DNA of 64,000 bases, from the NCBI RefSeq assembly GCF_032118995.1, contig NC_092649.1:20645832-20709831 (forward strand), in the 5' to 3' direction. Positions 1 to 64,000 of the stretch are shown piece by piece (the stretch's first letter is position 1; each line of letters starts with the position of its first letter). Below the pieces are notes generated by a model. It did not search any database and was not told the origin of the DNA. It worked only from the letters and a program-made list of their open reading frames with translations. Source of the DNA: Asterias amurensis. Its lineage: Eukaryota > Echinodermata > Asteroidea > Forcipulatida > Asteriidae. Position numbers and translations under genes: made by a program.

Positions 1-184
1 ATATTATTTTGAACCGGCACTTGTGGATCCTTTTGCCATTGGATTGGTCGACACGCGTCACGTGTCTTACTTCATTATGCCATTTATACTGTTCCGTTAC
101 TCCAAAATGTAGCATATAGGAGTCCTATATTGATTAATATAGGATGCTCGGAACGCTTCGCGGCTGCGCTTTGAGTATTTTGCA

Positions 185-510
185 TTTAGGGCATGCTTCA
201 AGAATACTTGTCAAAGACGAGTACCCTCACTTGATGCATCCCAACATAATGTATAAATATTGCAAACCTGTAAAAAAGTGGGCTTCAATTGGTCATCGAA
301 GTTGCAAGAAAAATAATGACAGAAAAACACCCTTGTTGCATGAGAGTTGTGTGCTTTCAGATGCCTGAGAAAGGTTTCATGCCCGGAAACTTTCTCACAT
401 CCAAATTTGGGGTAAAAATTACCTCTTTCTCTCTAAACTATTACTTCAAAGTAGCCGTTTCTCACAATGTTTTATAATATCAACAGCTCTCCGGTGCTCT
501 TTCTGGATCT
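185..510 (-). mobile_element. MITE-1 copy, old
   Basis: Degenerate copy of the commonest repeat in the window. Recognisable internal landmarks are GTCATCGAAGTTGCAAG, CTTTCAGATGCCTGA and CCGTTTCTCACAATG. The terminal inverted repeats have decayed, so the edges are approximate. The short open frames here are repeat sequence and not genes. Confidence 0.75.
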
Positions 511-996
511 AAGCACGCTTTCGTGGTAGGCTTAATACGTTGTTCGAAAAAGCGATATTCCTTTAAAGCAAAATAACAATATTACTAAAAATATAAAATG
601 TTGACATTTTCAAACATGTTCAACTTCAGTTTTATTTTTATCGGAATGCAATTTGTTGAAGACGAAAAAACTGTGGTGTTTTTGCAAACCTCCTGAAAAC
701 CAATAAATAATTTGATTATCAACCAACTTGAACATCTTCCCATATGAGACAAAGGTATATTTGCTAACCCCCTCGATTCCGATTCTATAATATAGAAACT
801 GGAGTGGTCACTACTTGGAGAATGAAGTGAGACAAACGAAGGTCTGAACTTGAGTGTTTGTGCAAGGGGAAAATATTGATAAACGCATGGTTGAAAATGA
901 ATGAAAGCTTCATCAGTCTGAAATGACTCATCTTTTTGACTACTTTTGTTTTCAGCCACCGTGTATGGTCATTTGAACTGAAAATTAAGATTTTGT

Positions 997-1332
997 TTAA
1001 AGGCACTGGACGCTATTGATATAAGCACTCAAAATATCGACTAGCATAACAACTTACTTGGTAACGAGCAATGGAGAGAAACGGCTCCCCCTGAAGTAAC
1101 GTAGTTTTTGAGACAGGGGTAATTTCTCACTCAATTATTGAAAGACTTTGTAGGCATCTGAAAGCACACACATTAATTTGTGCAATAGGGTTTTTCTTTC
1201 TTTCATTATTCTCTTGTAACCTCGCTGACGAATTGAGCCAACATCATTTTACAGATTTGTTATTTGATGCCATGATGTTGGGATTAGTGAGAATACTGGT
1301 CTTTTGGCAACAAACATGCCCGGTGCCTTTAA
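997..1332 (+). mobile_element. MITE-1 copy
   Basis: Begins TTAAAGGCACTGGACGC and ends GGTGCCTTTAA, so TTAA flanks both ends. The interior matches the MITE-1 consensus from the TTACTTGGTAACGAG landmark to the region before the right end. The copy is shared with 13289-13631, so insertion predates the segmental duplication. Confidence 0.85.
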
Positions 1333-1604
1333 AAGCTTTTATGGCTAAACAAAATTTGCAGGAACTATTTCATCCCAAATTATGTTTGCAGTCGGGCCAG
1401 TATGTTATTTCAATCGACACCAATTTTCGATCGTCAATCCTATTGCTGTTTTTACAGGTAGAAGGGTGGCAAAAAGGGTTAAGTGGTGTATCTCAAGTAA
1501 ATGTGAGTCTTGAGTAATTTCCCATCATTTTATCATAGAAGAGAGCATTGTATCATTTTGCACGTCATACTTGTGTCGACCGTTTGTGCGGCACCATAAT
1601 GTAT

Positions 1605-1755
1605 ACGAGCCCTAAATGTAGCCCGGACCTAAATGTAGCCCCAAATAGCCCTAAATGTAGCCCGGACCAAAATGTAGCCCCAAACATGTACCTAGATGTA
1701 GCCCGGACCTAAATGTAGCCCCAAACATGTACCTAAATGTAGCCCGGACCTAAAT
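1605..1755 (+). repeat. Minisatellite with a TAGCCCGGACCTAAATG-type unit
   Basis: About four degenerate tandem copies of a 20-41 bp unit alternating 'TAGCCCGGACC' and 'TAGCCCCAAA' phrases. It is present only in unit 1; the corresponding position in unit 2 has different DNA. It abuts the foldback element at 1756. Confidence 0.85.
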
Positions 1756-2102
1756 GAACTTAGCCACAGACATGACACTACTGCTTAATGGTGTTCCAAA
1801 AAAGACACTTCGCGTCGCTGTCGCCGTCGCCGTCGCGGTCGCCTTCGCCTTCGCCATCGCCGTCGCCGTTGCCGTCGCAGTTGTCATCGCCGTCGCCTCC
1901 GGACTCCTGAGGGCGCTGTTTCACTGTCCTGCACAGGGCTGTCAAAATATTTAAAAATGTAAGGGGGACGAGGGCTGCAACCGTGACGGCGTCGGCGACT
2001 GCGACTGCGACGGCGACATTGACGGCGACGGCGACGGCGACGGCGACGCAAAGTGTCGTCTTTGGAACACCATAACTGCTAGATATCCGTCTGTGGATGT
2101 TC
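1756..2102. mobile_element. Foldback element with GTCGCC-repeat arms
   Basis: The left end (GAAC...CCACAGACATG...TGGTGTTCCAAA) is the imperfect reverse complement of the right end (TTTGGAACACCATAA...GTCTGTGG...GTTC). The inner part of each arm is a hexanucleotide array, GTCGCC at about 1809-1890 and GGCGAC at about 1985-2050. The arms could form a long hairpin with a roughly 100-bp loop. The Ala/Val-rich open frames across it are translated repeat and not genes. Its DNA transposon superfamily is unknown. Confidence 0.75.
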
Positions 2103-2528
2103 AATCTATGGTATAAGATTTACTTGAACTGGGGACAAAGTCCATTGCGTTGTTTCCATTGTCCGAAACCGCTCCCCCCCCCTCCCCCCAAGACACACAC
2201 AAACACCCACACAAACACCACAAACATTCCGGATGCTGCGGTCTCAGGACTCGTTTCGGTTTAGTTAGTAAGGCAGATGACTCCTGCATGGTGCCAAGTG
2301 CATTCGGCGGTAGTTTGCTCAGTCCCAAACTGCACTATCAACTGTAAAATAGGTATAGCCTCAAAATCCTTTTCTTTTTGTCATTTTCTTTTGTCCTTTT
2401 TTTAATTTATTTTTATTACTTTTATTACTTTTATTATTATTCTTCTTATACGAGACCCCACATAAACCCACCCTGTAAACAGCTGTTGCTTTTATCTGCA
2501 CTTCGAATAGTTATTATTTAAACACTTT
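2103..2528. other. Intergenic, no gene seen
   Basis: Low-complexity stretches only: a C-rich and CAAACACC-rich patch at 2175-2225 and a T-rich patch at 2370-2445. No coding or structured signal is recognised. Confidence 0.6.
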
Positions 2529-3130
2529 AATAGACCGATTGCATTACAAATGTTTTCATGTGATCACGTGACCTAAGTGAGCATTGAAAAACACAGTTAC
2601 ACAGTAAAGACATGGGAAGACTCGTACCGATGGACCATAATTGGCTGTATTTTCACTAAATAATCCTTAACTTAAAAGGAAGCCCTTTTTGTTAATTTGA
2701 ATGTTGTGATATTGACTTTTTAAATCACATTTGCTGTTTGATATTTCCAGCAATCTACTACAAAATGCTCACGCGCCGTTTGCGTTGTGCACAGCGTCAA
2801 GTCGGGCTGAAGGGAGATTACGAAGTTGATCCGACTCATAGTTGACAGCTACCCCTTCCAATCAAATAGTTTGAGGGTGAAAAATAAGGGATTTGCAGCT
2901 CCTATTTGGTGTAACTGTGTTTACCCATTACTGGCATTGTTCAGCCACCGGTAAGGTCTCATGTTACAATCCCGGAATATTCTTCAGTGATTTCGAGAAT
3001 TGAGTCTTTATTGAACAACAAATTGCAACAGTAATCATGTCTTTTTACCGCACGTTTTATCCCATGTTTGTTTACATAATAATAACACCCACAACAGGTC
3101 ACGTGACGCACGGAGCGCAATCGGTCTATT
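2529..3130. mobile_element. TIR element, about 600 bp
   Basis: Begins AATAGACCGATTGC and ends GCAATCGGTCTATT, a perfect 14-bp terminal inverted repeat. Inside both ends lies a TCACGTGACC-type motif (about 2563-2572 and 3098-3107, reverse complement). No transposase is visible, so this is a non-autonomous element. No clear target duplication was found. Confidence 0.7.
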
Positions 3131-5725
3131 GAATCCAGTTTATTATGCATGTTTTTTATTTGAAACGAGTCAAACAACTCGCCCTTTCATTCATTGTAGC
3201 AATCATAGTGTGTAAGGGGAGAAGCGAATCATACATGTAGCTGTGTATCCGACCATCAGATGAGACAAGTGTGATTTTTAAAAAAAATTATTAGATAAGT
3301 GCATCTTTATACAGAGTTTTACTATAGATGGGCAGGCGCCGTTTGTATGATAGTGCGGGTAGGAAACGAAAATGGGTAGAGAATGCAGAGGTTGATGAGG
3401 AAAACGCATGTTTTTGGTGTGGTCCCTGGTAGTAAACCATCCCTTGGTTGCTTGGACGTTGCTTTTGGAGCTGTCAATACGGCGGTTAAAACTGCACTTA
3501 CTATCTTTGATGTTTTTATATATCTCCACGGAAGAAAGGGAGTGTGGGTTTATTAGAGATCGATCATTGGTGGTGCACGACAACTGACAAACCATTCAAC
3601 AACATAGTGTGTGTATGGGAAAAGAGAATAACGCGTAGCCCTTGTGCAATCAGACTATAAAGACGAGACTGTATATGTGACCAAAAAACAACATTTTGAT
3701 GGTTTTGTAGAATAATAAGCATCGTAAAGAGTGTTTGTAGGAAGGAGGACACGCACAAACAAAAATAAAGTAATACCGGAACGCACTGAAAGTATTTCCC
3801 TTGTTAATGGAGAATCATGTAAATTAAAGTTTTAAAGAACGTATGGGGGTAGTCCTTACGGAATGGGTTTTTGTGCCGGGGGGGGGGGGGGGGAGAGGTG
3901 GATAGGATAGATAACAACACATGTTATCGGTATGGTCTCTGGTAGTAAACGTTTTCCGACTGTTAATTGATGTTTTGGGGTGGGAGACAGATGTCTCTGT
4001 GTTCAAACACTGAGTCAATGATTACAGCAGAACTAATTTATGATGTTTTTATGAAACTCTATGAAGACAAGGGAGGTACAAAGGGAGGGGCGGTAAAAGG
4101 AAGGGGTTTCTGGGGAAAGGGTAGTTGGAACATATAGGTCGGGGAGACATTGAGGGTGGGGGTGTTTATAGTAGCGGTGTTGAACAATAAAAACAACCCA
4201 ATGGGCTTGTGCCCAAGAAACGGTTGAAGCAAATCTTCCACATACTTCCTATACGACGAATATCTAGCAGTAGTTTGTGTTTAAGAAAAACATTTTTATG
4301 AAAAAAAAGGCGTCTACGTCCAAAACGAGAACGTAACAAGGTTCATTCGGTGTTTGTGAACAAAGCTGTTCCGTGGTCTTTTGCTGGATTATGTGCTAAA
4401 ATTACCAATGAGTCATTAACTGAAAAAAAGTTTGAAAAATGTGTATAGTGTCTTGTTATGGTTCCACTTCAGGTTGACCAGGGAGTAGAAGTCAACTTGA
4501 GGTCACGGTTTTTCAAAATTTATCTGCAACATCCAAGGAGTCCAAACTACAAACAGTTTAAAAAATCGGCCGTGTAGTTCTTGAGAAATGATGCTGTGAT
4601 GCTGCAAAGATTTCCTAATTTAATGTGCAAATGAGGATCACGTGGTTAGTTATTAACAAAAATAAAATAAAAATACGATAGGAATAAGCCTACGTCCTAA
4701 GTTTCCACTTGATATTGTTATACGTGTTTAAAAACACATCATTTTGTAGGATACTTCTTTCCTACTCTTATGAGACATTTCAATTGCACGATTTCTGCAC
4801 CATAGTGTCTGTATCTGTCTCTGTATTAGTATGTGTACGTCGCAGAGACTAAACTGGCATAAAATGTCAAGAAATAACTTCCCCTCATATTCTTTTTCAA
4901 TCAGTAAATTTCGCCATGCTTGGCCTGTGGTTCTGGTCAAAGAGAGACCGGTTTTTAGCGGGACTTTCTTGGCTAAATGCCGCAGGCTTTGCCTTGTCGT
5001 GGTTTTCATCTTGGTTTTTGTTTGCATTTCCTTTTTTTGATTTTTTTCCCCCTGTCATTCTCTGAGCGCTTTGTAACCTTATGAAAAGGCGCAATGTAAA
5101 TGGTATTATACTGTTATTAGTATTTTATTATAGGCCCCCTATAGAACGGGGCCCAGTTTTAATGCCTATATGCTTCAACCAAACTCTGCCCACACAACCA
5201 CCATGTTCCGCTTATTGTGCAAGCACTGAAAAATATGTGCAAGCTTCGAATAAAATATTACATACGATGAGTTTCCCATCAAACAAGCAAAAATATCCCT
5301 GCTAAGCTGTGAAAATAATATGCTTTATGTAAGCGCATAATATCCGCGCTTTTAAAGTGTCAATTGTTTACCTACGCAGTGGAGCAGAGTCATTTTTTAA
5401 ACCATTTAGCCACTGGACCGCTGAGCCGCCTATCGATATACTGTATGTGGTATGAGGAAACCTTGCTAGCTTGTGTTTGTAGAAAAAAAGGAACGTCAAA
5501 AGAATCCTCGGTAGTCATTATTAAGCTAATGAAGCTAATGATGATGAAATTATTTAGCTCTTACCCCAACAAAACGCTCATTAGTAAACACAAAGGAAAC
5601 TGTGTTTATTAATCATTCATGATAATATTGTCGAAACTGACGCCTTCGCATTTAATCAGTATAATAGTTGAGTCAGATAAAAGCCTTGAAAAGCTTTTGT
5701 GTCCGTTTTATCCCAAACAAATATT
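3131..5725. other. Unit-1-specific intergenic DNA
   Basis: This stretch has no counterpart in unit 2. It contains a G run at 3880-3894 and two loosely repeated phrases around GGTAGTAAAC (about 3427 and 3951). Several short open frames show no protein-like features. No gene is supported. Confidence 0.55.
5063..5130 (+). mobile_element. LINE 3' tail relic
   Basis: The phrase GAGCGCTTTGTAACC followed by AAGGCGCAATGTAAATGG and a T/A-rich tail resembles the 3' end of CR1/L2-type LINEs, as also seen near 7660, 39280 and 55300 in this window. No coding part is recognisable next to it. Confidence 0.4.
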
Positions 5726-5854
5726 CACCGTATTCAAGCTCATAAGTTGATTTCTGTTTATGAAGTATCTGGACGTACTGACAATTAGAGAGCTAGGGCC
5801 TTTATTGCTTCGTACTCAATTGCTGCAATTCAATTCCGAGACAACCCAAAAAAC

Positions 5855-6814
5855 ATGGAGGAAACTCTTGTTTTGCGTATCTACCAAGACATCGTTGGCA
5901 CTATTGGGATCCTTTGCAATGTTTTAGTTTGCTTCGTCATCTTCAAAGTACGATCAATGCAGACGCGTACAAACGCCTTCATATTTCATCAAGCAGTCAT
6001 TGATCTATTGGGCTCCATCTTGATCGTCTTGAGAAGTGAAATCCCAGTGCCTGAGATAGTCCCAAGCGATGGCCTAGGCTGGTTCCTCTGTCACGTCTGG
6101 CATATCAACTGCCCCCAGTTCTACATTTCCATAGAGTCAACGAGTAGCCTGTTACTGTTGACCCTGGAGCGGTACTACGCCATCGTTCACCCCTTCAAGT
6201 ACCAGGCAGCATTCGCTGCTCGGCCCAAGCTCAAAGTCGGTGTGTGCATGGCGGTGTCTTGGGTTCTGGCCTTTATCCCGATAATATACTGCTTCTTCAA
6301 TTTTGAGGCAAAGAACGGACAATGCGTTCCGGTTGCGATTCCAGGTGCCAACATTATCGGAACTCTTGTGGTAGTCATGCAATACGTCGTCCCAGTTGCT
6401 GTGATGCTCTTCGCTTACATTCGCATCAGTGTGGAGATGAAGCGGGGAGCAGCCCGTGTCGGCCCGGCACCAGCCCAGCATCTCCCCGGTGGAGCAAACG
6501 CACCGGACATGGCCGAGTCCCTCCTCCGTGCAAGACGCAACACATTCAAGATGCTTCTGATCGTCTTCATCACTTTCTTGATCTGCTGGACACCAAACCA
6601 GATAATCTTTCTGTTGTTTAATCTCGGTTTCGATATACCGCTGAGTGGCTGGTTTTATTATCTCTCTGTCGCAATGGTTGCCTCAAACTCTTGCGTCAAC
6701 CCGATGATTTACGCTTTCAAGTACCGTCAGTTTCGTAATGGATTACGTCAGATATTTTGCCGCCAACGAAATCAAGCAAATGATATGAGCACAATATCAA
6801 CCGGTACCGGGTAA
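5855..6814 (+). CDS. Class A (rhodopsin-like) GPCR, paralog copy A
   Basis: Single-exon 319-residue seven-transmembrane receptor. Landmarks: N22 (TM1), D50 (TM2), C79 and C157 (expected extracellular disulfide), E105-R106-Y107 at the DRY position, W136 (TM4), P180 and Y188 (TM5), CWTP 244-247 (TM6), NPMIY 292-296 (TM7) and C312 in helix 8, a possible palmitoylation site. The N-terminus is only about eight residues and has no glycosylation sequon or signal peptide. The start codon has A at -3 and G at +4 and aligns with the paralogs. It differs from copy B at 12 residues (96% identical). Odd features: C21 replaces the glycine next to N22, and the TATA-like box seen upstream of copy B reads TATGAAG here. 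Family membership is clear. A chemosensory role is inferred from tandem expansion, and ligand and G protein are unknown. Confidence 0.93.
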   Translation: MEETLVLRIYQDIVGTIGILCNVLVCFVIFKVRSMQTRTNAFIFHQAVIDLLGSILIVLRSEIPVPEIVPSDGLGWFLCHVWHINCPQFYISIESTSSLLLLTLERYYAIVHPFKYQAAFAARPKLKVGVCMAVSWVLAFIPIIYCFFNFEAKNGQCVPVAIPGANIIGTLVVVMQYVVPVAVMLFAYIRISVEMKRGAARVGPAPAQHLPGGANAPDMAESLLRARRNTFKMLLIVFITFLICWTPNQIIFLLFNLGFDIPLSGWFYYLSVAMVASNSCVNPMIYAFKYRQFRNGLRQIFCRQRNQANDMSTISTGTG

Positions 6815-6830
6815 CGCATTGGTACCCTTG

Positions 6831-6853
6831 AAGAGGTATATCAATAACCTCTT
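6831..6853 (+). other. Possible 3'-UTR hairpin of copy A
   Basis: Sixteen bases after the stop codon, AAGAGGT can pair with ACCTCTT across a nine-base loop. Copies B, D and E have a hairpin at the equivalent place. It is short, so chance or shared descent alone is possible. Confidence 0.35.
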
Positions 6854-6877
6854 AGTATCAAAACACTCTTTATAATT

Positions 6878-7140
6878 GGGTTTGAGGCCATGCATGGTGA
6901 GGTATCAATATATACATGTATTTGCTTTGCGTGTGTGTGTCTACTTTCCAGATGGAGTTCGTTCTTTACTGTCTTGCTATTGTGTTCTAATACTATAGTA
7001 GAATTTTCAGATTTTTCGGGAGACTTCTCGGTTCCGAAAAGAACTGTCCTGTTTTCAACTGCTTCATGGGCGGGAGGTAGAGAATCGGCTGGGACTACTA
7101 TGATTTTTATTAACTGCACTACCACGGAGTGAGTTCTTAT
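6878..7140 (+). repeat. Interspersed repeat, family 5
   Basis: Begins GGGTTTGAGGCCATGC and ends ACCACGGAGTGAGTTC. Related copies lie at 16837-17085, 22101-22390, 22437-22555 and 27738-27995. Shared landmarks are GTGAGGTATCA, GAACTGTC, GGGCGG and CGGCTGGGACTACTA. It lies between the stop codon and a 3' flank shared with copies D and E. No terminal inverted repeats were found; it could be a SINE-like element or duplicated flank. Confidence 0.7.
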
Positions 7141-7309
7141 TGGTCTCAACGTTAAAATCTTGAACATTTCATCTTAAATAACCAAGAAGGGATCGGTGTA
7201 CACGGAACATATCCACAGTTGCGATCCCATCAAGGGAGGAGGTGCCCTCCTATAGAGGATAAGATGTTTCACTGCTGCACGTGTACTAACTTTAACGCAA
7301 AACACTATC

Positions 7310-7735
7310 GTTTAAACTTGTCCTTTTGGATCTTCACTGGCTCCCATTATCATATATAGGATCATCTACAGACTCATCTCAAAGTACTTTAATGGGCAAG
7401 AACCTGCTTACATTCTGAACATGCTCTAAACCTATACAAACCATCTCGCACCTCTCGGGGGAGGGGGGGCAGAATTGTTTTCTTCTGTTGCAGCATCTCG
7501 TCTATGGAATCAACTACCTCTTTATATCAAACATCCACTTCTTATTCACTCTTTCAAAACATCTCTCAAACACATCTCATGTCGAAAGATCCATTTCTTT
7601 GTATTTTTGAACTTTGGTTAAAATGTTTGTTTTAGTTGGCATTGCAATAGCGCCCTGAGCACTTTAGTGGATACATCTGTTCTTTATAATACTTCGTCGT
7701 TATAATAAATATTTTTATTAATTTATAATTGTTTG
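7310..7735 (+). mobile_element. LINE relic, CR1/L2-type 3' end
   Basis: One frame reads LVLLDLHWLPL near 7314-7346, the conserved phrase just after the reverse transcriptase in CR1/L2-like LINEs. A CACTTTAGTGG...TATAATAAATA tail closes it at about 7735. The coding part is frameshifted and truncated. Compared with 17268-17720 it lacks about 65 bp and has a G run in that place. Shared by both units, so it is older than the duplication. Confidence 0.7.
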
Positions 7736-7799
7736 AAATGATGGTTTAACTAAGAGAAGTTTACGGATAACATCACGTGAATTTCTCTTTTGAGGTTTA

Positions 7800-8035
7800 C
7801 GCCCCACTCATGCCCGCGCGTGCTTCACTGATCTAAGCCCAGCTTACACGTTTCCCGCATTCATGCATCACCAAGCCTATAGTACCTAAGCAGCATCCAG
7901 CAACAGAATCTAGCATTCTCCTGAAGATGATCAGAACATACCGGTCGAAACGTTGGGTCGTTAAAAACTGGTTCTTTTTTAGAACCAATACTACTCAAAA
8001 GAGATATTCACAATGTGTTTCCGAAAACCTATCTT
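7800..8035 (+). mobile_element. Penelope-like relic with hammerhead-like core
   Basis: The phrase CTGAAGATGATC...GGTCGAAACG at 7921-7952 resembles the junction motif of Penelope-like elements. CTGAAGA fits the hammerhead CUGANGA box, GATC can pair with GGTC as stem II, and GAAAC follows. Stems I and III are not convincing. A hairpin GGTTCT/AGAACC follows at about 7970-7987. No protein-coding part remains. The matching copy in unit 2 is at 17760-18050. Confidence 0.45.
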
Positions 8036-8234
8036 AGTTATACTTCCACCATGAACAGTTTTTTTTTAAATCCTTCTTAAAATGATAATTTTAAAATATG
8101 TATAGTGGCTCCAAGTTCAATTCTATTTGTTGATCCTCACTATAAAAAAAAAAAACAATTTGTGAGATACATCTAGCACAAGATATCGTGTTGTTAGAGC
8201 GATAGTGTGGTTTTCAGTGCACTTTGACATTAAT

Positions 8235-8655
8235 TAACCTCCATTGAGAGACTGTCTGTGAGAAAACAACCTTCATTGAGTGACTGTCTTTTTAGAAAAT
8301 AACCTCCATTTATAGATTGTCTGTGAGGAAATAACCTCCATTGACTAACTGTATGCGAGAAAATAACCTCAATTGAGAGACTGCGTGTGAGAAAATAACA
8401 TCCAGTGAGTGACTGCCTGTGAGAAAATTACCTCCATTGAGAGACTAACCTCACTTGAGAGACTACGTGTGAGAAAATAACCTCCATTGAGAAACTGCGT
8501 GTGAGACTGTGTGAGAAAATAACCTGCATTGAGTGACTGTCTGTGAGAAATCGACCTCCATTGAGTTAATGTCTGTGAGAAAATAACCTCCATTGAGATA
8601 CTGTCTGTGAGAAAATAACCTTCATTGAGACACTGTCTGGTAGAAAATAACCTCA
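8235..8655 (+). repeat. 31-bp minisatellite, short allele
   Basis: About 13 tandem degenerate copies of a unit like TAACCTCCATTGAGAGAC followed by TGTCTGTGAGAAAA. The last unit runs into MITE-1 sequence (CAACATTATGCATAACA), so the array seems to have grown at or in a MITE-1 copy. The counterpart at 18205-18775 is about 150 bp longer. The open frames on either strand are translated repeat. Confidence 0.95.
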
Positions 8656-8967
8656 ACATTATGCATAACAAAATTAAAAAAATTGTGAAAATATTTACTC
8701 AATTGGTCATTGAAGTTGCAAGAGAATAATGAAAAAAAAAAAAAAAACTCTTGTTGCTGAAATTATTGTGCTTTCAGATGCATAATATTACAGGTGTTCA
8801 GGCCTGAATTCTTTTGCTATTTGAATGAGAAATTATCTATTTCTCAAAAACATTAGTCATTTCTTTCAATGTGTTATACTATCAACAGCTCTCCATTGCT
8901 CGTTACAATGTAAATGTTTATGCTAACAATTATGTTGAGTAATTACTAATAGTGTCTGTGCCTTTGA
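8645..8967 (-). mobile_element. MITE-1 copy joined to the minisatellite
   Basis: Landmarks run from CAACATTATGCATAAC through GTCATTGAAGTTGCAAGAG, CTTTCAGATGCATAA and TATCAACAGCTCTCC to GTCTGTGCCTTTGAC. The outer part of one end is replaced by the minisatellite. Confidence 0.85.
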
Positions 8968-9363
8968 CAAGAATGACATGTTTTGTCCGCTGCCCGTATG
9001 AATATATAACGTTGATCCTGAGTGCAAACCGTGCAAAGCTATTGTAATTCCACTCATGTTTCAACAAGGGACTGGATCACTTAGCAATATGTCAACATTG
9101 TGGAGTCACAATTGACTGTCAAAATAAATCATCCACAAAAGTACTAATGATTATTATATGAAATTACCCAATAAATCTAATCTTGCCAAAACGGAGAGTG
9201 GAAACAAAATGATTAAACAAAAAACTATTGGAAATTCGCTTTGGATTGTTAGCTGAAAATGAAACTATCTTTTAGTACAGTAACCGTGTTTGGACATAGC
9301 ACATTTTAATAGACTATTCACCAGAGCCAAAGAATAAAATAAATAAAATACTTCAAAAGGAAA

Positions 9364-9383
9364 TGCTACACCCCCCCCCCCCC
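9364..9383 (+). repeat. Short C homopolymer run
   Basis: A C-only tract; the copy in unit 2 (about 19480-19489) is shorter. Flanking DNA at 8968-9819 shows no gene. Confidence 0.8.
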
Positions 9384-9819
9384 TTAAAAACAAAACCACT
9401 ATAACGACAACAAAGTTAACAAACCACCAATATACGGCACAACAGAGTCGCAAGATAATTTAACACACAAGGTAAAAGGAGCCTACTGTTTGTTTCAAGC
9501 TGCAAATATATACTGGTGACTAACGTTTGGAAATTTAATTTCAAAAGTATAGTAGCCTTTTTTAGATATTGCCGAAAATCTGGAGCGGTTTTTATTCAAC
9601 GCATGATGAATAATCTGCAACAGGAAGACACATTCTAAGAAGCGTTCCCGCGGTAACGCTTCTCAAATTCGGACTGTTGTGGATAAAAAGTGTTATCGCA
9701 GTACAAACAAAATTCTCGAAATGCTTTATTCAAATCTGCTGTACTTGTTGTATTACCAAAGTGAAGGTTTTATTGCCTTTAATTTTCAGAGTCATTATAC
9801 AAAACGTATACAGACCATT

Positions 9820-10058
9820 TTAAGGCACTGGACACGATTGGTTATTACTAAAAATCATTGTGAGAGAAACGTGAAGAAACGGCTCCCTCTGAAGTAACGT
9901 AGTTTATGAGAAAGAAGTAATTTCGCACTAAAATTTTTTAATTTGATTTCGAGACCTCAGAATTTGATGTCGAGGTCTGAAAACCTAGCATCTGAAAACA
10001 CACAATTTGTTCAACATTGTGTTTTTTTTTCCTTTCATTATTCTCTCGCAACTTCGAC
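9820..10058 (+). mobile_element. MITE-1 copy, truncated at the duplication edge
   Basis: Starts TTAAGGCACTGGACACG and carries GGCTCCCTCTGAAGTAACG. It stops at ACTTCGAC, exactly where similarity to unit 2 ends; the unit-2 counterpart (19931-20275) continues to a full right end. The right part was probably lost here during rearrangement. Confidence 0.85.
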
Positions 10059-10224
10059 AACCCAGGGAAGCTAAACGAACGCACCCATTGTAAGCTCTGT
10101 TGGTTCAAGTTTTGTGTGCAATGATAATGTTCTTGCGGATACTCTGTTATGACATCCTAGATCTTCTTTAGCACCACAACAATATGGGGCGCCGTTTGTC
10201 CATTAATTGTTTGACACTTTTAAG

Positions 10225-10890
10225 GCATGTTTTTACCATGGTTTACAGCAATTAGATGTAAACCATAGAAACTGTTGCCAAATCCTGTTATGGTTTACAT
10301 ACCAGTAAAGTATTTGTTGTGTATAAGTTTATGGTTTACAAACCATGAACATACAAAAAACATTTACAAATCATGGTTCATAAACCAAGAAAATTTACGC
10401 ATCTTAAAAACATGGTTTATAAACCATAAAAAATGAAGCATCAAATTCATGGTTTACAAATCATGGTTTACAAACCATAAAAATTGAGACATCTAAAAAA
10501 CATGGTTTATAAACCATGAAAATTGAAGAATAAAAATCGTGGTTTACAAATCATAGTTTATAAACCATAACAAATGAACCATACAATCATGGTTTGTGAC
10601 AATGGTTTATAAACCATGAAAATCGAGACTTCTTAAAAAACATGGTTTATAAACCATGAAAATCGAGACTTCTTAATAAACATGGTTTATAAACCATGAA
10701 AATTTACACATCTCAAAAACGTTGTTTGTAAACCATAAAAAAGTGCACTTACAAATCATGGTTTACAAACCATAAAAATGTGCACTCAAAAATCATGGTT
10801 TACAAACCATAAAAAATGTGCAGTCAGAAATCATGGTTTATAAACCATAAAAACGTGCACTCACAAATCATGGTTTACAAACATTTACAC
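10225..10890. repeat. Palindromic minisatellite (ATGGTTTATAAACCAT core)
   Basis: More than a dozen units, each a near-perfect palindrome ATGGTTTAYAAACCAT separated by A-rich spacers of varying length (often with GAGACTTCTTAAAA or GTGCACTCA). Every unit can form its own small hairpin, and units can pair with any other. The spacers are not constant, so this is not a CRISPR array. Confidence 0.95.
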
Positions 10891-10914
10891 AAATTTCAAT
10901 AACATTTCTGACAT

Positions 10915-11060
10915 GTCGTGGCCGGGCAGATAACAACCCAGACTCAAGCTCTGATGGTGTTGCTGTGGGTTCGAGTCCCGGTCGGAACACTTATAGACTG
11001 TGCAAGTCTCGCGCGCACCGGAGGGAGAAAACACGACAACTGAAGAACTTTGCTTCAAAT
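10915..11060 (+). mobile_element. tRNA-derived SINE head
   Basis: GTCGTGGCCGGGCAG resembles a tRNA A box and GTGGGTTCGAGTCCCG is a good B box 50 bp later, spaced as in Leu/Ser-type tRNAs. The acceptor arm does not pair well, so this is a SINE or tRNA relic and not a functional tRNA. No clear 3' body is recognised. Confidence 0.55.
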
Positions 11061-11383
11061 CTTTGCTTTAATTTTTTCTTAATGCCGAATCTGAACAACA
11101 AAAAAGTTGTTAAGTTTTTAACCTATTGTTAAGCTAAGGTTGAATTATCATCTCCCTTGATATTACAGGAGTTAAGTTACTTGGGATTAAGTTAAAGATG
11201 GATAAAACTAAAAGCACTTCAGATGTCCAACCGCATTATAAACAATGTTCTTAGAAACGAGATTTCCTTGATGTCAGAAGGACATACAAATAAGTGGAGC
11301 AAGAAGGGATAGGTTAAGTATTTGACGTTGTAAAGGACTGACAAGTAGGGCATGTAAACATTCACATCGAACGCATGGAATTA
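11061..11383. other. Intergenic, nothing recognised
   Basis: AT-rich DNA with no repeat family match within the window and no coding signal. Confidence 0.5.
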
Positions 11384-11940
11384 TAAAAGGCACTGTACAC
11401 GTCTGGTATGTTAAAGATGCTATGTCAGATTTTTGGCCGATTTGACCCAAATATTTTGATTTAAAATTCAATAGGTATTTTGATAGGGGTCGAGAAATTT
11501 ACAAGCTTTCATTTGAGCCATTGCTCGAAAAAGTCCGCAAATTATAGTAGCAGTGAAATAAAGTGCTCAAAATTGGTTTTTGTCGGGATCCCGACAATTT
11601 ATCACGTGACCAATTCTTATGTGTTTTATAAGAAACGTTCTAAATTTTTGTCATGGTTCCTGACCATTAAAAGTAAAAGTTAAACTTTTTTTCGTTAGAG
11701 CGAGTGATACTCTTTGAAATACCATTCACTCAAAAAAAACTATTTTTTTTAATGTTTGGGGCCAAAAATCTGACACAGCATCTTTAAAGACCAGTCTTCT
11801 CATAATTATTTCAGTGGAAATTACCTTTTTCTCAAAATCTACGCTGCTTCAGAGTGAGCCGTTTCTCACAATATTTTATACTATCAAAAGCTCTCAAATG
11901 CTCGTTACCAAGTAAGGTTTTAAATTAATATTTGTTTATG
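11384..11940. mobile_element. MITE-1 copy interrupted by another MITE
   Basis: The left end (AAAGGCACTGTACACG, 11384) and the right-hand body (AGACCAGTCTTCTCA, 11788, through GCTCGTTACCAAGTAAGG) belong to one MITE-1 family member. A separate TTAA element at 11411-11787 separates them. Part of the MITE-1 interior is missing. Confidence 0.7.
11411..11787. mobile_element. TTAA-flanked MITE, 377 bp
   Basis: Begins TTAAAGATGCTATGTCAG and ends CTGACACAGCATCTTTAA, an inverted repeat continuing inward to TTTTTGGCC/GGCCAAAAA. TTAA lies at both ends. It has no coding capacity. A piggyBac-like mobiliser is a guess based only on TTAA. Its position inside MITE-1 sequence makes it younger than that host copy. 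Confidence 0.85.
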
Positions 11941-12006
11941 AGTAAACCAAACGTGTACCTTCCCTATATAGGCAGTGCATATGAACCTGTATGTCACAGT
12001 CAATAA

Positions 12007-12023
12007 ACGCTAGGTGGCAGCAG
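12007..12023 (+). promoter_or_regulatory. CTCF-like motif
   Basis: ACGCTAGGTGGCAGCAG matches most positions of the vertebrate CTCF core (CCASYAGRKGGCRS). An identical 17-mer occurs at 57024-57040 in otherwise different sequence. It may be a shared repeat fragment and not a bound site. Confidence 0.3.
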
Positions 12024-12476
12024 ACTTAGGCTTGGAATGAGGTGCATGCTGGTCTAGCTAACGATCAAGACACAACAACAGTTAGCGCTTGCGTAATGGG
12101 TATTTTGGAAACGGCCTATACTGTTAACGTTGTTCTGATCATGCACACATTTATGAGATAAAACTCTATCACTCATTTTAAAATTGTAAATTATTAAGTA
12201 ATCTGTATGATAAATCAAACTCTCTTTTTGTTCTACTATTAAAGAATGTGTATGACAATCAGCCACACTTTCTGTAAGATAACAAGTCATTAATATTATT
12301 TTGAACCGGCACTTGTGGATCCTTTTGCCATTGGATTGGTCGACACGCGTCACGTGTCTTACTTCATTATGCCATTTATACTGTTCCGTTACTCCAAAAT
12401 GTAGCATATAGGAGTCCTATATTGGTTAATATAGGATGCTCGGAACGCTTCGCGGCTGCGCTTTGAGTATTTTGCA

Positions 12477-12802
12477 TTTAGGGCATGCTTCAAGAATACT
12501 TGTCAAAGACGAGTACCCTCACTTGATGCATCCCAACATAATGTATAAATATTGCAAACCTGTAAAAAAGTGGGCTTCAATTGGTCATCGAAGTTGCAAG
12601 AAAAATAATGACAGAAAAACACCCTTGTTGCATGAGAGTTGTGTGCTTTCAGATGCCTGAGAAAGGTTTCATGCCCGGAAACTTTCTCACATCCAAATTT
12701 GGGGTAAAAATTACCTCTTTCTCTCTAAACTATTACTTCAAAGTAGCCGTTTCTCACAATGTTTTATAATATCAACAGCTCTCCGGTGCTCTTTCTGGAT
12801 CT
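12477..12802 (-). mobile_element. MITE-1 copy, old (unit 2)
   Basis: Duplicate of the copy at 185-510 with almost no changes. Confidence 0.75.
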
Positions 12803-13288
12803 AAGCACGCTTTCGTGGTAGGCTTAATACGTTGTTCGAAAAAGCGATATCCCTTTAAAGCAAAATAACAATATTACTAAAAATATAAAATGTTGACATT
12901 TTCAAACATGTTCAACTTCAGTTTTATTTTTATCGGAATGCAATTTGTTGAAGACGAAAAAACTGTGATGTTTTTGCAAACCTCCTGAAAACCAATAAAT
13001 AATTGAATTATCAACCAACTTGAACATCTTCCCATATGAGACAAAAGTATATTTGCTAACCCCCTCGATTCCGATTCTATAATATAGAAACTGGAGTGGT
13101 CAATACTTGGAGAATGAAGTGAGACAAACGAAGGTCTGAACTTGAGTGTTTGTGCAAGGGGAAAATATTGATAAACGCATGGTTGAAAATGAATGAAAGC
13201 TTCATCAGTCTGAAATGACCCATCTTTTTTACTGCTTCGTTTTCAGCCACCGTGTGTGGTCACTTGAACCGAAAATTACGATTTTTTT

Positions 13289-13631
13289 CAAGGCACTGGA
13301 CGCTATTGATATAAGCACTCAAAATATCGACTAGCATAACAACTTACTTGGAAACGAGCAATGGAGAGAAACGCCCCCCCCCCCCCGAAGTAACGTAGCT
13401 TTTGAGACAGGGGTAATTTCTCACTAAATGATTGAATGACTTTGTAGGCATCTGAAAGCACACACATTAATTTGTGCAACAGGTTTTTTTTCTATCATTA
13501 TTATCTTGCAACCTCGCTGACGAATTGAGCCAATATTTTTACAGATTCTGTTATTTGATGCCATGATGTTGTGATACACCAAGTAGTGAGAATACTGGTA
13601 TTATGGCAACAAACATGCCCGGTGCCTTTAA
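13289..13631 (+). mobile_element. MITE-1 copy (unit 2)
   Basis: Duplicate of 997-1332. The left TTAA has decayed to TTCA. Confidence 0.85.
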
Positions 13632-13881
13632 AAGCTTTTATGGCTAAAATAAATTTGCAGGAACTATTTCATCCCAAATTATGTTTGCAGTCGGGCCAGT
13701 ATGTTATTTCAATCGACACCAATATTCGATCGTAAATCCTAATTGCTGTTTTTACAGGTAGAAGGGTGGCAAAAAGGGTTAAGTGTATCTCAAGTAAATG
13801 TGGGTCTTGAGTAATTTCCCATCATTTTATCATAGAAGAAAGCGTTGTATCATTTTGCACGTCGTACTTGTGTCGACCGTT

Positions 13882-14999
13882 GCAACTTGTTTCTTTCGCT
13901 AAACGAAAGTGCCACTATCGTAGTGCTTTTCAAATGGGGACAGTTTGTCCTTCTCGTTCGTAAAAAAAAACCAAAAAAACAAAAAAAACTCGATGGTGCC
14001 GGCTTGCAATATACTTCAAGGTCACAATTGCAGTAAAAACTTCCGGGTCACAATTGACCCGAATAGCAGATCATAGAGGGTCCTGACTTATTTGTGGGTC
14101 AGACTGACCAGGAAGTTGGTAACAAATGTGGTTTTGACCTGTATTATGCGTTAGTTTGTCAAATTTCTTTGTAATTTGGACACAAATATTCCAGATCAAC
14201 GATTGTTTTGGTTTACGGTAACACCATGTGTCTATACTACCTTTGTGGGTAGTATAGATTGATACATCACCGTGCAATGCCTCAAAACCCATTATCTGGA
14301 ACTCTCTGTTAAACTTGGTCAGGTCCACTGAGGGACGTATCCGGATCCGGGTCAACTCTGACTCGGGAGTGAACCACTGGCAAGAACAATCTTTCGGAAT
14401 GAAGGGTTGACACGAGTCAAGGATTTTAATTGTTTTTTTTAATGGACTCTAAGTGTCTTGTTAAATGTGGGTTGGAAGGATGTTAACTTAATTAGTTTCG
14501 TGGAACATTTCCCCTGCGATGTGATCGAAAACCCATTACGCCTCGATGCCGTGATATTACGGAAAGAAATCTCAAATTAATAGGGACCTAAATGAAGGAC
14601 ATTAATACTTAATCTTTAGAACCTTTATCAAGGACATTTTAGTAAAGTAAAACTGAATTGCTAAACTTTAAATTTAAAAGCCACTAGAGAACAATAAGTC
14701 TAGATTAAAAAGAACATACTCTTTTGAAACTGATGTTTTCTTTTTACCCTACCGAGGTATTTATTTAACATATTTACATCTAACATCTAAAAACTTATTA
14801 TGTTCACAATAACCACGATGGTGCAGAAGGGCAAATCACTTACGGTACATTACGTGGATTTCATTATTTTGTCGAATGAGGGCCAAACTGCGCAAAGCAC
14901 CAATTGGAATCATATGTTAATGTCTATATATATATATATATCATATTTATAGGGTTTATGGTGAGACATGGTAAGTGACTCACAGACTTGCCGATCAAT
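13882..14999. other. Unit-2-specific intergenic DNA
   Basis: No match to unit 1. A piece at about 14190-14300 carries family-5 phrases (GGTAACACCATGTGT, and the reverse complement of TTTGAGGCATTGCA) folded around CTATACTACC/GGTAGTATAG. A TA microsatellite lies at 14926-14942. No gene was recognised. Confidence 0.55.
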
Positions 15000-15600
15000 T
15001 ATTATATATAACTGTGACTGCTTCACTCAACACATCCATCTATCACCGAGAATACGACATAGAACGAACTACTCGCTCTGGCATCAGGACAATAATTCAA
15101 ATTTCAACATTTTGTGCTCAAGGATTACTCTTTCTGATAAGGATTGATTAGTGGATTCGCCAAGAATACGTTATTAACTGTGCCTATTACTTCACCAACA
15201 TCTATTTGCCATCGAGAAAACGATATTGAGGGAACTACTTGCACTGTCATCTATTGGGACACAAGATTCAAATTTTAACATTTTGTGCTCAAGGATTACT
15301 CTTCTTATAAGGATTGATTAGTGAATTCGCCAAGAAAGAACTTCCGTACACCGTGTTATTAACTGTGCCTACTTCACTTAACATATCAATTTGCCATCTA
15401 GAGGACGATTGAGAGATATACTCGCCCTCATATCAGGACACCGTTGTTTCGGCTGTTAATTTTCAGACTCGAATGTCCAGGTTTTGTGCGCATGGATTAC
15501 TCTTTCTATGATAAAATCAAGATTATACGTTGATTTCTGTTTATAAAGTGTTTGAACTTTACTAGCAGACTATCGCTCCTTGTACTCCGTTTCGCTGCAA
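15000..15600 (+). repeat. Tandemly multiplied upstream module of copy B
   Basis: Three to four degenerate units of about 175-200 bp. Recurring phrases are TTTTGTGCTCAAGGATTACTC, GATTGATTAGTG, TTCGCCAAGAA and TTAACTGTGCCTA. The unit before 15600 repeats the proximal promoter region itself, including GTTGATTTCTG, TATAAAG (15542-15548) and GCTGCAATTCAA. Copy A has only the last, gene-proximal module. Confidence 0.8.
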
Positions 15601-15718
15601 TTCAACCCTAAGGTTTTGTGCGCGTGGATTACTTTTTCTATCGAGATTTGATTAAAAGTGATTTCACCAACAAAGAACTACCGTACACCGTATTCAAGCT
15701 CATAAGTTGATTTCTGTT

Positions 15719-15725
15719 TATAAAG
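15719..15725 (+). promoter_or_regulatory. TATA-like box of copy B
   Basis: TATAAAG lies 96 bp before the ATG, followed by a stretch without upstream ATG codons up to the start. A second copy of this box lies at 15542-15548 in the duplicated module. The equivalent site of copy A reads TATGAAG. Confidence 0.5.
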
Positions 15726-15814
15726 TAACTGGACGTACTGACAATTAGAGAGCTAGGGCTTTTATTGCTTCGTACTCAGTTGCTGCAATTCAATTCCGAG
15801 ACAACCCCCAAAAC

Positions 15815-16774
15815 ATGGAGGAAACTCTTGTTTTGCGTATCTACCAAGACATTGTTGGCATTCTTGGGATCCTTGGCAATGTTTTAGTCTGCTTCGTCAT
15901 CTACAAAGTACGATCAATGCAGACGCGTACAAACGCCTTCATATTTCATCAAGCTGTCATTGATCTATTGGGCTCCATCTTGATCATCTTGAGAAGTGAA
16001 ATCCTGGTGCCTGAGATAATCCCAAGCGATGGCCTAGGCTGGTTCCTCTGTCACGTCTGGCATATTAACTGCCCCCAGTTCTACATTTTCCTAGAGTCAA
16101 CGAGTAGCCTGTTACTGTTGACCCTGGAGCGGTACTACGCCATCGTTCACCCCTTCAAGTACCAGGCAGCATTCGCTGCTCGGCCCAAGCTCAAAGTCGG
16201 TGTGTGCATGGCGGTGTCTTGGGTTCTGGCCTTTATTCCGATAATATACTGCCTCTTCAATTTTGAGGCAAAGAACGGACAGTGCGTTCCGGTTGCGATT
16301 CCAGGCGCCAACATTATCGGAACTCTTGTGGTAGTCATGCAATACGTCATCCCAGTTGCTGTGATGCTCTTCGCTTACATTCGCATCAGTGTGGAGATGA
16401 AGCGGGGAGCAGCCCGTGTCGGCCCGGCACCAGCCCAGCATCTTCCCGGTGGAGCAAACGCACCGAACATGGCCGAGTCCCTCCTCCGTGCAAGACGCAA
16501 CACCTTCAAGATGCTTCTGATCGTCTTCATCACTTTCTTGATCTGCTGGACACCCAACCAGATCATCTTTCTGTTGTTTAATCTTGGTTTCGATATACCG
16601 CTTAGTGGCTGGTTTTATTATCTCTCTGTCGCAATGGTTGCCTCAAACTCTTGCGTCAACCCGATGATTTACGCTTTCAAGTACCGTCAGTTTCGTAATG
16701 GATTACGTCAGATATTTTGCCGCCAACGAAATCAAGCAAATGATATGAGCACAATATCAACCGGTACCGGGTAA
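15815..16774 (+). CDS. Class A (rhodopsin-like) GPCR, paralog copy B
   Basis: Single-exon 319-residue receptor, 307 of 319 residues identical to copy A and the more canonical of the two: G21-N22 is intact in TM1. Landmarks have the same numbering: D50, C79, E105-R106-Y107, W136, C157, P180, Y188, CWTP 244-247, NPMIY 292-296. Substitutions from copy A cluster in TM1 (16, 17, 21, 30), late TM2/ECL1 (58, 64, 69) and TM3 (92, 93); N218 replaces D218 in ICL3. It has a TATA-like box and several upstream module copies. It is a recent duplicate of copy A and probably a chemoreceptor by context; its ligand is unknown. Confidence 0.94.
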   Translation: MEETLVLRIYQDIVGILGILGNVLVCFVIYKVRSMQTRTNAFIFHQAVIDLLGSILIILRSEILVPEIIPSDGLGWFLCHVWHINCPQFYIFLESTSSLLLLTLERYYAIVHPFKYQAAFAARPKLKVGVCMAVSWVLAFIPIIYCLFNFEAKNGQCVPVAIPGANIIGTLVVVMQYVIPVAVMLFAYIRISVEMKRGAARVGPAPAQHLPGGANAPNMAESLLRARRNTFKMLLIVFITFLICWTPNQIIFLLFNLGFDIPLSGWFYYLSVAMVASNSCVNPMIYAFKYRQFRNGLRQIFCRQRNQANDMSTISTGTG

Positions 16775-16836
16775 CGCATTGGTACCCTTGAAGAGGTATA
16801 CAAATAACCTTTTAGTATCAACACTCTTTATAATTG

Positions 16837-17085
16837 GATTTGAGGCCATGCATGGTGAGGTATCAATATATACATGTATTTGCTTTGCGTGTGTGTGTCT
16901 ACTTTCCAGATGGAGTTCGTTCTTTACAGAACTGTCTTGCTATTGTATTCTACTATACTATAGTAGAATTTTCAGATTTGTTTTCGGGAGACTTCGCTTC
17001 AATTGCTTCATGGGCGGGAGGTAGAAAATCGACTGGGACTACTATGATTTTTATTAACTGCACTACCACGGAGTGAGTTCTTATT
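16837..17085 (+). repeat. Interspersed repeat, family 5 (unit 2)
   Basis: Counterpart of 6878-7140, with a roughly 25-bp deletion removing the GTTCCGAAAAGAACTGTCC part. Same position relative to the GPCR stop codon. Confidence 0.75.
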
Positions 17086-17267
17086 GGTCTCAACGTTAAA
17101 ATCTTGAACATTTCATCTTAAAATACCAAGAAGGGATCGGTGTACACGGAACATATCCACAGTTGGGGTCCCATCAAGGGAGGAGGTGCCCTCCTATAGA
17201 GGATAAGATGTTTCACTGCTGCACGTGTACTCACTTTAACGCAAAACACTTTCGTTTAAAACTTGTC

Positions 17268-17720
17268 CTTTTGGATCTTCACTGGCTCCCATTATCATCT
17301 GTAGGATCATCTACAGACTCATCTCAAAGTACTTAATGGGCAAGCACCTGCTTACATTCTGGACATGCTCTAAACCTATACAAACCATCTCGCAACCTTC
17401 GATCTGGAAAAAAATATCTTCTTCAAGAAGTCAAATCTCAACACACCTCTCGGAGGAGGGGGGGGGGGCAGAATTGTTTTCTTCTGTTGCAGCATCTCGT
17501 CTATGAAATCAACTACCTCTTTATATCAAACATCCACTTCTTATTAACTCTTTCAAAACATCTCTCAAACACATCTCATGTCGAAAGATCCATTTTTTTG
17601 TATTTGAACTTTGGTTAAAATGTTTGTTTTAGTTGGCATTGCAATAGCGCACTGAGCACTTTGGTGGATATATCTGTTCTTTATAAAACTTTGTTGTTAT
17701 AATAAATATTATTATTAAAT
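17268..17720 (+). mobile_element. LINE relic, CR1/L2-type 3' end (unit 2)
   Basis: Counterpart of 7310-7735, with an extra stretch at about 17393-17458 that unit 1 lacks. The LHWLP phrase is followed by a frame with RIIYRLISKY. The element is truncated and not functional. It ends in an AATAAATATTATTATT tail. Confidence 0.7.
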
Positions 17721-17759
17721 TATAATTGTTAGTTTAACTAAAAGAAGTTCACGGATAAC

Positions 17760-18050
17760 ATCACGTGAATTTCTCTTTTGAGGTTTACGCCCCACTCATG
17801 CCCGCGCGTGCTTCACTGATCTAAGCCCAGCTTACACGTTTCCCGCATTCGTGCATCACCAAGCCTATAGTACCTAAGCAGCATCCAGCAACAGAATCTA
17901 GCATTCTCCTGAAGATGATCAGAACATACCGGTCGAAACGTTGAGTCGTTAAAAACTGGTTCTTTTTAGAACCAATACTACTCAAAAGAGATATTCACAA
18001 TGTGTTTCCGAAAACCTCTCTTAGTTATACTTCCACCATGCACAGTTTTT
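17760..18050 (+). mobile_element. Penelope-like relic with hammerhead-like core (unit 2)
   Basis: Counterpart of 7800-8035. The core CTGAAGA...GATC...GGTC-GAAAC lies at 17909-17939 and is unchanged from unit 1. Confidence 0.45.
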
Positions 18051-18204
18051 TAAAATCCTATTTTCTAATATGTAAAGTGACTCCAAGTTCAATTCTATTT
18101 GTTGATTCACACTATAAAAAAAAAACAATTTGTGAGATACATCTAGCACAAGATATCGTGTTGTTAGAGCGATAGTGTGGTTTTCAGTGCACTTTGAGAT
18201 TAGT

Positions 18205-18775
18205 TAACCTCCATAGAGAGACTGTCTGTGAGAAAATAACTTCCATTGAGACACTGTCTGTGAGAAAATAACCTTCACTGAGTGACTGTCTTTTTAGAAA
18301 ATAACCTCCATTGAGGGACTGCGTGTGAGAAAATAACCTCAATTGAGTGACTGCGTGTGAGAAAATAACCTCAATTGAGTGACTGCGTGTGAGAATATAA
18401 CCTCAATTGAGTGACTGCGTGTGAAAAAATAACTCAGCTCCACTGAGTGACTGTGTGTGAGAAAATAACATCTAGTGAGTGAATGTCTGTGAGAAAATTA
18501 CCTCCATTGAGAGACTCCGTGTGAGAAAATAACCTCCATTGAGAGACTACGTGTGAGAAAATAACCTCCATTGAGAGACTATACGTGTGAGAAAGTAACC
18601 TCCATTGAGAAACTGCGTGTGAGACTGTGTGTGTGAAAATAACCTGCATTGAGTGACTGTCTGTGAGACATTGACCTCCATTTAGAGAATGTATGTGAGA
18701 AAATAACCTCCATTGAGTTACTCTCTGTGATAAAATAACCTTCATTGAGAGACTGTCTGTGAGAAAATAACCTCA
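18205..18775 (+). repeat. 31-bp minisatellite, long allele
   Basis: About 18 copies of the same unit as at 8235-8655. Locally homogenised runs occur, such as three successive near-identical units with CAATTGAGTGACTGCGTG around 18330-18420, which indicates array expansion after the segmental duplication. Confidence 0.95.
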
Positions 18776-19073
18776 ACATTATGCATAACAAAATTTAAAA
18801 ATATTTACTCAATTGGTCATTGAAGTTGCAAGAGAATAAAGAAAAGAAAAAAAACACCCTTGTTGCTGAAATTATTGTGCTTTCAGATGCATAATATTAC
18901 AGGTGTTCAGGCCTGAATTCTTTTGATATTTGAATGAGAAATTATCTCTTCCTCAAAAACATCAGAAGAAGTCATTTCTCACAACTACCAACAGCTCTCC
19001 ATTTCTCGTTATAATGTAAATGTTTATGCCAACAATTATGTTGAGTAATTACCAATATTTTGTGCCTTTGTCA
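18770..19073 (-). mobile_element. MITE-1 copy joined to the minisatellite (unit 2)
   Basis: Counterpart of 8645-8967, ending TTTTGTGCCTTTGTC. Confidence 0.85.
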
Positions 19074-19930
19074 AGAATGACATGTTTTGTCCGCTGCATG
19101 CTCTTATGTATATAACGTTAATCCTGAGTGCAAACAGTGCAGAGCTATTGTAATTCCACTCATGTTTCAACAAGGGACTGGGTCACTTAGCTGTATGTCA
19201 ACATTGTGGAGTCACAATATTGACAATCAAAATTAATCAGCCACAAAAGTACTAATGATTATTATATGAAATTACCCAATAAATCTAATCTCGCCAAAAT
19301 GGACAGTGGAAAGAAAACGATAACAAAAAAACTATTGGAAATTCGCTTTGGATTGTTAGCTGAAAATGAAACTATATTTTAGTACAGTAACCGTGTTTGG
19401 ACATTAGGACATTTTAATAGACTATTCACCAGAGCCAAAGAATAAAATAAATAAAATACTTCAAAAGGAAATGCTACACCCCCCCCCCCTTAAAAACAAA
19501 ACAACAATAACGACAAGTTAACAAACCACCAATATACGGCACAACAGAGTCGTAAGATAATTTAACACACAAGGTAAAAGGAGCCTACTGTTTGTTTTAG
19601 TTACATATAGCTGCAAATATATACTGGTGACTAACGTGTGGAAATTTAATTTCAAAAGTATAGTAGGCTTTTTTAGATATTGCCGAAAATCTGGAGCGGT
19701 TTTTTTTCAACGCATGATGAATAATCTGCAACAGGAAGACACATTCTAAGAAGCGTTCCCGCGTTAACGCTTCTCAAATTCAAACTGTTTTGGATAAAAA
19801 GTGATATCGCAGTACTTCAAAGCACAAACAAAACTCTCGAAATGCTTTATTCAAATCTCATGTGCTTGTTGTATTACCAAAGTGCCTTTGATTTATACAG
19901 TCATTATACAAAACGTATACAGACCAATTT

Positions 19931-20275
19931 CAGGCACTGGACACGATTGATTATTACTAAAAATCATTGTGTGATAAACGTGAAGAAACGGCTTCCTCTG
20001 AAGTAACGTAGTTTATGAGAAGAGGTAATTTCTCATTAAATTTTTTGAACTTGATTTCGAGACTTTAGAATTTGTTGTCGAGGTTTCAAAACCTAGCATC
20101 TGAATTACACAGGTTGTTCAACAATGGGTTTTTCCCCTTTCATTATTCTTTTGGAACTTCGACGACCATTATTGAGCCCAAATTTGCACAGGTTTTTTAT
20201 TTTATGCATATGTTGAGATACACCAAGTGAGAAGACTGCTCTTTAACAATTACCGTTATTGTCCGTTGCTTTAAG
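19931..20275 (+). mobile_element. MITE-1 copy, full length (unit 2)
   Basis: Counterpart of 9820-10058 but continuing through CCAAATTTGCACAGG and TTGAGATACACCAAGTG to a right end near CGTTGCTTTAAG. It defines the right edge of the detectable duplication. Confidence 0.85.
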
Positions 20276-20784
20276 TGAAAAGTTTTCTCAAAATGCTTTA
20301 TCCAAAGCTGTCGTACTTTTTGTATTACCATTTACCAAAGTGAGCTTTTATTGCCATTTTTTTTTGAGTCATTACCAAACGTGTACAGACCATTAAAGTT
20401 ACCATTTTGATAATTGCTTATTTTATGAATCTAGTGACCCCTAGAGCATTCCCTACTTGCTCCCGGCTCAGTCAGTGTGTATATTGCGATGTATTGGGTT
20501 CTAGTTTGTTAAGATAATTGATTGTATCCTTAATTTCAATTATTTTGTATTGTCCGTTAAAAGATAAAAATAGAAATATACATGTCTAAACATCGATAAA
20601 AGCTCCAAGACAGAACCCCGTAAAATACAGTTACAATGATAATACCAAAACCTAATTGAGGAAAAGAGCGGAAAGTGCGTCCATGCTGGGAATCCTGGCG
20701 CCAATTCGTATGTACTTTTGTTATGATCGTTAATTACCGTAAATCTGGGAACTTTGGCAGGATTCCATTGTTTTGCTTTACTGC

Positions 20785-21330
20785 ACTTGTGTTTGATTTG
20801 TTGAGCACGAGTCCAGTGTCTTATGTTTTGTGCCACGTACTTTACTTTGCGTTTGATTGGGTGAACATGCGTCACGTGTCATACGCTTTGTGCCAAAATA
20901 AGTACTACTTATAAATTACTTTCGTTTATTGGGTGAGCACGTGCCACAAGTTTTGTGTCATGTACTTTTCATTTGATTGTTTAAACATGCGTCTCGTGTC
21001 ATACATTTTGTAACATTTACGTATAGATTCCTTTCGTTTGATTTACGCGTCACGTGTCGTACACTATTTGCCATGATAGACCCTATTCACTGTGTTCCGA
21101 CACTTCAAAGTTGTATAATATTAAATGTTGATTGTGTCGGGACTGTGTATATAGCTTATGACAATTAGTGTATGATCACTGTCTATATGACGCGTTAAAG
21201 AGTCCTATATTGGTCAATATCAGTACGATCCTATATTGATCAATATATGACTCGTGTGACGCTTCGTATATCTTGGCACACACTCTAGTACTGTAGATTT
21301 TACATTGAGGGCCGTACGTAGTAGTAATGA
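20785..21330 (+). repeat. Decayed start of a third unit, with a 60-bp repeat
   Basis: About five degenerate units of roughly 60 bp (TTTGATTGGGTGAACATGC-GTCACGTGTCATAC-TTTTGTGCCA) span 20785-21080. One related unit occurs at about 38-86 and 12330-12378. After it, TCCTATATTG-GTCAATAT phrases, a CGCTTCGTATAT stretch and TTTACATTGAGGGC follow in the same order as at 120-190. This is best read as a decayed copy of the unit start upstream of copy C. Confidence 0.65.
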
Positions 21331-21486
21331 TTGCGTTGCCCGTTATGAGCACCCTCGTAAATTTGCACGCCAACGCAATGGATATTATATTAACACCGAA
21401 TGCACCTTATAGCCAAACGGACATTTTAAATTATAAATGTTTCTTTCAAAAATGTAACCTGTTGTTGAAATAACCAGGATCTGTAT

Positions 21487-21577
21487 ACGCCTCTCTTAAT
21501 ATTTATGCATGCCGTCATAATTCTAAACCAAAATGAGGCTTGTGACGTACCTCATGCATAAATACAAAGAGAGGCAT
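21487..21577. mobile_element. Short hairpin element, about 90 bp
   Basis: GCCTCTCTTAATATTTATGC at the left is the imperfect reverse complement of GCATAAATACAAAGAGAGGC at the right. It is a minimal MITE-like hairpin with no coding part. Confidence 0.55.
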
Positions 21578-22100
21578 ATGAACCTATAAAGAATGGATTT
21601 GATTCATACATATTCATTTATTAAAATCTGGGCGGTTCCATTTCGTTCGGCTCCGGCCTCGTGGAATGGAACAGTCCAAACTTCACCTTGTTGATTGTGC
21701 TTAATTGTACTCTATAATCAAGACATAATGAACGTAAAGCACGCTTGTTGCCTCAAACTAGGCCGGAGCATGACCGTGTGGAAGACTAGATATATCATAT
21801 TAAAAATAAAATAAAAACCCCAAATGAAAACCCCGAAAACAAAACACGAAAAATGGAAAAGCCATTCTTCATTCACTTAACCTTGGCCTTAACCCAGAAT
21901 AATCTATACGAGTACTCGTGTATTATTATTTGCTTCCTCAACTGACGTATATTGAACATTTGTAGCAATGAACCGCCCCTTCGTTTGCTGATTGAATCAT
22001 GCATTTTATAGATACAGTCACGGGTTCTGGTAGTTGGGTAAATTTATAAGATGGTCACAAATGGCGTATGTAGCCTTGAAGTGTTTTTCTTATATCTGAG
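21578..22100. other. Intergenic, nothing recognised
   Basis: A short inverted pair GGTTCCATT...AATGGAAC at about 21635-21672 is the only structure seen. No gene. Confidence 0.5.
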
Positions 22101-22390
22101 ATTTGAGGTATCGCATAGTGAGGTATCAGCATATTATATTTGGTTTTCAATAACACCATGTGTGTGTCCACTTGCCATGTAGGGTCTGATCTTTAGAGAA
22201 CTGTCTTGCCTTATATTCTACGACTACCCCGAGTAGATTTTGGGAGTACTGGAGACTTATCAGTTGTGAAAATAACCGCCTTGCTTTTTATTAACCAGAA
22301 CCTGGGCGGAAGGTGGAAATCGGCTGGGACTACTAATAGCTTTAGTGGATCGTTATTAGCTTCACTTTACCACGGAGTGAGTTCTTAATT
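22101..22390 (+). repeat. Interspersed repeat, family 5, upstream of copy C
   Basis: Aligns with 6878-7140 from TTTGAGG through GTGAGGTATCA, AGAACTGTCTTGC, TGGGCGGAAGG and CGGCTGGGACTACTA to ACCACGGAGTGAGTTCTTA. A partial second copy of its 3' third follows at 22437-22555. Here it lies before a receptor gene and not after one. Confidence 0.7.
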
Positions 22391-22436
22391 CGTTTAACCA
22401 TTTCGACTTATAGCTTGCTCTTGTCATCGTCAGTTT

Positions 22437-22555
22437 TGAAAAGAACTGTCCTACTTTTTAACTACTACCTAAAGGCGGACTAGAAAATTGGCCGGGACTA
22501 TTTGCTTTCTTAGTGGATCGTATTAACTCCACTTCCACAGAGTGAGTTATTTTGT
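22437..22555 (+). repeat. Partial family-5 repeat
   Basis: Repeats GAAAAGAACTGTCCT, AGGCGGACTAGAAAA, GGCCGGGACTA and CACAGAGTGAGTTA, the 3' third of the element at 22101-22390. Confidence 0.6.
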
Positions 22556-22678
22556 CAATCACTGGTCGCTTCATAATATGACCTGATGATGATGAAATGA
22601 CTACGGACGGGTAAATACAACTAAATCCTGAAACGATGACACCATGAGAAGATTGAGTTTGGGAAACTAAAACGCACG

Positions 22679-23617
22679 ATGGACGGCCTGCTTGCCCTGC
22701 GTATCTACCAAGACATTGTTGGCATTATTGGGATCCTGGGCAATGGTTTAGTCTGCTTCGTCATCTACAAAGTACGATCAATGCAGACGCGCACAAACGC
22801 CTTTATCTTTCATCAAGCAGTCATTGATTTCCTGAGTTCTGTGGTTATTTTGCTAAAGAGTGAGCTCTTGCTACCGTATCCTATTCAAAATGGACCTTTA
22901 GGGTGGTTCATCTGCCGTGTATGGTTTACTAACTTAACACTCTTCTTTTTCTTTGCGTTGTCGACGTTTAACCTGTTGGTGTTGACCATGGAGAGGTATT
23001 TTGCTATAGTTCACCCCTTCAAGTACCAGGCGGCGTTCATCACTTGGCCTAGGCTGAAAGTTGCTTTAACAGTTGCGATGTGCTGGATTCTTGATTTGGC
23101 TACTAAGTTTTATCTTCTTTTCTACGCAAAAGTTGAAGATGGCATCTGTGTTCGGAATTCCATTCCAGGAGCCAACATTATTGGCACTCTTGTTGTTATC
23201 CTTCAATACGTCGTCCCAGTTGCTGTGATGCTCTTCGCTTACATTCGCATCAGTGTTGAGATGAAGCGGGGAGCAGCCCGTGTCGGCCCGGCACCAGCCC
23301 AGCATCTTCCCGGTGGAGCAAACGCACCGGACATGGCCGAGTCCCTCCTCCGGGCAAGACGTAACACCTTCAAGATGCTTCTGATCGTTTTCATCACGTT
23401 CTTGATCTGCTGGACGCCGAACCAAGTAATCTTCTTTATGTTTAACCTTGGCATTAACATTAAGCTGAATGAATGGTTTTATTATCTCTCTGTCGCAATG
23501 GTTGCCACAAACTCTTGCGTCAACCCGATGATTTACGCTTTCAAGTACCGTCAGTTTCGTAATGGATTGCGTCAGATATTTTGCAAGAGATTTGAGCAAA
23601 CTAATGCTTTGGAATAA
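22679..23617 (+). CDS. Class A (rhodopsin-like) GPCR, paralog copy C
   Basis: Single-exon 312-residue receptor of the same family. Landmarks keep the numbering of copy A: N22, D50, C79, E105-R106-Y107, W136, C157, P180, Y188, CWTP 244-247, NPMIY 292-296. TM1-TM2 (about residues 9-50) and residues 177-250 are nearly identical to the other copies. Residues 52-175 are strongly different, with an FFFF-rich TM3 start and a new ECL2. The N-terminus MDGLLAL matches copy E. The tail after C312 (KRFEQTNALE) is shorter and unique. The start has A at -3 and G at +4; no TATA-like box is evident. Probably a functional receptor with a different ligand specificity (inference). Confidence 0.93.
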   Translation: MDGLLALRIYQDIVGIIGILGNGLVCFVIYKVRSMQTRTNAFIFHQAVIDFLSSVVILLKSELLLPYPIQNGPLGWFICRVWFTNLTLFFFFALSTFNLLVLTMERYFAIVHPFKYQAAFITWPRLKVALTVAMCWILDLATKFYLLFYAKVEDGICVRNSIPGANIIGTLVVILQYVVPVAVMLFAYIRISVEMKRGAARVGPAPAQHLPGGANAPDMAESLLRARRNTFKMLLIVFITFLICWTPNQVIFFMFNLGINIKLNEWFYYLSVAMVATNSCVNPMIYAFKYRQFRNGLRQIFCKRFEQTNALE

Positions 23618-24597
23618 CCATGGGTATCGTCTCTAAAGTAACCATGTAATGGGTATACAACTTTCAAGATTTTGTTTTCGTATGACATACTTGTAGGGAC
23701 GAGGAAATGTTCATCGTTCAAGGCACTGTGTACGTTAGTAAATTTGAACCCAATGTTTTTTTCAATCTTGGGGAGTTGTAAATATAATTCCGTTTCAAAA
23801 GATGGTCGTGTTTTATAGATCCGGAGCAAAATTTGTCCATGCTTTAAAAACTATTGCTGATATGAATACAAAATATGTGAAGCGTAAATGCGGTAACGCT
23901 TTGTCAACGTTTGTTATTTTGATTATTTGTTTGCCAAATTTACACACATTTTTCTCTAATTGACATTTTTATCGTTACGGATGTGGTTGCAATTAGTAAC
24001 TGAGCACCAACCCGACAAAATTAGACTGTTTTACGTGAATAGTGATTCAGCTTGATTATCGAAAGCGGTCCCTGTTTTTTTTATTCTGACTTCTTCTCAC
24101 AATTACAAATGAAAAGTTGCGAGCATCTGCCCCCCCCCCCCTCCCCCCCCCCCCCCCCATTTAATACACATGAGCTGAGCACTTCAAAACATTGAGCCGT
24201 TTTCAGGGTTGTAAAACCACTTAGAGTCGTTCGCCCCATATCATTCTTGAGCTATCCACATTAAGCCGGCAACTTCTAAGAAAACCTTTTGCCGATTGTA
24301 TTTTGTTTTTTCCGATCTATTACATATGAAATAAGATTTTTATCCAGACCGTAACCCCATTAACCTCATTACCGGCCATTCCCCGTTGAGTAATGTGAGA
24401 CCAAGCATCAAAAGCTGCATTCTTGTTGAATGAAAAGCACTCCGCGTAACAGATTAGAACGAATTCAGATTTCATTTAACATTATTTGACAAGAAGGAAT
24501 TAAGATTTCAGTAAATTAAGATCAAGGTTTTACTTTTCTCGGATGTAGGACAATTGTATAATGTAGCCTGCTTATTAAACTTCACGCTTTCTGATTC
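23618..24597. other. Intergenic
   Basis: Contains a C-rich run at about 24130-24157 and a short MITE-like end (CAAGGCACTGTGTACG) at 23719. Nothing coding was recognised. Confidence 0.5.
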
Positions 24598-24915
24598 TTG
24601 ACCAGTATTCTCACTTGGTGTATCCCAACATACAATAGCAAATCTGTGAAATTGTTGCTCAAATGGTCATCGAAGTTGCAAGAGAATTTTGAAAAAACAC
24701 CGTTGTTGCACAAATGTGTGTGCTTTCAGATGCATTATAAAAGTCTTTTAAAATTTGAGTGAGAAAATACGCTTTTCTCAAAAACTACGTTACTTCAGAG
24801 GGAGCCGTTTCTCACAATGTTTTATACTATCAACAGCTAGCTATTGCTCGTTACCAAGTATTTTTTATGCTTATAACAATTATTTTGAGTAATTGCCAAT
24901 AGTGTCCAGTACCAT
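24598..24915 (-). mobile_element. MITE-1 copy, one end missing
   Basis: Body from ACCAGTATTCTCACTTGG to CCAATAGTGTCCAGTACC; the left terminal repeat is absent. Confidence 0.85.
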
Positions 24916-26004
24916 ATAAACGTGTACGTAGAATTTGACTGCGAAATGAATGCGAGATCATTGGTACATCCGTATTACGGACCGTAGTATAATTATTGAC
25001 GCAGGCTCGAGCCACTCTCTGGCATAATTGACGAGCCTCGAAGTGTGACGTCAGCTGGTCAGACTATGCAACCTGTAGCTAAAATGCTAGCACAACCAAA
25101 AGCCCCAATAACTATAAATGATGGCCGTGTCAGCATACAGTGTCTTTGTCAATATCCCTATATTAAGAAAACACACAGTAATCTATCTTTTTTTGGGGGG
25201 GGGTCAATTTTCCCTTTAATTGTGGGCAGAGATTATCTGATGCTTGATAAAAGTTAAGGTTTTTATAATATTAGTAAAGGTTTTCTAGAGCTGCCAAAAG
25301 TAGCGTCAGAGAGCAATATCGTGGTATTCTTTTGTTGTGATAAACCATGGTGTGGGGGACCAAAACTGGTCAATCCATTTCCCCAAAAATTTCTCTTTTC
25401 TAAAAAAACAAATTCTGCTATCAGAAAGTTGGATTTTTTACCTCGTCCGAAAGTGTACAGCTAATAAATAATTTCAATTCTACTTGCAGCAAATTTTAAT
25501 GACGTTTCACACGAAACCAAATTTTCAAATTCCTACTAGCAGAGAATTTGAACGAACGTTTATGAGCAACCAAATAAACAAAAAAAAATCAAGCAGAAAA
25601 TACAAATGAATTTTACACACCAAACCAAATTTCAAAATTTCTACTGGATGTAAACAAATTGATGCAACCTTTTGGACAAAGCCGAAATTCTCGGGTTTGT
25701 TTTTATATAGCAGACAATCAGGGGCGAATGTTTGAGCCACCTTCTCAATTCCAAAATTCGGAGTGGACGACGAAATCAATCAGTCATGGTAGTCATCTTA
25801 CATCTTACATCTCTCTCTGTTTCGTTTTTGTCCTTGTCCTGCCAAAGTCATTGTCGGTCATAGAGACAAGCATAAAAGCACATTTGCTTCACGTTTTCCT
25901 ACATGTTGGCTGTGATTGTATATTGCTGTATGATTTAAAGGTTCTTGAAATTTTTGAAGAATTTGGTTTATTCACACCTACAATACATAGTATAGACAAT
26001 AATA
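24916..26004. other. Intergenic
   Basis: A roughly 45-bp phrase at 25010-25055 (CCACTCTCTGGCATAATT...CTCGAAGTGTGACGTCAG) recurs inverted at 53115-53160, so it belongs to an unnamed repeat. A 119-codon open frame at 25659-26018 shows no family features and runs into an AAT microsatellite; it is not called as a gene. Confidence 0.5.
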
Positions 26005-26465
26005 ATAATAATAATTAAAATTTATATTGCGCCCCTTACATACAAAATGATCAGAGGCGCAGAACACTTGTTAAAAAGCACAGAGTGGAAGAAAAAGACA
26101 AAGAAAAAAGACTGGTCACCAGGCCAGTGCCCAAACAAAAGTATGGGGATACGTCTGTCCCGCCAACATGCAGAGAACTAATTAATTACTTATTACATAG
26201 ACCTATCTTTGCTGGCATCGGTAATGTTTTGACCTTTTCAGGAGACAGACGCCTCTAACCCTAACTATGCTAAAATTCTAAACTAACTGGCAAGGTGACC
26301 ATAGAAGAAGACATAAAAAGCTAAAAAGCGGTATTAAAAAGATAGGTTTTTATATTACATTTAAAAGAGATGAGTTTCTGTTCGCTACGTATGTGAAGTG
26401 GTAGCGCATTCCAGAGACTGTACTTGTCTTTGTAACTGCACTCATAAAATTAATATTTGTTGAAA
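26005..26465 (+). repeat. Interspersed repeat starting at an AAT tract
   Basis: An AAT tract (25998-26016) leads into ATTTATATTGCGCCCCTTAC and AGAGGCGCAGAACAC. It later has GTAGCGCATTCCAGAG, a layout common to multi-copy invertebrate repeats that end at gene-size 'gcgcc' phrases. Related starts occur at about 41825 (ATTTATAAAGCGCC) and 47080. The family is not identified. Confidence 0.45.
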
Positions 26466-26691
26466 TAAATTGAAACAGTACACGTTGTTTTGTGACGCCA
26501 TTTTGTTGCGCTGTTTGATTATGTGACATTATTTATTCACACCTAAATAATAATTTACTTTTAAATAACTTGTACATTTGTCTTTAAACTGCCATCATGA
26601 AATAAATGATTAATATTGAAATGAATTGAATCGGAACATGTTGTTCGTCACATGTGGCGCAATTCGGATCGCTTTAGCGTCAATCCGGACG

Positions 26692-27295
26692 TTAAAGGCA
26701 CCGGACACTATTGGGAATTACTGGAAATAGTAGGAATGTTAGCATAAAAACTTACTTGGAGAGCTGTTGATAGTACACAAAATTGTGATTAACGGCTCCC
26801 TCTGCAGCAACGTAGTTTTTGAGAAATAAGTGATTTCTCATTAAAATATCTAAATTTAATAACAGACCTCAGCTGAGGTATCGAATTTAAGGCATCTGAA
26901 AGCACAAAATTTGTGCGACAAGGCTGTTTTTTTGCTTCCAATGTTCTCTCTTGATTTTAACGACCAATTGTCTCCAAATATTCACCGGTTTGTTATTTTA
27001 TGCATAATGTTGAGATACTCCAAGTGAGCAGGGGACAATTTCATAGAGCTGCTTAAGCAAAAAATTTGCTTAAGCACGAAAATAGCTCGCTTATTTTACA
27101 CATGTTACTGGCAAAAATGTCATGCCATATACATTGCTTATGACTAGTATTTAGCTGTTGTTTACTAAGCATAACAATTGAGTGGAGTCTTGGCCGGTAA
27201 TCTGATTTTACTAAGCAAATAATTTTTTGCTTAAGCAGCTCTATGAAATTGGGCCCTGGTCTTTGCCAATTACAAAACGGGTCCAGTGCCTTTAA
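26692..27295 (+). mobile_element. MITE-1 copy carrying a nested MITE-2
   Basis: TTAA at both ends, TIR AAAGGCACCGGACAC against GGTCCAGTGCCTTT. The body is intact except for the insertion at 27031-27256 in the subterminal region near the right end. Confidence 0.9.
27031..27256. mobile_element. MITE-2 copy nested in MITE-1
   Basis: Left end GGGGACAATTTCATAGAGC pairs with right end GCTCTATGAAATTGGGCCC; the inverted repeat continues through GCTTAAGCAAAAAATT. No coding part. Target duplication is unclear. Confidence 0.85.
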
Positions 27296-27737
27296 GTTGC
27301 ATTACTTTGGGATGCGTGTTTTCCGCACTACGGAACTTCAGTGTCAAGAGATAATCAGAAGAAGCTACGTTTGTCCAGAGTAGCTTATGTTTATCAGATT
27401 TTGACAAAGATGCACTGGCTTTCCTCCATGATGCATTCGTGTGAGAAACCTCGTTCGTTGGATGTATTTTTTAACGTCCGTTGTTCTAAGGTCGATTGAG
27501 TTTCCTTTCTCCGAGTCTACGCTCTTTTCGCCTGCGAGGTTAACTAAACGTGGTTGGTTGTTGTTGCTGTTTTGTCAAACTGGCGTTTATTGATGGAATT
27601 CTTCAACACAATAGTTTGGATGAACTAAAAGATAAAGTTTCTCATATCTCCTTCTGATGTTCTCAATCGTTGCTGCAGCCGTTCCTCTGATATGTTGGGC
27701 TTCTTGTTCAAAAGTGTGCGTAAGCAACAGGCTTTGG
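27296..27737. other. Intergenic, nothing recognised
   Basis: No repeat match inside the window and no coding signal. Confidence 0.45.
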
Positions 27738-27995
27738 ATTTGAGGCATTGCATCGTCATTAGGTATCAGCATTATTGGGTTGCGGTAACACCATGTGTGT
27801 ATCTACTTTTCTGGTAGATTTTGTTTTTTGAAAACTGTCTTGCTGAGGAGATTTCAGGAATTCGGGAGACTGCTCGATTCCTAAAAGAACTGTCCTGCTT
27901 TTTTACCTGGGCGGAAGATGGAAAATCGGTTGGGACTGTTACTTTAGCTCGAGCTAGTCATCGCCAGGCTTAGGATAGATCAGATCAGTGACGTT
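27738..27995 (+). repeat. Interspersed repeat, family 5, solitary
   Basis: Carries TTTGAGGCATTGCATCG, GGTATCAGCATTATTGG, AACTGTCTTGCTGAGG, AAAGAACTGTCCTGC, GGGCGGAAGATGG and CGGTTGGGACTG. No receptor gene lies near it, which supports a mobile repeat over a receptor-linked flank. Confidence 0.65.
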
Positions 27996-28339
27996 CGATT
28001 TTACAGGTGAGTTCTTTAAAAAAATTACCTTCGGAAACTGCCCTTAAAAATGTACTGTGTGTCGTCGCGTCCATTCTTTGAAATAGTTTTATAAATTATT
28101 CTGTCGCGATGGAGAAGCCCAAAACACCAAACATTTTTTTCAAATAAATTTTACCCTGATTTTTAGCTATAGTTAAACAAAATCCAAAATGTTTGACCCA
28201 ATTTTCTGCTGGTAGAAATTTGGTTGGCTCCTAAACGTTCATTCCAATTTCCGGCTAGAAATTTGGTTTGGTATGAAATGTTTTTTAATTTTTTAGCTAG
28301 TAGCGGTTGTCCACTTTTGTTTTTAATCTACCAGATTTT

Positions 28340-29160
28340 GGGGAGTTAATATATCCGAGTCCAAGTAACAAATCACATGGTTCGAGGGGGAGCAAAAGTC
28401 ACGAGTCACATGGTCCGAGTCCGAGTCACAAGCCACTTGGTCTAAAAGGGGTAGTCCAAGTAATGAGTCACTCAGTCCGAGGGAGTACGAGTCACGAGTT
28501 ACTTTGTTTGAGGGGGAAGTCCAATTCGCAAGTCACTAATTGATCCAAGGTGGAGTCTGAGTCACGAGTCACATGGTTTGAGGGGGAGTCAAAGTTACGA
28601 GTCACATGGTTTGAGGGGAGTCCACGATCGGTTACTTGGTCCAAGGGGAGTCCGAGTCATAAGTCACTCAATCAAAGGGGTCGTTTAAGTCACTTGGTCC
28701 AAGTAATGAGTCACTTAGTCCAAAGGGAAGTCCAAGTCACTAGGCACATAGTTTGAGGGGGAGTCCAAGTCACGAGTCACTTGGTCTAAGGGGGAGTCCG
28801 AGTCACGAGTCACTTGGTTTCAGGGGGAGTCCAAGTTACGATCGGTTACTTGGTCCAAGGGGAGTCCGAGTCATAGGTCACTCAATCCACCGGTAGTTTA
28901 AGTCACTTGGTCCAAGTCATGAGTCACTCAGTCTGAGGGAGTCCGAGTCAGGAGTCACTTGTTCCCTGTCTTAGTTACGAGTCGCTTGGTTCGTGTCCAA
29001 GTCACTTGGTCCAATGCCGAAGGGGAGTCCGAGTCACTAACGAGTCATTTGGTCCGAGTCTGAGTCACGAGTAACTTGGTCCGAGTCCAAGTGAAGAGTC
29101 ACTTGGTCGAAGGGTGAGTCGAGTCCGAGTCACGGGTCACTTGGTCCGAGTCTCAGTTCA
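28340..29160 (+). repeat. Minisatellite of GAGTCACGAGTCACTTGG type
   Basis: About 25 degenerate units of roughly 30-35 bp built from GAGTCACGAGTCACTTGGTCC and AAGGGGGAGTCCGA phrases. Open frames inside are translated repeat. Confidence 0.95.
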
Positions 29161-29239
29161 TGCAAAGCCACACAGACAGACAAGGACGGCGTTGATCATG
29201 ACGACGCAGCCCATTCAACCTGTGCTATAAAAGGGAAAC

Positions 29240-29630
29240 TTAAAGGAACACGTTGCCTTGGATCGGCCGAGTTGGTGTTTGAAAAGCGTCTGTAACCGTT
29301 TTTTTTATAAAATGCATATGGTTGGAAAGATGTTTAAAAAGTAGAATACAATGATCACACAAATTTGCCTCGTAATTGCGTGGTTTTCCCTTTACTGTGC
29401 GAACTAACACGGTCGGCCATTTATGGGAGTCAACAATATGACTCCCATCAATGGCCGACCATGTTAGTCGACAAGGTAAAAGGAAAACAGTGCAATTTCG
29501 AGGCATGTTTGTGTGGATCATTGTATTCTACTTTTAAATCATCTTTCTAACCATATGCATTTTATAACAAACGGTTACAAACGCTTTTCAAAGACCAACT
29601 CGACCGATCCAAGGCAACGTGTTCCTTTAA
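29240..29630. mobile_element. MITE-3 copy, nearly palindromic
   Basis: TTAA-AGGAACACGTTGCCTTGG at the left is matched by CCAAGGCAACGTGTTCCT-TTAA at the right, and pairing continues almost to the centre (ATGACTCCCAT...). The TTAA at 29627-29630 is shared with the adjoining MITE-1. Another copy is at 48484-48815. Confidence 0.92.
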
Positions 29631-30015
29631 AGACAGTGGACACTATTGGTAATTGTCAAAGACCAGTCTTCTCACTTGGTGTATCTCAACATATGCATAA
29701 AATAACAAACCTGTGAAAATTTGAGCTCAATTGGTAGTCGAAGTTGCGAGATAATAATGAAAGAAAAAAACACCCTTGTCACACGAAGTTGTGTGCGTTT
29801 AGATGCTTGAATTTGAGGCCTCAAGTTCTAAATCTGAGGTCTCAAAATCAAATTCGTGGAAAATTACTCTTTCTCGAAAACTATATCACTTCAGAGGGAG
29901 CCGTTTGTAACAATGTTTTATTATACCATCAACCTCTCCCCATTACTCTTCATTAAGTAAGGTTTTATGCTTATAATTATTTTGAGTAATTACCAATAGT
30001 GTCCACTGCCTTTAA
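29627..30015 (-). mobile_element. MITE-1 copy, TTAA at both ends
   Basis: Ends TTAAAGACAGTGGACAC and GTGTCCACTGCCTTTAA. It includes an internal palindrome GAGGCCTCAAG...CTGAGGTCTCAAA. It directly abuts MITE-3. Confidence 0.93.
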
Positions 30016-30035
30016 ATGTGTTTAACTCTGGTCAA

Positions 30036-30985
30036 ATCAAGTAGAAGAACCTTGATTGTTTTTCGCATTTAAAGCCCTTGAATAGTAAAGATAGGTCGCT
30101 TTCGACTGAGTTATATACATTACTTCAACAAATTTCCTATGGTCTAGTAAACGCTGTAGTGTGCAATTTCCTGTTCCCAAACTAACGTGTTTGAAAAGTT
30201 TCAAGGGAAACTTTCGCGTATTAGTTCTTTTCCAATCAAGTAGAAGAGTTTGGGTCTATTTTTTGCTTTAAAGCCATTATACACTTTCGGTAAACAGTGT
30301 TGTCCAAGTCCCACACTTCGTGTATCACAACTTATATATAAAATAACAAACCTGTGAAAATGTAGGCTCAATCGGTCATCGGAGTCGGGAGAAAATAGCG
30401 GGAAAACCCACTCTTGTGTCCGCACGTTTCGCCGTGTCATGACATGTGTTTAAAATAAATCCGTAATTCTCGCTATCGAGAATTGATATTGTTTTACTGT
30501 TTTCTCAAAAAGTAAAGCATTTTATGGACTAATATTTCAAGAGAAGTCTTTCACCATTACCTTCTGTAAACCCTGTAAATTATTTGTAAATCTGTGAACT
30601 TTAAAAAAAATTTCTGTACCGAAAGTGTATAATGGCTTTAAAGCCCTTGCAATGTAAAGATAGATCGCCTTCGACTGAATTATTACATATAAATTGCTTC
30701 AACAAATATGGTCATATGGTATAGTAAACGCTGTAGTGTGCATATTTAACATCCTGTTTAAAAAACAGCGCTTGTTATTCAAGGGAAACTTTCGCGTATT
30801 ATCCAATCAAGTAGAAGAGTTTGAGTCTATTGTTCGCTTACAAGTCCTTGAAAGTTGAAGACCGACATCAATTACTTTAAAGTTTTGGTCTTGGTCTTAT
30901 AAACGCTTTATGGGATGAAAGCCGCAGTGTGTCTTTAACTTCCTGTTTCAAAAACCAAAGCTCGACCCTAATTTTACTTCAAGGT
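30036..30985 (+). repeat. Three tandem units upstream of copy D
   Basis: Units of about 200 bp start near 30036, 30642 and 30843. They share AAGCCCTTGAA/CAATG, AAAGATAGRTCGC, TAGTAAACGCTGTAGTGTGC, AAGGGAAACTTTCGCG and CAATCAAGTAGAAGAG; the third is more diverged. A MITE-4 copy (30268-30641) separates the first two. They lie 0.5-1.5 kb upstream of the copy D start. Confidence 0.8.
30268..30641 (+). mobile_element. MITE-4 copy inside a tandem unit
   Basis: TTAA-AGCCATTATACACTTTCGG at the left pairs with CCGAAAGTGTATAATGGCTTTAA at the right (19 bases inward). The uninterrupted neighbour unit (about 30067-30085) shows the empty site with a single TTTAAAGCCC. Confidence 0.92.
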
Positions 30986-31426
30986 AAACCATGTTCAAGG
31001 TAAACAAGAACTTGACATGCCGAACAGTATGGATGAATTAAGCAAAAGGCACGTCGCAATCGTTTTGATTGTAATATCGCATATGCCAGTTTGTAGTCAC
31101 CTTGAAGCAGGAACTGAGGTTTCTTTTCAAAACATACACAGTCGTGGGAATATAAAGGCTTCTTCGAGATGATATCACTTTTAAGAGCCATATTTCATCT
31201 AAAGGCTTGAAAGACAGCAAACCCTTCTCTGTCAGTCGTTGCATTAACTCAAGCACGGACAACTGCAACGTTAGTCAAGTTGAGTAATCTCATTTAGAAA
31301 CCATGAACAATGGCTCAGATTTTCAAGTTTCCATATTCAAAGGGCGACCTCAACGTTCATTTAATTTAGTTTTTGATTCTTGACAGATTAATTGGGTGTG
31401 TGAATCGGTGACCTCGCCGCGATGTT
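30986..31426. other. Upstream region of copy D
   Basis: Unique AT-rich DNA without recognised repeats, leading to the TATA-like box of copy D. Confidence 0.4.
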
Positions 31427-31433
31427 TATAAGG
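31427..31433 (+). promoter_or_regulatory. TATA-like box of copy D
   Basis: TATAAGG in GATGTTTATAAGGAAC, 114 bp before the chosen ATG at 31541. This spacing resembles copy B and leaves a short leader. Confidence 0.4.
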
Positions 31434-31540
31434 AACTGCACCGGTCGATCAATCCTTTTTAAATAATGGCTAAGAAGTGAAGCTACAAACATCTGCTATA
31501 TACTTTGCGCTACCTTAGTTGCAGTTATTTGACAATAACC

Positions 31541-32497
31541 ATGGAAGACATTCTACTTTTGCGTATCTACCAAGACATTGTTGGCATTCTTGGGATCCTT
31601 GGCAATGGTTTAGTCTGCTTCGTCATCTTCAAAGTACGATCAATGCAGACTCGTACAAACGCCTTCATCTTTCATCAAGCCGTCATTGATTTCTTGGGCT
31701 CTACGGTGATTCTTCTGAAAAGTGAAGCTCCACTTCCAGAGCCCATCCCAAGCAACGCTCTGGGGCGATTCATCTGTCATGTCTGGGTTATTTTCATCTT
31801 TTTCTTCTTCTCCGTGATGTCGACTTTCAACCTGTTGGTGTTGACCATGGAGCGGTACTACGCCATCGTTCACCCCTTCAAGTACCAGGCAGCGTTCGCC
31901 ACTTGGCCCAAGCTCAAAGTCGGTGTGGCCATGGCCATGTGTTGGATTTTTGCTCTCATCGTCAAGTACTATAATCTTATAATATTTGAGGAGCAAAATG
32001 GGGTGTGTGTTACGGTTGCTATACCAGGAGCGAAGATAATAGGAGTAATTGTGGCCACAGTGCAGTACATCTTGCCTGTAGCGGTGATGCTCTTTGCTTA
32101 TATTCAAATCAGTGTGGAGATGAAGCGGGGAGCAGCCCGTGTCGGCCCGGCACCAGCCCAGCATCTTCCCGGTGGAGCAAACGCACCGGACATGGCCGAG
32201 TCCCTCCTCCGGGCAAGACGTAACACCTTCAAGATGCTTCTGATCGTTTTTATCACGTTCTTGATCTGCTGGACACCCAACCAGGTCATCTTTCTCATGT
32301 TTAATCTTGGTCTGGACATAACACTTAAGGAATGGTTTTATTATCTCTCTGTCGCGATGGTTGGCACAAACTCTTGCGTCAACCCGATGATTTACGCTTT
32401 CAAGTACCGTCAGTTTCGTAATGGATTACGTCAAATATTTTGCAGGAAACGAAATGACGCCAATGATATCAGCGCTATAACGTCCGGTACTGGGTAA
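31541..32497 (+). CDS. Class A (rhodopsin-like) GPCR, paralog copy D
   Basis: Single-exon receptor of 318 residues from the ATG at 31541. An in-frame ATG at 31505 would add 12 residues, but 31541 lies in a strong ACCATGG context and aligns with the paralogs (MEDILLLRIYQD). One residue is missing in TM3, so landmarks are N22, D50, C79, E104-R105-Y106, CWTP 243-246 and NPMIY 291-295. TM3 begins with an unusual aromatic run (IFIFFFF). ICL3 is identical to the others except Q for R in FAYIQIS. The tail CRKRNDANDISAITSGTG is a variant of the A/B/E tail. A TATA-like box and three tandem upstream units precede it. Ligand unknown. Confidence 0.93.
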   Translation: MEDILLLRIYQDIVGILGILGNGLVCFVIFKVRSMQTRTNAFIFHQAVIDFLGSTVILLKSEAPLPEPIPSNALGRFICHVWVIFIFFFFSVMSTFNLLVLTMERYYAIVHPFKYQAAFATWPKLKVGVAMAMCWIFALIVKYYNLIIFEEQNGVCVTVAIPGAKIIGVIVATVQYILPVAVMLFAYIQISVEMKRGAARVGPAPAQHLPGGANAPDMAESLLRARRNTFKMLLIVFITFLICWTPNQVIFLMFNLGLDITLKEWFYYLSVAMVGTNSCVNPMIYAFKYRQFRNGLRQIFCRKRNDANDISAITSGTG

Positions 32498-32517
32498 TAC
32501 ATTGAGTACTCTTAAAG

Positions 32518-32533
32518 GGGTATATAAATACCC
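32518..32533 (+). other. Possible 3'-UTR hairpin of copy D
   Basis: GGGTAT pairs with ATACCC across a four-base loop, 20 bases after the stop. It is at the same place as the AAGAGGT/ACCTCTT hairpin of copy A, with changed bases on both sides of the stem. Confidence 0.35.
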
Positions 32534-32551
32534 TCTGTATACCAATACACA

Positions 32552-32674
32552 ATTCGCATCGGTGTGGAGATGAAGTGGGGAGCACATCTTACACACGTCA
32601 ACTTAAACTACCAAGAAGTGACCGGTCTATAATTATTCGACGGTAATTTCGTAATGGATTACGTCATATAGTTT
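32552..32674 (+). pseudogene. Shuffled GPCR coding fragments in the 3' flank of copy D
   Basis: 32552-32584 matches the start of the ICL3 coding segment (ATTCGCATC-GTGTGGAGATGAAG) with two differences. 32641-32674 matches the helix-8 segment (TTTCGTAATGGATTACGTCA). The coding DNA between these in real copies (about 300 bp) is absent. In its place is 3'-flank sequence shared with copies A, B and E. These are non-coding scraps, probably from incomplete gene conversion or a deleted tandem copy. Confidence 0.75.
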
Positions 32675-32934
32675 CATCCGGTATGGTTCAACTACTGATG
32701 ATTTAATTTCACAAATGTGGGGGTAATAACTTTAATGATAGCGATCATTTCAAGGAAATAACGATCATTTTACGTAAATCGAACACCGTGAGTTGTAGGC
32801 CCATGTGTTATATCAACCATATACTTGTGAACTGTAGACTTGAAAATAGACAGCCATTAAGTAATATTTACCTAGCACTCAGCCAAAGGGCTAATAATTC
32901 ATACCAAATTATCACTTATAAGCAATTTGTCCAA
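32675..32934. other. Intergenic, nothing recognised
   Basis: AT-rich; CGATCATTT phrases repeat near 32742 and 32763. Confidence 0.4.
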
Positions 32935-33285
32935 TGTGTAATGACCAGGGGAGTCATGTTTCCTGATATCCTAGAATGGAACGTTCCTCATACGAAGGTG
33001 GGGGCAGACGACATAATCACCAATCAAGTCACATTCTCTATGTGTAATGAATGGGGAGACATATTCCCTGTCTTCGAATGGAACATTCCATCTAGGAAGC
33101 TGGGGTAGATCGCAGAGTTTTGTTTTCATATCACATAATCACCTTTTAAGTAATTTCTCTAAAGTGCATTGTATGGAGAATCATATTTCTTGGTATCCTA
33201 GAATGGATTATTCCACTAAGGCCAGTCTACAAGAAGGGGGATGCAGATCCCAGAAGTTTGTTTTGGTATTTTTCACTATATATCT
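32935..33285 (+). repeat. Three tandem units of about 115 bp
   Basis: Units share TGTGTAATGA/TGCATTGTA, GGGAG-CAT-TTTCCTG, TAGAATGGAACGTTCC (GAATGGAACATTCC, GAATGGATTATTCC), AAGG-TGGGG and CACATAATCACC. Two of three units carry a GAAcgTTC-like inverted core, reminiscent of a heat-shock half-site pair. They lie 0.4-0.8 kb downstream of copy D. Confidence 0.75.
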
Positions 33286-33567
33286 TGGATGGTGTGGTTT
33301 GTAAATATTCACCCTTTCGCACTTTTTGATGAAGTCTTGGTATTGACAACCCTTGAGCTTAGATGATTCGAGTCAATTACTGAGTAGCTAATCCTAGAAA
33401 ATAGTTGGGCATGTAAAGAAGTCACAACAATAGATGTACAATTTATTGGGAAACGCACATATTATTATTCAAACATCGGATGGTGTGGTATCCGGCCTGG
33501 CATATTGGCCCTTTCGCCCCTAAGATCTTAGCTTATTAGAAAAATAATTCAACTATTGGGCAACTTG
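33286..33567. other. Intergenic, nothing recognised
   Basis: A GATGGTGTGGT phrase recurs at 33288, 33479 and 34498, suggesting old tandem or repeat material. Confidence 0.4.
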
Positions 33568-34411
33568 ATGCTACTCTCACACTTGGGCGAATATCTTGCG
33601 AATATGAATGTTTGAAATTCGCGATGAATTCGCCCAAATGTTTCGATTTGATAGTGAATATGTTCTCGGTCGTCCCTAAACCCCTCCCTACCAATATCTT
33701 CGCATAATACGCACGCTTTACCAACAGTACCAATGGCTTACCAAATGCTTACGCAAATCGATGGCGAATTACCGTCTTCACAACATTCGCTGAATGTACG
33801 AAAGTGCTTCGAATTGCCCCTCTCACAGAGTGGCGAATGTTCTTGCGAACATGAACATTTGAATTTCGCGTTGAATTCGTCCAAAATGGCGGTTGGATAG
33901 TGAATATTGTCATCTCGGTCTCACCCCCGATCGTCCTCGGTCGGCCCTCTCCTTACCAATATCTATCGAATATTCTACGAATGCTTACCAACGCTTGCCA
34001 ATGCCTTTACGAACGTTGCAAACGCTTACGCACGCTTTATAATTTACCAACGTTACCAATGCTTACGAAAATCACGCCGAATGACCGTCTTCGCAACATT
34101 CGCTGAAATTCACAAACCGGTTTGTAAATTGAGCGATCTTCGTAAGGAGGTGGGGAATAATTTGTGAAGTTTCCGAATTTGTTACCAACGCTTACGAAGA
34201 CACGGCGAATGTTGCGAAGCTTGAGCGATTGTCAAATATTTCCTTCCGATAGCATATTCGCTAGCATATTCGCCGATCTTCGTAAGAAGGTGGAGAATGA
34301 CCTGTGAACGTAGTGAATTTGTGGCGAATGTGGCGAAGTTTGAGCGACTGTTCAATGTTTCCGTTCGTAAGCACATTTGCTAGCATATTCTCCCTAGTGT
34401 GAGAGTAGCAT
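33568..34411. mobile_element. TIR element with internal TTCGC repeats
   Basis: Ends ATGCTACTCTCACAC and GTGTGAGAGTAGCAT form a perfect 15-bp TIR. Each end continues into imperfectly repeated GGCGAATNTTCTTGCGAA and CGCGATGAATTCG phrases. The left 130 bp is repeated internally from about 33822. It has no coding capacity. Confidence 0.85.
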
Positions 34412-34595
34412 AATGACTCAAGAGGCTTGTAAAGAAGTCTTTTTGGCCTGGATGTAAAACTTGTTTGTAAATGCACAGAGAATACTGTTAAATATTAGGT
34501 GGTGTGGTAGGAACTATTAGGAATTTCAATGTTTTGTTAATTTATGGACGTCGTTAACCTTTAAACAATTACATTTTAAAAACACATCACAACCT

Positions 34596-35406
34596 GGGCC
34601 CAGTTTCATGGCTCTGCTTACCGTAAGCACAGAATCGGCACTTTTGGAAGTAGAGAATTATGTGCTTTACGTCAAACGTATTTCAAGGGTTAGCGGGGGA
34701 TCTGGGCTTCTGCATCATACGCTTAGTCTGGTCCCCTGACCAAAGATTCCTTGACGTCTCTTGTTAAAAATCTTAGGTCAGGTATCACCCACGGTTAAAA
34801 ATAGAGCATGACGCAACTTGTCAGGGTCGGGGGTCATCTCCAGGGAAACCATGTCTGCACTAGTTGCGATAATGCAACCCTCCTCCCGACGGCCGCCAGG
34901 CCGGAGGGTTACGAGAGTCTTTTGATCGGCAAATGACAATCTGGTTCAACACCTATAATTTCGACAGCTAGTCACCAGATATGCCCCATTTTTACCACTC
35001 TAAAAATAATTGTATTTTGAACTTGTCGCATCGCTTTGCAAACGCTTTATATAGGCACAACGCGTGCATTGGCAATTTAAATAACAACTCCTGGATCTAC
35101 GGCCGACAGGACTGACATTATGATTCCATACCGACCATCAACGATACTGTCCGAATGTTGACGACAACACGTTCGGAACATTTCGGATAACTTCGAAAAA
35201 GGAGGAATTCCTCCTTTTTGGTCACGTGATTTTGGATGATACCGGACCCTAAACTCGACAGAGCCTAGTCGGAGATTTTTGGGTCTGGGAACCAGACTAT
35301 CGTACGCTTACATAGCTAGCGCAGGAATTCGGTGCTTGCACGTAAGCGGAGAATGGTGATCATAAGCGCAGAATTCGGCGGTAAGCAGAGCCATGAAATT
35401 GGGCCC
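34596..35406. mobile_element. MITE-2 copy with nested hAT-like element
   Basis: Left GGGCCCAGTTTCATGGC pairs with right GCCATGAAATTGGGCCC; inner arms carry CTGCTTACCGTAAGC and GCGGTAAGCAG. The 34724-35299 element lies inside. Confidence 0.88.
34724..35299. mobile_element. hAT-like non-autonomous element, 576 bp
   Basis: TIR TAGTCTGGTCCCCTGACC against TAGTCTGGTTCCCAGACC (reverse complement of the right end). It is flanked by TCATACGCT (34715-34723) and TCGTACGCT (35300-35308), a target duplication of 8-9 bp with one change, as expected for hAT-type insertion. No transposase. Confidence 0.82.
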
Positions 35407-35491
35407 TGGTGTTTTTGCCTGTACCCTTTTCGTGTTTAATCCATTTAATCGCTCAGCAAACTGTTTCCAATACTTTCCTACGGTTTAATAC

Positions 35492-35657
35492 GGGAATGAA
35501 AGGTTAGCGACGAGTTATTTCACGGCTGTTTAAAACAGACAGGGTCGTTGCCGTGTCATACAGGTCCGAGACGAAGGTGGGGGCCTTCATCACACGGCAA
35601 CGACCCTGCAAGGTTGTAAACGGCCGTTAAAGAACGAGTCACTACTCTTTTATTCCC
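35492..35657. mobile_element. Palindromic MITE, about 165 bp
   Basis: GGGAATGAAAGG...GACGAGTTATTTCACGG...AGGGTCGTTGCCGTGT in the left arm pairs with ACACGGCAACGACCCT...CGTTAAAGAACGAGTC...TTATTCCC in the right arm. Confidence 0.82.
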
Positions 35658-35773
35658 ATTTGTAAATGCCTTTTTGGTTAAAAGGCGTAATAAAGTAAGA
35701 AATTCTGTAAAACTTATCCGTTTCCGACGTGCTTGAGCTCTGTATGTACATGTACGACGTCAGTGTGTTGCAT

Positions 35774-35979
35774 TAGGGACTTTTCGTTTTCGACGACGGA
35801 TGGTTCTGCGACGGTTGTTCAGCTAAACGTTGTCGTTTTCAGCACAACGAAGATTCATCCCAAGTACTGTCGTAGAAATTGAGGGACGACCGTCCTCAAA
35901 GCCGACGCATGCGCAGATGACGCCAAATGTCATCTTTACCGTCGCAGAACCATCCGTCGTCGAAAACGAAAAGTCCCTA
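35774..35979. mobile_element. MITE with 42-bp perfect TIR
   Basis: TAGGGACTTTTCGTTTTCG at 35774 is the start of a 42-bp repeat found inverted at 35938-35979. TA at both outer ends would fit a TA target (Tc1/mariner-type), which is inference. The perfect arms suggest recent activity. Confidence 0.88.
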
Positions 35980-36194
35980 TTGTTAAGACTGAGACGCCTA
36001 TTTCCAAACTGATTCTGGTTCCGTCCGTGCGCGTATAGTCTTGGCGCAACACGTTCTCGTTTTCCTTCTTTCACACACAGCGCCGCCAACTCACCGACAG
36101 CGCCCGCATCGCCCGTAACAAGAAACGTCTACGTCATCGTTTACTTTATGGTATGTCTTACAAATTATTCGACAACTGTGCCCCTACGGTCCCT

Positions 36195-36571
36195 TTAAAA
36201 GCAGTGGACACTATTGGTTATTGACAAAGACCAGTCTTCTGACTTGGTGTATCTCAACATATATGCATAAAAAACAAACCTGTGAAAATTTGAGCTCAAT
36301 TTAAGGTCGAAGTTGAGAGAGAATAATGGAAGTAAAAAACGCGATTATTGCACAAGTTGTGTGTTTTCAGACGGTTGGTTTCAAGACCTCAAAATCTAAC
36401 TGTGAGGTCTCCCCATCAAATTCAATAATTTTAGTGGAAGTTTACTTCTTTTTTAAAAACTGCGTTACTCGAGGGAGCTGTTTTTTATTTTGTTTTTATA
36501 CTATAAACAGCTCTCCATTACTCGTTACCAAGTAATTTTAAGTAAATACCAGTAGTGTCGAGTGCCTTTAA
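36195..36571 (-). mobile_element. MITE-1 copy
   Basis: TTAAAAGCAGTGGACAC to GTGTCGAGTGCCTTTAA, with internal degeneration. Confidence 0.87.
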
Positions 36572-37326
36572 GTTAAAACAACAAAATAAATAAAAATTAC
36601 ATATCAAACAAATAAATAAAAGCCCTGTCCTGAGAGAGAGATCGAATGCCACCCATGTGGATAAGTCTCAGGACTGCTCCAACAGAACTTGAAAAGACTT
36701 ATAATATGTGTCTTGAGTGTGCAGTCTGATATTTAAAACCACTTCGTGCGATGGGTAATCCTGTAAGACATGAGGAATGAAATGCGATTTCAGTTTCCTG
36801 CTTATAGCTTTTAGGTAAATACATTCTGTCAAATTGACTAGAAATGATGCTCTTATAGAGGATCTTATTTCAATCAATACGCCAACACAATACAATACTT
36901 GTATTATATTATGAATAGGGTAGATGACCTTAGCTTTCGATCCAAACCGGACCTTCTTCAGAGGCATACAACAAGTACAAACAAATACATAGAAAAAGAG
37001 AGGGGGAAGGGATTAAGGGAAGGATCCAGAAAGAAGCGGGAAAATAACAGCCAATCAAAGTTACTATTTCAGAAACAATTGGTGGCTATGAACCAATAGC
37101 AGTAAAGTGGCGAGGATAAAGGATGTTTAGTATGAAAGGATGGATAGCTGGACCATAAAATACTTGTATTATATTGATATAAAAATAATGTGCATTCTTG
37201 TAGAATGGTTAATAATCTCTTGGAAATGTTCCAGGCTGCAACTCTTGTCCATTGGGACAATCCACCGTGAACACATTTTGTTGATAGCAGTTCTTCGTTT
37301 TGATGTAGTCAGTAGCTAATAATGGT
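36572..37326. other. Penelope-like relic region, otherwise intergenic
   Basis: A minus-strand hammerhead-like core lies at 36935-36961 (see that entry). The final 75 bp (37251-37327) recur inverted at 40904-40985. No coding part was recognised. Confidence 0.45.
36935..36961 (-). other. Hammerhead-like core, Penelope type
   Basis: On the minus strand CTGAAGA is followed by GGTCC, a GGTTT loop, GGATC and GAAA. Stem II can form with five pairs (one wobble). This is the same layout as at 7921-7951 with a different stem sequence. Stems I and III were not resolved. Confidence 0.42.
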
Positions 37327-37916
37327 TTAAAGGCACTGGCGTTCTTAGAAATTGTCAAAGACCAGTATTCTCATCACCTGGGCCCATTTTCATGGCTCTG
37401 CTTACCGCCGAATTCTGCGCTTACGAACACAATTCCCCGCTTACGTGCAAGCGCCGACTTTCTGCGCTAGCCTTGTAAGCGTAGAATACCTAGTAATGTG
37501 AAGTACGCACGCGCATAAGCCAAAATTCGCCGCTATCTCGTGAAATACGCTTGCCGTAAGCACAGAATTCCCTGCTTCGTAAGCGCCGATTCTGTGCTTA
37601 CGGTAAGCAGAGCCATGAAATTGGGCCCTGGTGTGTCCCAACATAATGCATGAAATAACAAACCTGTGACAGTTTTGACTATAGTTGGTCATCGAAGTTG
37701 CAAGAGAATATTGAGAAGAAAAAACAAACCACACTTGTTGGACAACTTTGTGTGTTTTAAGATGCCTAAAAGGGCCCCAGGCCTGACGATTTTTGTTTCT
37801 TCATTTGAGTGAGAAACTACCTCTTTCTCAAAAACTATTCGTTACTTCAGATGGAGCTGTTTCTCACAATGTTTTCCGCTCCCCATTGCTCGTTGCTACA
37901 CTTTAAAATGATTTTT
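37327..37916 (-). mobile_element. MITE-1 copy with nested MITE-2
   Basis: TTAAAGGCACTGGCG start, ACCAGTATTCTCATC, then MITE-2, then GTGTCCCAACATAATGC to a degraded right end. Confidence 0.85.
37380..37628. mobile_element. MITE-2 copy nested in MITE-1
   Basis: GGGCCCATTTTCATGGC...CTGCTTACCGCCGAATTC at the left pairs with GCCATGAAATTGGGCCC at the right. The inner arms carry TTACGTGCAAGCGCC and CTTCGTAAGCGCC phrases. Confidence 0.88.
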
Positions 37917-38424
37917 TTCACACAGGTTAACTTTAACATAATAATTGTTTCAAGTTTTGTTTTGTACGTGCACAATGTAAAAGCAATTTTACCAAAATGA
38001 CTGTTTGTTTTAAGAAGTGATGTAATAAAGTTGAATGGAATAGATGAGTATTGTCGACTAGTTTTTGCATGACAACTTCTTGATTTGTGTATTTCCTAAT
38101 CAACAGACGTTAAAACAATGTTTATATATGAGAAAGATTGGCTGAGTTAATAAAAAATTACCTTAACAACTTGCATGGTTAAACACACCGTTTTTGTGTT
38201 CAAACGATTGACCGAAACAGTTATTATTGAGTATTTTTCTTAAATTTAGCGATGTGCATATTGTTCTGTTTTGTATTGTTGTAACGGGCACATCCATCAC
38301 AATTGCCCCGGGCTTTTTATGATAATGCCTGCATGTGCAAAATGAAAAGTGGAAATAAATGTTCTATTGAATTGAATATACTTGTTTGAGAAAGGATCTA
38401 TTCAGTCTATTCAGTCTTTTCAGT
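37917..38424. other. Intergenic, nothing recognised
   Basis: AT-rich DNA up to the LINE relic. Confidence 0.4.
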
Positions 38425-39335
38425 CTGCCTTTACAGGCGCTCACAATGTGCATTGTAGAATTAAAATCCTGGATGACTGAAAATTGTTTGAAACTGAACA
38501 ACAATAAAACCGAGTTCTTTGTTGCAACCTCACCTCATTTCAATCGCTTCACATGCCCAGTGTTCAACTGCATATTGGAGATGAAATTATCACACCCACT
38601 AAAACTGTTCGGAACCTTGGCAATGTCTTTTACAATCTTATGTCTATGTCTCCACAAATAACATCATTGTCAAGGTCTGTGTCATACCCGCTGCGATAAC
38701 ATTACAATATTATAAGAAGGTTTCTAGATGTTGACACATGTAGCAGTGTTACAATGTCTCTTGTTCTTTCACGATTGGACTAAGGCAACGCAGTTTTACT
38801 TGGAGCAAACACAACTAATATTAATAGACTTCAACATCTTCAGAACTGGGCTGCCAAACAAATATTTTGTGCTTCTAAACATGACCATGCAACTCCTTTT
38901 CTCAAAAAGCTACGTTGGCTCACGGTGAAAGAGCGCATTCAATTCAAAATATTGGTGCATGTGTATAAATGCTTAAATGGACTTGCAGCAGCATATCTTG
39001 CATCTTGTTTTTCTTTTCACATTCAAACCAGGGCTGGGCTTCGCTCAGCATCAGACAAAACCCGTCTTGCTGAAAATAAACTAAGCAGCAAATCTCTTCA
39101 ATCCGCTTCATATAAATCATTTTCCTTAGCCGCTCCAGGACTGTTGAACCATCTTCCCATCACCATATGCACCTCCAATTCACTGCCTATTTTCAAGAAA
39201 GCACTTTTTCCTTAGTGTCTGTTTATTGCTTTAATGTTCATTTGTTGTATTATCTGCATTGCTATTGTTCGTCTAAAGCGCTGTGGTCTAAATGAAATGG
39301 CGCTATATAAAAACCATTGTATCGTATTGTATATT
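38425..39335 (+). mobile_element. LINE relic, CR1/L2-type 3' end
   Basis: One frame gives ELKSWMTENCLKLNNNKTEF (about 38455-38515), the end of a non-LTR reverse transcriptase. A later frame gives RIQFKILVHVYKCLNGLA...YLASC and AAPGLLNHLP...SLPIFKKALF (38931-39215), the conserved C-terminal tail. The 3' end has AAGCGCTGTGGTC...GGCGCTATATAAA. The frame shifts at least twice between these parts, and the 5' part is missing. Confidence 0.85.
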
Positions 39336-39480
39336 AATAAGGTTTGAATAGTTTTTCTCCCGAAAATACTTGAACATGAGAGACAATTCATGCATGCATC
39401 AGTTTTTTGCTGTTTACTCAGCAAGAAGACAGCTGAAACTGTCCAATAATTGTGACAGTTATTGTATAGGCCTATCTTTC

Positions 39481-39878
39481 TTAAAGACACTGGACACCTT
39501 TGGTGATTGTCAAAGACCAGTCTTCTCACTTGGTGTATCTCAGCATATGCATAAAATAACAAACCTGTAAAAAGCTCAATCGGTCGTCGAAGTTGCGAGA
39601 TATTATTGAAAGAAAACAAAACACCCTTGTCGCACCATGGTCACACGAAGTTGTGTGCTGTTAGATACTTGATTTCGAGACCTCAAAATTCTAAATCTGA
39701 GGTCTCGAAATCAAATATTCGTGGAAAAGTACTTCTTTCTCGAAAACTACAATACTTCTAAGGGAGCCGTTTCTCACAATGTTTTATACTATCAACAGCT
39801 CCCCGTTACTCATTACTAAAAAATATTTTAGGCTAATAATTATTTTGAGTAATTACCAATAGTGTCCACTGCCTTTAA
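39481..39878 (-). mobile_element. MITE-1 copy, TTAA at both ends
   Basis: TTAAAGACACTGGACACC to GTGTCCACTGCCTTTAA. Contains the internal palindrome of GAGACCTCAAAATTC/GAGGTCTCGAAATC type. Shares its right TTAA with MITE-4. Confidence 0.92.
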
Positions 39879-40250
39879 AGCCATTGGACCCTTTCGGTAC
39901 AGATAAAAGAAAAGTTCACAGATTTACAAATAACTTACAGGGTTTACAGAAGGTAGTGGTGAAAGACTTCTCTTGAATTATTATTCCATGAAATGCTTTA
40001 CTTTTTGAGAAAACAGTAAAACAATATCAATTCTCGTTATCGAGAACTACGGATTTATTTTAAACACATAATATGTCATGACACGCCGAAACGTGCGGAT
40101 ACAAGGGTGGGTTTCCCCGTTATTTTCTCCCGACCCCGACGTCCGATTGAGCCTAAATTTTCACAGGTTTGTTATTTTATATAGAAGTTGTGATACACGA
40201 AGTGTGGGCCTTGGACATTACTGTTTACCGAAAGGGTCCGATGGCTTTAA
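39875..40250 (-). mobile_element. MITE-4 copy
   Basis: TTAAAGCCATTGGACCC to GGGTCCGATGGCTTTAA, the reverse orientation of 30268-30641; it includes GTCATGACACGCCG and TTACAGAAGGTAGTGG. Confidence 0.92.
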
Positions 40251-40530
40251 TGATTTTGCCCATACATCAGCATCATGCTGACACAAACCAATTATATTAT
40301 CATACTATCTAATGAATAATCTGTCAAAATAGTGAGGCTAGTGTCATGGCTGTAATAACAAACCGGGAACTACAGATCGATTTGAAAAGGAAGTGGTTTG
40401 TTTCACTGAACAATTAACTCACATAATTGACATGTGACTAGATATATCTCTCCCCGGAGACATGGTCACAGCGATCGCTAACGGGAAGTAAATACCGCGC
40501 CCTAATATACATTGCAAAATCTGGGGTGTT

Positions 40531-40902
40531 TTAAAATCACTGGACACTATTGGTAATTACTCAAAATAATTGTTGGCATAAAAACGTAATTGGTAACGAG
40601 AAACGGAGAGGGGTTTAAGAGTAGTCCAGGTTGATAGAATACAGCATTGTGGGAGTCGGCTTCCTCGGAAGTAACTTAGTTTTTGAGTAAGAGTTAATTT
40701 CTCACTTAGACTTCATTTTTGGGGGGCATCTGAAAGAACACAAACATTTTGTGCAACAAGGTTGTTTTTTTCTTCATTATTCTCTTGCATTTTCGATGAC
40801 CAATTGAGTAAATTTTCACAGGTGTGTTGTTTTATATGCATAATATGTTGAGATACACCGAGTGCGCATACTGGTCTTTGACAATTATGTCCAGTGCCTT
40901 TG
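40531..40902 (+). mobile_element. MITE-1 copy
   Basis: TTAAAATCACTGGACAC to TATGTCCAGTGCCTTTGAA, an older copy. Confidence 0.85.
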
Positions 40903-40903
40903 A

Positions 40904-40985
40904 ACCATAATGGCTACTGACTACTTCAAAATGAAGAAATGTTATCAACAAAATGTGTTCACGGTGGATTGTCCCAATGACAATT
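40904..40985 (-). repeat. Inverted copy of 37251-37327
   Basis: GCTACTGACTACTTC...ATCAACAAAATGTG-TTCACGGTGG-ATTGTCCCAATG is the reverse complement of the DNA next to the MITE-1 at 37327. Similarity includes both MITE and flank, so it is an inverted duplication or a shared outer repeat. Confidence 0.75.
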
Positions 40986-41380
40986 GGCCCTTGTTAATTA
41001 CCAAAGGTGCCTATGCCTAAATGACATTATAGATGATGTCACGTACCGTATACAAAATATAGTTTAAATTTACCCGAAAAGGTGTTACAATAACACTAAA
41101 TTGTGCTAAAACAATCACATTGCAACGTTTTTAACACCATTTGATTTAAATTTTGATTCTGTATAATGGCATCAACAACACCCATGGTGGTAATTTTAAT
41201 ACCCAAGTTGCTTGCAGTGTGCGTGACACTCTGATGCAGCCAATCAAACACATCAATCTTGCTGTGTTTGTTCTTGCTGGTGTGCATATACGTTTGAGAA
41301 TGAAGCGTGCGATTTTTTAGTTACAGCCTCATCCCCAAATCCGAAAATGATATACTGATGATTCGAAATATGATAGTGAG
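40986..41380. other. Intergenic, nothing recognised
   Basis: No repeat family of the window and no coding signal is visible. Confidence 0.4.
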
Positions 41381-41520
41381 TGACACCGTGGTGTAGTCGC
41401 CGAGTGGTCTAGTTCACCGGCCCCAAGCTCTTGTGATTACCAGCAGCAGAGGGGGTTCGAATCCCGGTCATGTCACTAACTTGTGCCGTTGAGCAAGGCA
41501 GTAAACAATACTCTTTTTTT
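41381..41520 (+). mobile_element. tRNA-derived SINE
   Basis: GGTGTAGTCGCCGAGTGG resembles an A box and GGGTTCGAATCCC is a B box. A body follows with GAGCAAGGCAGTAAAC and a T tract. The tRNA-like fold is imperfect, so it is a SINE and not a tRNA gene. Confidence 0.65.
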
Positions 41521-41680
41521 TACCCATACACCGATGTGTGTTAATAGCACTGTATACTCAGTACTTTCCCCGGTCCTGTGAAAAAAATATCACAGGCATT
41601 GTTACTCAGGTGGGATTCGAACCCAGAACCCTTGCAATTCTAGAGCAGTGTCTTACCAACTAGACTACCGAGAATGACCA
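41521..41680 (-). mobile_element. tRNA-derived SINE, opposite orientation
   Basis: Read on the minus strand: GGTAGTCTAGTTGGTAAG (A box), GGGTTCGAATCCCACC (B box), then a body ending ACATCGGTGTATGGG. The same family occurs at 54247-54395. The two SINEs here meet tail to tail. Confidence 0.7.
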
Positions 41681-41949
41681 TTAGTTTAATAATAGCTTCG
41701 TAACAATTTGAGAAGGAAGTGCGCATCCTACTCAACCAGATACTTTGGGTCGATAGCCCAAATCAGTTAAGTACATGCCCTCGCCTTGAAGTGGCCGTTC
41801 GGCCCTGAGATGTTAATAACAATAGTATCCGCATTTATAAAGCGCCATAAGACTTTATCCAAGAAATGAAAGGAAACAAAATCACCTGCTCTTAAAATAT
41901 TTTTCGACTATCAATTTGTATGTAAGCTCCAATGCGTAAATCCTTCGCA

Positions 41950-42075
41950 AATATTTATTGTCATTCTAAGCCGGAAGTTTTGTCTCCCATGGTAACTTAG
42001 CATGGGCTGGAGGATCAGAATCAAAAGAGGGCGCTATCTAGAAGAAATTTGTACACAGTTTGCCGTATCACAGCA
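41950..42075 (+). mobile_element. Single end of the 43578-44987 element family
   Basis: GGATCAGAATCAAAAGAGG-GCGCTATCTAGAAGAA followed by TTTGTACACAGTTTGCC matches the inverted-repeat ends of the larger element. Confidence 0.65.
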
Positions 42076-42229
42076 CTCTTTTCGCATTTTTTTTTTTTTT
42101 GAAAGGATATTTTTTTACATTCTACATTTCTACATTATCCATTACATTATCCATGGAGCCTTCGTGCTTTTGTTGGCAGTGTTGGTGATGTGTCATGATG
42201 AGCTCATGATTTCTGGCCAAGATTGTTTA

Positions 42230-42593
42230 GAAGGCAGTGGTCAATACTGGTAATTACTTAAAATGTTTATTAGCATAAAACCTTACTTGGTGACGAGTAA
42301 TGGGGAGCGGTTGATGGTATGACACATTGTGAGAAACGGCTCCCTCTGAAGTGCCATTAGTTTTCGAGAAAGAAGTATAATCCACGAATTTGATTTCGAG
42401 ACCTCAGATTTAGATAATTTGAGGTCTCGAAATCAACCATCTAAACGCACACAACTTCGTGTAACAAGGGTGTTTTTTTTCTTTCATTATTATCTCGCAA
42501 TTTCGATGACCAATAGGTTTTTTTTAATGCATTTGTTGAGATACAACACGTGAGAAGACTAGTCTTTGACAACACAGTGTCCAGTATCTTTAA
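42230..42593 (+). mobile_element. MITE-1 copy
   Basis: AAGGCAGTGGTCAATACTGG to GTGTCCAGTATCTTTAA. Confidence 0.88.
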
Positions 42594-43577
42594 TCAGCCC
42601 TGGAGTTTTTACGGTTTATTTTTGTTTATCGCATACCTTGCCTCACTGTCTATTAATTTTTCATATTCTCTGCAATATCTTTGGACATGTATTGTTTCCA
42701 TAGAGCAATATAAAAGAACTTCTATATATAGCTCTATGATTGTTTCGCGTGATTATGTTTTCATATATTTTTTATTTGTATTGTTTGACGAGCGCCATCT
42801 CGGATCAAATATTGCAGTGTTCTCGCGACTGTCGGCTGTTGTTTAAAAAAAAAGGAACAAAATCGCCCCCCAAAACGTAAGCCTGTCTGGCATGGAATTA
42901 TAGACCTCATCAGCATCGAAAGAAGTCTTTAATGAAAGGCAGGAAAAACCCTTGTGCGCTAATGTTTTTTTATTTTATTTTTTGTCCGAGCACGAAGCAC
43001 ACATGATCATCAAGGTTGGACGAATATTGTTGTGAGAACCCACATTTAGCCCTTGGTGAGTATCATCTAGATTTTTTTTTCAAACAGCAGCACTGATGTA
43101 GAAATGCTTTGCACTGCATGTAGACGCACTCGCCCAATTTAAACCACATTGAGCAAGTTCGATGAACGACCAAAGTTAACCATAGTTCGTCTATTAAACT
43201 CTTATCCAACCCGCGCTCGTCAACGACAGTTGGACCCAGGTCGACTATCCGCGACCATCCACTCGAGGCTGATCGAGGTTGGTCGCATCGATGGTTACCA
43301 ATAGCAATTTGTCATATCACAGTGTGCTGCAGGCAGAGAGGACCAGTTATTCTCAAAACGGCTGCCATACCGTCACGGTCGCTAGACAACGACAAGAGTC
43401 GTTCGCGCTACTGTTTCAGCGCACACGAACTAACCACTAGTCGACGATTGTACCCTGATCGAACCTGCCAAAACGCTAAACCATACACAAGTTGCTCATA
43501 GTCTATATCAGTACCATGCTCACAAGAGGGCGTGATGGCTTTTGCACCACAGTCCCGTGTTGTAGGGTTGACATTGC
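42594..43577. other. Intergenic, nothing recognised
   Basis: A roughly 80-codon open frame at 42594-42846 is hydrophobic by AT-rich composition only. CGACCAAC/GGTCGACT-type short inverted phrases at 43220-43290 are seen. No gene. Confidence 0.4.
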
Positions 43578-44987
43578 AGGTGTCTAGGGGGAATTCTCTT
43601 TGTCCCCCAATGTGAAATTAACGTGGGCTGAGAATGATTAAAAAGAGGGCACCTTCAGAAGAAGTTTACAGTTCGCCGTCACAGGAGATTCCGTGCCCCC
43701 CTCTGATATTTGAAGTCCTCCCCCATTATGGTCAACTCTGTACAAACTTCTTCTGATGGCGCCCTCTTTTGAATCGTGCCCCCCACCCCCCCCCCTCCTG
43801 AGTTTTGGTGTCCCCCCCATAATGATCAACTCTGTACAAACTTCTTCTGATGGCGCCCCCTTTTGAATCGTGCCCCCACCCCCCTCCTGAGTTTTGGTGT
43901 GCCCCCCCCCATAATGATCAACTCTGTACAAACTTCTTCTGATGGCGCCCTCTTTTGAATCGTGCCCCCCCCTCCTGAGTTTTTGTGTGTCCCCCCCCCC
44001 CCCCATAATGATCAACTCTGTACAAACTTCTTCTGATGGCGCCCTCTTTTGAATCGTGCCCCCCCCCTCCTGAGTTTTTGTGTGTCCCCCCCCCCCATAC
44101 AGGTCAACTCTGTACAAACTTCTTCTGATATAATATAATAATAAACGTAATAATTCAGTCATCTGCAGCGATAGATTATTGATGATAACTGTAATTATGA
44201 ATTATGATTAGTGAGCTCTGTGTATAATTTAGATAAGGAAAGTGGAGAACTTGCTGGAGACATCTTGAAAGATAATTACTAATCTTTCTTGAAGGACAGA
44301 CCCTGATGAGATTAAATAGCGTAGCAGCTGATGCTATTTTCTTCTCCACTGTGGAAACGGCATTTCTCCCATGCATTGTACGTGTACCGTATTGTACAGC
44401 TTGAATGTAACGTAATCAAAATATTAAATGGCATTATTCTTGCCCCTATCAAGACCATACATATTTATTTATTTTTTAATCATTTATTTAAGTATTATTA
44501 TTTTTATTTATTTTTTCTTTTTTAAAATTTTATTATTACTATTTTTTTACGACATAATACTGAAAGCAAACAAGTCTACAGAAAACTTGCTAGCATTGTC
44601 AACAATTTTTTTTTATTCACTGAAAACGAGCTTGATGGATATTATTTAAATTTCAGCCTGGCGGCCATCTTGGCCAAGTTAAAATCGATTTCAAACAAAC
44701 GGGCTGCCACGGTAATAGCTGGACGAGATTTGTATTGTGAATAGTGGGAGGGATTTTGTGTTGATCAGATGCATTTGTTTAAAGGTCGTGGGCAAAACAA
44801 AAATGCGTTGTGTGTTTACAAATTTTACCTTCAGTATGGGATGAGATTCTGCCCCCCCCCCCCGCATAGGGCAAACTGTGTACAAACTTCTTCTTAGCGC
44901 ACTCTTTTCAACCCTTCTCCTCCGACCCCTGTTATTTTCCCATTATGTGGGGAAAAATCTCCGAAGGACGAAATTCCCTGTGACACC
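43578..44987. mobile_element. 1.4-kb TIR element with internal tandem array
   Basis: The left end (GGTGTCTAGGGGGAATTCTC...AAAAAGAGGGCACC...AGAAGAAGTTTACAG) resembles the reverse complement of the right end (GGTGTCACAGGGAATTTCG...AAAAGAGTGCGC...AGAAGAAGTTTGTACAC). Arms are about 120 bp and imperfect. Inside the left arm a roughly 93-bp unit is repeated about five times. No transposase is seen. Confidence 0.72.
43723..44130 (+). repeat. Tandem array of a 93-bp unit
   Basis: Units start near 43723, 43818, 43908, 44003 and 44095 with CATAATGATCAACTCTG, ACAAACTTCTTCTGATGG, CGCCCTCTTTTGAATCG and C runs of varying length. The 174-codon minus-strand frame is translated repeat (EEVCTELIIMGG). Confidence 0.95.
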
Positions 44988-45546
44988 GCTCCTGGCATGA
45001 AAGGTTTTAAGTGAACTGAAACAAATGCGTTTACGTTTACAAATACAACGAAGTGTTGATTCGACCGCATCGTCTCACACGTTGATCTTGTTTATAAATC
45101 TGTATGTTGTTCTTGGCCCCCAGTCTCTATAACCAGATGCAATTTAATATTAAACTGGATGTGATCGATTTGTATTACCAGCAGCTGCATTGTTTTTCTT
45201 CAATTCTTTTCTATGTAAGTAACAAGACAACAAACTGATCACAATGAGCTTAGGCCTGCCGCTCCAGAATCAAATCGAATTAAACTCGGGCCTAAGTAGT
45301 CGCGTGTCAGTTGACCGTCCTTGTATTATTGAATCTAAAATGTATCAAAATAAAAATAGTTGCCCGTCAGCTTTATAAAAAGGTGGGACTGAAACAAAGG
45401 CACAAGGGTGATTTCACAATGATTCAGACTATGTCTAATTTTGTACGGGATAGCCACTCCATGCGTTTGTACAGTACTTAACGGACCGATGCAGATGCCG
45501 ATCTCGAGTTAAGACTATTTACTCGTCCCAACTTAAAACTAAAGCC
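44988..45546. other. Intergenic, nothing recognised
   Basis: No repeat or coding evidence seen. Confidence 0.4.
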
Positions 45547-45932
45547 TTAAAGGCAGTGGACACTATTGGTAATTACTCAAAATAATTATTATCATAAAAC
45601 CTGATTTGGTAATGAGTAATGGGGAGAGGTTGATAGTATAAAACACTGTGAGAAACGGTTCCCTCTGAAGTAAAGTAATTTTCGAGAAAGAAGTAATTTT
45701 CCTAGAATTTGATTTCGAGACCTCAAGTTTAGAATTTGAAGTCTCGAAATCAAGCATGTGGAAGCACACAACTTCGTGTGCCAAGTGTGTTTTTTATTTC
45801 ATAGTTATCTCACAACTTCGACGACCAGTTGAGCTAACAATTTCACAGGTTTGTTATTTTATGCATATGTTGAGATACTCGAAGTGAGAAGACTGGTCTT
45901 TGACAATTACCAATAGTGTCCACTGTCTTTAA
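45547..45932 (+). mobile_element. MITE-1 copy, well preserved
   Basis: TTAAAGGCAGTGGACAC to GTGTCCACTGTCTTTAA. A central palindrome GATTTCGAGACCTC/GAAGTCTCGAAATC is intact. Confidence 0.93.
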
Positions 45933-46159
45933 GTTTGTAATATCTCCTCAGTTGTGAAATCGCACCCTGGGACACCTTTTGGTGCTATTGTGATTGGAGA
46001 AAGCATTGTGGGTGACGATGTGAACGAATCACTTCCCATTAATTCGCCTTCTGCTGAAAAAAGAGAGGAAAAACAGGGATTTGATATTTATGGCACAGGT
46101 TCAATGTCACACTCTGGAATTCACCAGACACAGTGACAACAAAACGAGTAGGCCTATCG

Positions 46160-46422
46160 TTAAAGGCCTTGGACACCTTCGGCAACTGTCAAAAACCGGT
46201 ATTCTCACTTGGTGTATCCCAACATACGCATAAAAGAACAAATCTGTGAACATTTTAACTTAACTGGTCATTGACGTTGCAAGAGAAATTAGAGCAACAC
46301 CTTTTTGCATTACTTTGTTTTGCTTTCAGATGCATAGAATGCTTCCTCATTTCTTGTTTTGATTAGAGTGAGAAATTACATTTTTCTTAAAACGTGACTT
46401 CAGAGGGAGCCGTTCCCATTCA
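46160..46422 (-). mobile_element. MITE-1 copy, right end missing
   Basis: TTAAAGGCCTTGGACACC to CAGAGGGAGCCGTTCCC, then unrelated DNA. Confidence 0.85.
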
Positions 46423-47656
46423 GTTAAATTGTTCTCTCGCCAACCTTGAACGGTAAGTGTCTAGCTGTAGTAGTAGCTACGTCCTTTTCCGATCCTGCTT
46501 TTGGTTCTTCATTTCAGATATTGCTAATAGGCAGCGTGCCTCAAGCTTAGATCACGGTCTAATAAATATAATATCTGTCCGACTCTGAGGCACACGATTT
46601 GATATTATTTTAACAATGCATCAAGGTTTAGGGTATAGTCTCAAGTCCCAATCCCGTGCCATCCCAAGAAAACCATTGTTTTGTGATGTTCTGGATTCAC
46701 CAACTGGTCCTCGGGACCACGTATTGAAGGCGAGCGCGCACTCCTGTACAGATTGTTTGCTAGTACGTTAGTGTAGTTGCCGCGATATCGAGTCTAGGTT
46801 TGAGGGCAAGCAATGAAGATCCATACCGGAAATTACCCATTTAAACAAACAAATAATGCATCTCATGTTATATGGGAGACAGATGATGCCAACGGTGCTT
46901 GAGTCCAGTCATAGAGCAAGGAACGGTGGAACAGTTAACGGCTAAATAACTAAATATCAATCAGCCGTAAAGTAGACCAATATTCACCCAAAACCACACC
47001 AGCTTTGTGTGTAACATACCCTCTGTAGACATTTACTTGTTCTGTACAATAAAACTGTTAATACTAATAATAATAATAACCGTATTTATAACGCGCCTTT
47101 TTGCCAAAGGATACAAAGCGCCAGGTATTATTACTGCAAGGAATGGGGCGAATTGTTGAGATATAAGACCTATTAATCCTTAAAGACCTGCTTGAACGAA
47201 AATGTCAAGTCGTGAACTTTGCTGAATTCCACTTAAAATGTTTTCGATGAATAAGGAAATCGAGTCATATGATTATAAATAGGTTTCAATTGTGTAAAAA
47301 AATCATTTTGTATGCCCTTGTCCAGAGCTTTTCTGCGAGATTTGCGAAAAGCCCCGTTACGTAATCACTCTCAAAACGTCATAAGTAGATAAAGCCGCTT
47401 TGTTGCAGCGTTGATGTATAACAAAGCAAACTCCCACAAATGACGTCAGCGGCATTGTCCTTTGACGCCCGCTCTCAACGGCAGAAGTGTTTTTAGTCTT
47501 TCAAAAAACCTTTAGGTAGGGGCCTGATTTTTTAATCGATAATTACGAAAAGTTCAGAAGTGTACACATATCAAAATTACATTAAAATGGTGAACAAGTG
47601 CATTAAAAACAAGTAAAAATACATTTTCTGTTGAAAACATTCCGCCCAGGTAGCTG
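46423..47656. other. Intergenic
   Basis: An ATA tract with TATTTATAACGCGCC and CAAAGCGCCAGG at 47060-47135 is a repeat start like 26005. TCAGCCGTAAAG/GCTGG phrases recur at 46960 and 48060. No gene seen. Confidence 0.45.
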
Positions 47657-47957
47657 TTTAAGCACCATGTAAATGGTTTACAAGGTGCTGTGGCTGCGGT
47701 ACAATATGCTGCCAATCCAGCCAGGATCACCGGGGCTAACCCCTTCTCTTTTCGATAAGTGCAATGTTTTTTTTTTACATGCGTTTACACAACACATGGG
47801 ACCAACGGCTTTACGTCCCATCCGAAGGACGAAGCAATGGTAATGTGTCTTGCTTAAGGACACAAGTGTCACGGCTGGGGAATCGAACCCACACTCTGCT
47901 GATCAGAAACACAAGAGTTTGAATTCGGTGCTCTTAACCGCTCGGCCACGACACTCC
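47657..47957 (-). mobile_element. tRNA-derived SINE with conserved core
   Basis: Minus strand: GTCGTGGCCGAGCGGTTAAG (A box, Leu/Ser-like), GTGGGTTCGATTCCCC (B box), then a core with CTTCGTCCTTCGGATGGGAC and GCCGTTGGTCC, then ATCGAAAAGAGAAGGGG and a tail TGTAAACCATTTACATGG. The module order (tRNA head, central domain, tail) is complete, about 300 bp. It resembles conserved-core SINEs; the exact superfamily was not checked. Confidence 0.82.
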
Positions 47958-48483
47958 CAAATTACCACACTATAAATTAACAATCCATCTCATACTTGGA
48001 GAGCAACCAGTGCCAACAGCGCTTGAGTCTATTTTACGGCTGAATAATTCAGAGTCTAAATTGATCAGCCGTAAGCTGGACCCAACACACATGCCAAAAC
48101 CACACCCAGCTATAAGGCGCACCAAGCTACTTCTCTCTGTGGACTATAGCCTTTGTACTTTTGTTATATATACCTTCGTACAATAATTTTGTTCTCATTC
48201 ATGTTTATATTTTACTAGATATTAACAATGGAAAATAACATTCTGTCTTTGTTTATTGAATATCAGTGTTACTGGACATTATATGACTATTATTCCTAAA
48301 GGTATTTACGCGATTGGTAAAGATAGAAACATTGATTCTTAAAAACTATCTGATTATAAAGTTCCTAAAGAACCTTTCTTTTTCTGTGAATTTTTTTCTC
48401 TCTGAAATGAGGTCATATCTGAAAACCTTAATTAATAAATAAAAACACCGCAAATAGCTGATTTCGATTGTTACAGTACAAAA
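47958..48483. other. Intergenic, nothing recognised
   Basis: AT-rich; no gene. Confidence 0.4.
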
Positions 48484-48815
48484 TTAAAGTGCCTCGGTGC
48501 CTTGGATCGGGCGAGTTGGTCTAGAAATGCGTTTGACACCTTTTGTTATGAAATGCATATGTTAGATAGATGTTTTAAAAGTAAAATGATCCACACATCA
48601 ATGCCTCGGAATTGCACGGTTTTCCTTATATATGTCACAACACGCCATTTTGTGGAGTCAATAATTCGACTCAACAAAATGGCCAAACGTGTTAGTTCGC
48701 AAACCGTCCCAATGCGAGGCATTTGTATGGATGGTGTAACTATTCTACTTTTAAAACATCTCTCCAGCCGTTTGCATTTTATAACATGGTTTCAAACGCT
48801 CTTCATAGACCAACT
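48484..48815. mobile_element. MITE-3 copy, old
   Basis: TTAAAGTGCCTCGGTGCC-TTGGATCGGGCGAGTTGG at the left; GCATTTTATAAC...CATAGACCAACTC at the right, with a central CATTTTGTGGAGTC/GACTCAACAAAATG palindrome. The right terminus is lost. The 161-codon frame across it is not a gene. Confidence 0.82.
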
Positions 48816-49011
48816 CCCCCATAAGAACAACAAATGCTGGACATTGTGCATTGCTTTTCACCATTTTCTCCTTACTCAAGCAACGACTCGAGGAAAAATT
48901 ACATTTCATGAACATCACACAAAACATGAACACTGTCCACGACTGTTTGATCAGTTCTACCAATCCTGTAAAAAACATTGCATTTAACAACTGCCAACCA
49001 AATATATTTTC

Positions 49012-49399
49012 TTAAAGACACGAGACACTAATGGTAATTGTCAAAGACCAGTCGTTTCACTTGGTGTATCTCAACATATGCAAAAAATAACCAACCTGTG
49101 AAAATTTGAGCTCGATTGGTTGTCGGAGTTGCCAGATAATAATGAAAGAAAAAACACACCCTTGTCACTCGAAGTTGTGTGCTTTCAGATGCTTGATTTC
49201 GAGACCTCAAATTCTAAACTTGAGGTCTCGAAATCAAATTCGTGTAAAATTACTTCTTTCTCGAAAACTACGTCACTTCAGAGGGAGCCGTTTCTCACAA
49301 TGTTTTATATAATCAACCTTTCCCCATGACTCGTTACCAAGTGAGGTTTTATGCTGAAAATTATTTTGAGTAATAACCAACAGTGTCCACTGCCTTTAA
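49012..49399 (-). mobile_element. MITE-1 copy, TTAA at both ends
   Basis: TTAAAGACACGAGACAC to GTGTCCACTGCCTTTAA, well preserved. Confidence 0.92.
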
Positions 49400-50969
49400 T
49401 AAAAAAAACCATACAAGAAACTGCAAATTTTGTGCAGTAATATTGTGCGTTAAACAGACAAAATTTGGATACAATATATGATGCTCAAATGACTTCCTAT
49501 GTTTAACAACTAGAACCAATACGATAGTCACATTACGCACGAGGTGTATACATTTTTACCATTAGCAATGTTTTAGTGAAATACATCAATAATCATTTAC
49601 CACGCAGTTGGAATTACTAAGATGGTGACCATTATGCAAAATAATAAACTATCATGTTACTTGTTTTTTATGCAAATCAACTTTTATGCAAATCGCCTAT
49701 TTTTGGTTATCGTTAGTCACATAAAACGTTTTAAGAGTCAGATCAGTTAAATATTAGACATAATGTGTCCAAGGTCAATGTTGTATACTATGTGGGTGCA
49801 AGTTTAACACAATTGCATTTTTAGTTTAATATAATTATAGCCAGTTACCATGGTTGCAGCTTAAATTCCAATATCTAGGGACATCAACCATTTGTGAATC
49901 ATGTTGGGTAATCCAATAAGCATACAGAGTGCTCTTATTGTCATCCTCTAATGTAAGTTATTAATGCAATTTGAAGCAATCATTTCAAAATGTGATTTCC
50001 CTGTTTTTTTTAAACATTCTCAATGCATGTTCTTAAAATAGCATAAGGGTGAAGTTTATAGCAATAATGTAGTCTCAAGTAAAGCCAAGGATGATAATTT
50101 TTAGTAATACAACATTATTTTGCATTTTGGTGGGTAGAAATTATAAATATGAGCTTAAAACCAGTTTTCAGGCCCCAGAATTGGCCTTAAACGACCCCCA
50201 AAGATCTGTTACCATGGCAACGGGCTTTATATTGGATTGAAAGTGCGATTTCGTTTACTTGCATCCCGTCCCTTCCACCCACAAAGTATGAACAAACTAA
50301 TACAAATTGACCGTGTACACATGTCAAATAGTAACCTGGTGACTGTTAAAAGTAAAACAAAAACAATATTCAAGCAATAATTCTGTTTAATGCTTGACAA
50401 ACTGATAGTTTTTGTGGCGGTGCAATATGGTTTCACGGACATGGAAAGACTGTAATTTTAAAACATTTTAAGTGTCATTCTGAACGATTTACACAATTTC
50501 CTCGACAGGACATGCAGCTTAAAAACATTATGTTGAATGTACTTACGTTGAATATTTGAAACAAAACACAAAGTGAATACAAAAGCTCTGTCGACAACAA
50601 ACTTGCTGGGTTAACAATACATTTTATACCTTAACAAGGCACACTGGTGGTACCACATTAGACAAGGGGTCATGTCACCTGCACCACCACAGATATAATA
50701 TCTTACGAAACTTTTGGTGCTCAATATATTATGTGAAATCAAACGTACAGTTATATAGCGGCCATTGATCCATATTGGCAACACCATTTTAGTAGTAAGC
50801 CGTTTGCAACAGCTACCTTCACATTCGTTGCAAGACACTGCAGTTTCCACGTGGTATCTCACTAAACTCAACTAATGTGTTCAACGTTTTCAGAGTCCAG
50901 TTTCTGTTTAGTTACAAATATCCATGTTCAATCTTGGCTTGGTGTATATTCAGACCGGGAAACATTTAC
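49400..50969. other. Intergenic, nothing recognised
   Basis: 1.5 kb of AT-rich DNA with no recognised repeat or gene, the longest quiet stretch between copies D and E. Confidence 0.45.
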
Positions 50970-51030
50970 CGCCGACTATAAGGTTTAGACCGGTCCCTTC
51001 TCGGTAATTTAAGTTGATGTGTGTAAGATT
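50970..51030 (-). repeat. 3'-flank block of copy E shared with copy D
   Basis: On the minus strand CTTACACACATCAACTTAAA-TTACCGAGAAGG-GACCGGTCTA matches 32588-32630 downstream of copy D, and more weakly 7170-7200 downstream of copy A. Confidence 0.75.
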
Positions 51031-51361
51031 TAAAGACACTGGAAACATTAAATAACCAATATTCCCTCTAGTAGGTGTATCCCAACATAAGCATAAAATA
51101 ACAAGTCTGTGAAAATTTTGACTCAATTGGTAATCGAAATTGGAAAAGAAAAATGACAGATAATCCCCTTGTTGCCCAAATGTGCGTGCTTTCATTATGC
51201 CTTTTGAAACTGAGTGAGGAATGACCTCAAAAAAGACTTCATTTTTCACAATGTTTTTTTGTGTGTGTGTTATAAAATGCTCCCCAATGCTCGTTACCAA
51301 GTAAGTTTTTTATGCTAACATTTATTTATTTGAGTAATGTTGAGTAATTACCAGTGCCCTA
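51030..51361 (-). mobile_element. MITE-1 copy between copy E and its old 3' flank
   Basis: TTAAAGACACTGGAAAC at the left and a decayed right end near AATTACCAGTGCCC. Confidence 0.82.
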
Positions 51362-51424
51362 ACAAAAAGTGTTTTAATATGATGAGGTTATTATTTTTAC
51401 ACCTCCTTTAGAGTTCTCAATGCG

Positions 51425-52384
51425 TTACCCGGTACCGGTTGATATTGTGCTCATATCATTTGCTTGATTTCGTTGTCTGCAAAATATCTGACGTAATCCA
51501 TTACGAAACTGACGGTACTTGAAAGCGTAAATCATCGGGTTGACGCAAGAGTTTGAGGCAACCATTGCGACAGTTATGAAGAAAAACCAGCCATTGAACT
51601 GAATGTCTATCCCAAGATTAAACATAAGAAAGATGACCTGGTTAGGCGTCCAGCAGATCAAGAATGTTATGAAGACGATCAGGAGCATCTTGAAGGTGTT
51701 GCGTCTTGCACGGAGGAGGGACTCGGCCATGTCCGGTGCGTTTGCTCCACCGGGAAGATGCTGGGCTGGTGCCGGGCCGACACGGGCTGCTCCCCGCTTC
51801 ATCTCCACACTGATGCGAATGTAGGCGAAGAGCATCACGGCAACCGGGACGACGTACTGCAAGACCGCGACAATAACTCCAATTATGTTCGCTCCTGGGA
51901 TCAGATTCTGAACACATTTACCGTTTTCCTCTTTGTAAATCAGCAAAGTATACGACATCAGAATGGTATTGAAAATCCAACACATCGCCATAGACATTGA
52001 GACTTTCAGCCGAGGCCAAGTGGTGAATGCTGCCTGATATTTGAAGGGGTAAACGATGGCGAAATACCGCTCCATGGTCAACACCAATAAATTGAAGGTC
52101 GACAGAATGAAGAAGTAAAACAGCGAATAGTTTGAAACCCAGAACTGGCAGGTAAACCGTCCCAGAGCGTTGCTTGGGATAGTATCAGGCAAGACGATTT
52201 CATTTCTTAAGACATTCATGGTAGAGCCAAGTAAATCAATGACTGCTTGATGAAATATGAAGGCGTTTGTACGCGTCTGCATTGTTCGTACTTTGAAGAT
52301 GACGAAGCAAACTAAACCATTGCCCAGGATCCCGACTATACCGGTGAGGTCTTGGTAGATCCGCAGAGCAAGCAGGCCGTCCAT
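51425..52384 (-). CDS. Class A (rhodopsin-like) GPCR, paralog copy E
   Basis: Single-exon 319-residue receptor on the minus strand, inverted relative to copies A-D. Landmarks: N22, D50, C79, E105-R106-Y107, W136, C157, P180, Y188, CWTP 244-247, NPMIY 292-296. The N-terminus MDGLLALRIYQD matches copy C, the ECL1 motif SNALGRF matches copy D, and the tail CRQRNQANDMSTISTGTG is identical to copies A and B: a mosaic. TM6-TM7 has a divergent extracellular end (DIQFNGWFFFITVAM). Y112 replaces the H of the VHPFKY motif in ICL2. The start AACATGG context and a TATA-like box 70 bp upstream support this start. Likely functional; ligand unknown. Confidence 0.94.
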   Translation of the reverse strand: MDGLLALRIYQDLTGIVGILGNGLVCFVIFKVRTMQTRTNAFIFHQAVIDLLGSTMNVLRNEIVLPDTIPSNALGRFTCQFWVSNYSLFYFFILSTFNLLVLTMERYFAIVYPFKYQAAFTTWPRLKVSMSMAMCWIFNTILMSYTLLIYKEENGKCVQNLIPGANIIGVIVAVLQYVVPVAVMLFAYIRISVEMKRGAARVGPAPAQHLPGGANAPDMAESLLRARRNTFKMLLIVFITFLICWTPNQVIFLMFNLGIDIQFNGWFFFITVAMVASNSCVNPMIYAFKYRQFRNGLRQIFCRQRNQANDMSTISTGTG

Positions 52385-52452
52385 GTTGAAAATTTGTATC
52401 GCAACTTGGAGAAACTAGAACCGTATCCGAATTTCCTGTACATCAGGTTGCG

Positions 52453-52459
52453 TTTTATA
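52453..52459 (-). promoter_or_regulatory. TATA-like box of copy E
   Basis: TATAAAA on the minus strand (GCATATAAAACGC), about 70 bp before the ATG. A palindromic MITE begins only about 65 bp further upstream. Confidence 0.5.
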
Positions 52460-52522
52460 TGCGTAGGAATTCCTTTCGGCCCCTCCACGTGGATTCAACA
52501 ATGCATATTATTGGTCGATGTA

Positions 52523-52863
52523 AGCGAGAACGATAACGAGAACGATAAAAATGCACGCCCTCGATTGGTTGAAATGCTTCACGCAGAATACTTCGCTCGT
52601 CCCCATCGCCTTGCTTTAATTAACCAAAGGCGCTGGGATGGGCAAACGTGTTATGCACTGTCATTGGTTTATAATGCGCAACCCATCATGCATCACACTC
52701 ACACAGCACCACATCTATATGCACTGTACGCATGACGTACTTCCTGAGCAAGAATCTGTGGATCTGGCAGGTCGCTGGGGCCAAGCGAAGCAGAATACGT
52801 CCACGCTCATTCAACCAATCGAGGGCGTGCATTTTTATCGTTCTCGTTATCGTTCTCGTTATA
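52523..52863. mobile_element. Palindromic MITE next to the copy E promoter
   Basis: Left GAGAACGATAACGAGAACG...AATGCACGCCCTCG pairs with right CGAGGGCGTGCATTTTTATC...GTTCTCGTTATCGTTCTCG. Arms are about 50 bp and nearly perfect. No coding part. Confidence 0.88.
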
Positions 52864-52939
52864 GGGGCCTGTGTGACCGGGCGATGGGAGGAGCCACCCG
52901 TGGCTTCACATTTTCGCGTGCACACAATAGATACATTCA

Positions 52940-53551
52940 GGGCCCGGTTTCATGGCTCTGCTTACCGCCGAATTCTGCACTTAGGATCACCATTTCTGCA
53001 CTATAATTAGCTGTGTAAGCGTAGAATGCCTAGAAAAACGTGGAGTACGCACGCGCACACAAGCCAAAACTCACAGCTTATGTGAAATACGCGTGACCTT
53101 TAGCCTTAACATCTGAAGTCACACTTCGAGGCTCGTGAATAACGCCAGAGAGTGGCCTCTAGTGTAGGTCGATCCCTTTCCACCTTCACCTTTCACCTAG
53201 ATTCATATGCAGACGACCTCTGCAAGTGTAGCTGCCAAACATCACCTCGGACCAATCAAAACACCGAAATAGAAAGTTTACGTCACTGCACGTTTATCCA
53301 ATGAAATGATATTATCCAATGAAATCACTGGTTCTAAACGAGCATGTACCTGCCTTTGCGGATAAACGGGGACAAGTCTACGACTATCTGCGCTATCTGT
53401 GTTAGCGTAGGACGCCTACGAGTGGGTATGCGCACTACGCCAAAAATCACAGCTAACCTGTGAATAGTACACTTCACGTATGCACAGAATTCACTGCTTC
53501 CGTAAGCGGCCATTACTTGCTAACGGTAAGCAAGGCAATGAAATTGAGCCA
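52940..53551. mobile_element. MITE-2 copy, long
   Basis: Left GGGCCCGGTTTCATGGC-TCTGCTTACCGCC pairs imperfectly with right GGTAAGCAAGGCAATGAAATTGAGCC. The middle contains inserted DNA, including a piece shared with 25010-25055. Confidence 0.75.
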
Positions 53552-53552
53552 A

Positions 53553-54145
53553 GGTTGGACTACTGCAACAGCCTCTTGATTGGTGTAAGCAAATCCCGAA
53601 TCACTAAACCTAACAATGCCCAACGCACCTCTGCTCGCGTCATTGTCAAGCGCAAGAAGTATGACTCACATAAATCACATCGTATCTCATATACTAAGGA
53701 GAGCAGCAGAGTATACTGTTCGAAACGCCGAGACCACACCAGCTCTTTCGTGTGGTTTGTACCCGCAAGTTTACTATTTATTTTTAGTTTCCTCCTACAT
53801 CGTAACTCATTACTCTTCCCTATATACAGCAGCGTATCCAATACAGAGTTCTTTTTCTTGTGTACAAAGCTCTCCATAGACAGTCTCCATCCTACATATG
53901 ACTTACTACAGATGCACCAACAACGCAGACGGATTAGATCATCCACATCTTCTCCTCAGTTTATCGAGCCCATTTATATAGAACCCTTGCCGTGTCATTT
54001 CCGATCGCTCACTCTCCTGCACGGACCGAAAGAATGGAACACTCTTCTTCCAAATCACACAAAGGATGCTCAGACTATTTATTTGTTCAAGAAACTGCAA
54101 AAAAAAATGTGTTTTTCATTAAGTGTAAAATTAAAAAATAATAAG
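53553..54145 (+). mobile_element. LINE relic, 3' end
   Basis: A frame gives LDYCNSLLIGVSKSRITK...NAQRTSARVI at 53553-53655, the standard phrase after the reverse transcriptase in CR1/L2-type LINEs. A later frame gives RRIRSSTSSPQF and GPKEWNTLLPNH...YLFKKLQKK, matching the C-terminal tail. The middle is rearranged. It starts directly at the edge of MITE-2. Confidence 0.8.
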
Positions 54146-54246
54146 CCTATTTTCATGTAATAATTAGGCATAGATAAACATATTTGTTATTTGCTACATG
54201 TAGATAATATTTGCATCAGGGATACAATAATATTCATGGAATATGT

Positions 54247-54395
54247 TTTACCCATACACCGATGTACTCAGTAGTTTCCCGAGTTCTGTGAAAATAAAAC
54301 CACGGGCAAATCTCGGGTGGGATTCAAACCTACGACCTTTGCACTCCCAGAGCAGTGTCTTACCAATAAGGACACAGACATTGCCCGGTAGCTAT
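54247..54395 (-). mobile_element. tRNA-derived SINE
   Basis: Same family as 41521-41680: on the minus strand an A-box region near GGTAAGACACTGCTC, B box AGGTTTGAATCCCACC, and body ending CATCGGTGTATGGG. Confidence 0.68.
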
Positions 54396-54470
54396 ACAGG
54401 CAGTTCGGTTCTTATGTATTGTAAATAATTTCATGTAACTGTCTTTTTTTCCCTTCTTTTTTTTGCGCTA

Positions 54471-54847
54471 TTAAAAGTCATTGGATACTTTCGGTAGACA
54501 GTATTGTCAAGGCTCACACTTCGTCTATCGCAACTTATGTATAATTTTAACAAACCTGTGAACATTTAGGCTCAATTGGTCATCGGAGTCGGGAGAAATT
54601 AACGGGAAAACCCACCCTTGTGTCCGCACGTGTCGCCGTGTCATGACGTGTGTTTAAAATAAATCCGTTATTCTCGATATCGAGAACTGATACTGCTTTA
54701 ATGTTTCATCAAAAAGTAAAGCATTTCATGGAATATTATTTAATGAGAAGTCTTTCACCATTACCTTCTGTATACCCTGTAACTTATTTGTATATCTGTG
54801 AACTTTGAATATTGTTTTTCTGTTCCGAAAATGTCCAATGGCTTTAA
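54471..54847 (+). mobile_element. MITE-4 copy
   Basis: TTAAAAGTCATTGGATAC to GTCCAATGGCTTTAA; internal GTGTCCGCACG and GAAGTCTTTCACCATTACC as in 30268-30641. A GATT tract follows at 54866-54885. Confidence 0.9.
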
Positions 54848-54885
54848 ATAAAATATTCCGATTGATTGATTGATTGATTGATTGG

Positions 54886-55279
54886 ATTGGTTTGGTGAAC
54901 GTGGACCACTTTAGCGTACTTCTTTATGCATGTTTGCTTCGTTTTTGAAATGACAAGGGCACCAAAGCATGTTTTCCTTGGCAAAGGGCATCCTATGAAG
55001 AAATTGTAAATTTATACAGGAGCATTTCAAGGGCACCAAGTCACGGAGGCATTCGTTGCCTCCGTGAAGTGGCAGACCTGACTCTTTTTATGTAAAAACG
55101 AGAAACAGTTAGGCTAGTCTTTTTCTGCTTCAATACACAACATAATGTAAAGATAGGTAAATGGGAAATTAGGTAACTGGAAAAAACTTAAAATTATTTG
55201 AGGTTGATTTAATTTTAATATAAATTTGCTGTGGGCTTTAAGTGGGGAATATACTCCAAGTTTTTGTTTTCTTATAATG
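54886..55279. other. Intergenic, nothing recognised
   Basis: A short inverted phrase CACGGAGGCA/TGCCTCCGTG at about 55043-55065. No gene. Confidence 0.4.
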
Positions 55280-55370
55280 GTTTTTTTTTTGCTGTTAAGC
55301 GCTTTGAGGATATTCTAATTCATATTGCGCTGTATAAATACTGTTTTATTATTATTATTATTATTATTAT
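55280..55370 (+). mobile_element. LINE 3' tail ending in an ATT tract
   Basis: AAGCGCTTTGAGGATATTC and TTGCGCTGTATAAATACTG, then (ATT)n from about 55347. Similar to the tail of 38425-39335. Confidence 0.6.
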
Positions 55371-55463
55371 GGTGCATCTGTAGTAAGTCATATGTAGGAT
55401 GGAGACTGTCTATGGAGAGCTTTGTACACAAGAAAAAGAACTCTGTATTGGGTACGCTGCTGT
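55371..55463 (-). repeat. Inverted 92-bp copy of the LINE segment at 53826-53918
   Basis: Reverse complement of 53826-53918 with one base difference. It sits exactly between an ATT tract on its left and a GTC tract on its right. Confidence 0.92.
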
Positions 55464-55467
55464 TGTT

Positions 55468-55538
<71 letters not shown>

Positions 55539-55560
55539 TGTTGTTGTTGTTATTATTATT
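55464..55560 (+). repeat. GTC/TTG/TTA trinucleotide tract
   Basis: About 24 GTC repeats (55468-55540) passing into TTG and TTA repeats. The Asp/Asn- and Ser-rich open frames here are translated microsatellite. Confidence 0.97.
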
Positions 55561-55574
55561 GAACAAAGGCAGCT

Positions 55575-55650
55575 TTATTTGAGTGGGACTCGAACCAACG
55601 ACTCCCCGAGTTAACATACCGGCGCTTAACCAGTTGACCTTTATCCCGAT
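55575..55650 (-). mobile_element. tRNA-like SINE head
   Basis: Minus strand: GATAAAGGTCAACTGGTTAAG (A-box-like) and GTTGGTTCGAGTCCCAC (B box). No complete tRNA fold. Confidence 0.5.
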
Positions 55651-55883
55651 GTTCGCAGTCTCTCTATTTTGTCAGTAATTTTTGTCGGGTGCCAGTCAGA
55701 AGCCATACAACCGTAAGCCACTGTGATAGCCAACATCCATGGTGTAATTATTTAACACCCCAGTTTTGCAGTGTACTAAATTTGAGTATTGTTCTTAAGT
55801 CAGAACTGTGGTCGGTATAATTTATAGGTTGTGCAGAATCCATGGCAGAAAAAAAATCTTTGGAAGAATGTAGAATTGCTATC

Positions 55884-56254
55884 GTAAAGGCAGTGGACAC
55901 TATTGGTCATTACTCAAAATAATTATTATCATGAAACCTTACTTGGTAACGAGTAATGGGGAGAGGTTGATGGTATAAAACATTGTGAGAAACGGTTCCC
56001 TCTGAAGTAAGGTAGTTTTCGAGAAAGAAGTAATTTTCCACGAATTTGATTTCGAGCCCTCAGATTTAGAATTTGAGGTTTCGAAATCAACCATCTAAAA
56101 GCACACAACTTCGTGTGACAAGTATGTTTTTCTTTCATTATTAATTATCTCTCATCTTCAACGATCGATTGAACTCAAATTGTCACAGGTTTGTTGTTTT
56201 ATGCAACTGAGAAGACTAGTTTTTGACAATTACCAATAGTGTCTATGTATTTAA
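55884..56254 (+). mobile_element. MITE-1 copy
   Basis: GTAAAGGCAGTGGACAC to CCAATAGTGTCTATG. The right terminal repeat is partly decayed. Confidence 0.9.
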
Positions 56255-57297
56255 CTGTTATGTGCCCTCGAACAGGTTAGAGTACGCAATATAAGTTTAA
56301 TAAAAAATTGTTTTATTATAAATACCATGATTATACACAAGTGCCCTTTTTGTGAACAAGTGCCCTTTTTTGGTTTTGACTAGCGCTGAAAATCAATGTT
56401 GACTGTTGCCTGAATGATTTTTTTTAGTGAAAGCCTTGGTGGCCTTCGCAAATTTGCGTAGAAAAACAGCAACAATGCTACAGCCACAATGCTACTGCCG
56501 ACAAAATATGTTGAATAAAATGTCAAATCTTGAAGTAATTGTATTTAGTTCCTGATAAAATGGGCATTGTATGGGCAAAATTCTTTCTGCGTTTCGGTTT
56601 GAAATCTTAAATCGGTTGGCAATGACATTTCTAAGTGTTCGGATTGCAACTTCAAGCTATTGTGTTTTCTTCCGTTATGAATTCCTTCGATGCGTTCCAT
56701 TTAGATCATCTGGCGTTACAAAAATATGTTTTAAAAGTTGATGTTCATTTTCAAGTTGCTGCTCCAGTTTCCACAAATTCCTACATCTTCATTGTCATCC
56801 TTTTCTCCAAATGTAATTACATTTGTAAAATAAAAAAAAGACGTTTAAATTTTAACACAAGTGATGAAATCATACGAAGCTCCGCAAGTGCCATGCAACT
56901 TGTTCAAGGCACCGTACACTGTTGAAAGCCTGATACTTCACGGAGGCAACGAAGGCGATTGCATACACCCTGGTCGTTGCATTGATGTTTTTATATGACC
57001 TATTTATAATAGGAGACTTTGGAACGCTAGGTGGCAGCAGACTTACCAGGTAAATGGCAATACGCAATCCGTACTTCAATGAGAACAGCAAATTTTAAGT
57101 ACCGATGAACGAACACCTTTAATGTTTCACCCTAATCGTGGGATGGATCATTAATTCCGACAAGCGTTTGGACACATGATAAACCACTTGAGACGAACAA
57201 GTATTAAAAAAGACATGTCAGAGTAATGGTCGGGCGAGACACTGAGGTAGAATATTAAGAACAATTATCCAGTACATCTGGAGCAGCAAGACTCGTC
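56255..57297. other. Intergenic
   Basis: A 96-codon frame at 56635-56925 lacks family features. A MITE-1-like left end (AAGGCACCGTACACTG) stands alone at 56907. The CTCF-like 17-mer is at 57024-57040. Confidence 0.4.
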
Positions 57298-58348
57298 TTA
57301 AAGGCACTGAACACTTTTGGTAAATACTAGCCTTGCTCAAGGCAGTCGAATTATTCACTCCGAAAAAAGACCACCGCTGTATAAGAACCCAGCCGTATTC
57401 ACTGTGCGTAAAACCCACCCGTATTCACTGTGCGTAACATCGCACGACACGATGCCCCCGTACACTATCCGCATGCGGAGGCCGTCAGGCCGACAGCCTT
57501 GTAGGATCTGTGTTGAAGCCACTGACCTCATTACTATAATAAGCGAAGAGTTCCCACGGTCAGCTCATTACCATAATGCCCGCGAAAGATGAGACATGTC
57601 TACATCATCACACACCACCACCACGGACGCTCAGCGAGCATGATAGGCGTGTGTGATTGGACGTCAAAATGAATAATTCATTTGCCTCACATCCTGTGTT
57701 GTCTGATAGGTCTGACGAACGATATACATATTCATGAGCTGCATACTAGCATATCCTAGAGCCCCCCCAATTTCGTCCACTATTGGAATTTTTTCAATAC
57801 AACACATTAAAACGGGAAGATACAGACCCGACAAGGCTGTCGGCCTGACGGCCTCCGCATGCGGTTAGTGGTGTACGAGTGCGATGACTTGTGTGAACAG
57901 TATTCGTGCGATGTGACAGTGTGTGTACGGGTGGGTCATTCGGTGTGATCGCACACACCATACACAGGGTATATGGCGGGTGGGTTTACAGCTGCGTTTT
58001 TTCGGAGCGAATAATGCGACTGCCTTGAGCAAGGCTAGGTAAATACTCAAAATAACTGTTAGCATAAAAACTTACTTGGTTGTGAGCAATGGAGAGCTGT
58101 TGAGAGAAACGGCTCCCTCAAGGTTACATAGTTTGTGAGAAAGAGTTTTTTTCTCGCTGAAGCCTTTTTATAGGCATTTGATACGTACAACAATGCGTTT
58201 TTCCCCTTAATTGTATTATTCTCTTGCAATTGCGATGGCAAATTGAGGCAAAATTTCCACAGCTTTTGTAATACTTTATGCATGTGTTGAGCTACACCAA
58301 GTGAGAACACTGGTCTCTGACAGTTACCAAAGGTATCTTGTGACTTTA
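57298..58348 (+). mobile_element. MITE-1 copy split by a MULE-like element
   Basis: TTAAAGGCACTGAACAC at the left; after the insertion the body resumes at GGTAAATACTCAAAAT and ends GGTATCTTGTGACTTTAA. Confidence 0.9.
57328..58037. mobile_element. MULE-like non-autonomous element, 710 bp
   Basis: Perfect outer TIR TAGCCTTGCTCAAGGCAGTC with imperfect arms of about 200 bp (inner landmarks CCGCATGCGGAGGCCGTC and CAGGCCGACAGCCTTG). It is flanked by GGTAAATAC at 57319-57327 and 58038-58046, an exact 9-bp target duplication. Long TIRs plus a 9-bp duplication fit Mutator-like elements. No transposase. Confidence 0.88.
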
Positions 58349-59138
58349 AAGCAGAAGAGGCCGAGAAATGTTATTTTGGTACTCACTATAAAAATTAATG
58401 ACAAAATAAAAACAGTTGGCATTTGAGACAATTCGTTTTTACAAAATACACCATACCTAGTTAAAATTATGAATAATTGTCGTGGTGGTACAGTTTCGAT
58501 TTCCTGTGAAACGAACACGACTTTCAAAATCCAATTAAATTGAAAATGCTAATCATCGTCCATGTAATAACTCTTGCAGGTTTTATTTATTGCGGGTATG
58601 GAATAATTATTATAATCATAGCTTTATGATCAAACCATATATCAAGGGACATTGAATGTAGTCACGAAGCCTGACAAACCATGATGACTAGCAGCTGGTC
58701 TTTTATTACACGTCGCGATGAGCCGAATATGGTGGAGCTTTCCATGACACCATGACGCACTTTGTCTGTCCTCGCCTTATGGGTTTATTTATAACGCCTC
58801 CAAATTACAATCATTCTGAGAGGGCTATCCGTGAATAATTTAGAGCTTTTAATAACAACGGTTGTTTAGTAATAGCCGTCGTTCGCTGAAGAGCACTTTG
58901 TATTTTGGAGAGCGTCCAAACATCATCAGGGAGTCTTTACATTTTCTCCTCTTTGCTGTTCTAAACCTGGTGACGAAAACGATGCGGTCGGTTGTGAAGA
59001 AAGTTGCATTATGTCTTAGAGTGTGTGCGAACTAACACCCGGTGTGATTTGAACGTCTTGAACTTGTACTCCGGGGTCTACTGAGTCTCGTCTGACTCGC
59101 AGATCGGTATGTTGTAACTTGATTGGTGAGGAGTAAAC
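58349..59138. other. Upstream region of the sixth receptor
   Basis: No repeat family recognised. A TTTATTTATAACG stretch at about 58782-58795 is TATA-like but 340 bp from the ATG, so the promoter is unassigned. Confidence 0.35.
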
Positions 59139-60176
59139 ATGGAAAATGTTACCAGTGTAGATATTATGAACGCATCGCCATTCACGTACAGCGAAAGGGT
59201 AGGCGTTGCGATATTGCTTCTGATTATCTTCGTTCTAGGCACAGTAGGAAATGGCATCGTCATCTTGGCTGTAGCCCTGTCTAAAGATTTACAGACTATT
59301 CCTAACGTGTTTGTAGTGAGTCTAGCTGTTGCAGACTTATGTTATTGTCTGCTTCTTCCGTTTAGCTCAGTGGTACCTTTACTCTCTAGGGACGGGTGGC
59401 GCTCAGAAACTCTTTGCTTCCTTCTAGCGCTCATGGCCTTTACCAGCGTCGGTTCAAGCTTGTACAATCTCGCATGCATCGCTCTCAACCGCCTATTTGT
59501 GATTAAAGGACCAGTGAAAGCACACGAGTGGCTGTTTACCACCAAGAAGATTATCATCATGGTGGCTGGTACGTGGGTTATCCCTCTGGCAGCTATGCTA
59601 GTTCCACCCGCCTTCGGGATCGGTGCTTTGGGTTACGACGAGCAGGATAACACATGCAGTGATATTGACACACACCTACGATTCATGGATTACCATTTGA
59701 TCCAGGTGTTCTGTTTTTATCCTATCCCACTTCTGATACTAACTATCAGTTACTCTCTAGTATTCATACACGTCAAGCGTCATTTCAAGCACAGAGAAGA
59801 GTCATTTAGGTCATCACATGAGATGACTGACTTTCAAGCAGACGATGAGATGCAAGAACAAGTCACTGTGCGTTTCAAGAAACGCGCGAACAGACAACAA
59901 CTTCAGATCACTAAAAATCTCTTCATAGTGACCTGTTTATTCGTTGTGTGTTTCTCTCCATATTCAGTTGCTCTTCTAGTGACATCTAACTCGAGAACAT
60001 TGCTGTTTTCGTCGGTGTTGTTTACATTTAACAGCTGTGTCAATCCAATAGTGTACACTGTGAACCATCCACGGTTCAATGTTGTCATTCGATGTATCTT
60101 AGGATGTAGGTTCAAGGATATACCTAAACCATCAGGACTTCTTGTGTCGACCCGTGAAAGATTCTGTCGAGCATAA
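59139..60176 (+). CDS. Class A GPCR, melatonin/moody/GPR84-like
   Basis: Single-exon 345-residue receptor, not close to copies A-E. N-glycosylation sequons at N3 (NVT) and N11 (NAS). Landmarks: N38 (TM1), D66 (TM2), C93 and C173 (disulfide), N117-R118-L119 at the DRY position, W146 (TM4), P197 and Y205 (TM5), CFSPY 271-275 in TM6 in place of CWxP, and NPIVY 302-306 (TM7). ICL3 is acidic then basic (about 216-257). Replacement of the acidic residue of DRY by N is a known trait of the melatonin/moody/GPR84 branch; the finer assignment is inference. The AACATGG context supports the start. The last residues and stop lie in the first unit of a minisatellite. Confidence 0.92.
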   Translation: MENVTSVDIMNASPFTYSERVGVAILLLIIFVLGTVGNGIVILAVALSKDLQTIPNVFVVSLAVADLCYCLLLPFSSVVPLLSRDGWRSETLCFLLALMAFTSVGSSLYNLACIALNRLFVIKGPVKAHEWLFTTKKIIIMVAGTWVIPLAAMLVPPAFGIGALGYDEQDNTCSDIDTHLRFMDYHLIQVFCFYPIPLLILTISYSLVFIHVKRHFKHREESFRSSHEMTDFQADDEMQEQVTVRFKKRANRQQLQITKNLFIVTCLFVVCFSPYSVALLVTSNSRTLLFSSVLFTFNSCVNPIVYTVNHPRFNVVIRCILGCRFKDIPKPSGLLVSTRERFCRA

Positions 60177-60700
60177 AGTGACATCGTGCACGGATCTTCT
60201 TGTAATTTGAGCATGACGGTGACTTTATGATGTACCTAATTTTGTCGAGCTTCATAAGGACATCATAAAGTGAGCATAACTTTGATTTCATGTTTCGAAC
60301 TTTAGGCCTATGACGTAACATGTCGAGCATAAGAGTGACATCGTAAAGGGTATAGTACCCCATGTCGAGCATAAACGTGACATAAAAAGTGAGCATACAA
60401 GTGTCGTACTTTGTAGTCAATGTACTGTGAGCATAATTGTGACGTTATGAATTATCGCACCTTGTAGTAAATGGTATGTCGAGCATAATAGTATGAAGTG
60501 TCGTAATTTTAGTTCAATCTCCTGTCGAGCAAACAACATCAAATACTGAGCAGTTGTACTTTAAGGCCAATGCCCTGTCGAGCAAATCACTTACATCACG
60601 AAGTGTCGTCATGTGTAGTCCTGTCGAGCATAAGCATGATATAATGAAGTGTCGTACTTTAATGCCTTGTCGAGTTTAAAATGACACAATGATGTATTGT
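60163..60700 (+). repeat. Degenerate minisatellite of TGTCGAGCATAA type
   Basis: About nine units of 50-75 bp with TGTCGAGCATAA, AGTGACATCATGAAG and TGTCGTACTTTAAGGCC phrases. The first unit contains the stop codon of the receptor. Confidence 0.88.
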
Positions 60701-61248
60701 AGTTTATCGACAGAATCATTCTCTATAAAGGAACGTCACATTGACACCATATTGTTCTTTATATTAATTTCTCATTATTCATGCCACTACTAACGGTATT
60801 TGTTAGGATATTATGTTATTATTAAACTGATGAATTGCTTGCTCTAATCTTAGCCGAAATGAATACGTGGTTTAGGCTATGTTTTGTGAATCAAAGAAAC
60901 CGTTCATAAAAACATTAAATCGTACAAACAAAGGCACACCTGTGTAATTTTCCACAAGTGAACATTTATCTCGAAAAATGCCCCTACACCACTTAACAAA
61001 TAAAACCTACTTTTCAGGGCCCATGTCGTCCAAAATACCTCAAGTTGAAGTCAACGTCCAATGTCACAATTAGGTAAATGTTGACATTGTACCCCCTTCT
61101 GTTTGGCTCTCACATTTGTTTAATGTAGAGTATTTTGAGAGCCTACAAAATGAGGCCGATGCTCTGTTTAATTTTGTCTCCATGTTCGATAAAGCCTTTG
61201 AAGGTAGAGTATACCTTTGGTTTTAGGAACCGTTCGATATTGTTTTAA
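60701..61248. other. Intergenic, nothing recognised
   Basis: AT-rich 3' flank of the sixth receptor. Confidence 0.4.
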
Positions 61249-61630
61249 TTAAAGACCCTGGACACTATTGGTAATTGTCTAAGACCAGTCTTCTCACTTC
61301 GAGTATCTCAACATATGCATAAAATAACAAACCTGTGAAATGTTTAGCTCAACTGGTCGTCGAAGTTGTGAGATAACTATGAAATAAAAACACACTTGAT
61401 GGCACTGCACGAAGTTGTGTGCTACCAGATGCTTGATTTCGAGACCTCAAATTCTAAATCTTAGGTCTCGAAATCAAATTCGTGAAAAATTACTGCTTTC
61501 TCGAAAACTACATCACTTCAAGCCGTTTTTCATAATGTTTTATCAGCCTCTCCCCATTTACTCGTTACCAAGTGAGGTTTTATGCTAATAACTATTTTGA
61601 GTATTTACCAATAGTGTCCACTGCTTTTAA
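61249..61630 (-). mobile_element. MITE-1 copy
   Basis: TTAAAGACCCTGGACAC to GTGTCCACTGCTTTTAA with the internal palindrome GAGACCTCAAATTC/TTAGGTCTCGAAATC. Confidence 0.92.
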
Positions 61631-62068
61631 GTACACATGGCTTAGGTCGGCTTAATGAAGCTGTCACCTGTCTGCCTGTAAAGAATAATGGTCATGAGTA
61701 ATAACAAAAAAAAGTATAAGGAATTGCTTTCATGATTTAATTAAATCCAATATCTAGTCTTTCAATGACGTAGGCCACTGTAAGATTAAATTTCTTAGAT
61801 ATTCCTGGAACAATTTTATTGCTGTACATAAAAAATCAAATTAAATCAAGCGAGCTGCTCATTAAAATCAAAAACAAAAAACGCCTCCCCTTTTTGAAAA
61901 AAAAAGCCGGAAGTTTGAGATTAAATAATTATTACCAGAATTTAATCATTACGTCGTATTAGCTTTTATTAAAATAAATACATGTTTTTTCAAAAAGAAT
62001 TGTGTAGTTACTTTTGTATTTGTTTTTCCAAGTCAGATTATCTTGTAAAAACTATAGAGAATAAGATT
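61631..62068. other. Intergenic, nothing recognised
   Basis: AT-rich; no gene. Confidence 0.4.
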
Positions 62069-62389
62069 TACAGGCAGTGGACACTATTGGTAATTACTCA
62101 AAATAATTATTAGCATAAAACCTTTCTTGGTGACAAGTGATGGGGAGAGGTTGGTGGTATAAAACATTGTGAGAAACAGCTCCCTCTGAAGTGCCATAGT
62201 TTTGGAGAAAGAAGTAAACGCACACAACTTCGTGTGATAAGGGTGTTTTCTTCGTTCATTATTATCTCGCAACTTTGATGACCGATTGAGCTCAAATTTT
62301 CACAGGTTTGTTATTTTATGCATATGTTGAGATACACCAACTGTGAAGGCTAGTCTTTGACAATTACCAATAGTGTCCACTGCCTTTAA
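62069..62389 (+). mobile_element. MITE-1 copy with internal deletion
   Basis: CAGGCAGTGGACACTATTGG to GTGTCCACTGCCTTTAA. The central palindrome is missing (about 65 bp shorter than full copies). Confidence 0.92.
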
Positions 62390-63423
62390 CAAAAGAATAT
62401 AATTATTTTATTCTGTTCCCCTTAGACCGATGTGTATAAAGCACAAATCCACATGCCATGAAACCATATACTTCAACAGATAAAGATACACAGTTTTTAT
62501 TTACCAGAAGTGCCTCCCCCTATACAAAAATGATATTTCTCCGTGTGCCCCGTAAAATATTTATTATAGTTTCGTCGCTGAGTGAAACTAGTTTTATTTG
62601 CAACATTTTTTGGTTGTTTTGAATGACGGATGAAATGACGTCATTTGTCACGGTGAGTTCCGTTTACGCACACATGTATAATCACATGATTCAAACACTT
62701 TTTTTTTAACCAACAATATTTTCCTCGTTTTAATCTTCAGTTATAAAGGGGATTAACATTGTTGACAACTCGATCCCTGTATGCACAGTAAAGCTTCCCA
62801 CTGCACAAAAACTTTGATGTTAAAACTGTCACCATGGATGTCATTATAAATACCGACAACAACATCAATATTTACAGCATAAGTGTGTTATTTAAATGAC
62901 ATATGGTGTTAATTTTGATCTCGCTTGCGCATTTTATATAAGCCAACACCAGGGTGTCGGTTTAAACACCCTAGTGTAGCAGCATCAGGTATTAAAATAT
63001 CACCATATCCAAAACGTTGTCTTCACCTGCAATTGTTGTATTTACTTTGCTTTTTGGTGAAAGGCCATGACTTTTTCGAGTGCGGTATTATGTACATAAC
63101 ACGTTTCAACACTTGTAATAACTATTGTTTGATATGTATATAGCATTGTGTATTTAAAAGCAAAAGGTACACATTTAACGCCCAGAAAGAGGGCAAACAT
63201 GGTTCCATTTTATTATTATATGATGACCTTATGCTTAACATCTTGCCGATAAATTAGGGCCGTTTTTATCAGATAACACGACATCAATAAAGTTAATGCA
63301 GTTATTAAAACTATACAGTATTGTGAAACACATTTTATACCATTTGAAAACCGTTCGATTTTACTTCACTATGTTTCCCTATAATGTATTGTTCCTATGT
63401 TCATTGTATATGTATAAATCCCA
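62390..63423. other. Intergenic, nothing recognised
   Basis: Short open frames only. No gene or repeat family was recognised. Confidence 0.4.
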
Positions 63424-63624
63424 TTTCACACGAGAGCATTTGGGCAAGGGTTCCTTGCTAAATATTCGCACGGTTGTAAAATTGTACAAAATGTACCTCG
63501 TGTGAAAGGAATATAACTGTTTCTACTGTCCAGCTTCTCCAGCTTATCTAGTCAAACAGAGCTACATTTTACAACCATGTTAATATTCAGCAAGAGACCC
63601 AAGTTTAAATTGCTGTCGTGTGAA
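63424..63624. mobile_element. TIR element, about 200 bp
   Basis: TTCACACGAGAGCATTT at the left matches the reverse complement of AAATTGCTGTCGTGTGAA at the right. Inner arms share CTTGCTNAATATT and GGTTGTAAAAT phrases. Confidence 0.75.
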
Positions 63625-64000
63625 TAGCACTTAATTAATGCATCATCGTCCATATGGTGGAAACAAATCAACGTATTTTTCCAAACACTAAGAGTGATGA
63701 CAATTAAAATTCCATCCTCAGAGTCTTTTTTTTTGCAAAACACTTGCAATGACGTTGTTCTAGATCGACATCTGATTGGTCAGCGTGTGGTTGGTATCAC
63801 GTACCATGGACATGGACACAATCCCACGGAGCCATGTGATAAAACCTTATTGTTAATCACATCTGAATCATGTTGTGTTTCACACCACTATCTTGCTAAT
63901 AGCACGCCAATCATAGTGCCATGTATGATAAATAATGCCATTGTTATCGCACATCTTGCTATCGATTATACCAATGGAACAAACACCATTGGTCAATAAA
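63625..64000. other. Window end, unassigned
   Basis: A 101-codon open frame (63694-63999) has no recognisable features. CCATTGGTCAAT at 63983-63998 is a CCAAT-like site on the minus strand of unknown meaning. Confidence 0.35.

What the first reader, a model, noticed from the sequence alone, without database searches (positions are those of the whole stretch)
5855..52384. Five GPCR paralogs are mosaics: conserved ends and ICL3, diverged ligand-pocket region
Residues 9-50 and about 177-250, plus TM7-helix 8, are nearly identical in all five copies, while residues 52-175 (late TM2, ECL1, TM3-TM5 start, ECL2) differ strongly. The sharp alternation within a single exon is hard to explain by uniform descent. 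It fits repeated gene conversion of the cytoplasmic-facing parts, with diversification of the binding side. Tandem single-exon expansions are known in echinoderms; the conversion boundaries are inference.
Basis: partly seen in the sequence, partly recalled or inferred. Interest (0 to 1): 0.8.

Follow-up and report, generated by a model that had tools for sequence, protein, structure and literature searches.

The report
Receptors with shared chassis, private pockets
In a cluster of smell-receptor-like genes, the stretches coding for the inner, signalling side of the protein appear to be copied from gene to gene while the stretches coding for the outer, ligand-binding side stay old and different, and several other receptor clusters in the same genome lean the same way.

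Summary
Across A, C, D and E (B is a near-copy of A), pS by segment is 0.24 (TM1-ICL1), 0.78 (TM2-TM3), 0.43 (ICL2), 0.66 (TM4-ECL2-TM5), 0.10 (ICL3), 0.49 (TM6), 0.64 (ECL3) and 0.06 (TM7-helix 8). One genealogy with regional silent rates is rejected (2dlnL 513 against 203±19 in 17 simulations); segment trees reject each other in 11 of 12 comparisons. TM7-helix 8 is homogenised within this group and, separately, within a group spanning two chromosomes. Best explanation: repeated interlocus gene conversion of cytoplasmic-side segments, pockets left unconverted. The direction recurs: extracellular silent divergence exceeds cytoplasmic in 13 of 14 usable sets, though only 5 are individually significant. 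Positive selection on the window's pockets is not shown. Divergence peaks under conversion are known (human opsins); several peaks and troughs in one exon, recurring across clusters, is a new variant.

The parts
5855..6814 (+). Receptor gene A (319 aa, single exon)
   Evidence: ORF; Pfam 7tm_1 E=3.2e-34
15815..16774 (+). Receptor gene B (319 aa), recent segmental duplicate of A
22679..23617 (+). Receptor gene C (312 aa)
31541..32497 (+). Receptor gene D (first ATG of the ORF listed from TTG 31505)
51425..52384 (-). Receptor gene E (319 aa), opposite strand
   Evidence: 7tm_1 E=3.6e-36
52235..52324 (-). Homogenised segment 1 in E: residues 21-50 (TM1 inner half, ICL1, TM2 inner half)
   Evidence: pS 0.17 among A,C,D,E
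51695..51814 (-). Homogenised segment 3 in E: residues 191-230 (TM5 end, ICL3, TM6 start)
   Evidence: pS 0.09
51482..51553 (-). Homogenised segment 4 in E: about residues 278-301 (TM7 inner half, helix 8); A and E identical here
   Evidence: pS 0.06 among A,C,D,E and A-E distance 0.000 in alignment columns 278-306; difference map; pS 0.15 for residues 278-305, which include divergent C-tail codons
52088..52234 (-). Divergent segment in E: residues 51-99 (TM2 outer half, ECL1, TM3)
   Evidence: pS 0.78
51845..52024 (-). Divergent segment in E: residues 121-180 (TM4, ECL2, TM5 outer half)
   Evidence: pS 0.66
51554..51637 (-).
   Evidence: pS 0.52
5915..6004 (+). Homogenised segment 1 in A (residues 21-50)
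6425..6544 (+). Homogenised segment 3 in A (residues 191-230)
6686..6757 (+). Homogenised segment 4 in A (residues 278-301)
6005..6151 (+). Divergent segment in A (residues 51-99)
6215..6394 (+). Divergent segment in A (residues 121-180)
6602..6685 (+). Divergent segment in A (residues 250-277)
15875..15964 (+). Segment 1 in B (residues 21-50), same state as A
16385..16504 (+). Segment 3 in B (residues 191-230), same state as A
16646..16717 (+). Segment 4 in B (residues 278-301), identical to A and E
22739..22828 (+). Homogenised segment 1 in C
23249..23368 (+). Homogenised segment 3 in C
23510..23581 (+). Homogenised segment 4 in C
31601..31690 (+). Homogenised segment 1 in D
32108..32227 (+). 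Homogenised segment 3 in D (shifted by one codon for D's one-residue gap)
32369..32440 (+). Homogenised segment 4 in D

Best explanation
These are old tandem paralogs of a rhodopsin-class, chemoreceptor-like GPCR. Interlocus gene conversion has repeatedly overwritten the segments coding for the cytoplasmic face: inner TM1-ICL1-TM2, ICL3, inner TM7-helix 8 and, more weakly, ICL2; the homogenised islands are about 70-120 bp long. The outer-half segments (outer TM2-ECL1-TM3, TM4-ECL2-TM5, outer TM6-ECL3-TM7) were largely not overwritten and keep the age of the original duplications. Shown: mosaicism at silent sites, incongruent genealogies, separate homogenisation in separate groups, and the same direction in most other clusters tested. 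Inferred: that the process is conversion rather than another form of exchange, and why the pockets are spared. I think selection removes converted pockets because each receptor needs its own ligand range, and divergence then makes the pocket a poor substrate for recombination, so conserved islands keep converting and divergent ones do not. Converted cytoplasmic segments are tolerated or favoured because the copies share the same G protein, arrestin and kinase partners (recalled general GPCR knowledge, not tested).
For: Silent contrast: 4-fold columns polymorphic in 11/49 homogenised, 17/22 divergent (p=1.9e-5) and 13/17 protein-conserved control columns (p=2.2e-4). Topology: AU tests reject the other segment's best tree in 11 of 12 cross-comparisons (exception: TM7-H8 data with the TM1 tree, p=0.19). 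One tree with regional silent rates: 2dlnL 513.4 against null 203.4±18.7, maximum 237.2, 17 replicates. Group specificity: TM7-H8 pS is 0.06 within A,C,D,E and 0.02-0.03 within the 6.08-6.10-Mb plus C9 group, but 0.58-0.63 between them; pocket pN within A,C,D,E (0.26-0.29) is about that against the ten other close paralogs (0.22-0.34). Runs: 14 of 105 pairs significant after Bonferroni, 12 in ICL3 and 2 in ICL2. Old pairs show little silent bias: cytoplasmic 0.60, extracellular 0.67, n=946, though these are near saturation. Flanks of A against C, D, E do not align collinearly beyond the CDS plus tens of bases of 3' sequence, so these copies are not recent duplicates. Recurrence: 13 of 14 usable sets; distance decay in 9 of 9 sets, 8 with p<0.05.
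Against: The run test on the five window copies alone is not significant, and none of the 14 Bonferroni-significant runs joins two window copies (the best window pairs there, C-D and B-E, have uncorrected p about 0.004). By my arithmetic, BIC favours the single-tree model (about 6617 against 6982), although AIC (6446 against 6245) and the simulations favour separate trees. Pocket data do not reject monophyly of A-E (AU p=0.27). Saturation in old pairs would also hide a constant rate difference, so alone cannot exclude constraint. TM6 and ICL2 are protein-conserved but only partly homogenised and have high GC3 (0.75, 0.72), so some codon constraint may contribute. Only 5 of 14 sets have circular-shift p<0.05; C12 19.06 Mb (r=-0.00), C18 2.7 Mb (r=-0.05) and C5 8.25 Mb (r=0.00) show no depth correlation. 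Some tracts include TM2-TM3 (C12) or ECL3 (C18), and one C5 20.6-Mb gene has an unhomogenised ICL3 (0.75-0.92). Four reverse-pattern pairs were listed. No other species was available to show paralogs more alike than orthologs.
Confidence: 0.82

Rival explanations
1. Uniform descent plus protein-level constraint: all segments are equally old and only amino-acid conservation differs along the gene.
For: In the window copies the homogenised parts are among the protein-conserved parts.
Against: Silent divergence differs several-fold at 4-fold sites in shared codon families; ICL2 and TM6 have pN 0.12 and 0.02 with pS 0.43-0.49, beside ICL3 at pS 0.10.
Confidence: 0.02
2. DNA-level constraint or low local mutation in ICL3, ICL1 and helix 8 (codon bias, RNA structure, overlapping element) holds silent sites down on one shared genealogy.
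For: Low silent divergence recurs on the cytoplasmic side in several clusters; ICL2 and TM6 have high GC3; old pairs are saturated, so they cannot by themselves exclude a rate difference.
Against: TM7-H8 pS against the ten other close paralogs, four of them in the same 227-kb cluster, is 0.58-0.89, and ICL3 against the C14 gene is 0.78 (its protein differs there too). In 946 old pairs ICL3 (0.64), TM1 (0.60) and TM7-H8 (0.54) are near TM4-5 (0.66). A one-tree, regional-rate model is rejected by simulation. Tract positions differ between clusters. TM1 and TM7-H8 GC3 is ordinary (0.50).
Confidence: 0.06
3. Recent duplication with imported pockets: A-E are young copies of one gene whose pockets were replaced by conversion from distant paralogs.
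For: A-E are separated from the other ten genes in the best TM1 and TM7-H8 trees but not in the best pocket tree (nor in the ICL3-TM6 tree). D has a one-residue deletion in the same loop as the 6-Mb, C9 and C14 genes (gap placed within a few columns), and its pocket is nearest to the 6.09-Mb gene (27.6% nucleotide difference, against 29.6% to E).
Against: Flanks of C, D, E do not align collinearly with A, which young duplicates should, while the young A/B pair aligns over 3.4 kb. Among the 15 close genes no pocket lies nearer than 27.6% to A, C, D or E, apart from A-B; a dedicated donor search over the whole genome was not made. Pocket data do not reject A-E monophyly.
Confidence: 0.07
4. Rival on the reason only: conversion is shaped by sequence identity alone, without selection on ligand range; segments that drifted apart first stopped converting.
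For: The strongest islands are protein-conserved; silent divergence falls with distance from variable codons; omega gives no sign of positive selection in the window pockets.
Against: The divergent side is the outer half in 13 of 14 sets, and M2a improves on M1a in two clusters (C5 p=0.0055, C12 p=0.019), though conversion can produce that falsely.
Confidence: 0.3

Closest known systems
Human red/green opsin genes: divergence peak at exon 5 under ongoing gene conversion (PMC3924837, passages read; Teshima and Innan 2008 cited there, itself not held)
   Same: GPCR tandem paralogs, conversion elsewhere, divergence peak where function differs
   Different: Two genes, one peak around two functional sites against flanking introns; here several peaks and troughs inside one exon in four independent copies, with the same direction in other clusters
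CCR2/CCR5 and CCR1/CCR3 chemokine receptors (PMC2880985, passages read)
   Same: GPCR paralogs with conversion reported mainly in transmembrane regions, and positive selection reported in extracellular parts
   Different: Pairs rather than arrays; conversions there also overwrote extracellular loops 1, 2 or 3 in some species
Vertebrate chemoreceptor families with reported conversion: V1R in mice (PMC2644715, passages read) and OlfC in catfish (PMC6588630, passages read)
   Same: Tandem chemoreceptor GPCR families with gene conversion inferred from dS or GENECONV
   Different: The passages seen do not relate conversion tracts to membrane topology
GOT1 paralogs of the copepod Tigriopus (PMC3728101, abstract and outline seen)
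   Same: Mosaic of high and low divergence under continuing conversion
   Different: Transaminase enzyme, gene pairs, no membrane topology
Starfish putative olfactory GPCR clusters, ApORs, compared there with sea urchin surreal-GPCRs (PMC5442662, passages read)
   Same: Rhodopsin-like tandem arrays in an echinoderm, in both orientations
   Different: No occurrence of 'gene conversion' in that paper's main text; sequence membership not tested here

Membership tests
Rhodopsin-class (class A) GPCR | Pfam 7tm_1 above curated cut-off | tested here: met
   A 119.0 and E 125.4 bits against 30.5; B, C, D not scanned
Rhodopsin-class (class A) GPCR | Landmarks N1.50, D2.50, (D/E)RY, W4.50, P5.50, CWxP, NPxxY | tested here: met
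   N22, D50, R106, W136, P180, P247, P283 located in E; landmark names recalled
Echinoderm olfactory / surreal-type GPCR | Tandem clusters of rhodopsin-class genes | tested here: met
   Nine close paralogs within 227 kb
Echinoderm olfactory / surreal-type GPCR | Sequence grouping with published ApOR or surreal genes | not tested
   I did not obtain such sequences
Echinoderm olfactory / surreal-type GPCR | Expression in tube feet or sensory tentacles | not testable with these tools
   No expression data
Paralogs with a divergence peak maintained under gene conversion | Low silent divergence outside the peak, high inside | tested here: met
Paralogs with a divergence peak maintained under gene conversion | Incongruent genealogies between segments | tested here: met
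   11 of 12 AU comparisons
Paralogs with a divergence peak maintained under gene conversion | Divergent selection at the peak | tested here: inconclusive
   M2a against M1a p=0.86 in window genes, p=1 in the 6-Mb/C9 group, 0.0055 and 0.019 in two other clusters
Paralogs with a divergence peak maintained under gene conversion | Paralogs more alike than orthologs outside the peak | not testable with these tools
   No related animal genome available; the genome search states that it has no relatives here

The most novel reading that the evidence does not exclude
Across this genome's chemoreceptor-like GPCR clusters, gene conversion is phased to membrane topology: the inner, signalling half evolves as a shared chassis, locally per cluster and sometimes between chromosomes, while each gene keeps a private outer half. 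DNA recombination, not only protein constraint, would then hold the modular receptor architecture in place.
Probability: 0.45. Interest if true: 0.75.

Novelty: new variant of a known kind. Interest (0 to 1): 0.58.

Why it matters
How sensory receptor arrays keep a common signalling interface while diversifying ligand range is often put down to protein constraint. Here silent sites indicate that recombination does part of the work, inside a single exon, with troughs at cytoplasmic elements and peaks on the outer side. It also warns that whole-gene trees and whole-gene dN/dS for such arrays mix different genealogies, and it offers many parallel clusters for testing the theory of selection under gene conversion.

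Tried and rejected
A GENECONV-style run test on the five window genes gave nothing significant; it has little power where all copies are identical, so it was repeated on 15 genes using silent sites only. The structure prediction of E from five window sequences was poor (pLDDT 44.7), so no fold search was made, and the membrane depth is an approximation from recalled landmark geometry that was not checked against a structure. The amino-acid difference columns printed are wrong for single-pair sets (restricted by mistake to identical residues) and are not used. IQ-TREE codon models timed out without output; a small codon-model script of my own, one starting point per model, replaced them, so its likelihood-ratio tests are approximate. 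GC-biased conversion as the driver: GC3 of the homogenised TM1 and TM7-H8 segments is ordinary (0.50), so it was not pursued. Orphan donor cassettes: a 231-bp ICL3-TM6 query found 29 places (29 of 29 candidates scored); compared by eye, 15 are the close paralogs and 14 lie inside other receptor hits listed there, so no orphan fragment of that segment was seen. Pocket fragments were not searched for in this way. Recent duplication plus imported pockets was rejected mainly on flanks.

Choices that affect counts: B was left out of the A,C,D,E comparisons because it is a near-copy of A (it is included). One search used 14 of 15 sets (one had no usable pair) and only pairs with silent difference above 0.05 and identity above 0.55. 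One search used chosen representatives for four sets (C12 3 of 8, C18 3 of 5, C5 8.25 Mb 2 of 3, C2 19.3 Mb 2 of 3) and one control set. One search finished 17 of 32 planned replicates. One search printed only pairs with whole-gene pS below 0.65. The four reverse pairs are those with a difference above 0.15 and identity above 0.45 (the printed heading says 0.1). The analysis covers 67 genes: 15 close paralogs and 52 receptor-like ORFs of the 53 ORFs of 250 aa or more found in loci L019-L048; many other matches were not fetched. Alignment columns run ahead of E residue numbers by 1 to 4.


Full report
WHAT IS THERE. The window carries five intact single-exon receptor ORFs of one family, four on + and one on -. 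A and E score far above the Pfam 7tm_1 cut-off and the class A landmarks are present in E. Among solved structures the best of 652 matched sequences is a somatostatin receptor 5 construct at 72 bits, so no close named relative was found there. The window lies at C2:20645832-20709831 of a 491.5-Mb assembly of 23 contigs. Contig 23 is 16,427 bases long and carries a COX1 in which all 8 AAA codons of the stretch examined fall where the aligned PDB chain has Asn (compared by eye), as in the echinoderm/flatworm mitochondrial code. With 22 other contigs this fits a starfish (chromosome number recalled, not tested). The genome holds 129 matches to the E protein at E<=0.001 (a lower bound); 15 are close (at least 63% identity), nine of them within 227 kb around the window.

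THE MOSAIC IS SILENT. Among A, C, D and E, pS by segment runs 0.24, 0.78, 0.43, 0.66, 0.10, 0.49, 0.64, 0.06 from TM1 to helix 8. With bootstrap intervals in E residue numbers: 9-20, 0.38 [0.18-0.53]; 21-50, 0.17 [0.06-0.29]; 51-99, 0.78 [0.68-0.87]; 100-120, 0.39 [0.23-0.59]; 121-180, 0.66 [0.55-0.76]; 181-190, 0.43 [0.20-0.73]; 191-230, 0.09 [0.02-0.16]; 231-249, 0.46 [0.24-0.66]; 250-277, 0.52 [0.35-0.70]; 278-305, 0.15 [0.03-0.30], the last including C-tail codons that differ. At 4-fold columns the homogenised segments are polymorphic in 11 of 49, the divergent ones in 17 of 22, and the protein-conserved controls ICL2 plus TM6 in 13 of 17. Residues 231-249 make the point by themselves: pN is 0.00, yet silent divergence climbs steadily in windows moving away from ICL3, from 0.02 to 0.66. 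So protein constraint alone does not explain it.

EDGES. The difference map shows sharp steps: A-C has 6 differences in columns 171-180 and 0 in 181-190; A-E has 9 and 7 in columns 261-280 and 0 in 281-300. E lacks homogenisation in columns 11-20. Similarity at the 3' end of A, B, D and E continues for tens of bases past the stop, after which flanks do not align collinearly; A and B alone share kilobases.

CONVERSION RATHER THAN CONSTRAINT. If silent sites in ICL3 and helix 8 were constrained, they should be constrained in every comparison. TM7-H8 pS against the ten other close paralogs is 0.58-0.89, including 0.74-0.86 against the four other genes of the same 227-kb cluster; ICL3 is shared across that cluster (0.07-0.16) but is 0.44 against the 4.04-Mb gene and 0.78 against the C14 gene. 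In 946 old between-cluster pairs ICL3 (0.64), TM1 (0.60) and TM7-H8 (0.54) are near TM4-5 (0.66); saturation limits what this shows. A second group, three genes at C2 6.08-6.10 Mb plus one on C9, has its own homogenised TM7-H8 (0.02-0.03), 0.58-0.63 from the window's version. With third positions, separate trees beat one tree with regional rates by 2dlnL 513.4; simulations under the one-tree model gave 203.4±18.7, maximum 237.2, in 17 replicates. AIC agrees, BIC by my arithmetic does not. AU tests reject foreign segment trees in 11 of 12 cases; pocket data do not reject A-E monophyly. Fourteen of 105 pairs keep significant silent runs after Bonferroni: 12 in ICL3 among genes of the 20-Mb cluster, each involving at least one gene outside the window, and 2 in ICL2 between the 4.04-Mb gene and two 6-Mb genes. 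Within the window alone the run test is not significant.

OLD POCKETS, NOT NEW ONES. Pocket pN within A, C, D, E (0.26-0.29) is about that against the ten other paralogs (0.22-0.34), so the pockets look as old as the split from those genes. Flanks of A against C, D and E do not align, so these genes are not young duplicates. The frame is what looks young.

GENERALITY. In 14 usable sets, silent divergence at amino-acid-identical codons is higher on the extracellular than the cytoplasmic side in 13 (Wilcoxon p=1.8e-4; combined circular-shift p=2e-5), using an approximate depth scale; 5 of 14 are significant singly. The exception is C18 2.7 Mb, and the difference at C12 19.06 Mb is negligible (0.27 against 0.26). 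The C5 20.6-Mb cluster is the clearest: ICL2 0.05-0.24, TM4-TM5 0.42-0.81, ECL3 0.52-0.92 in 15 pairs, though one of its genes has a divergent ICL3 (0.75-0.92). Silent divergence falls with distance from protein-variable codons in 9 of 9 sets, 8 with p<0.05; an old cross-cluster control is weaker (rho -0.18, p=0.069). The sets come from one genome and related families, so they are not fully independent.

MECHANISM. Shown: inner-side segments are homogenised between old paralogs while most outer-side ones are not. Inferred: the agent is gene conversion, and selection for separate ligand ranges plus the homology requirement of recombination make the pattern self-reinforcing. Against a selection role, omega in the window pockets is 0.20 and M2a adds nothing (p=0.86); two other clusters give p=0.0055 and 0.019, but conversion inside the analysed region can mimic this (passages of PMC2880985 and PMC3924837 both warn of it). 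I therefore give the homology-gating rival substantial weight.

KNOWN OR NEW. A divergence peak under conversion is established for red/green opsins (PMC3924837), and conversion plus extracellular selection for CC chemokine receptors (PMC2880985). Starfish receptor clusters are described without the term gene conversion (PMC5442662). My eight paper searches listed, by title and abstract opening, no report of topology-phased conversion across GPCR arrays; most lists were capped and cover only open-licence PMC papers, so this is weak evidence of absence. I rate it a new variant of a known kind.

Noticed in passing
window 59139-60176 +: A further intact rhodopsin-class receptor ORF (345 aa, 7tm_1 139 bits); it is not among the 15 close paralogs.
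   Followed up: partly
G000:C5 658874-660214 and 675294-676634, - strand: Two COX1 matches on contig 5 lie 16,420 bases apart, almost exactly the length of contig 23 (16,427), which suggests a head-to-tail insertion of whole mitochondrial genomes or an assembly artefact.
   Followed up: no
window 8235-8654 and 18205-18774: A 32-bp tandem repeat array lies downstream of both A and B, within the segmental duplication, and the two listed arrays differ in length.
   Followed up: no
flanks of many paralogs, e.g. about 1.5-1.9 kb upstream of D: Dispersed repeats of roughly 390 bp recur at about 70-92% identity in flanks of genes on several chromosomes.
   Followed up: no
window 43696-44129: Tandem array of about 92-94 bp units rich in C runs; a 174-aa minus-strand ORF overlaps it and looks spurious.
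   Followed up: no
L010 (C2:20.866 Mb) against L014 (C2:20.820 Mb): Near-identical receptors whose C-tails differ: 304 against 317 aa.
   Followed up: no
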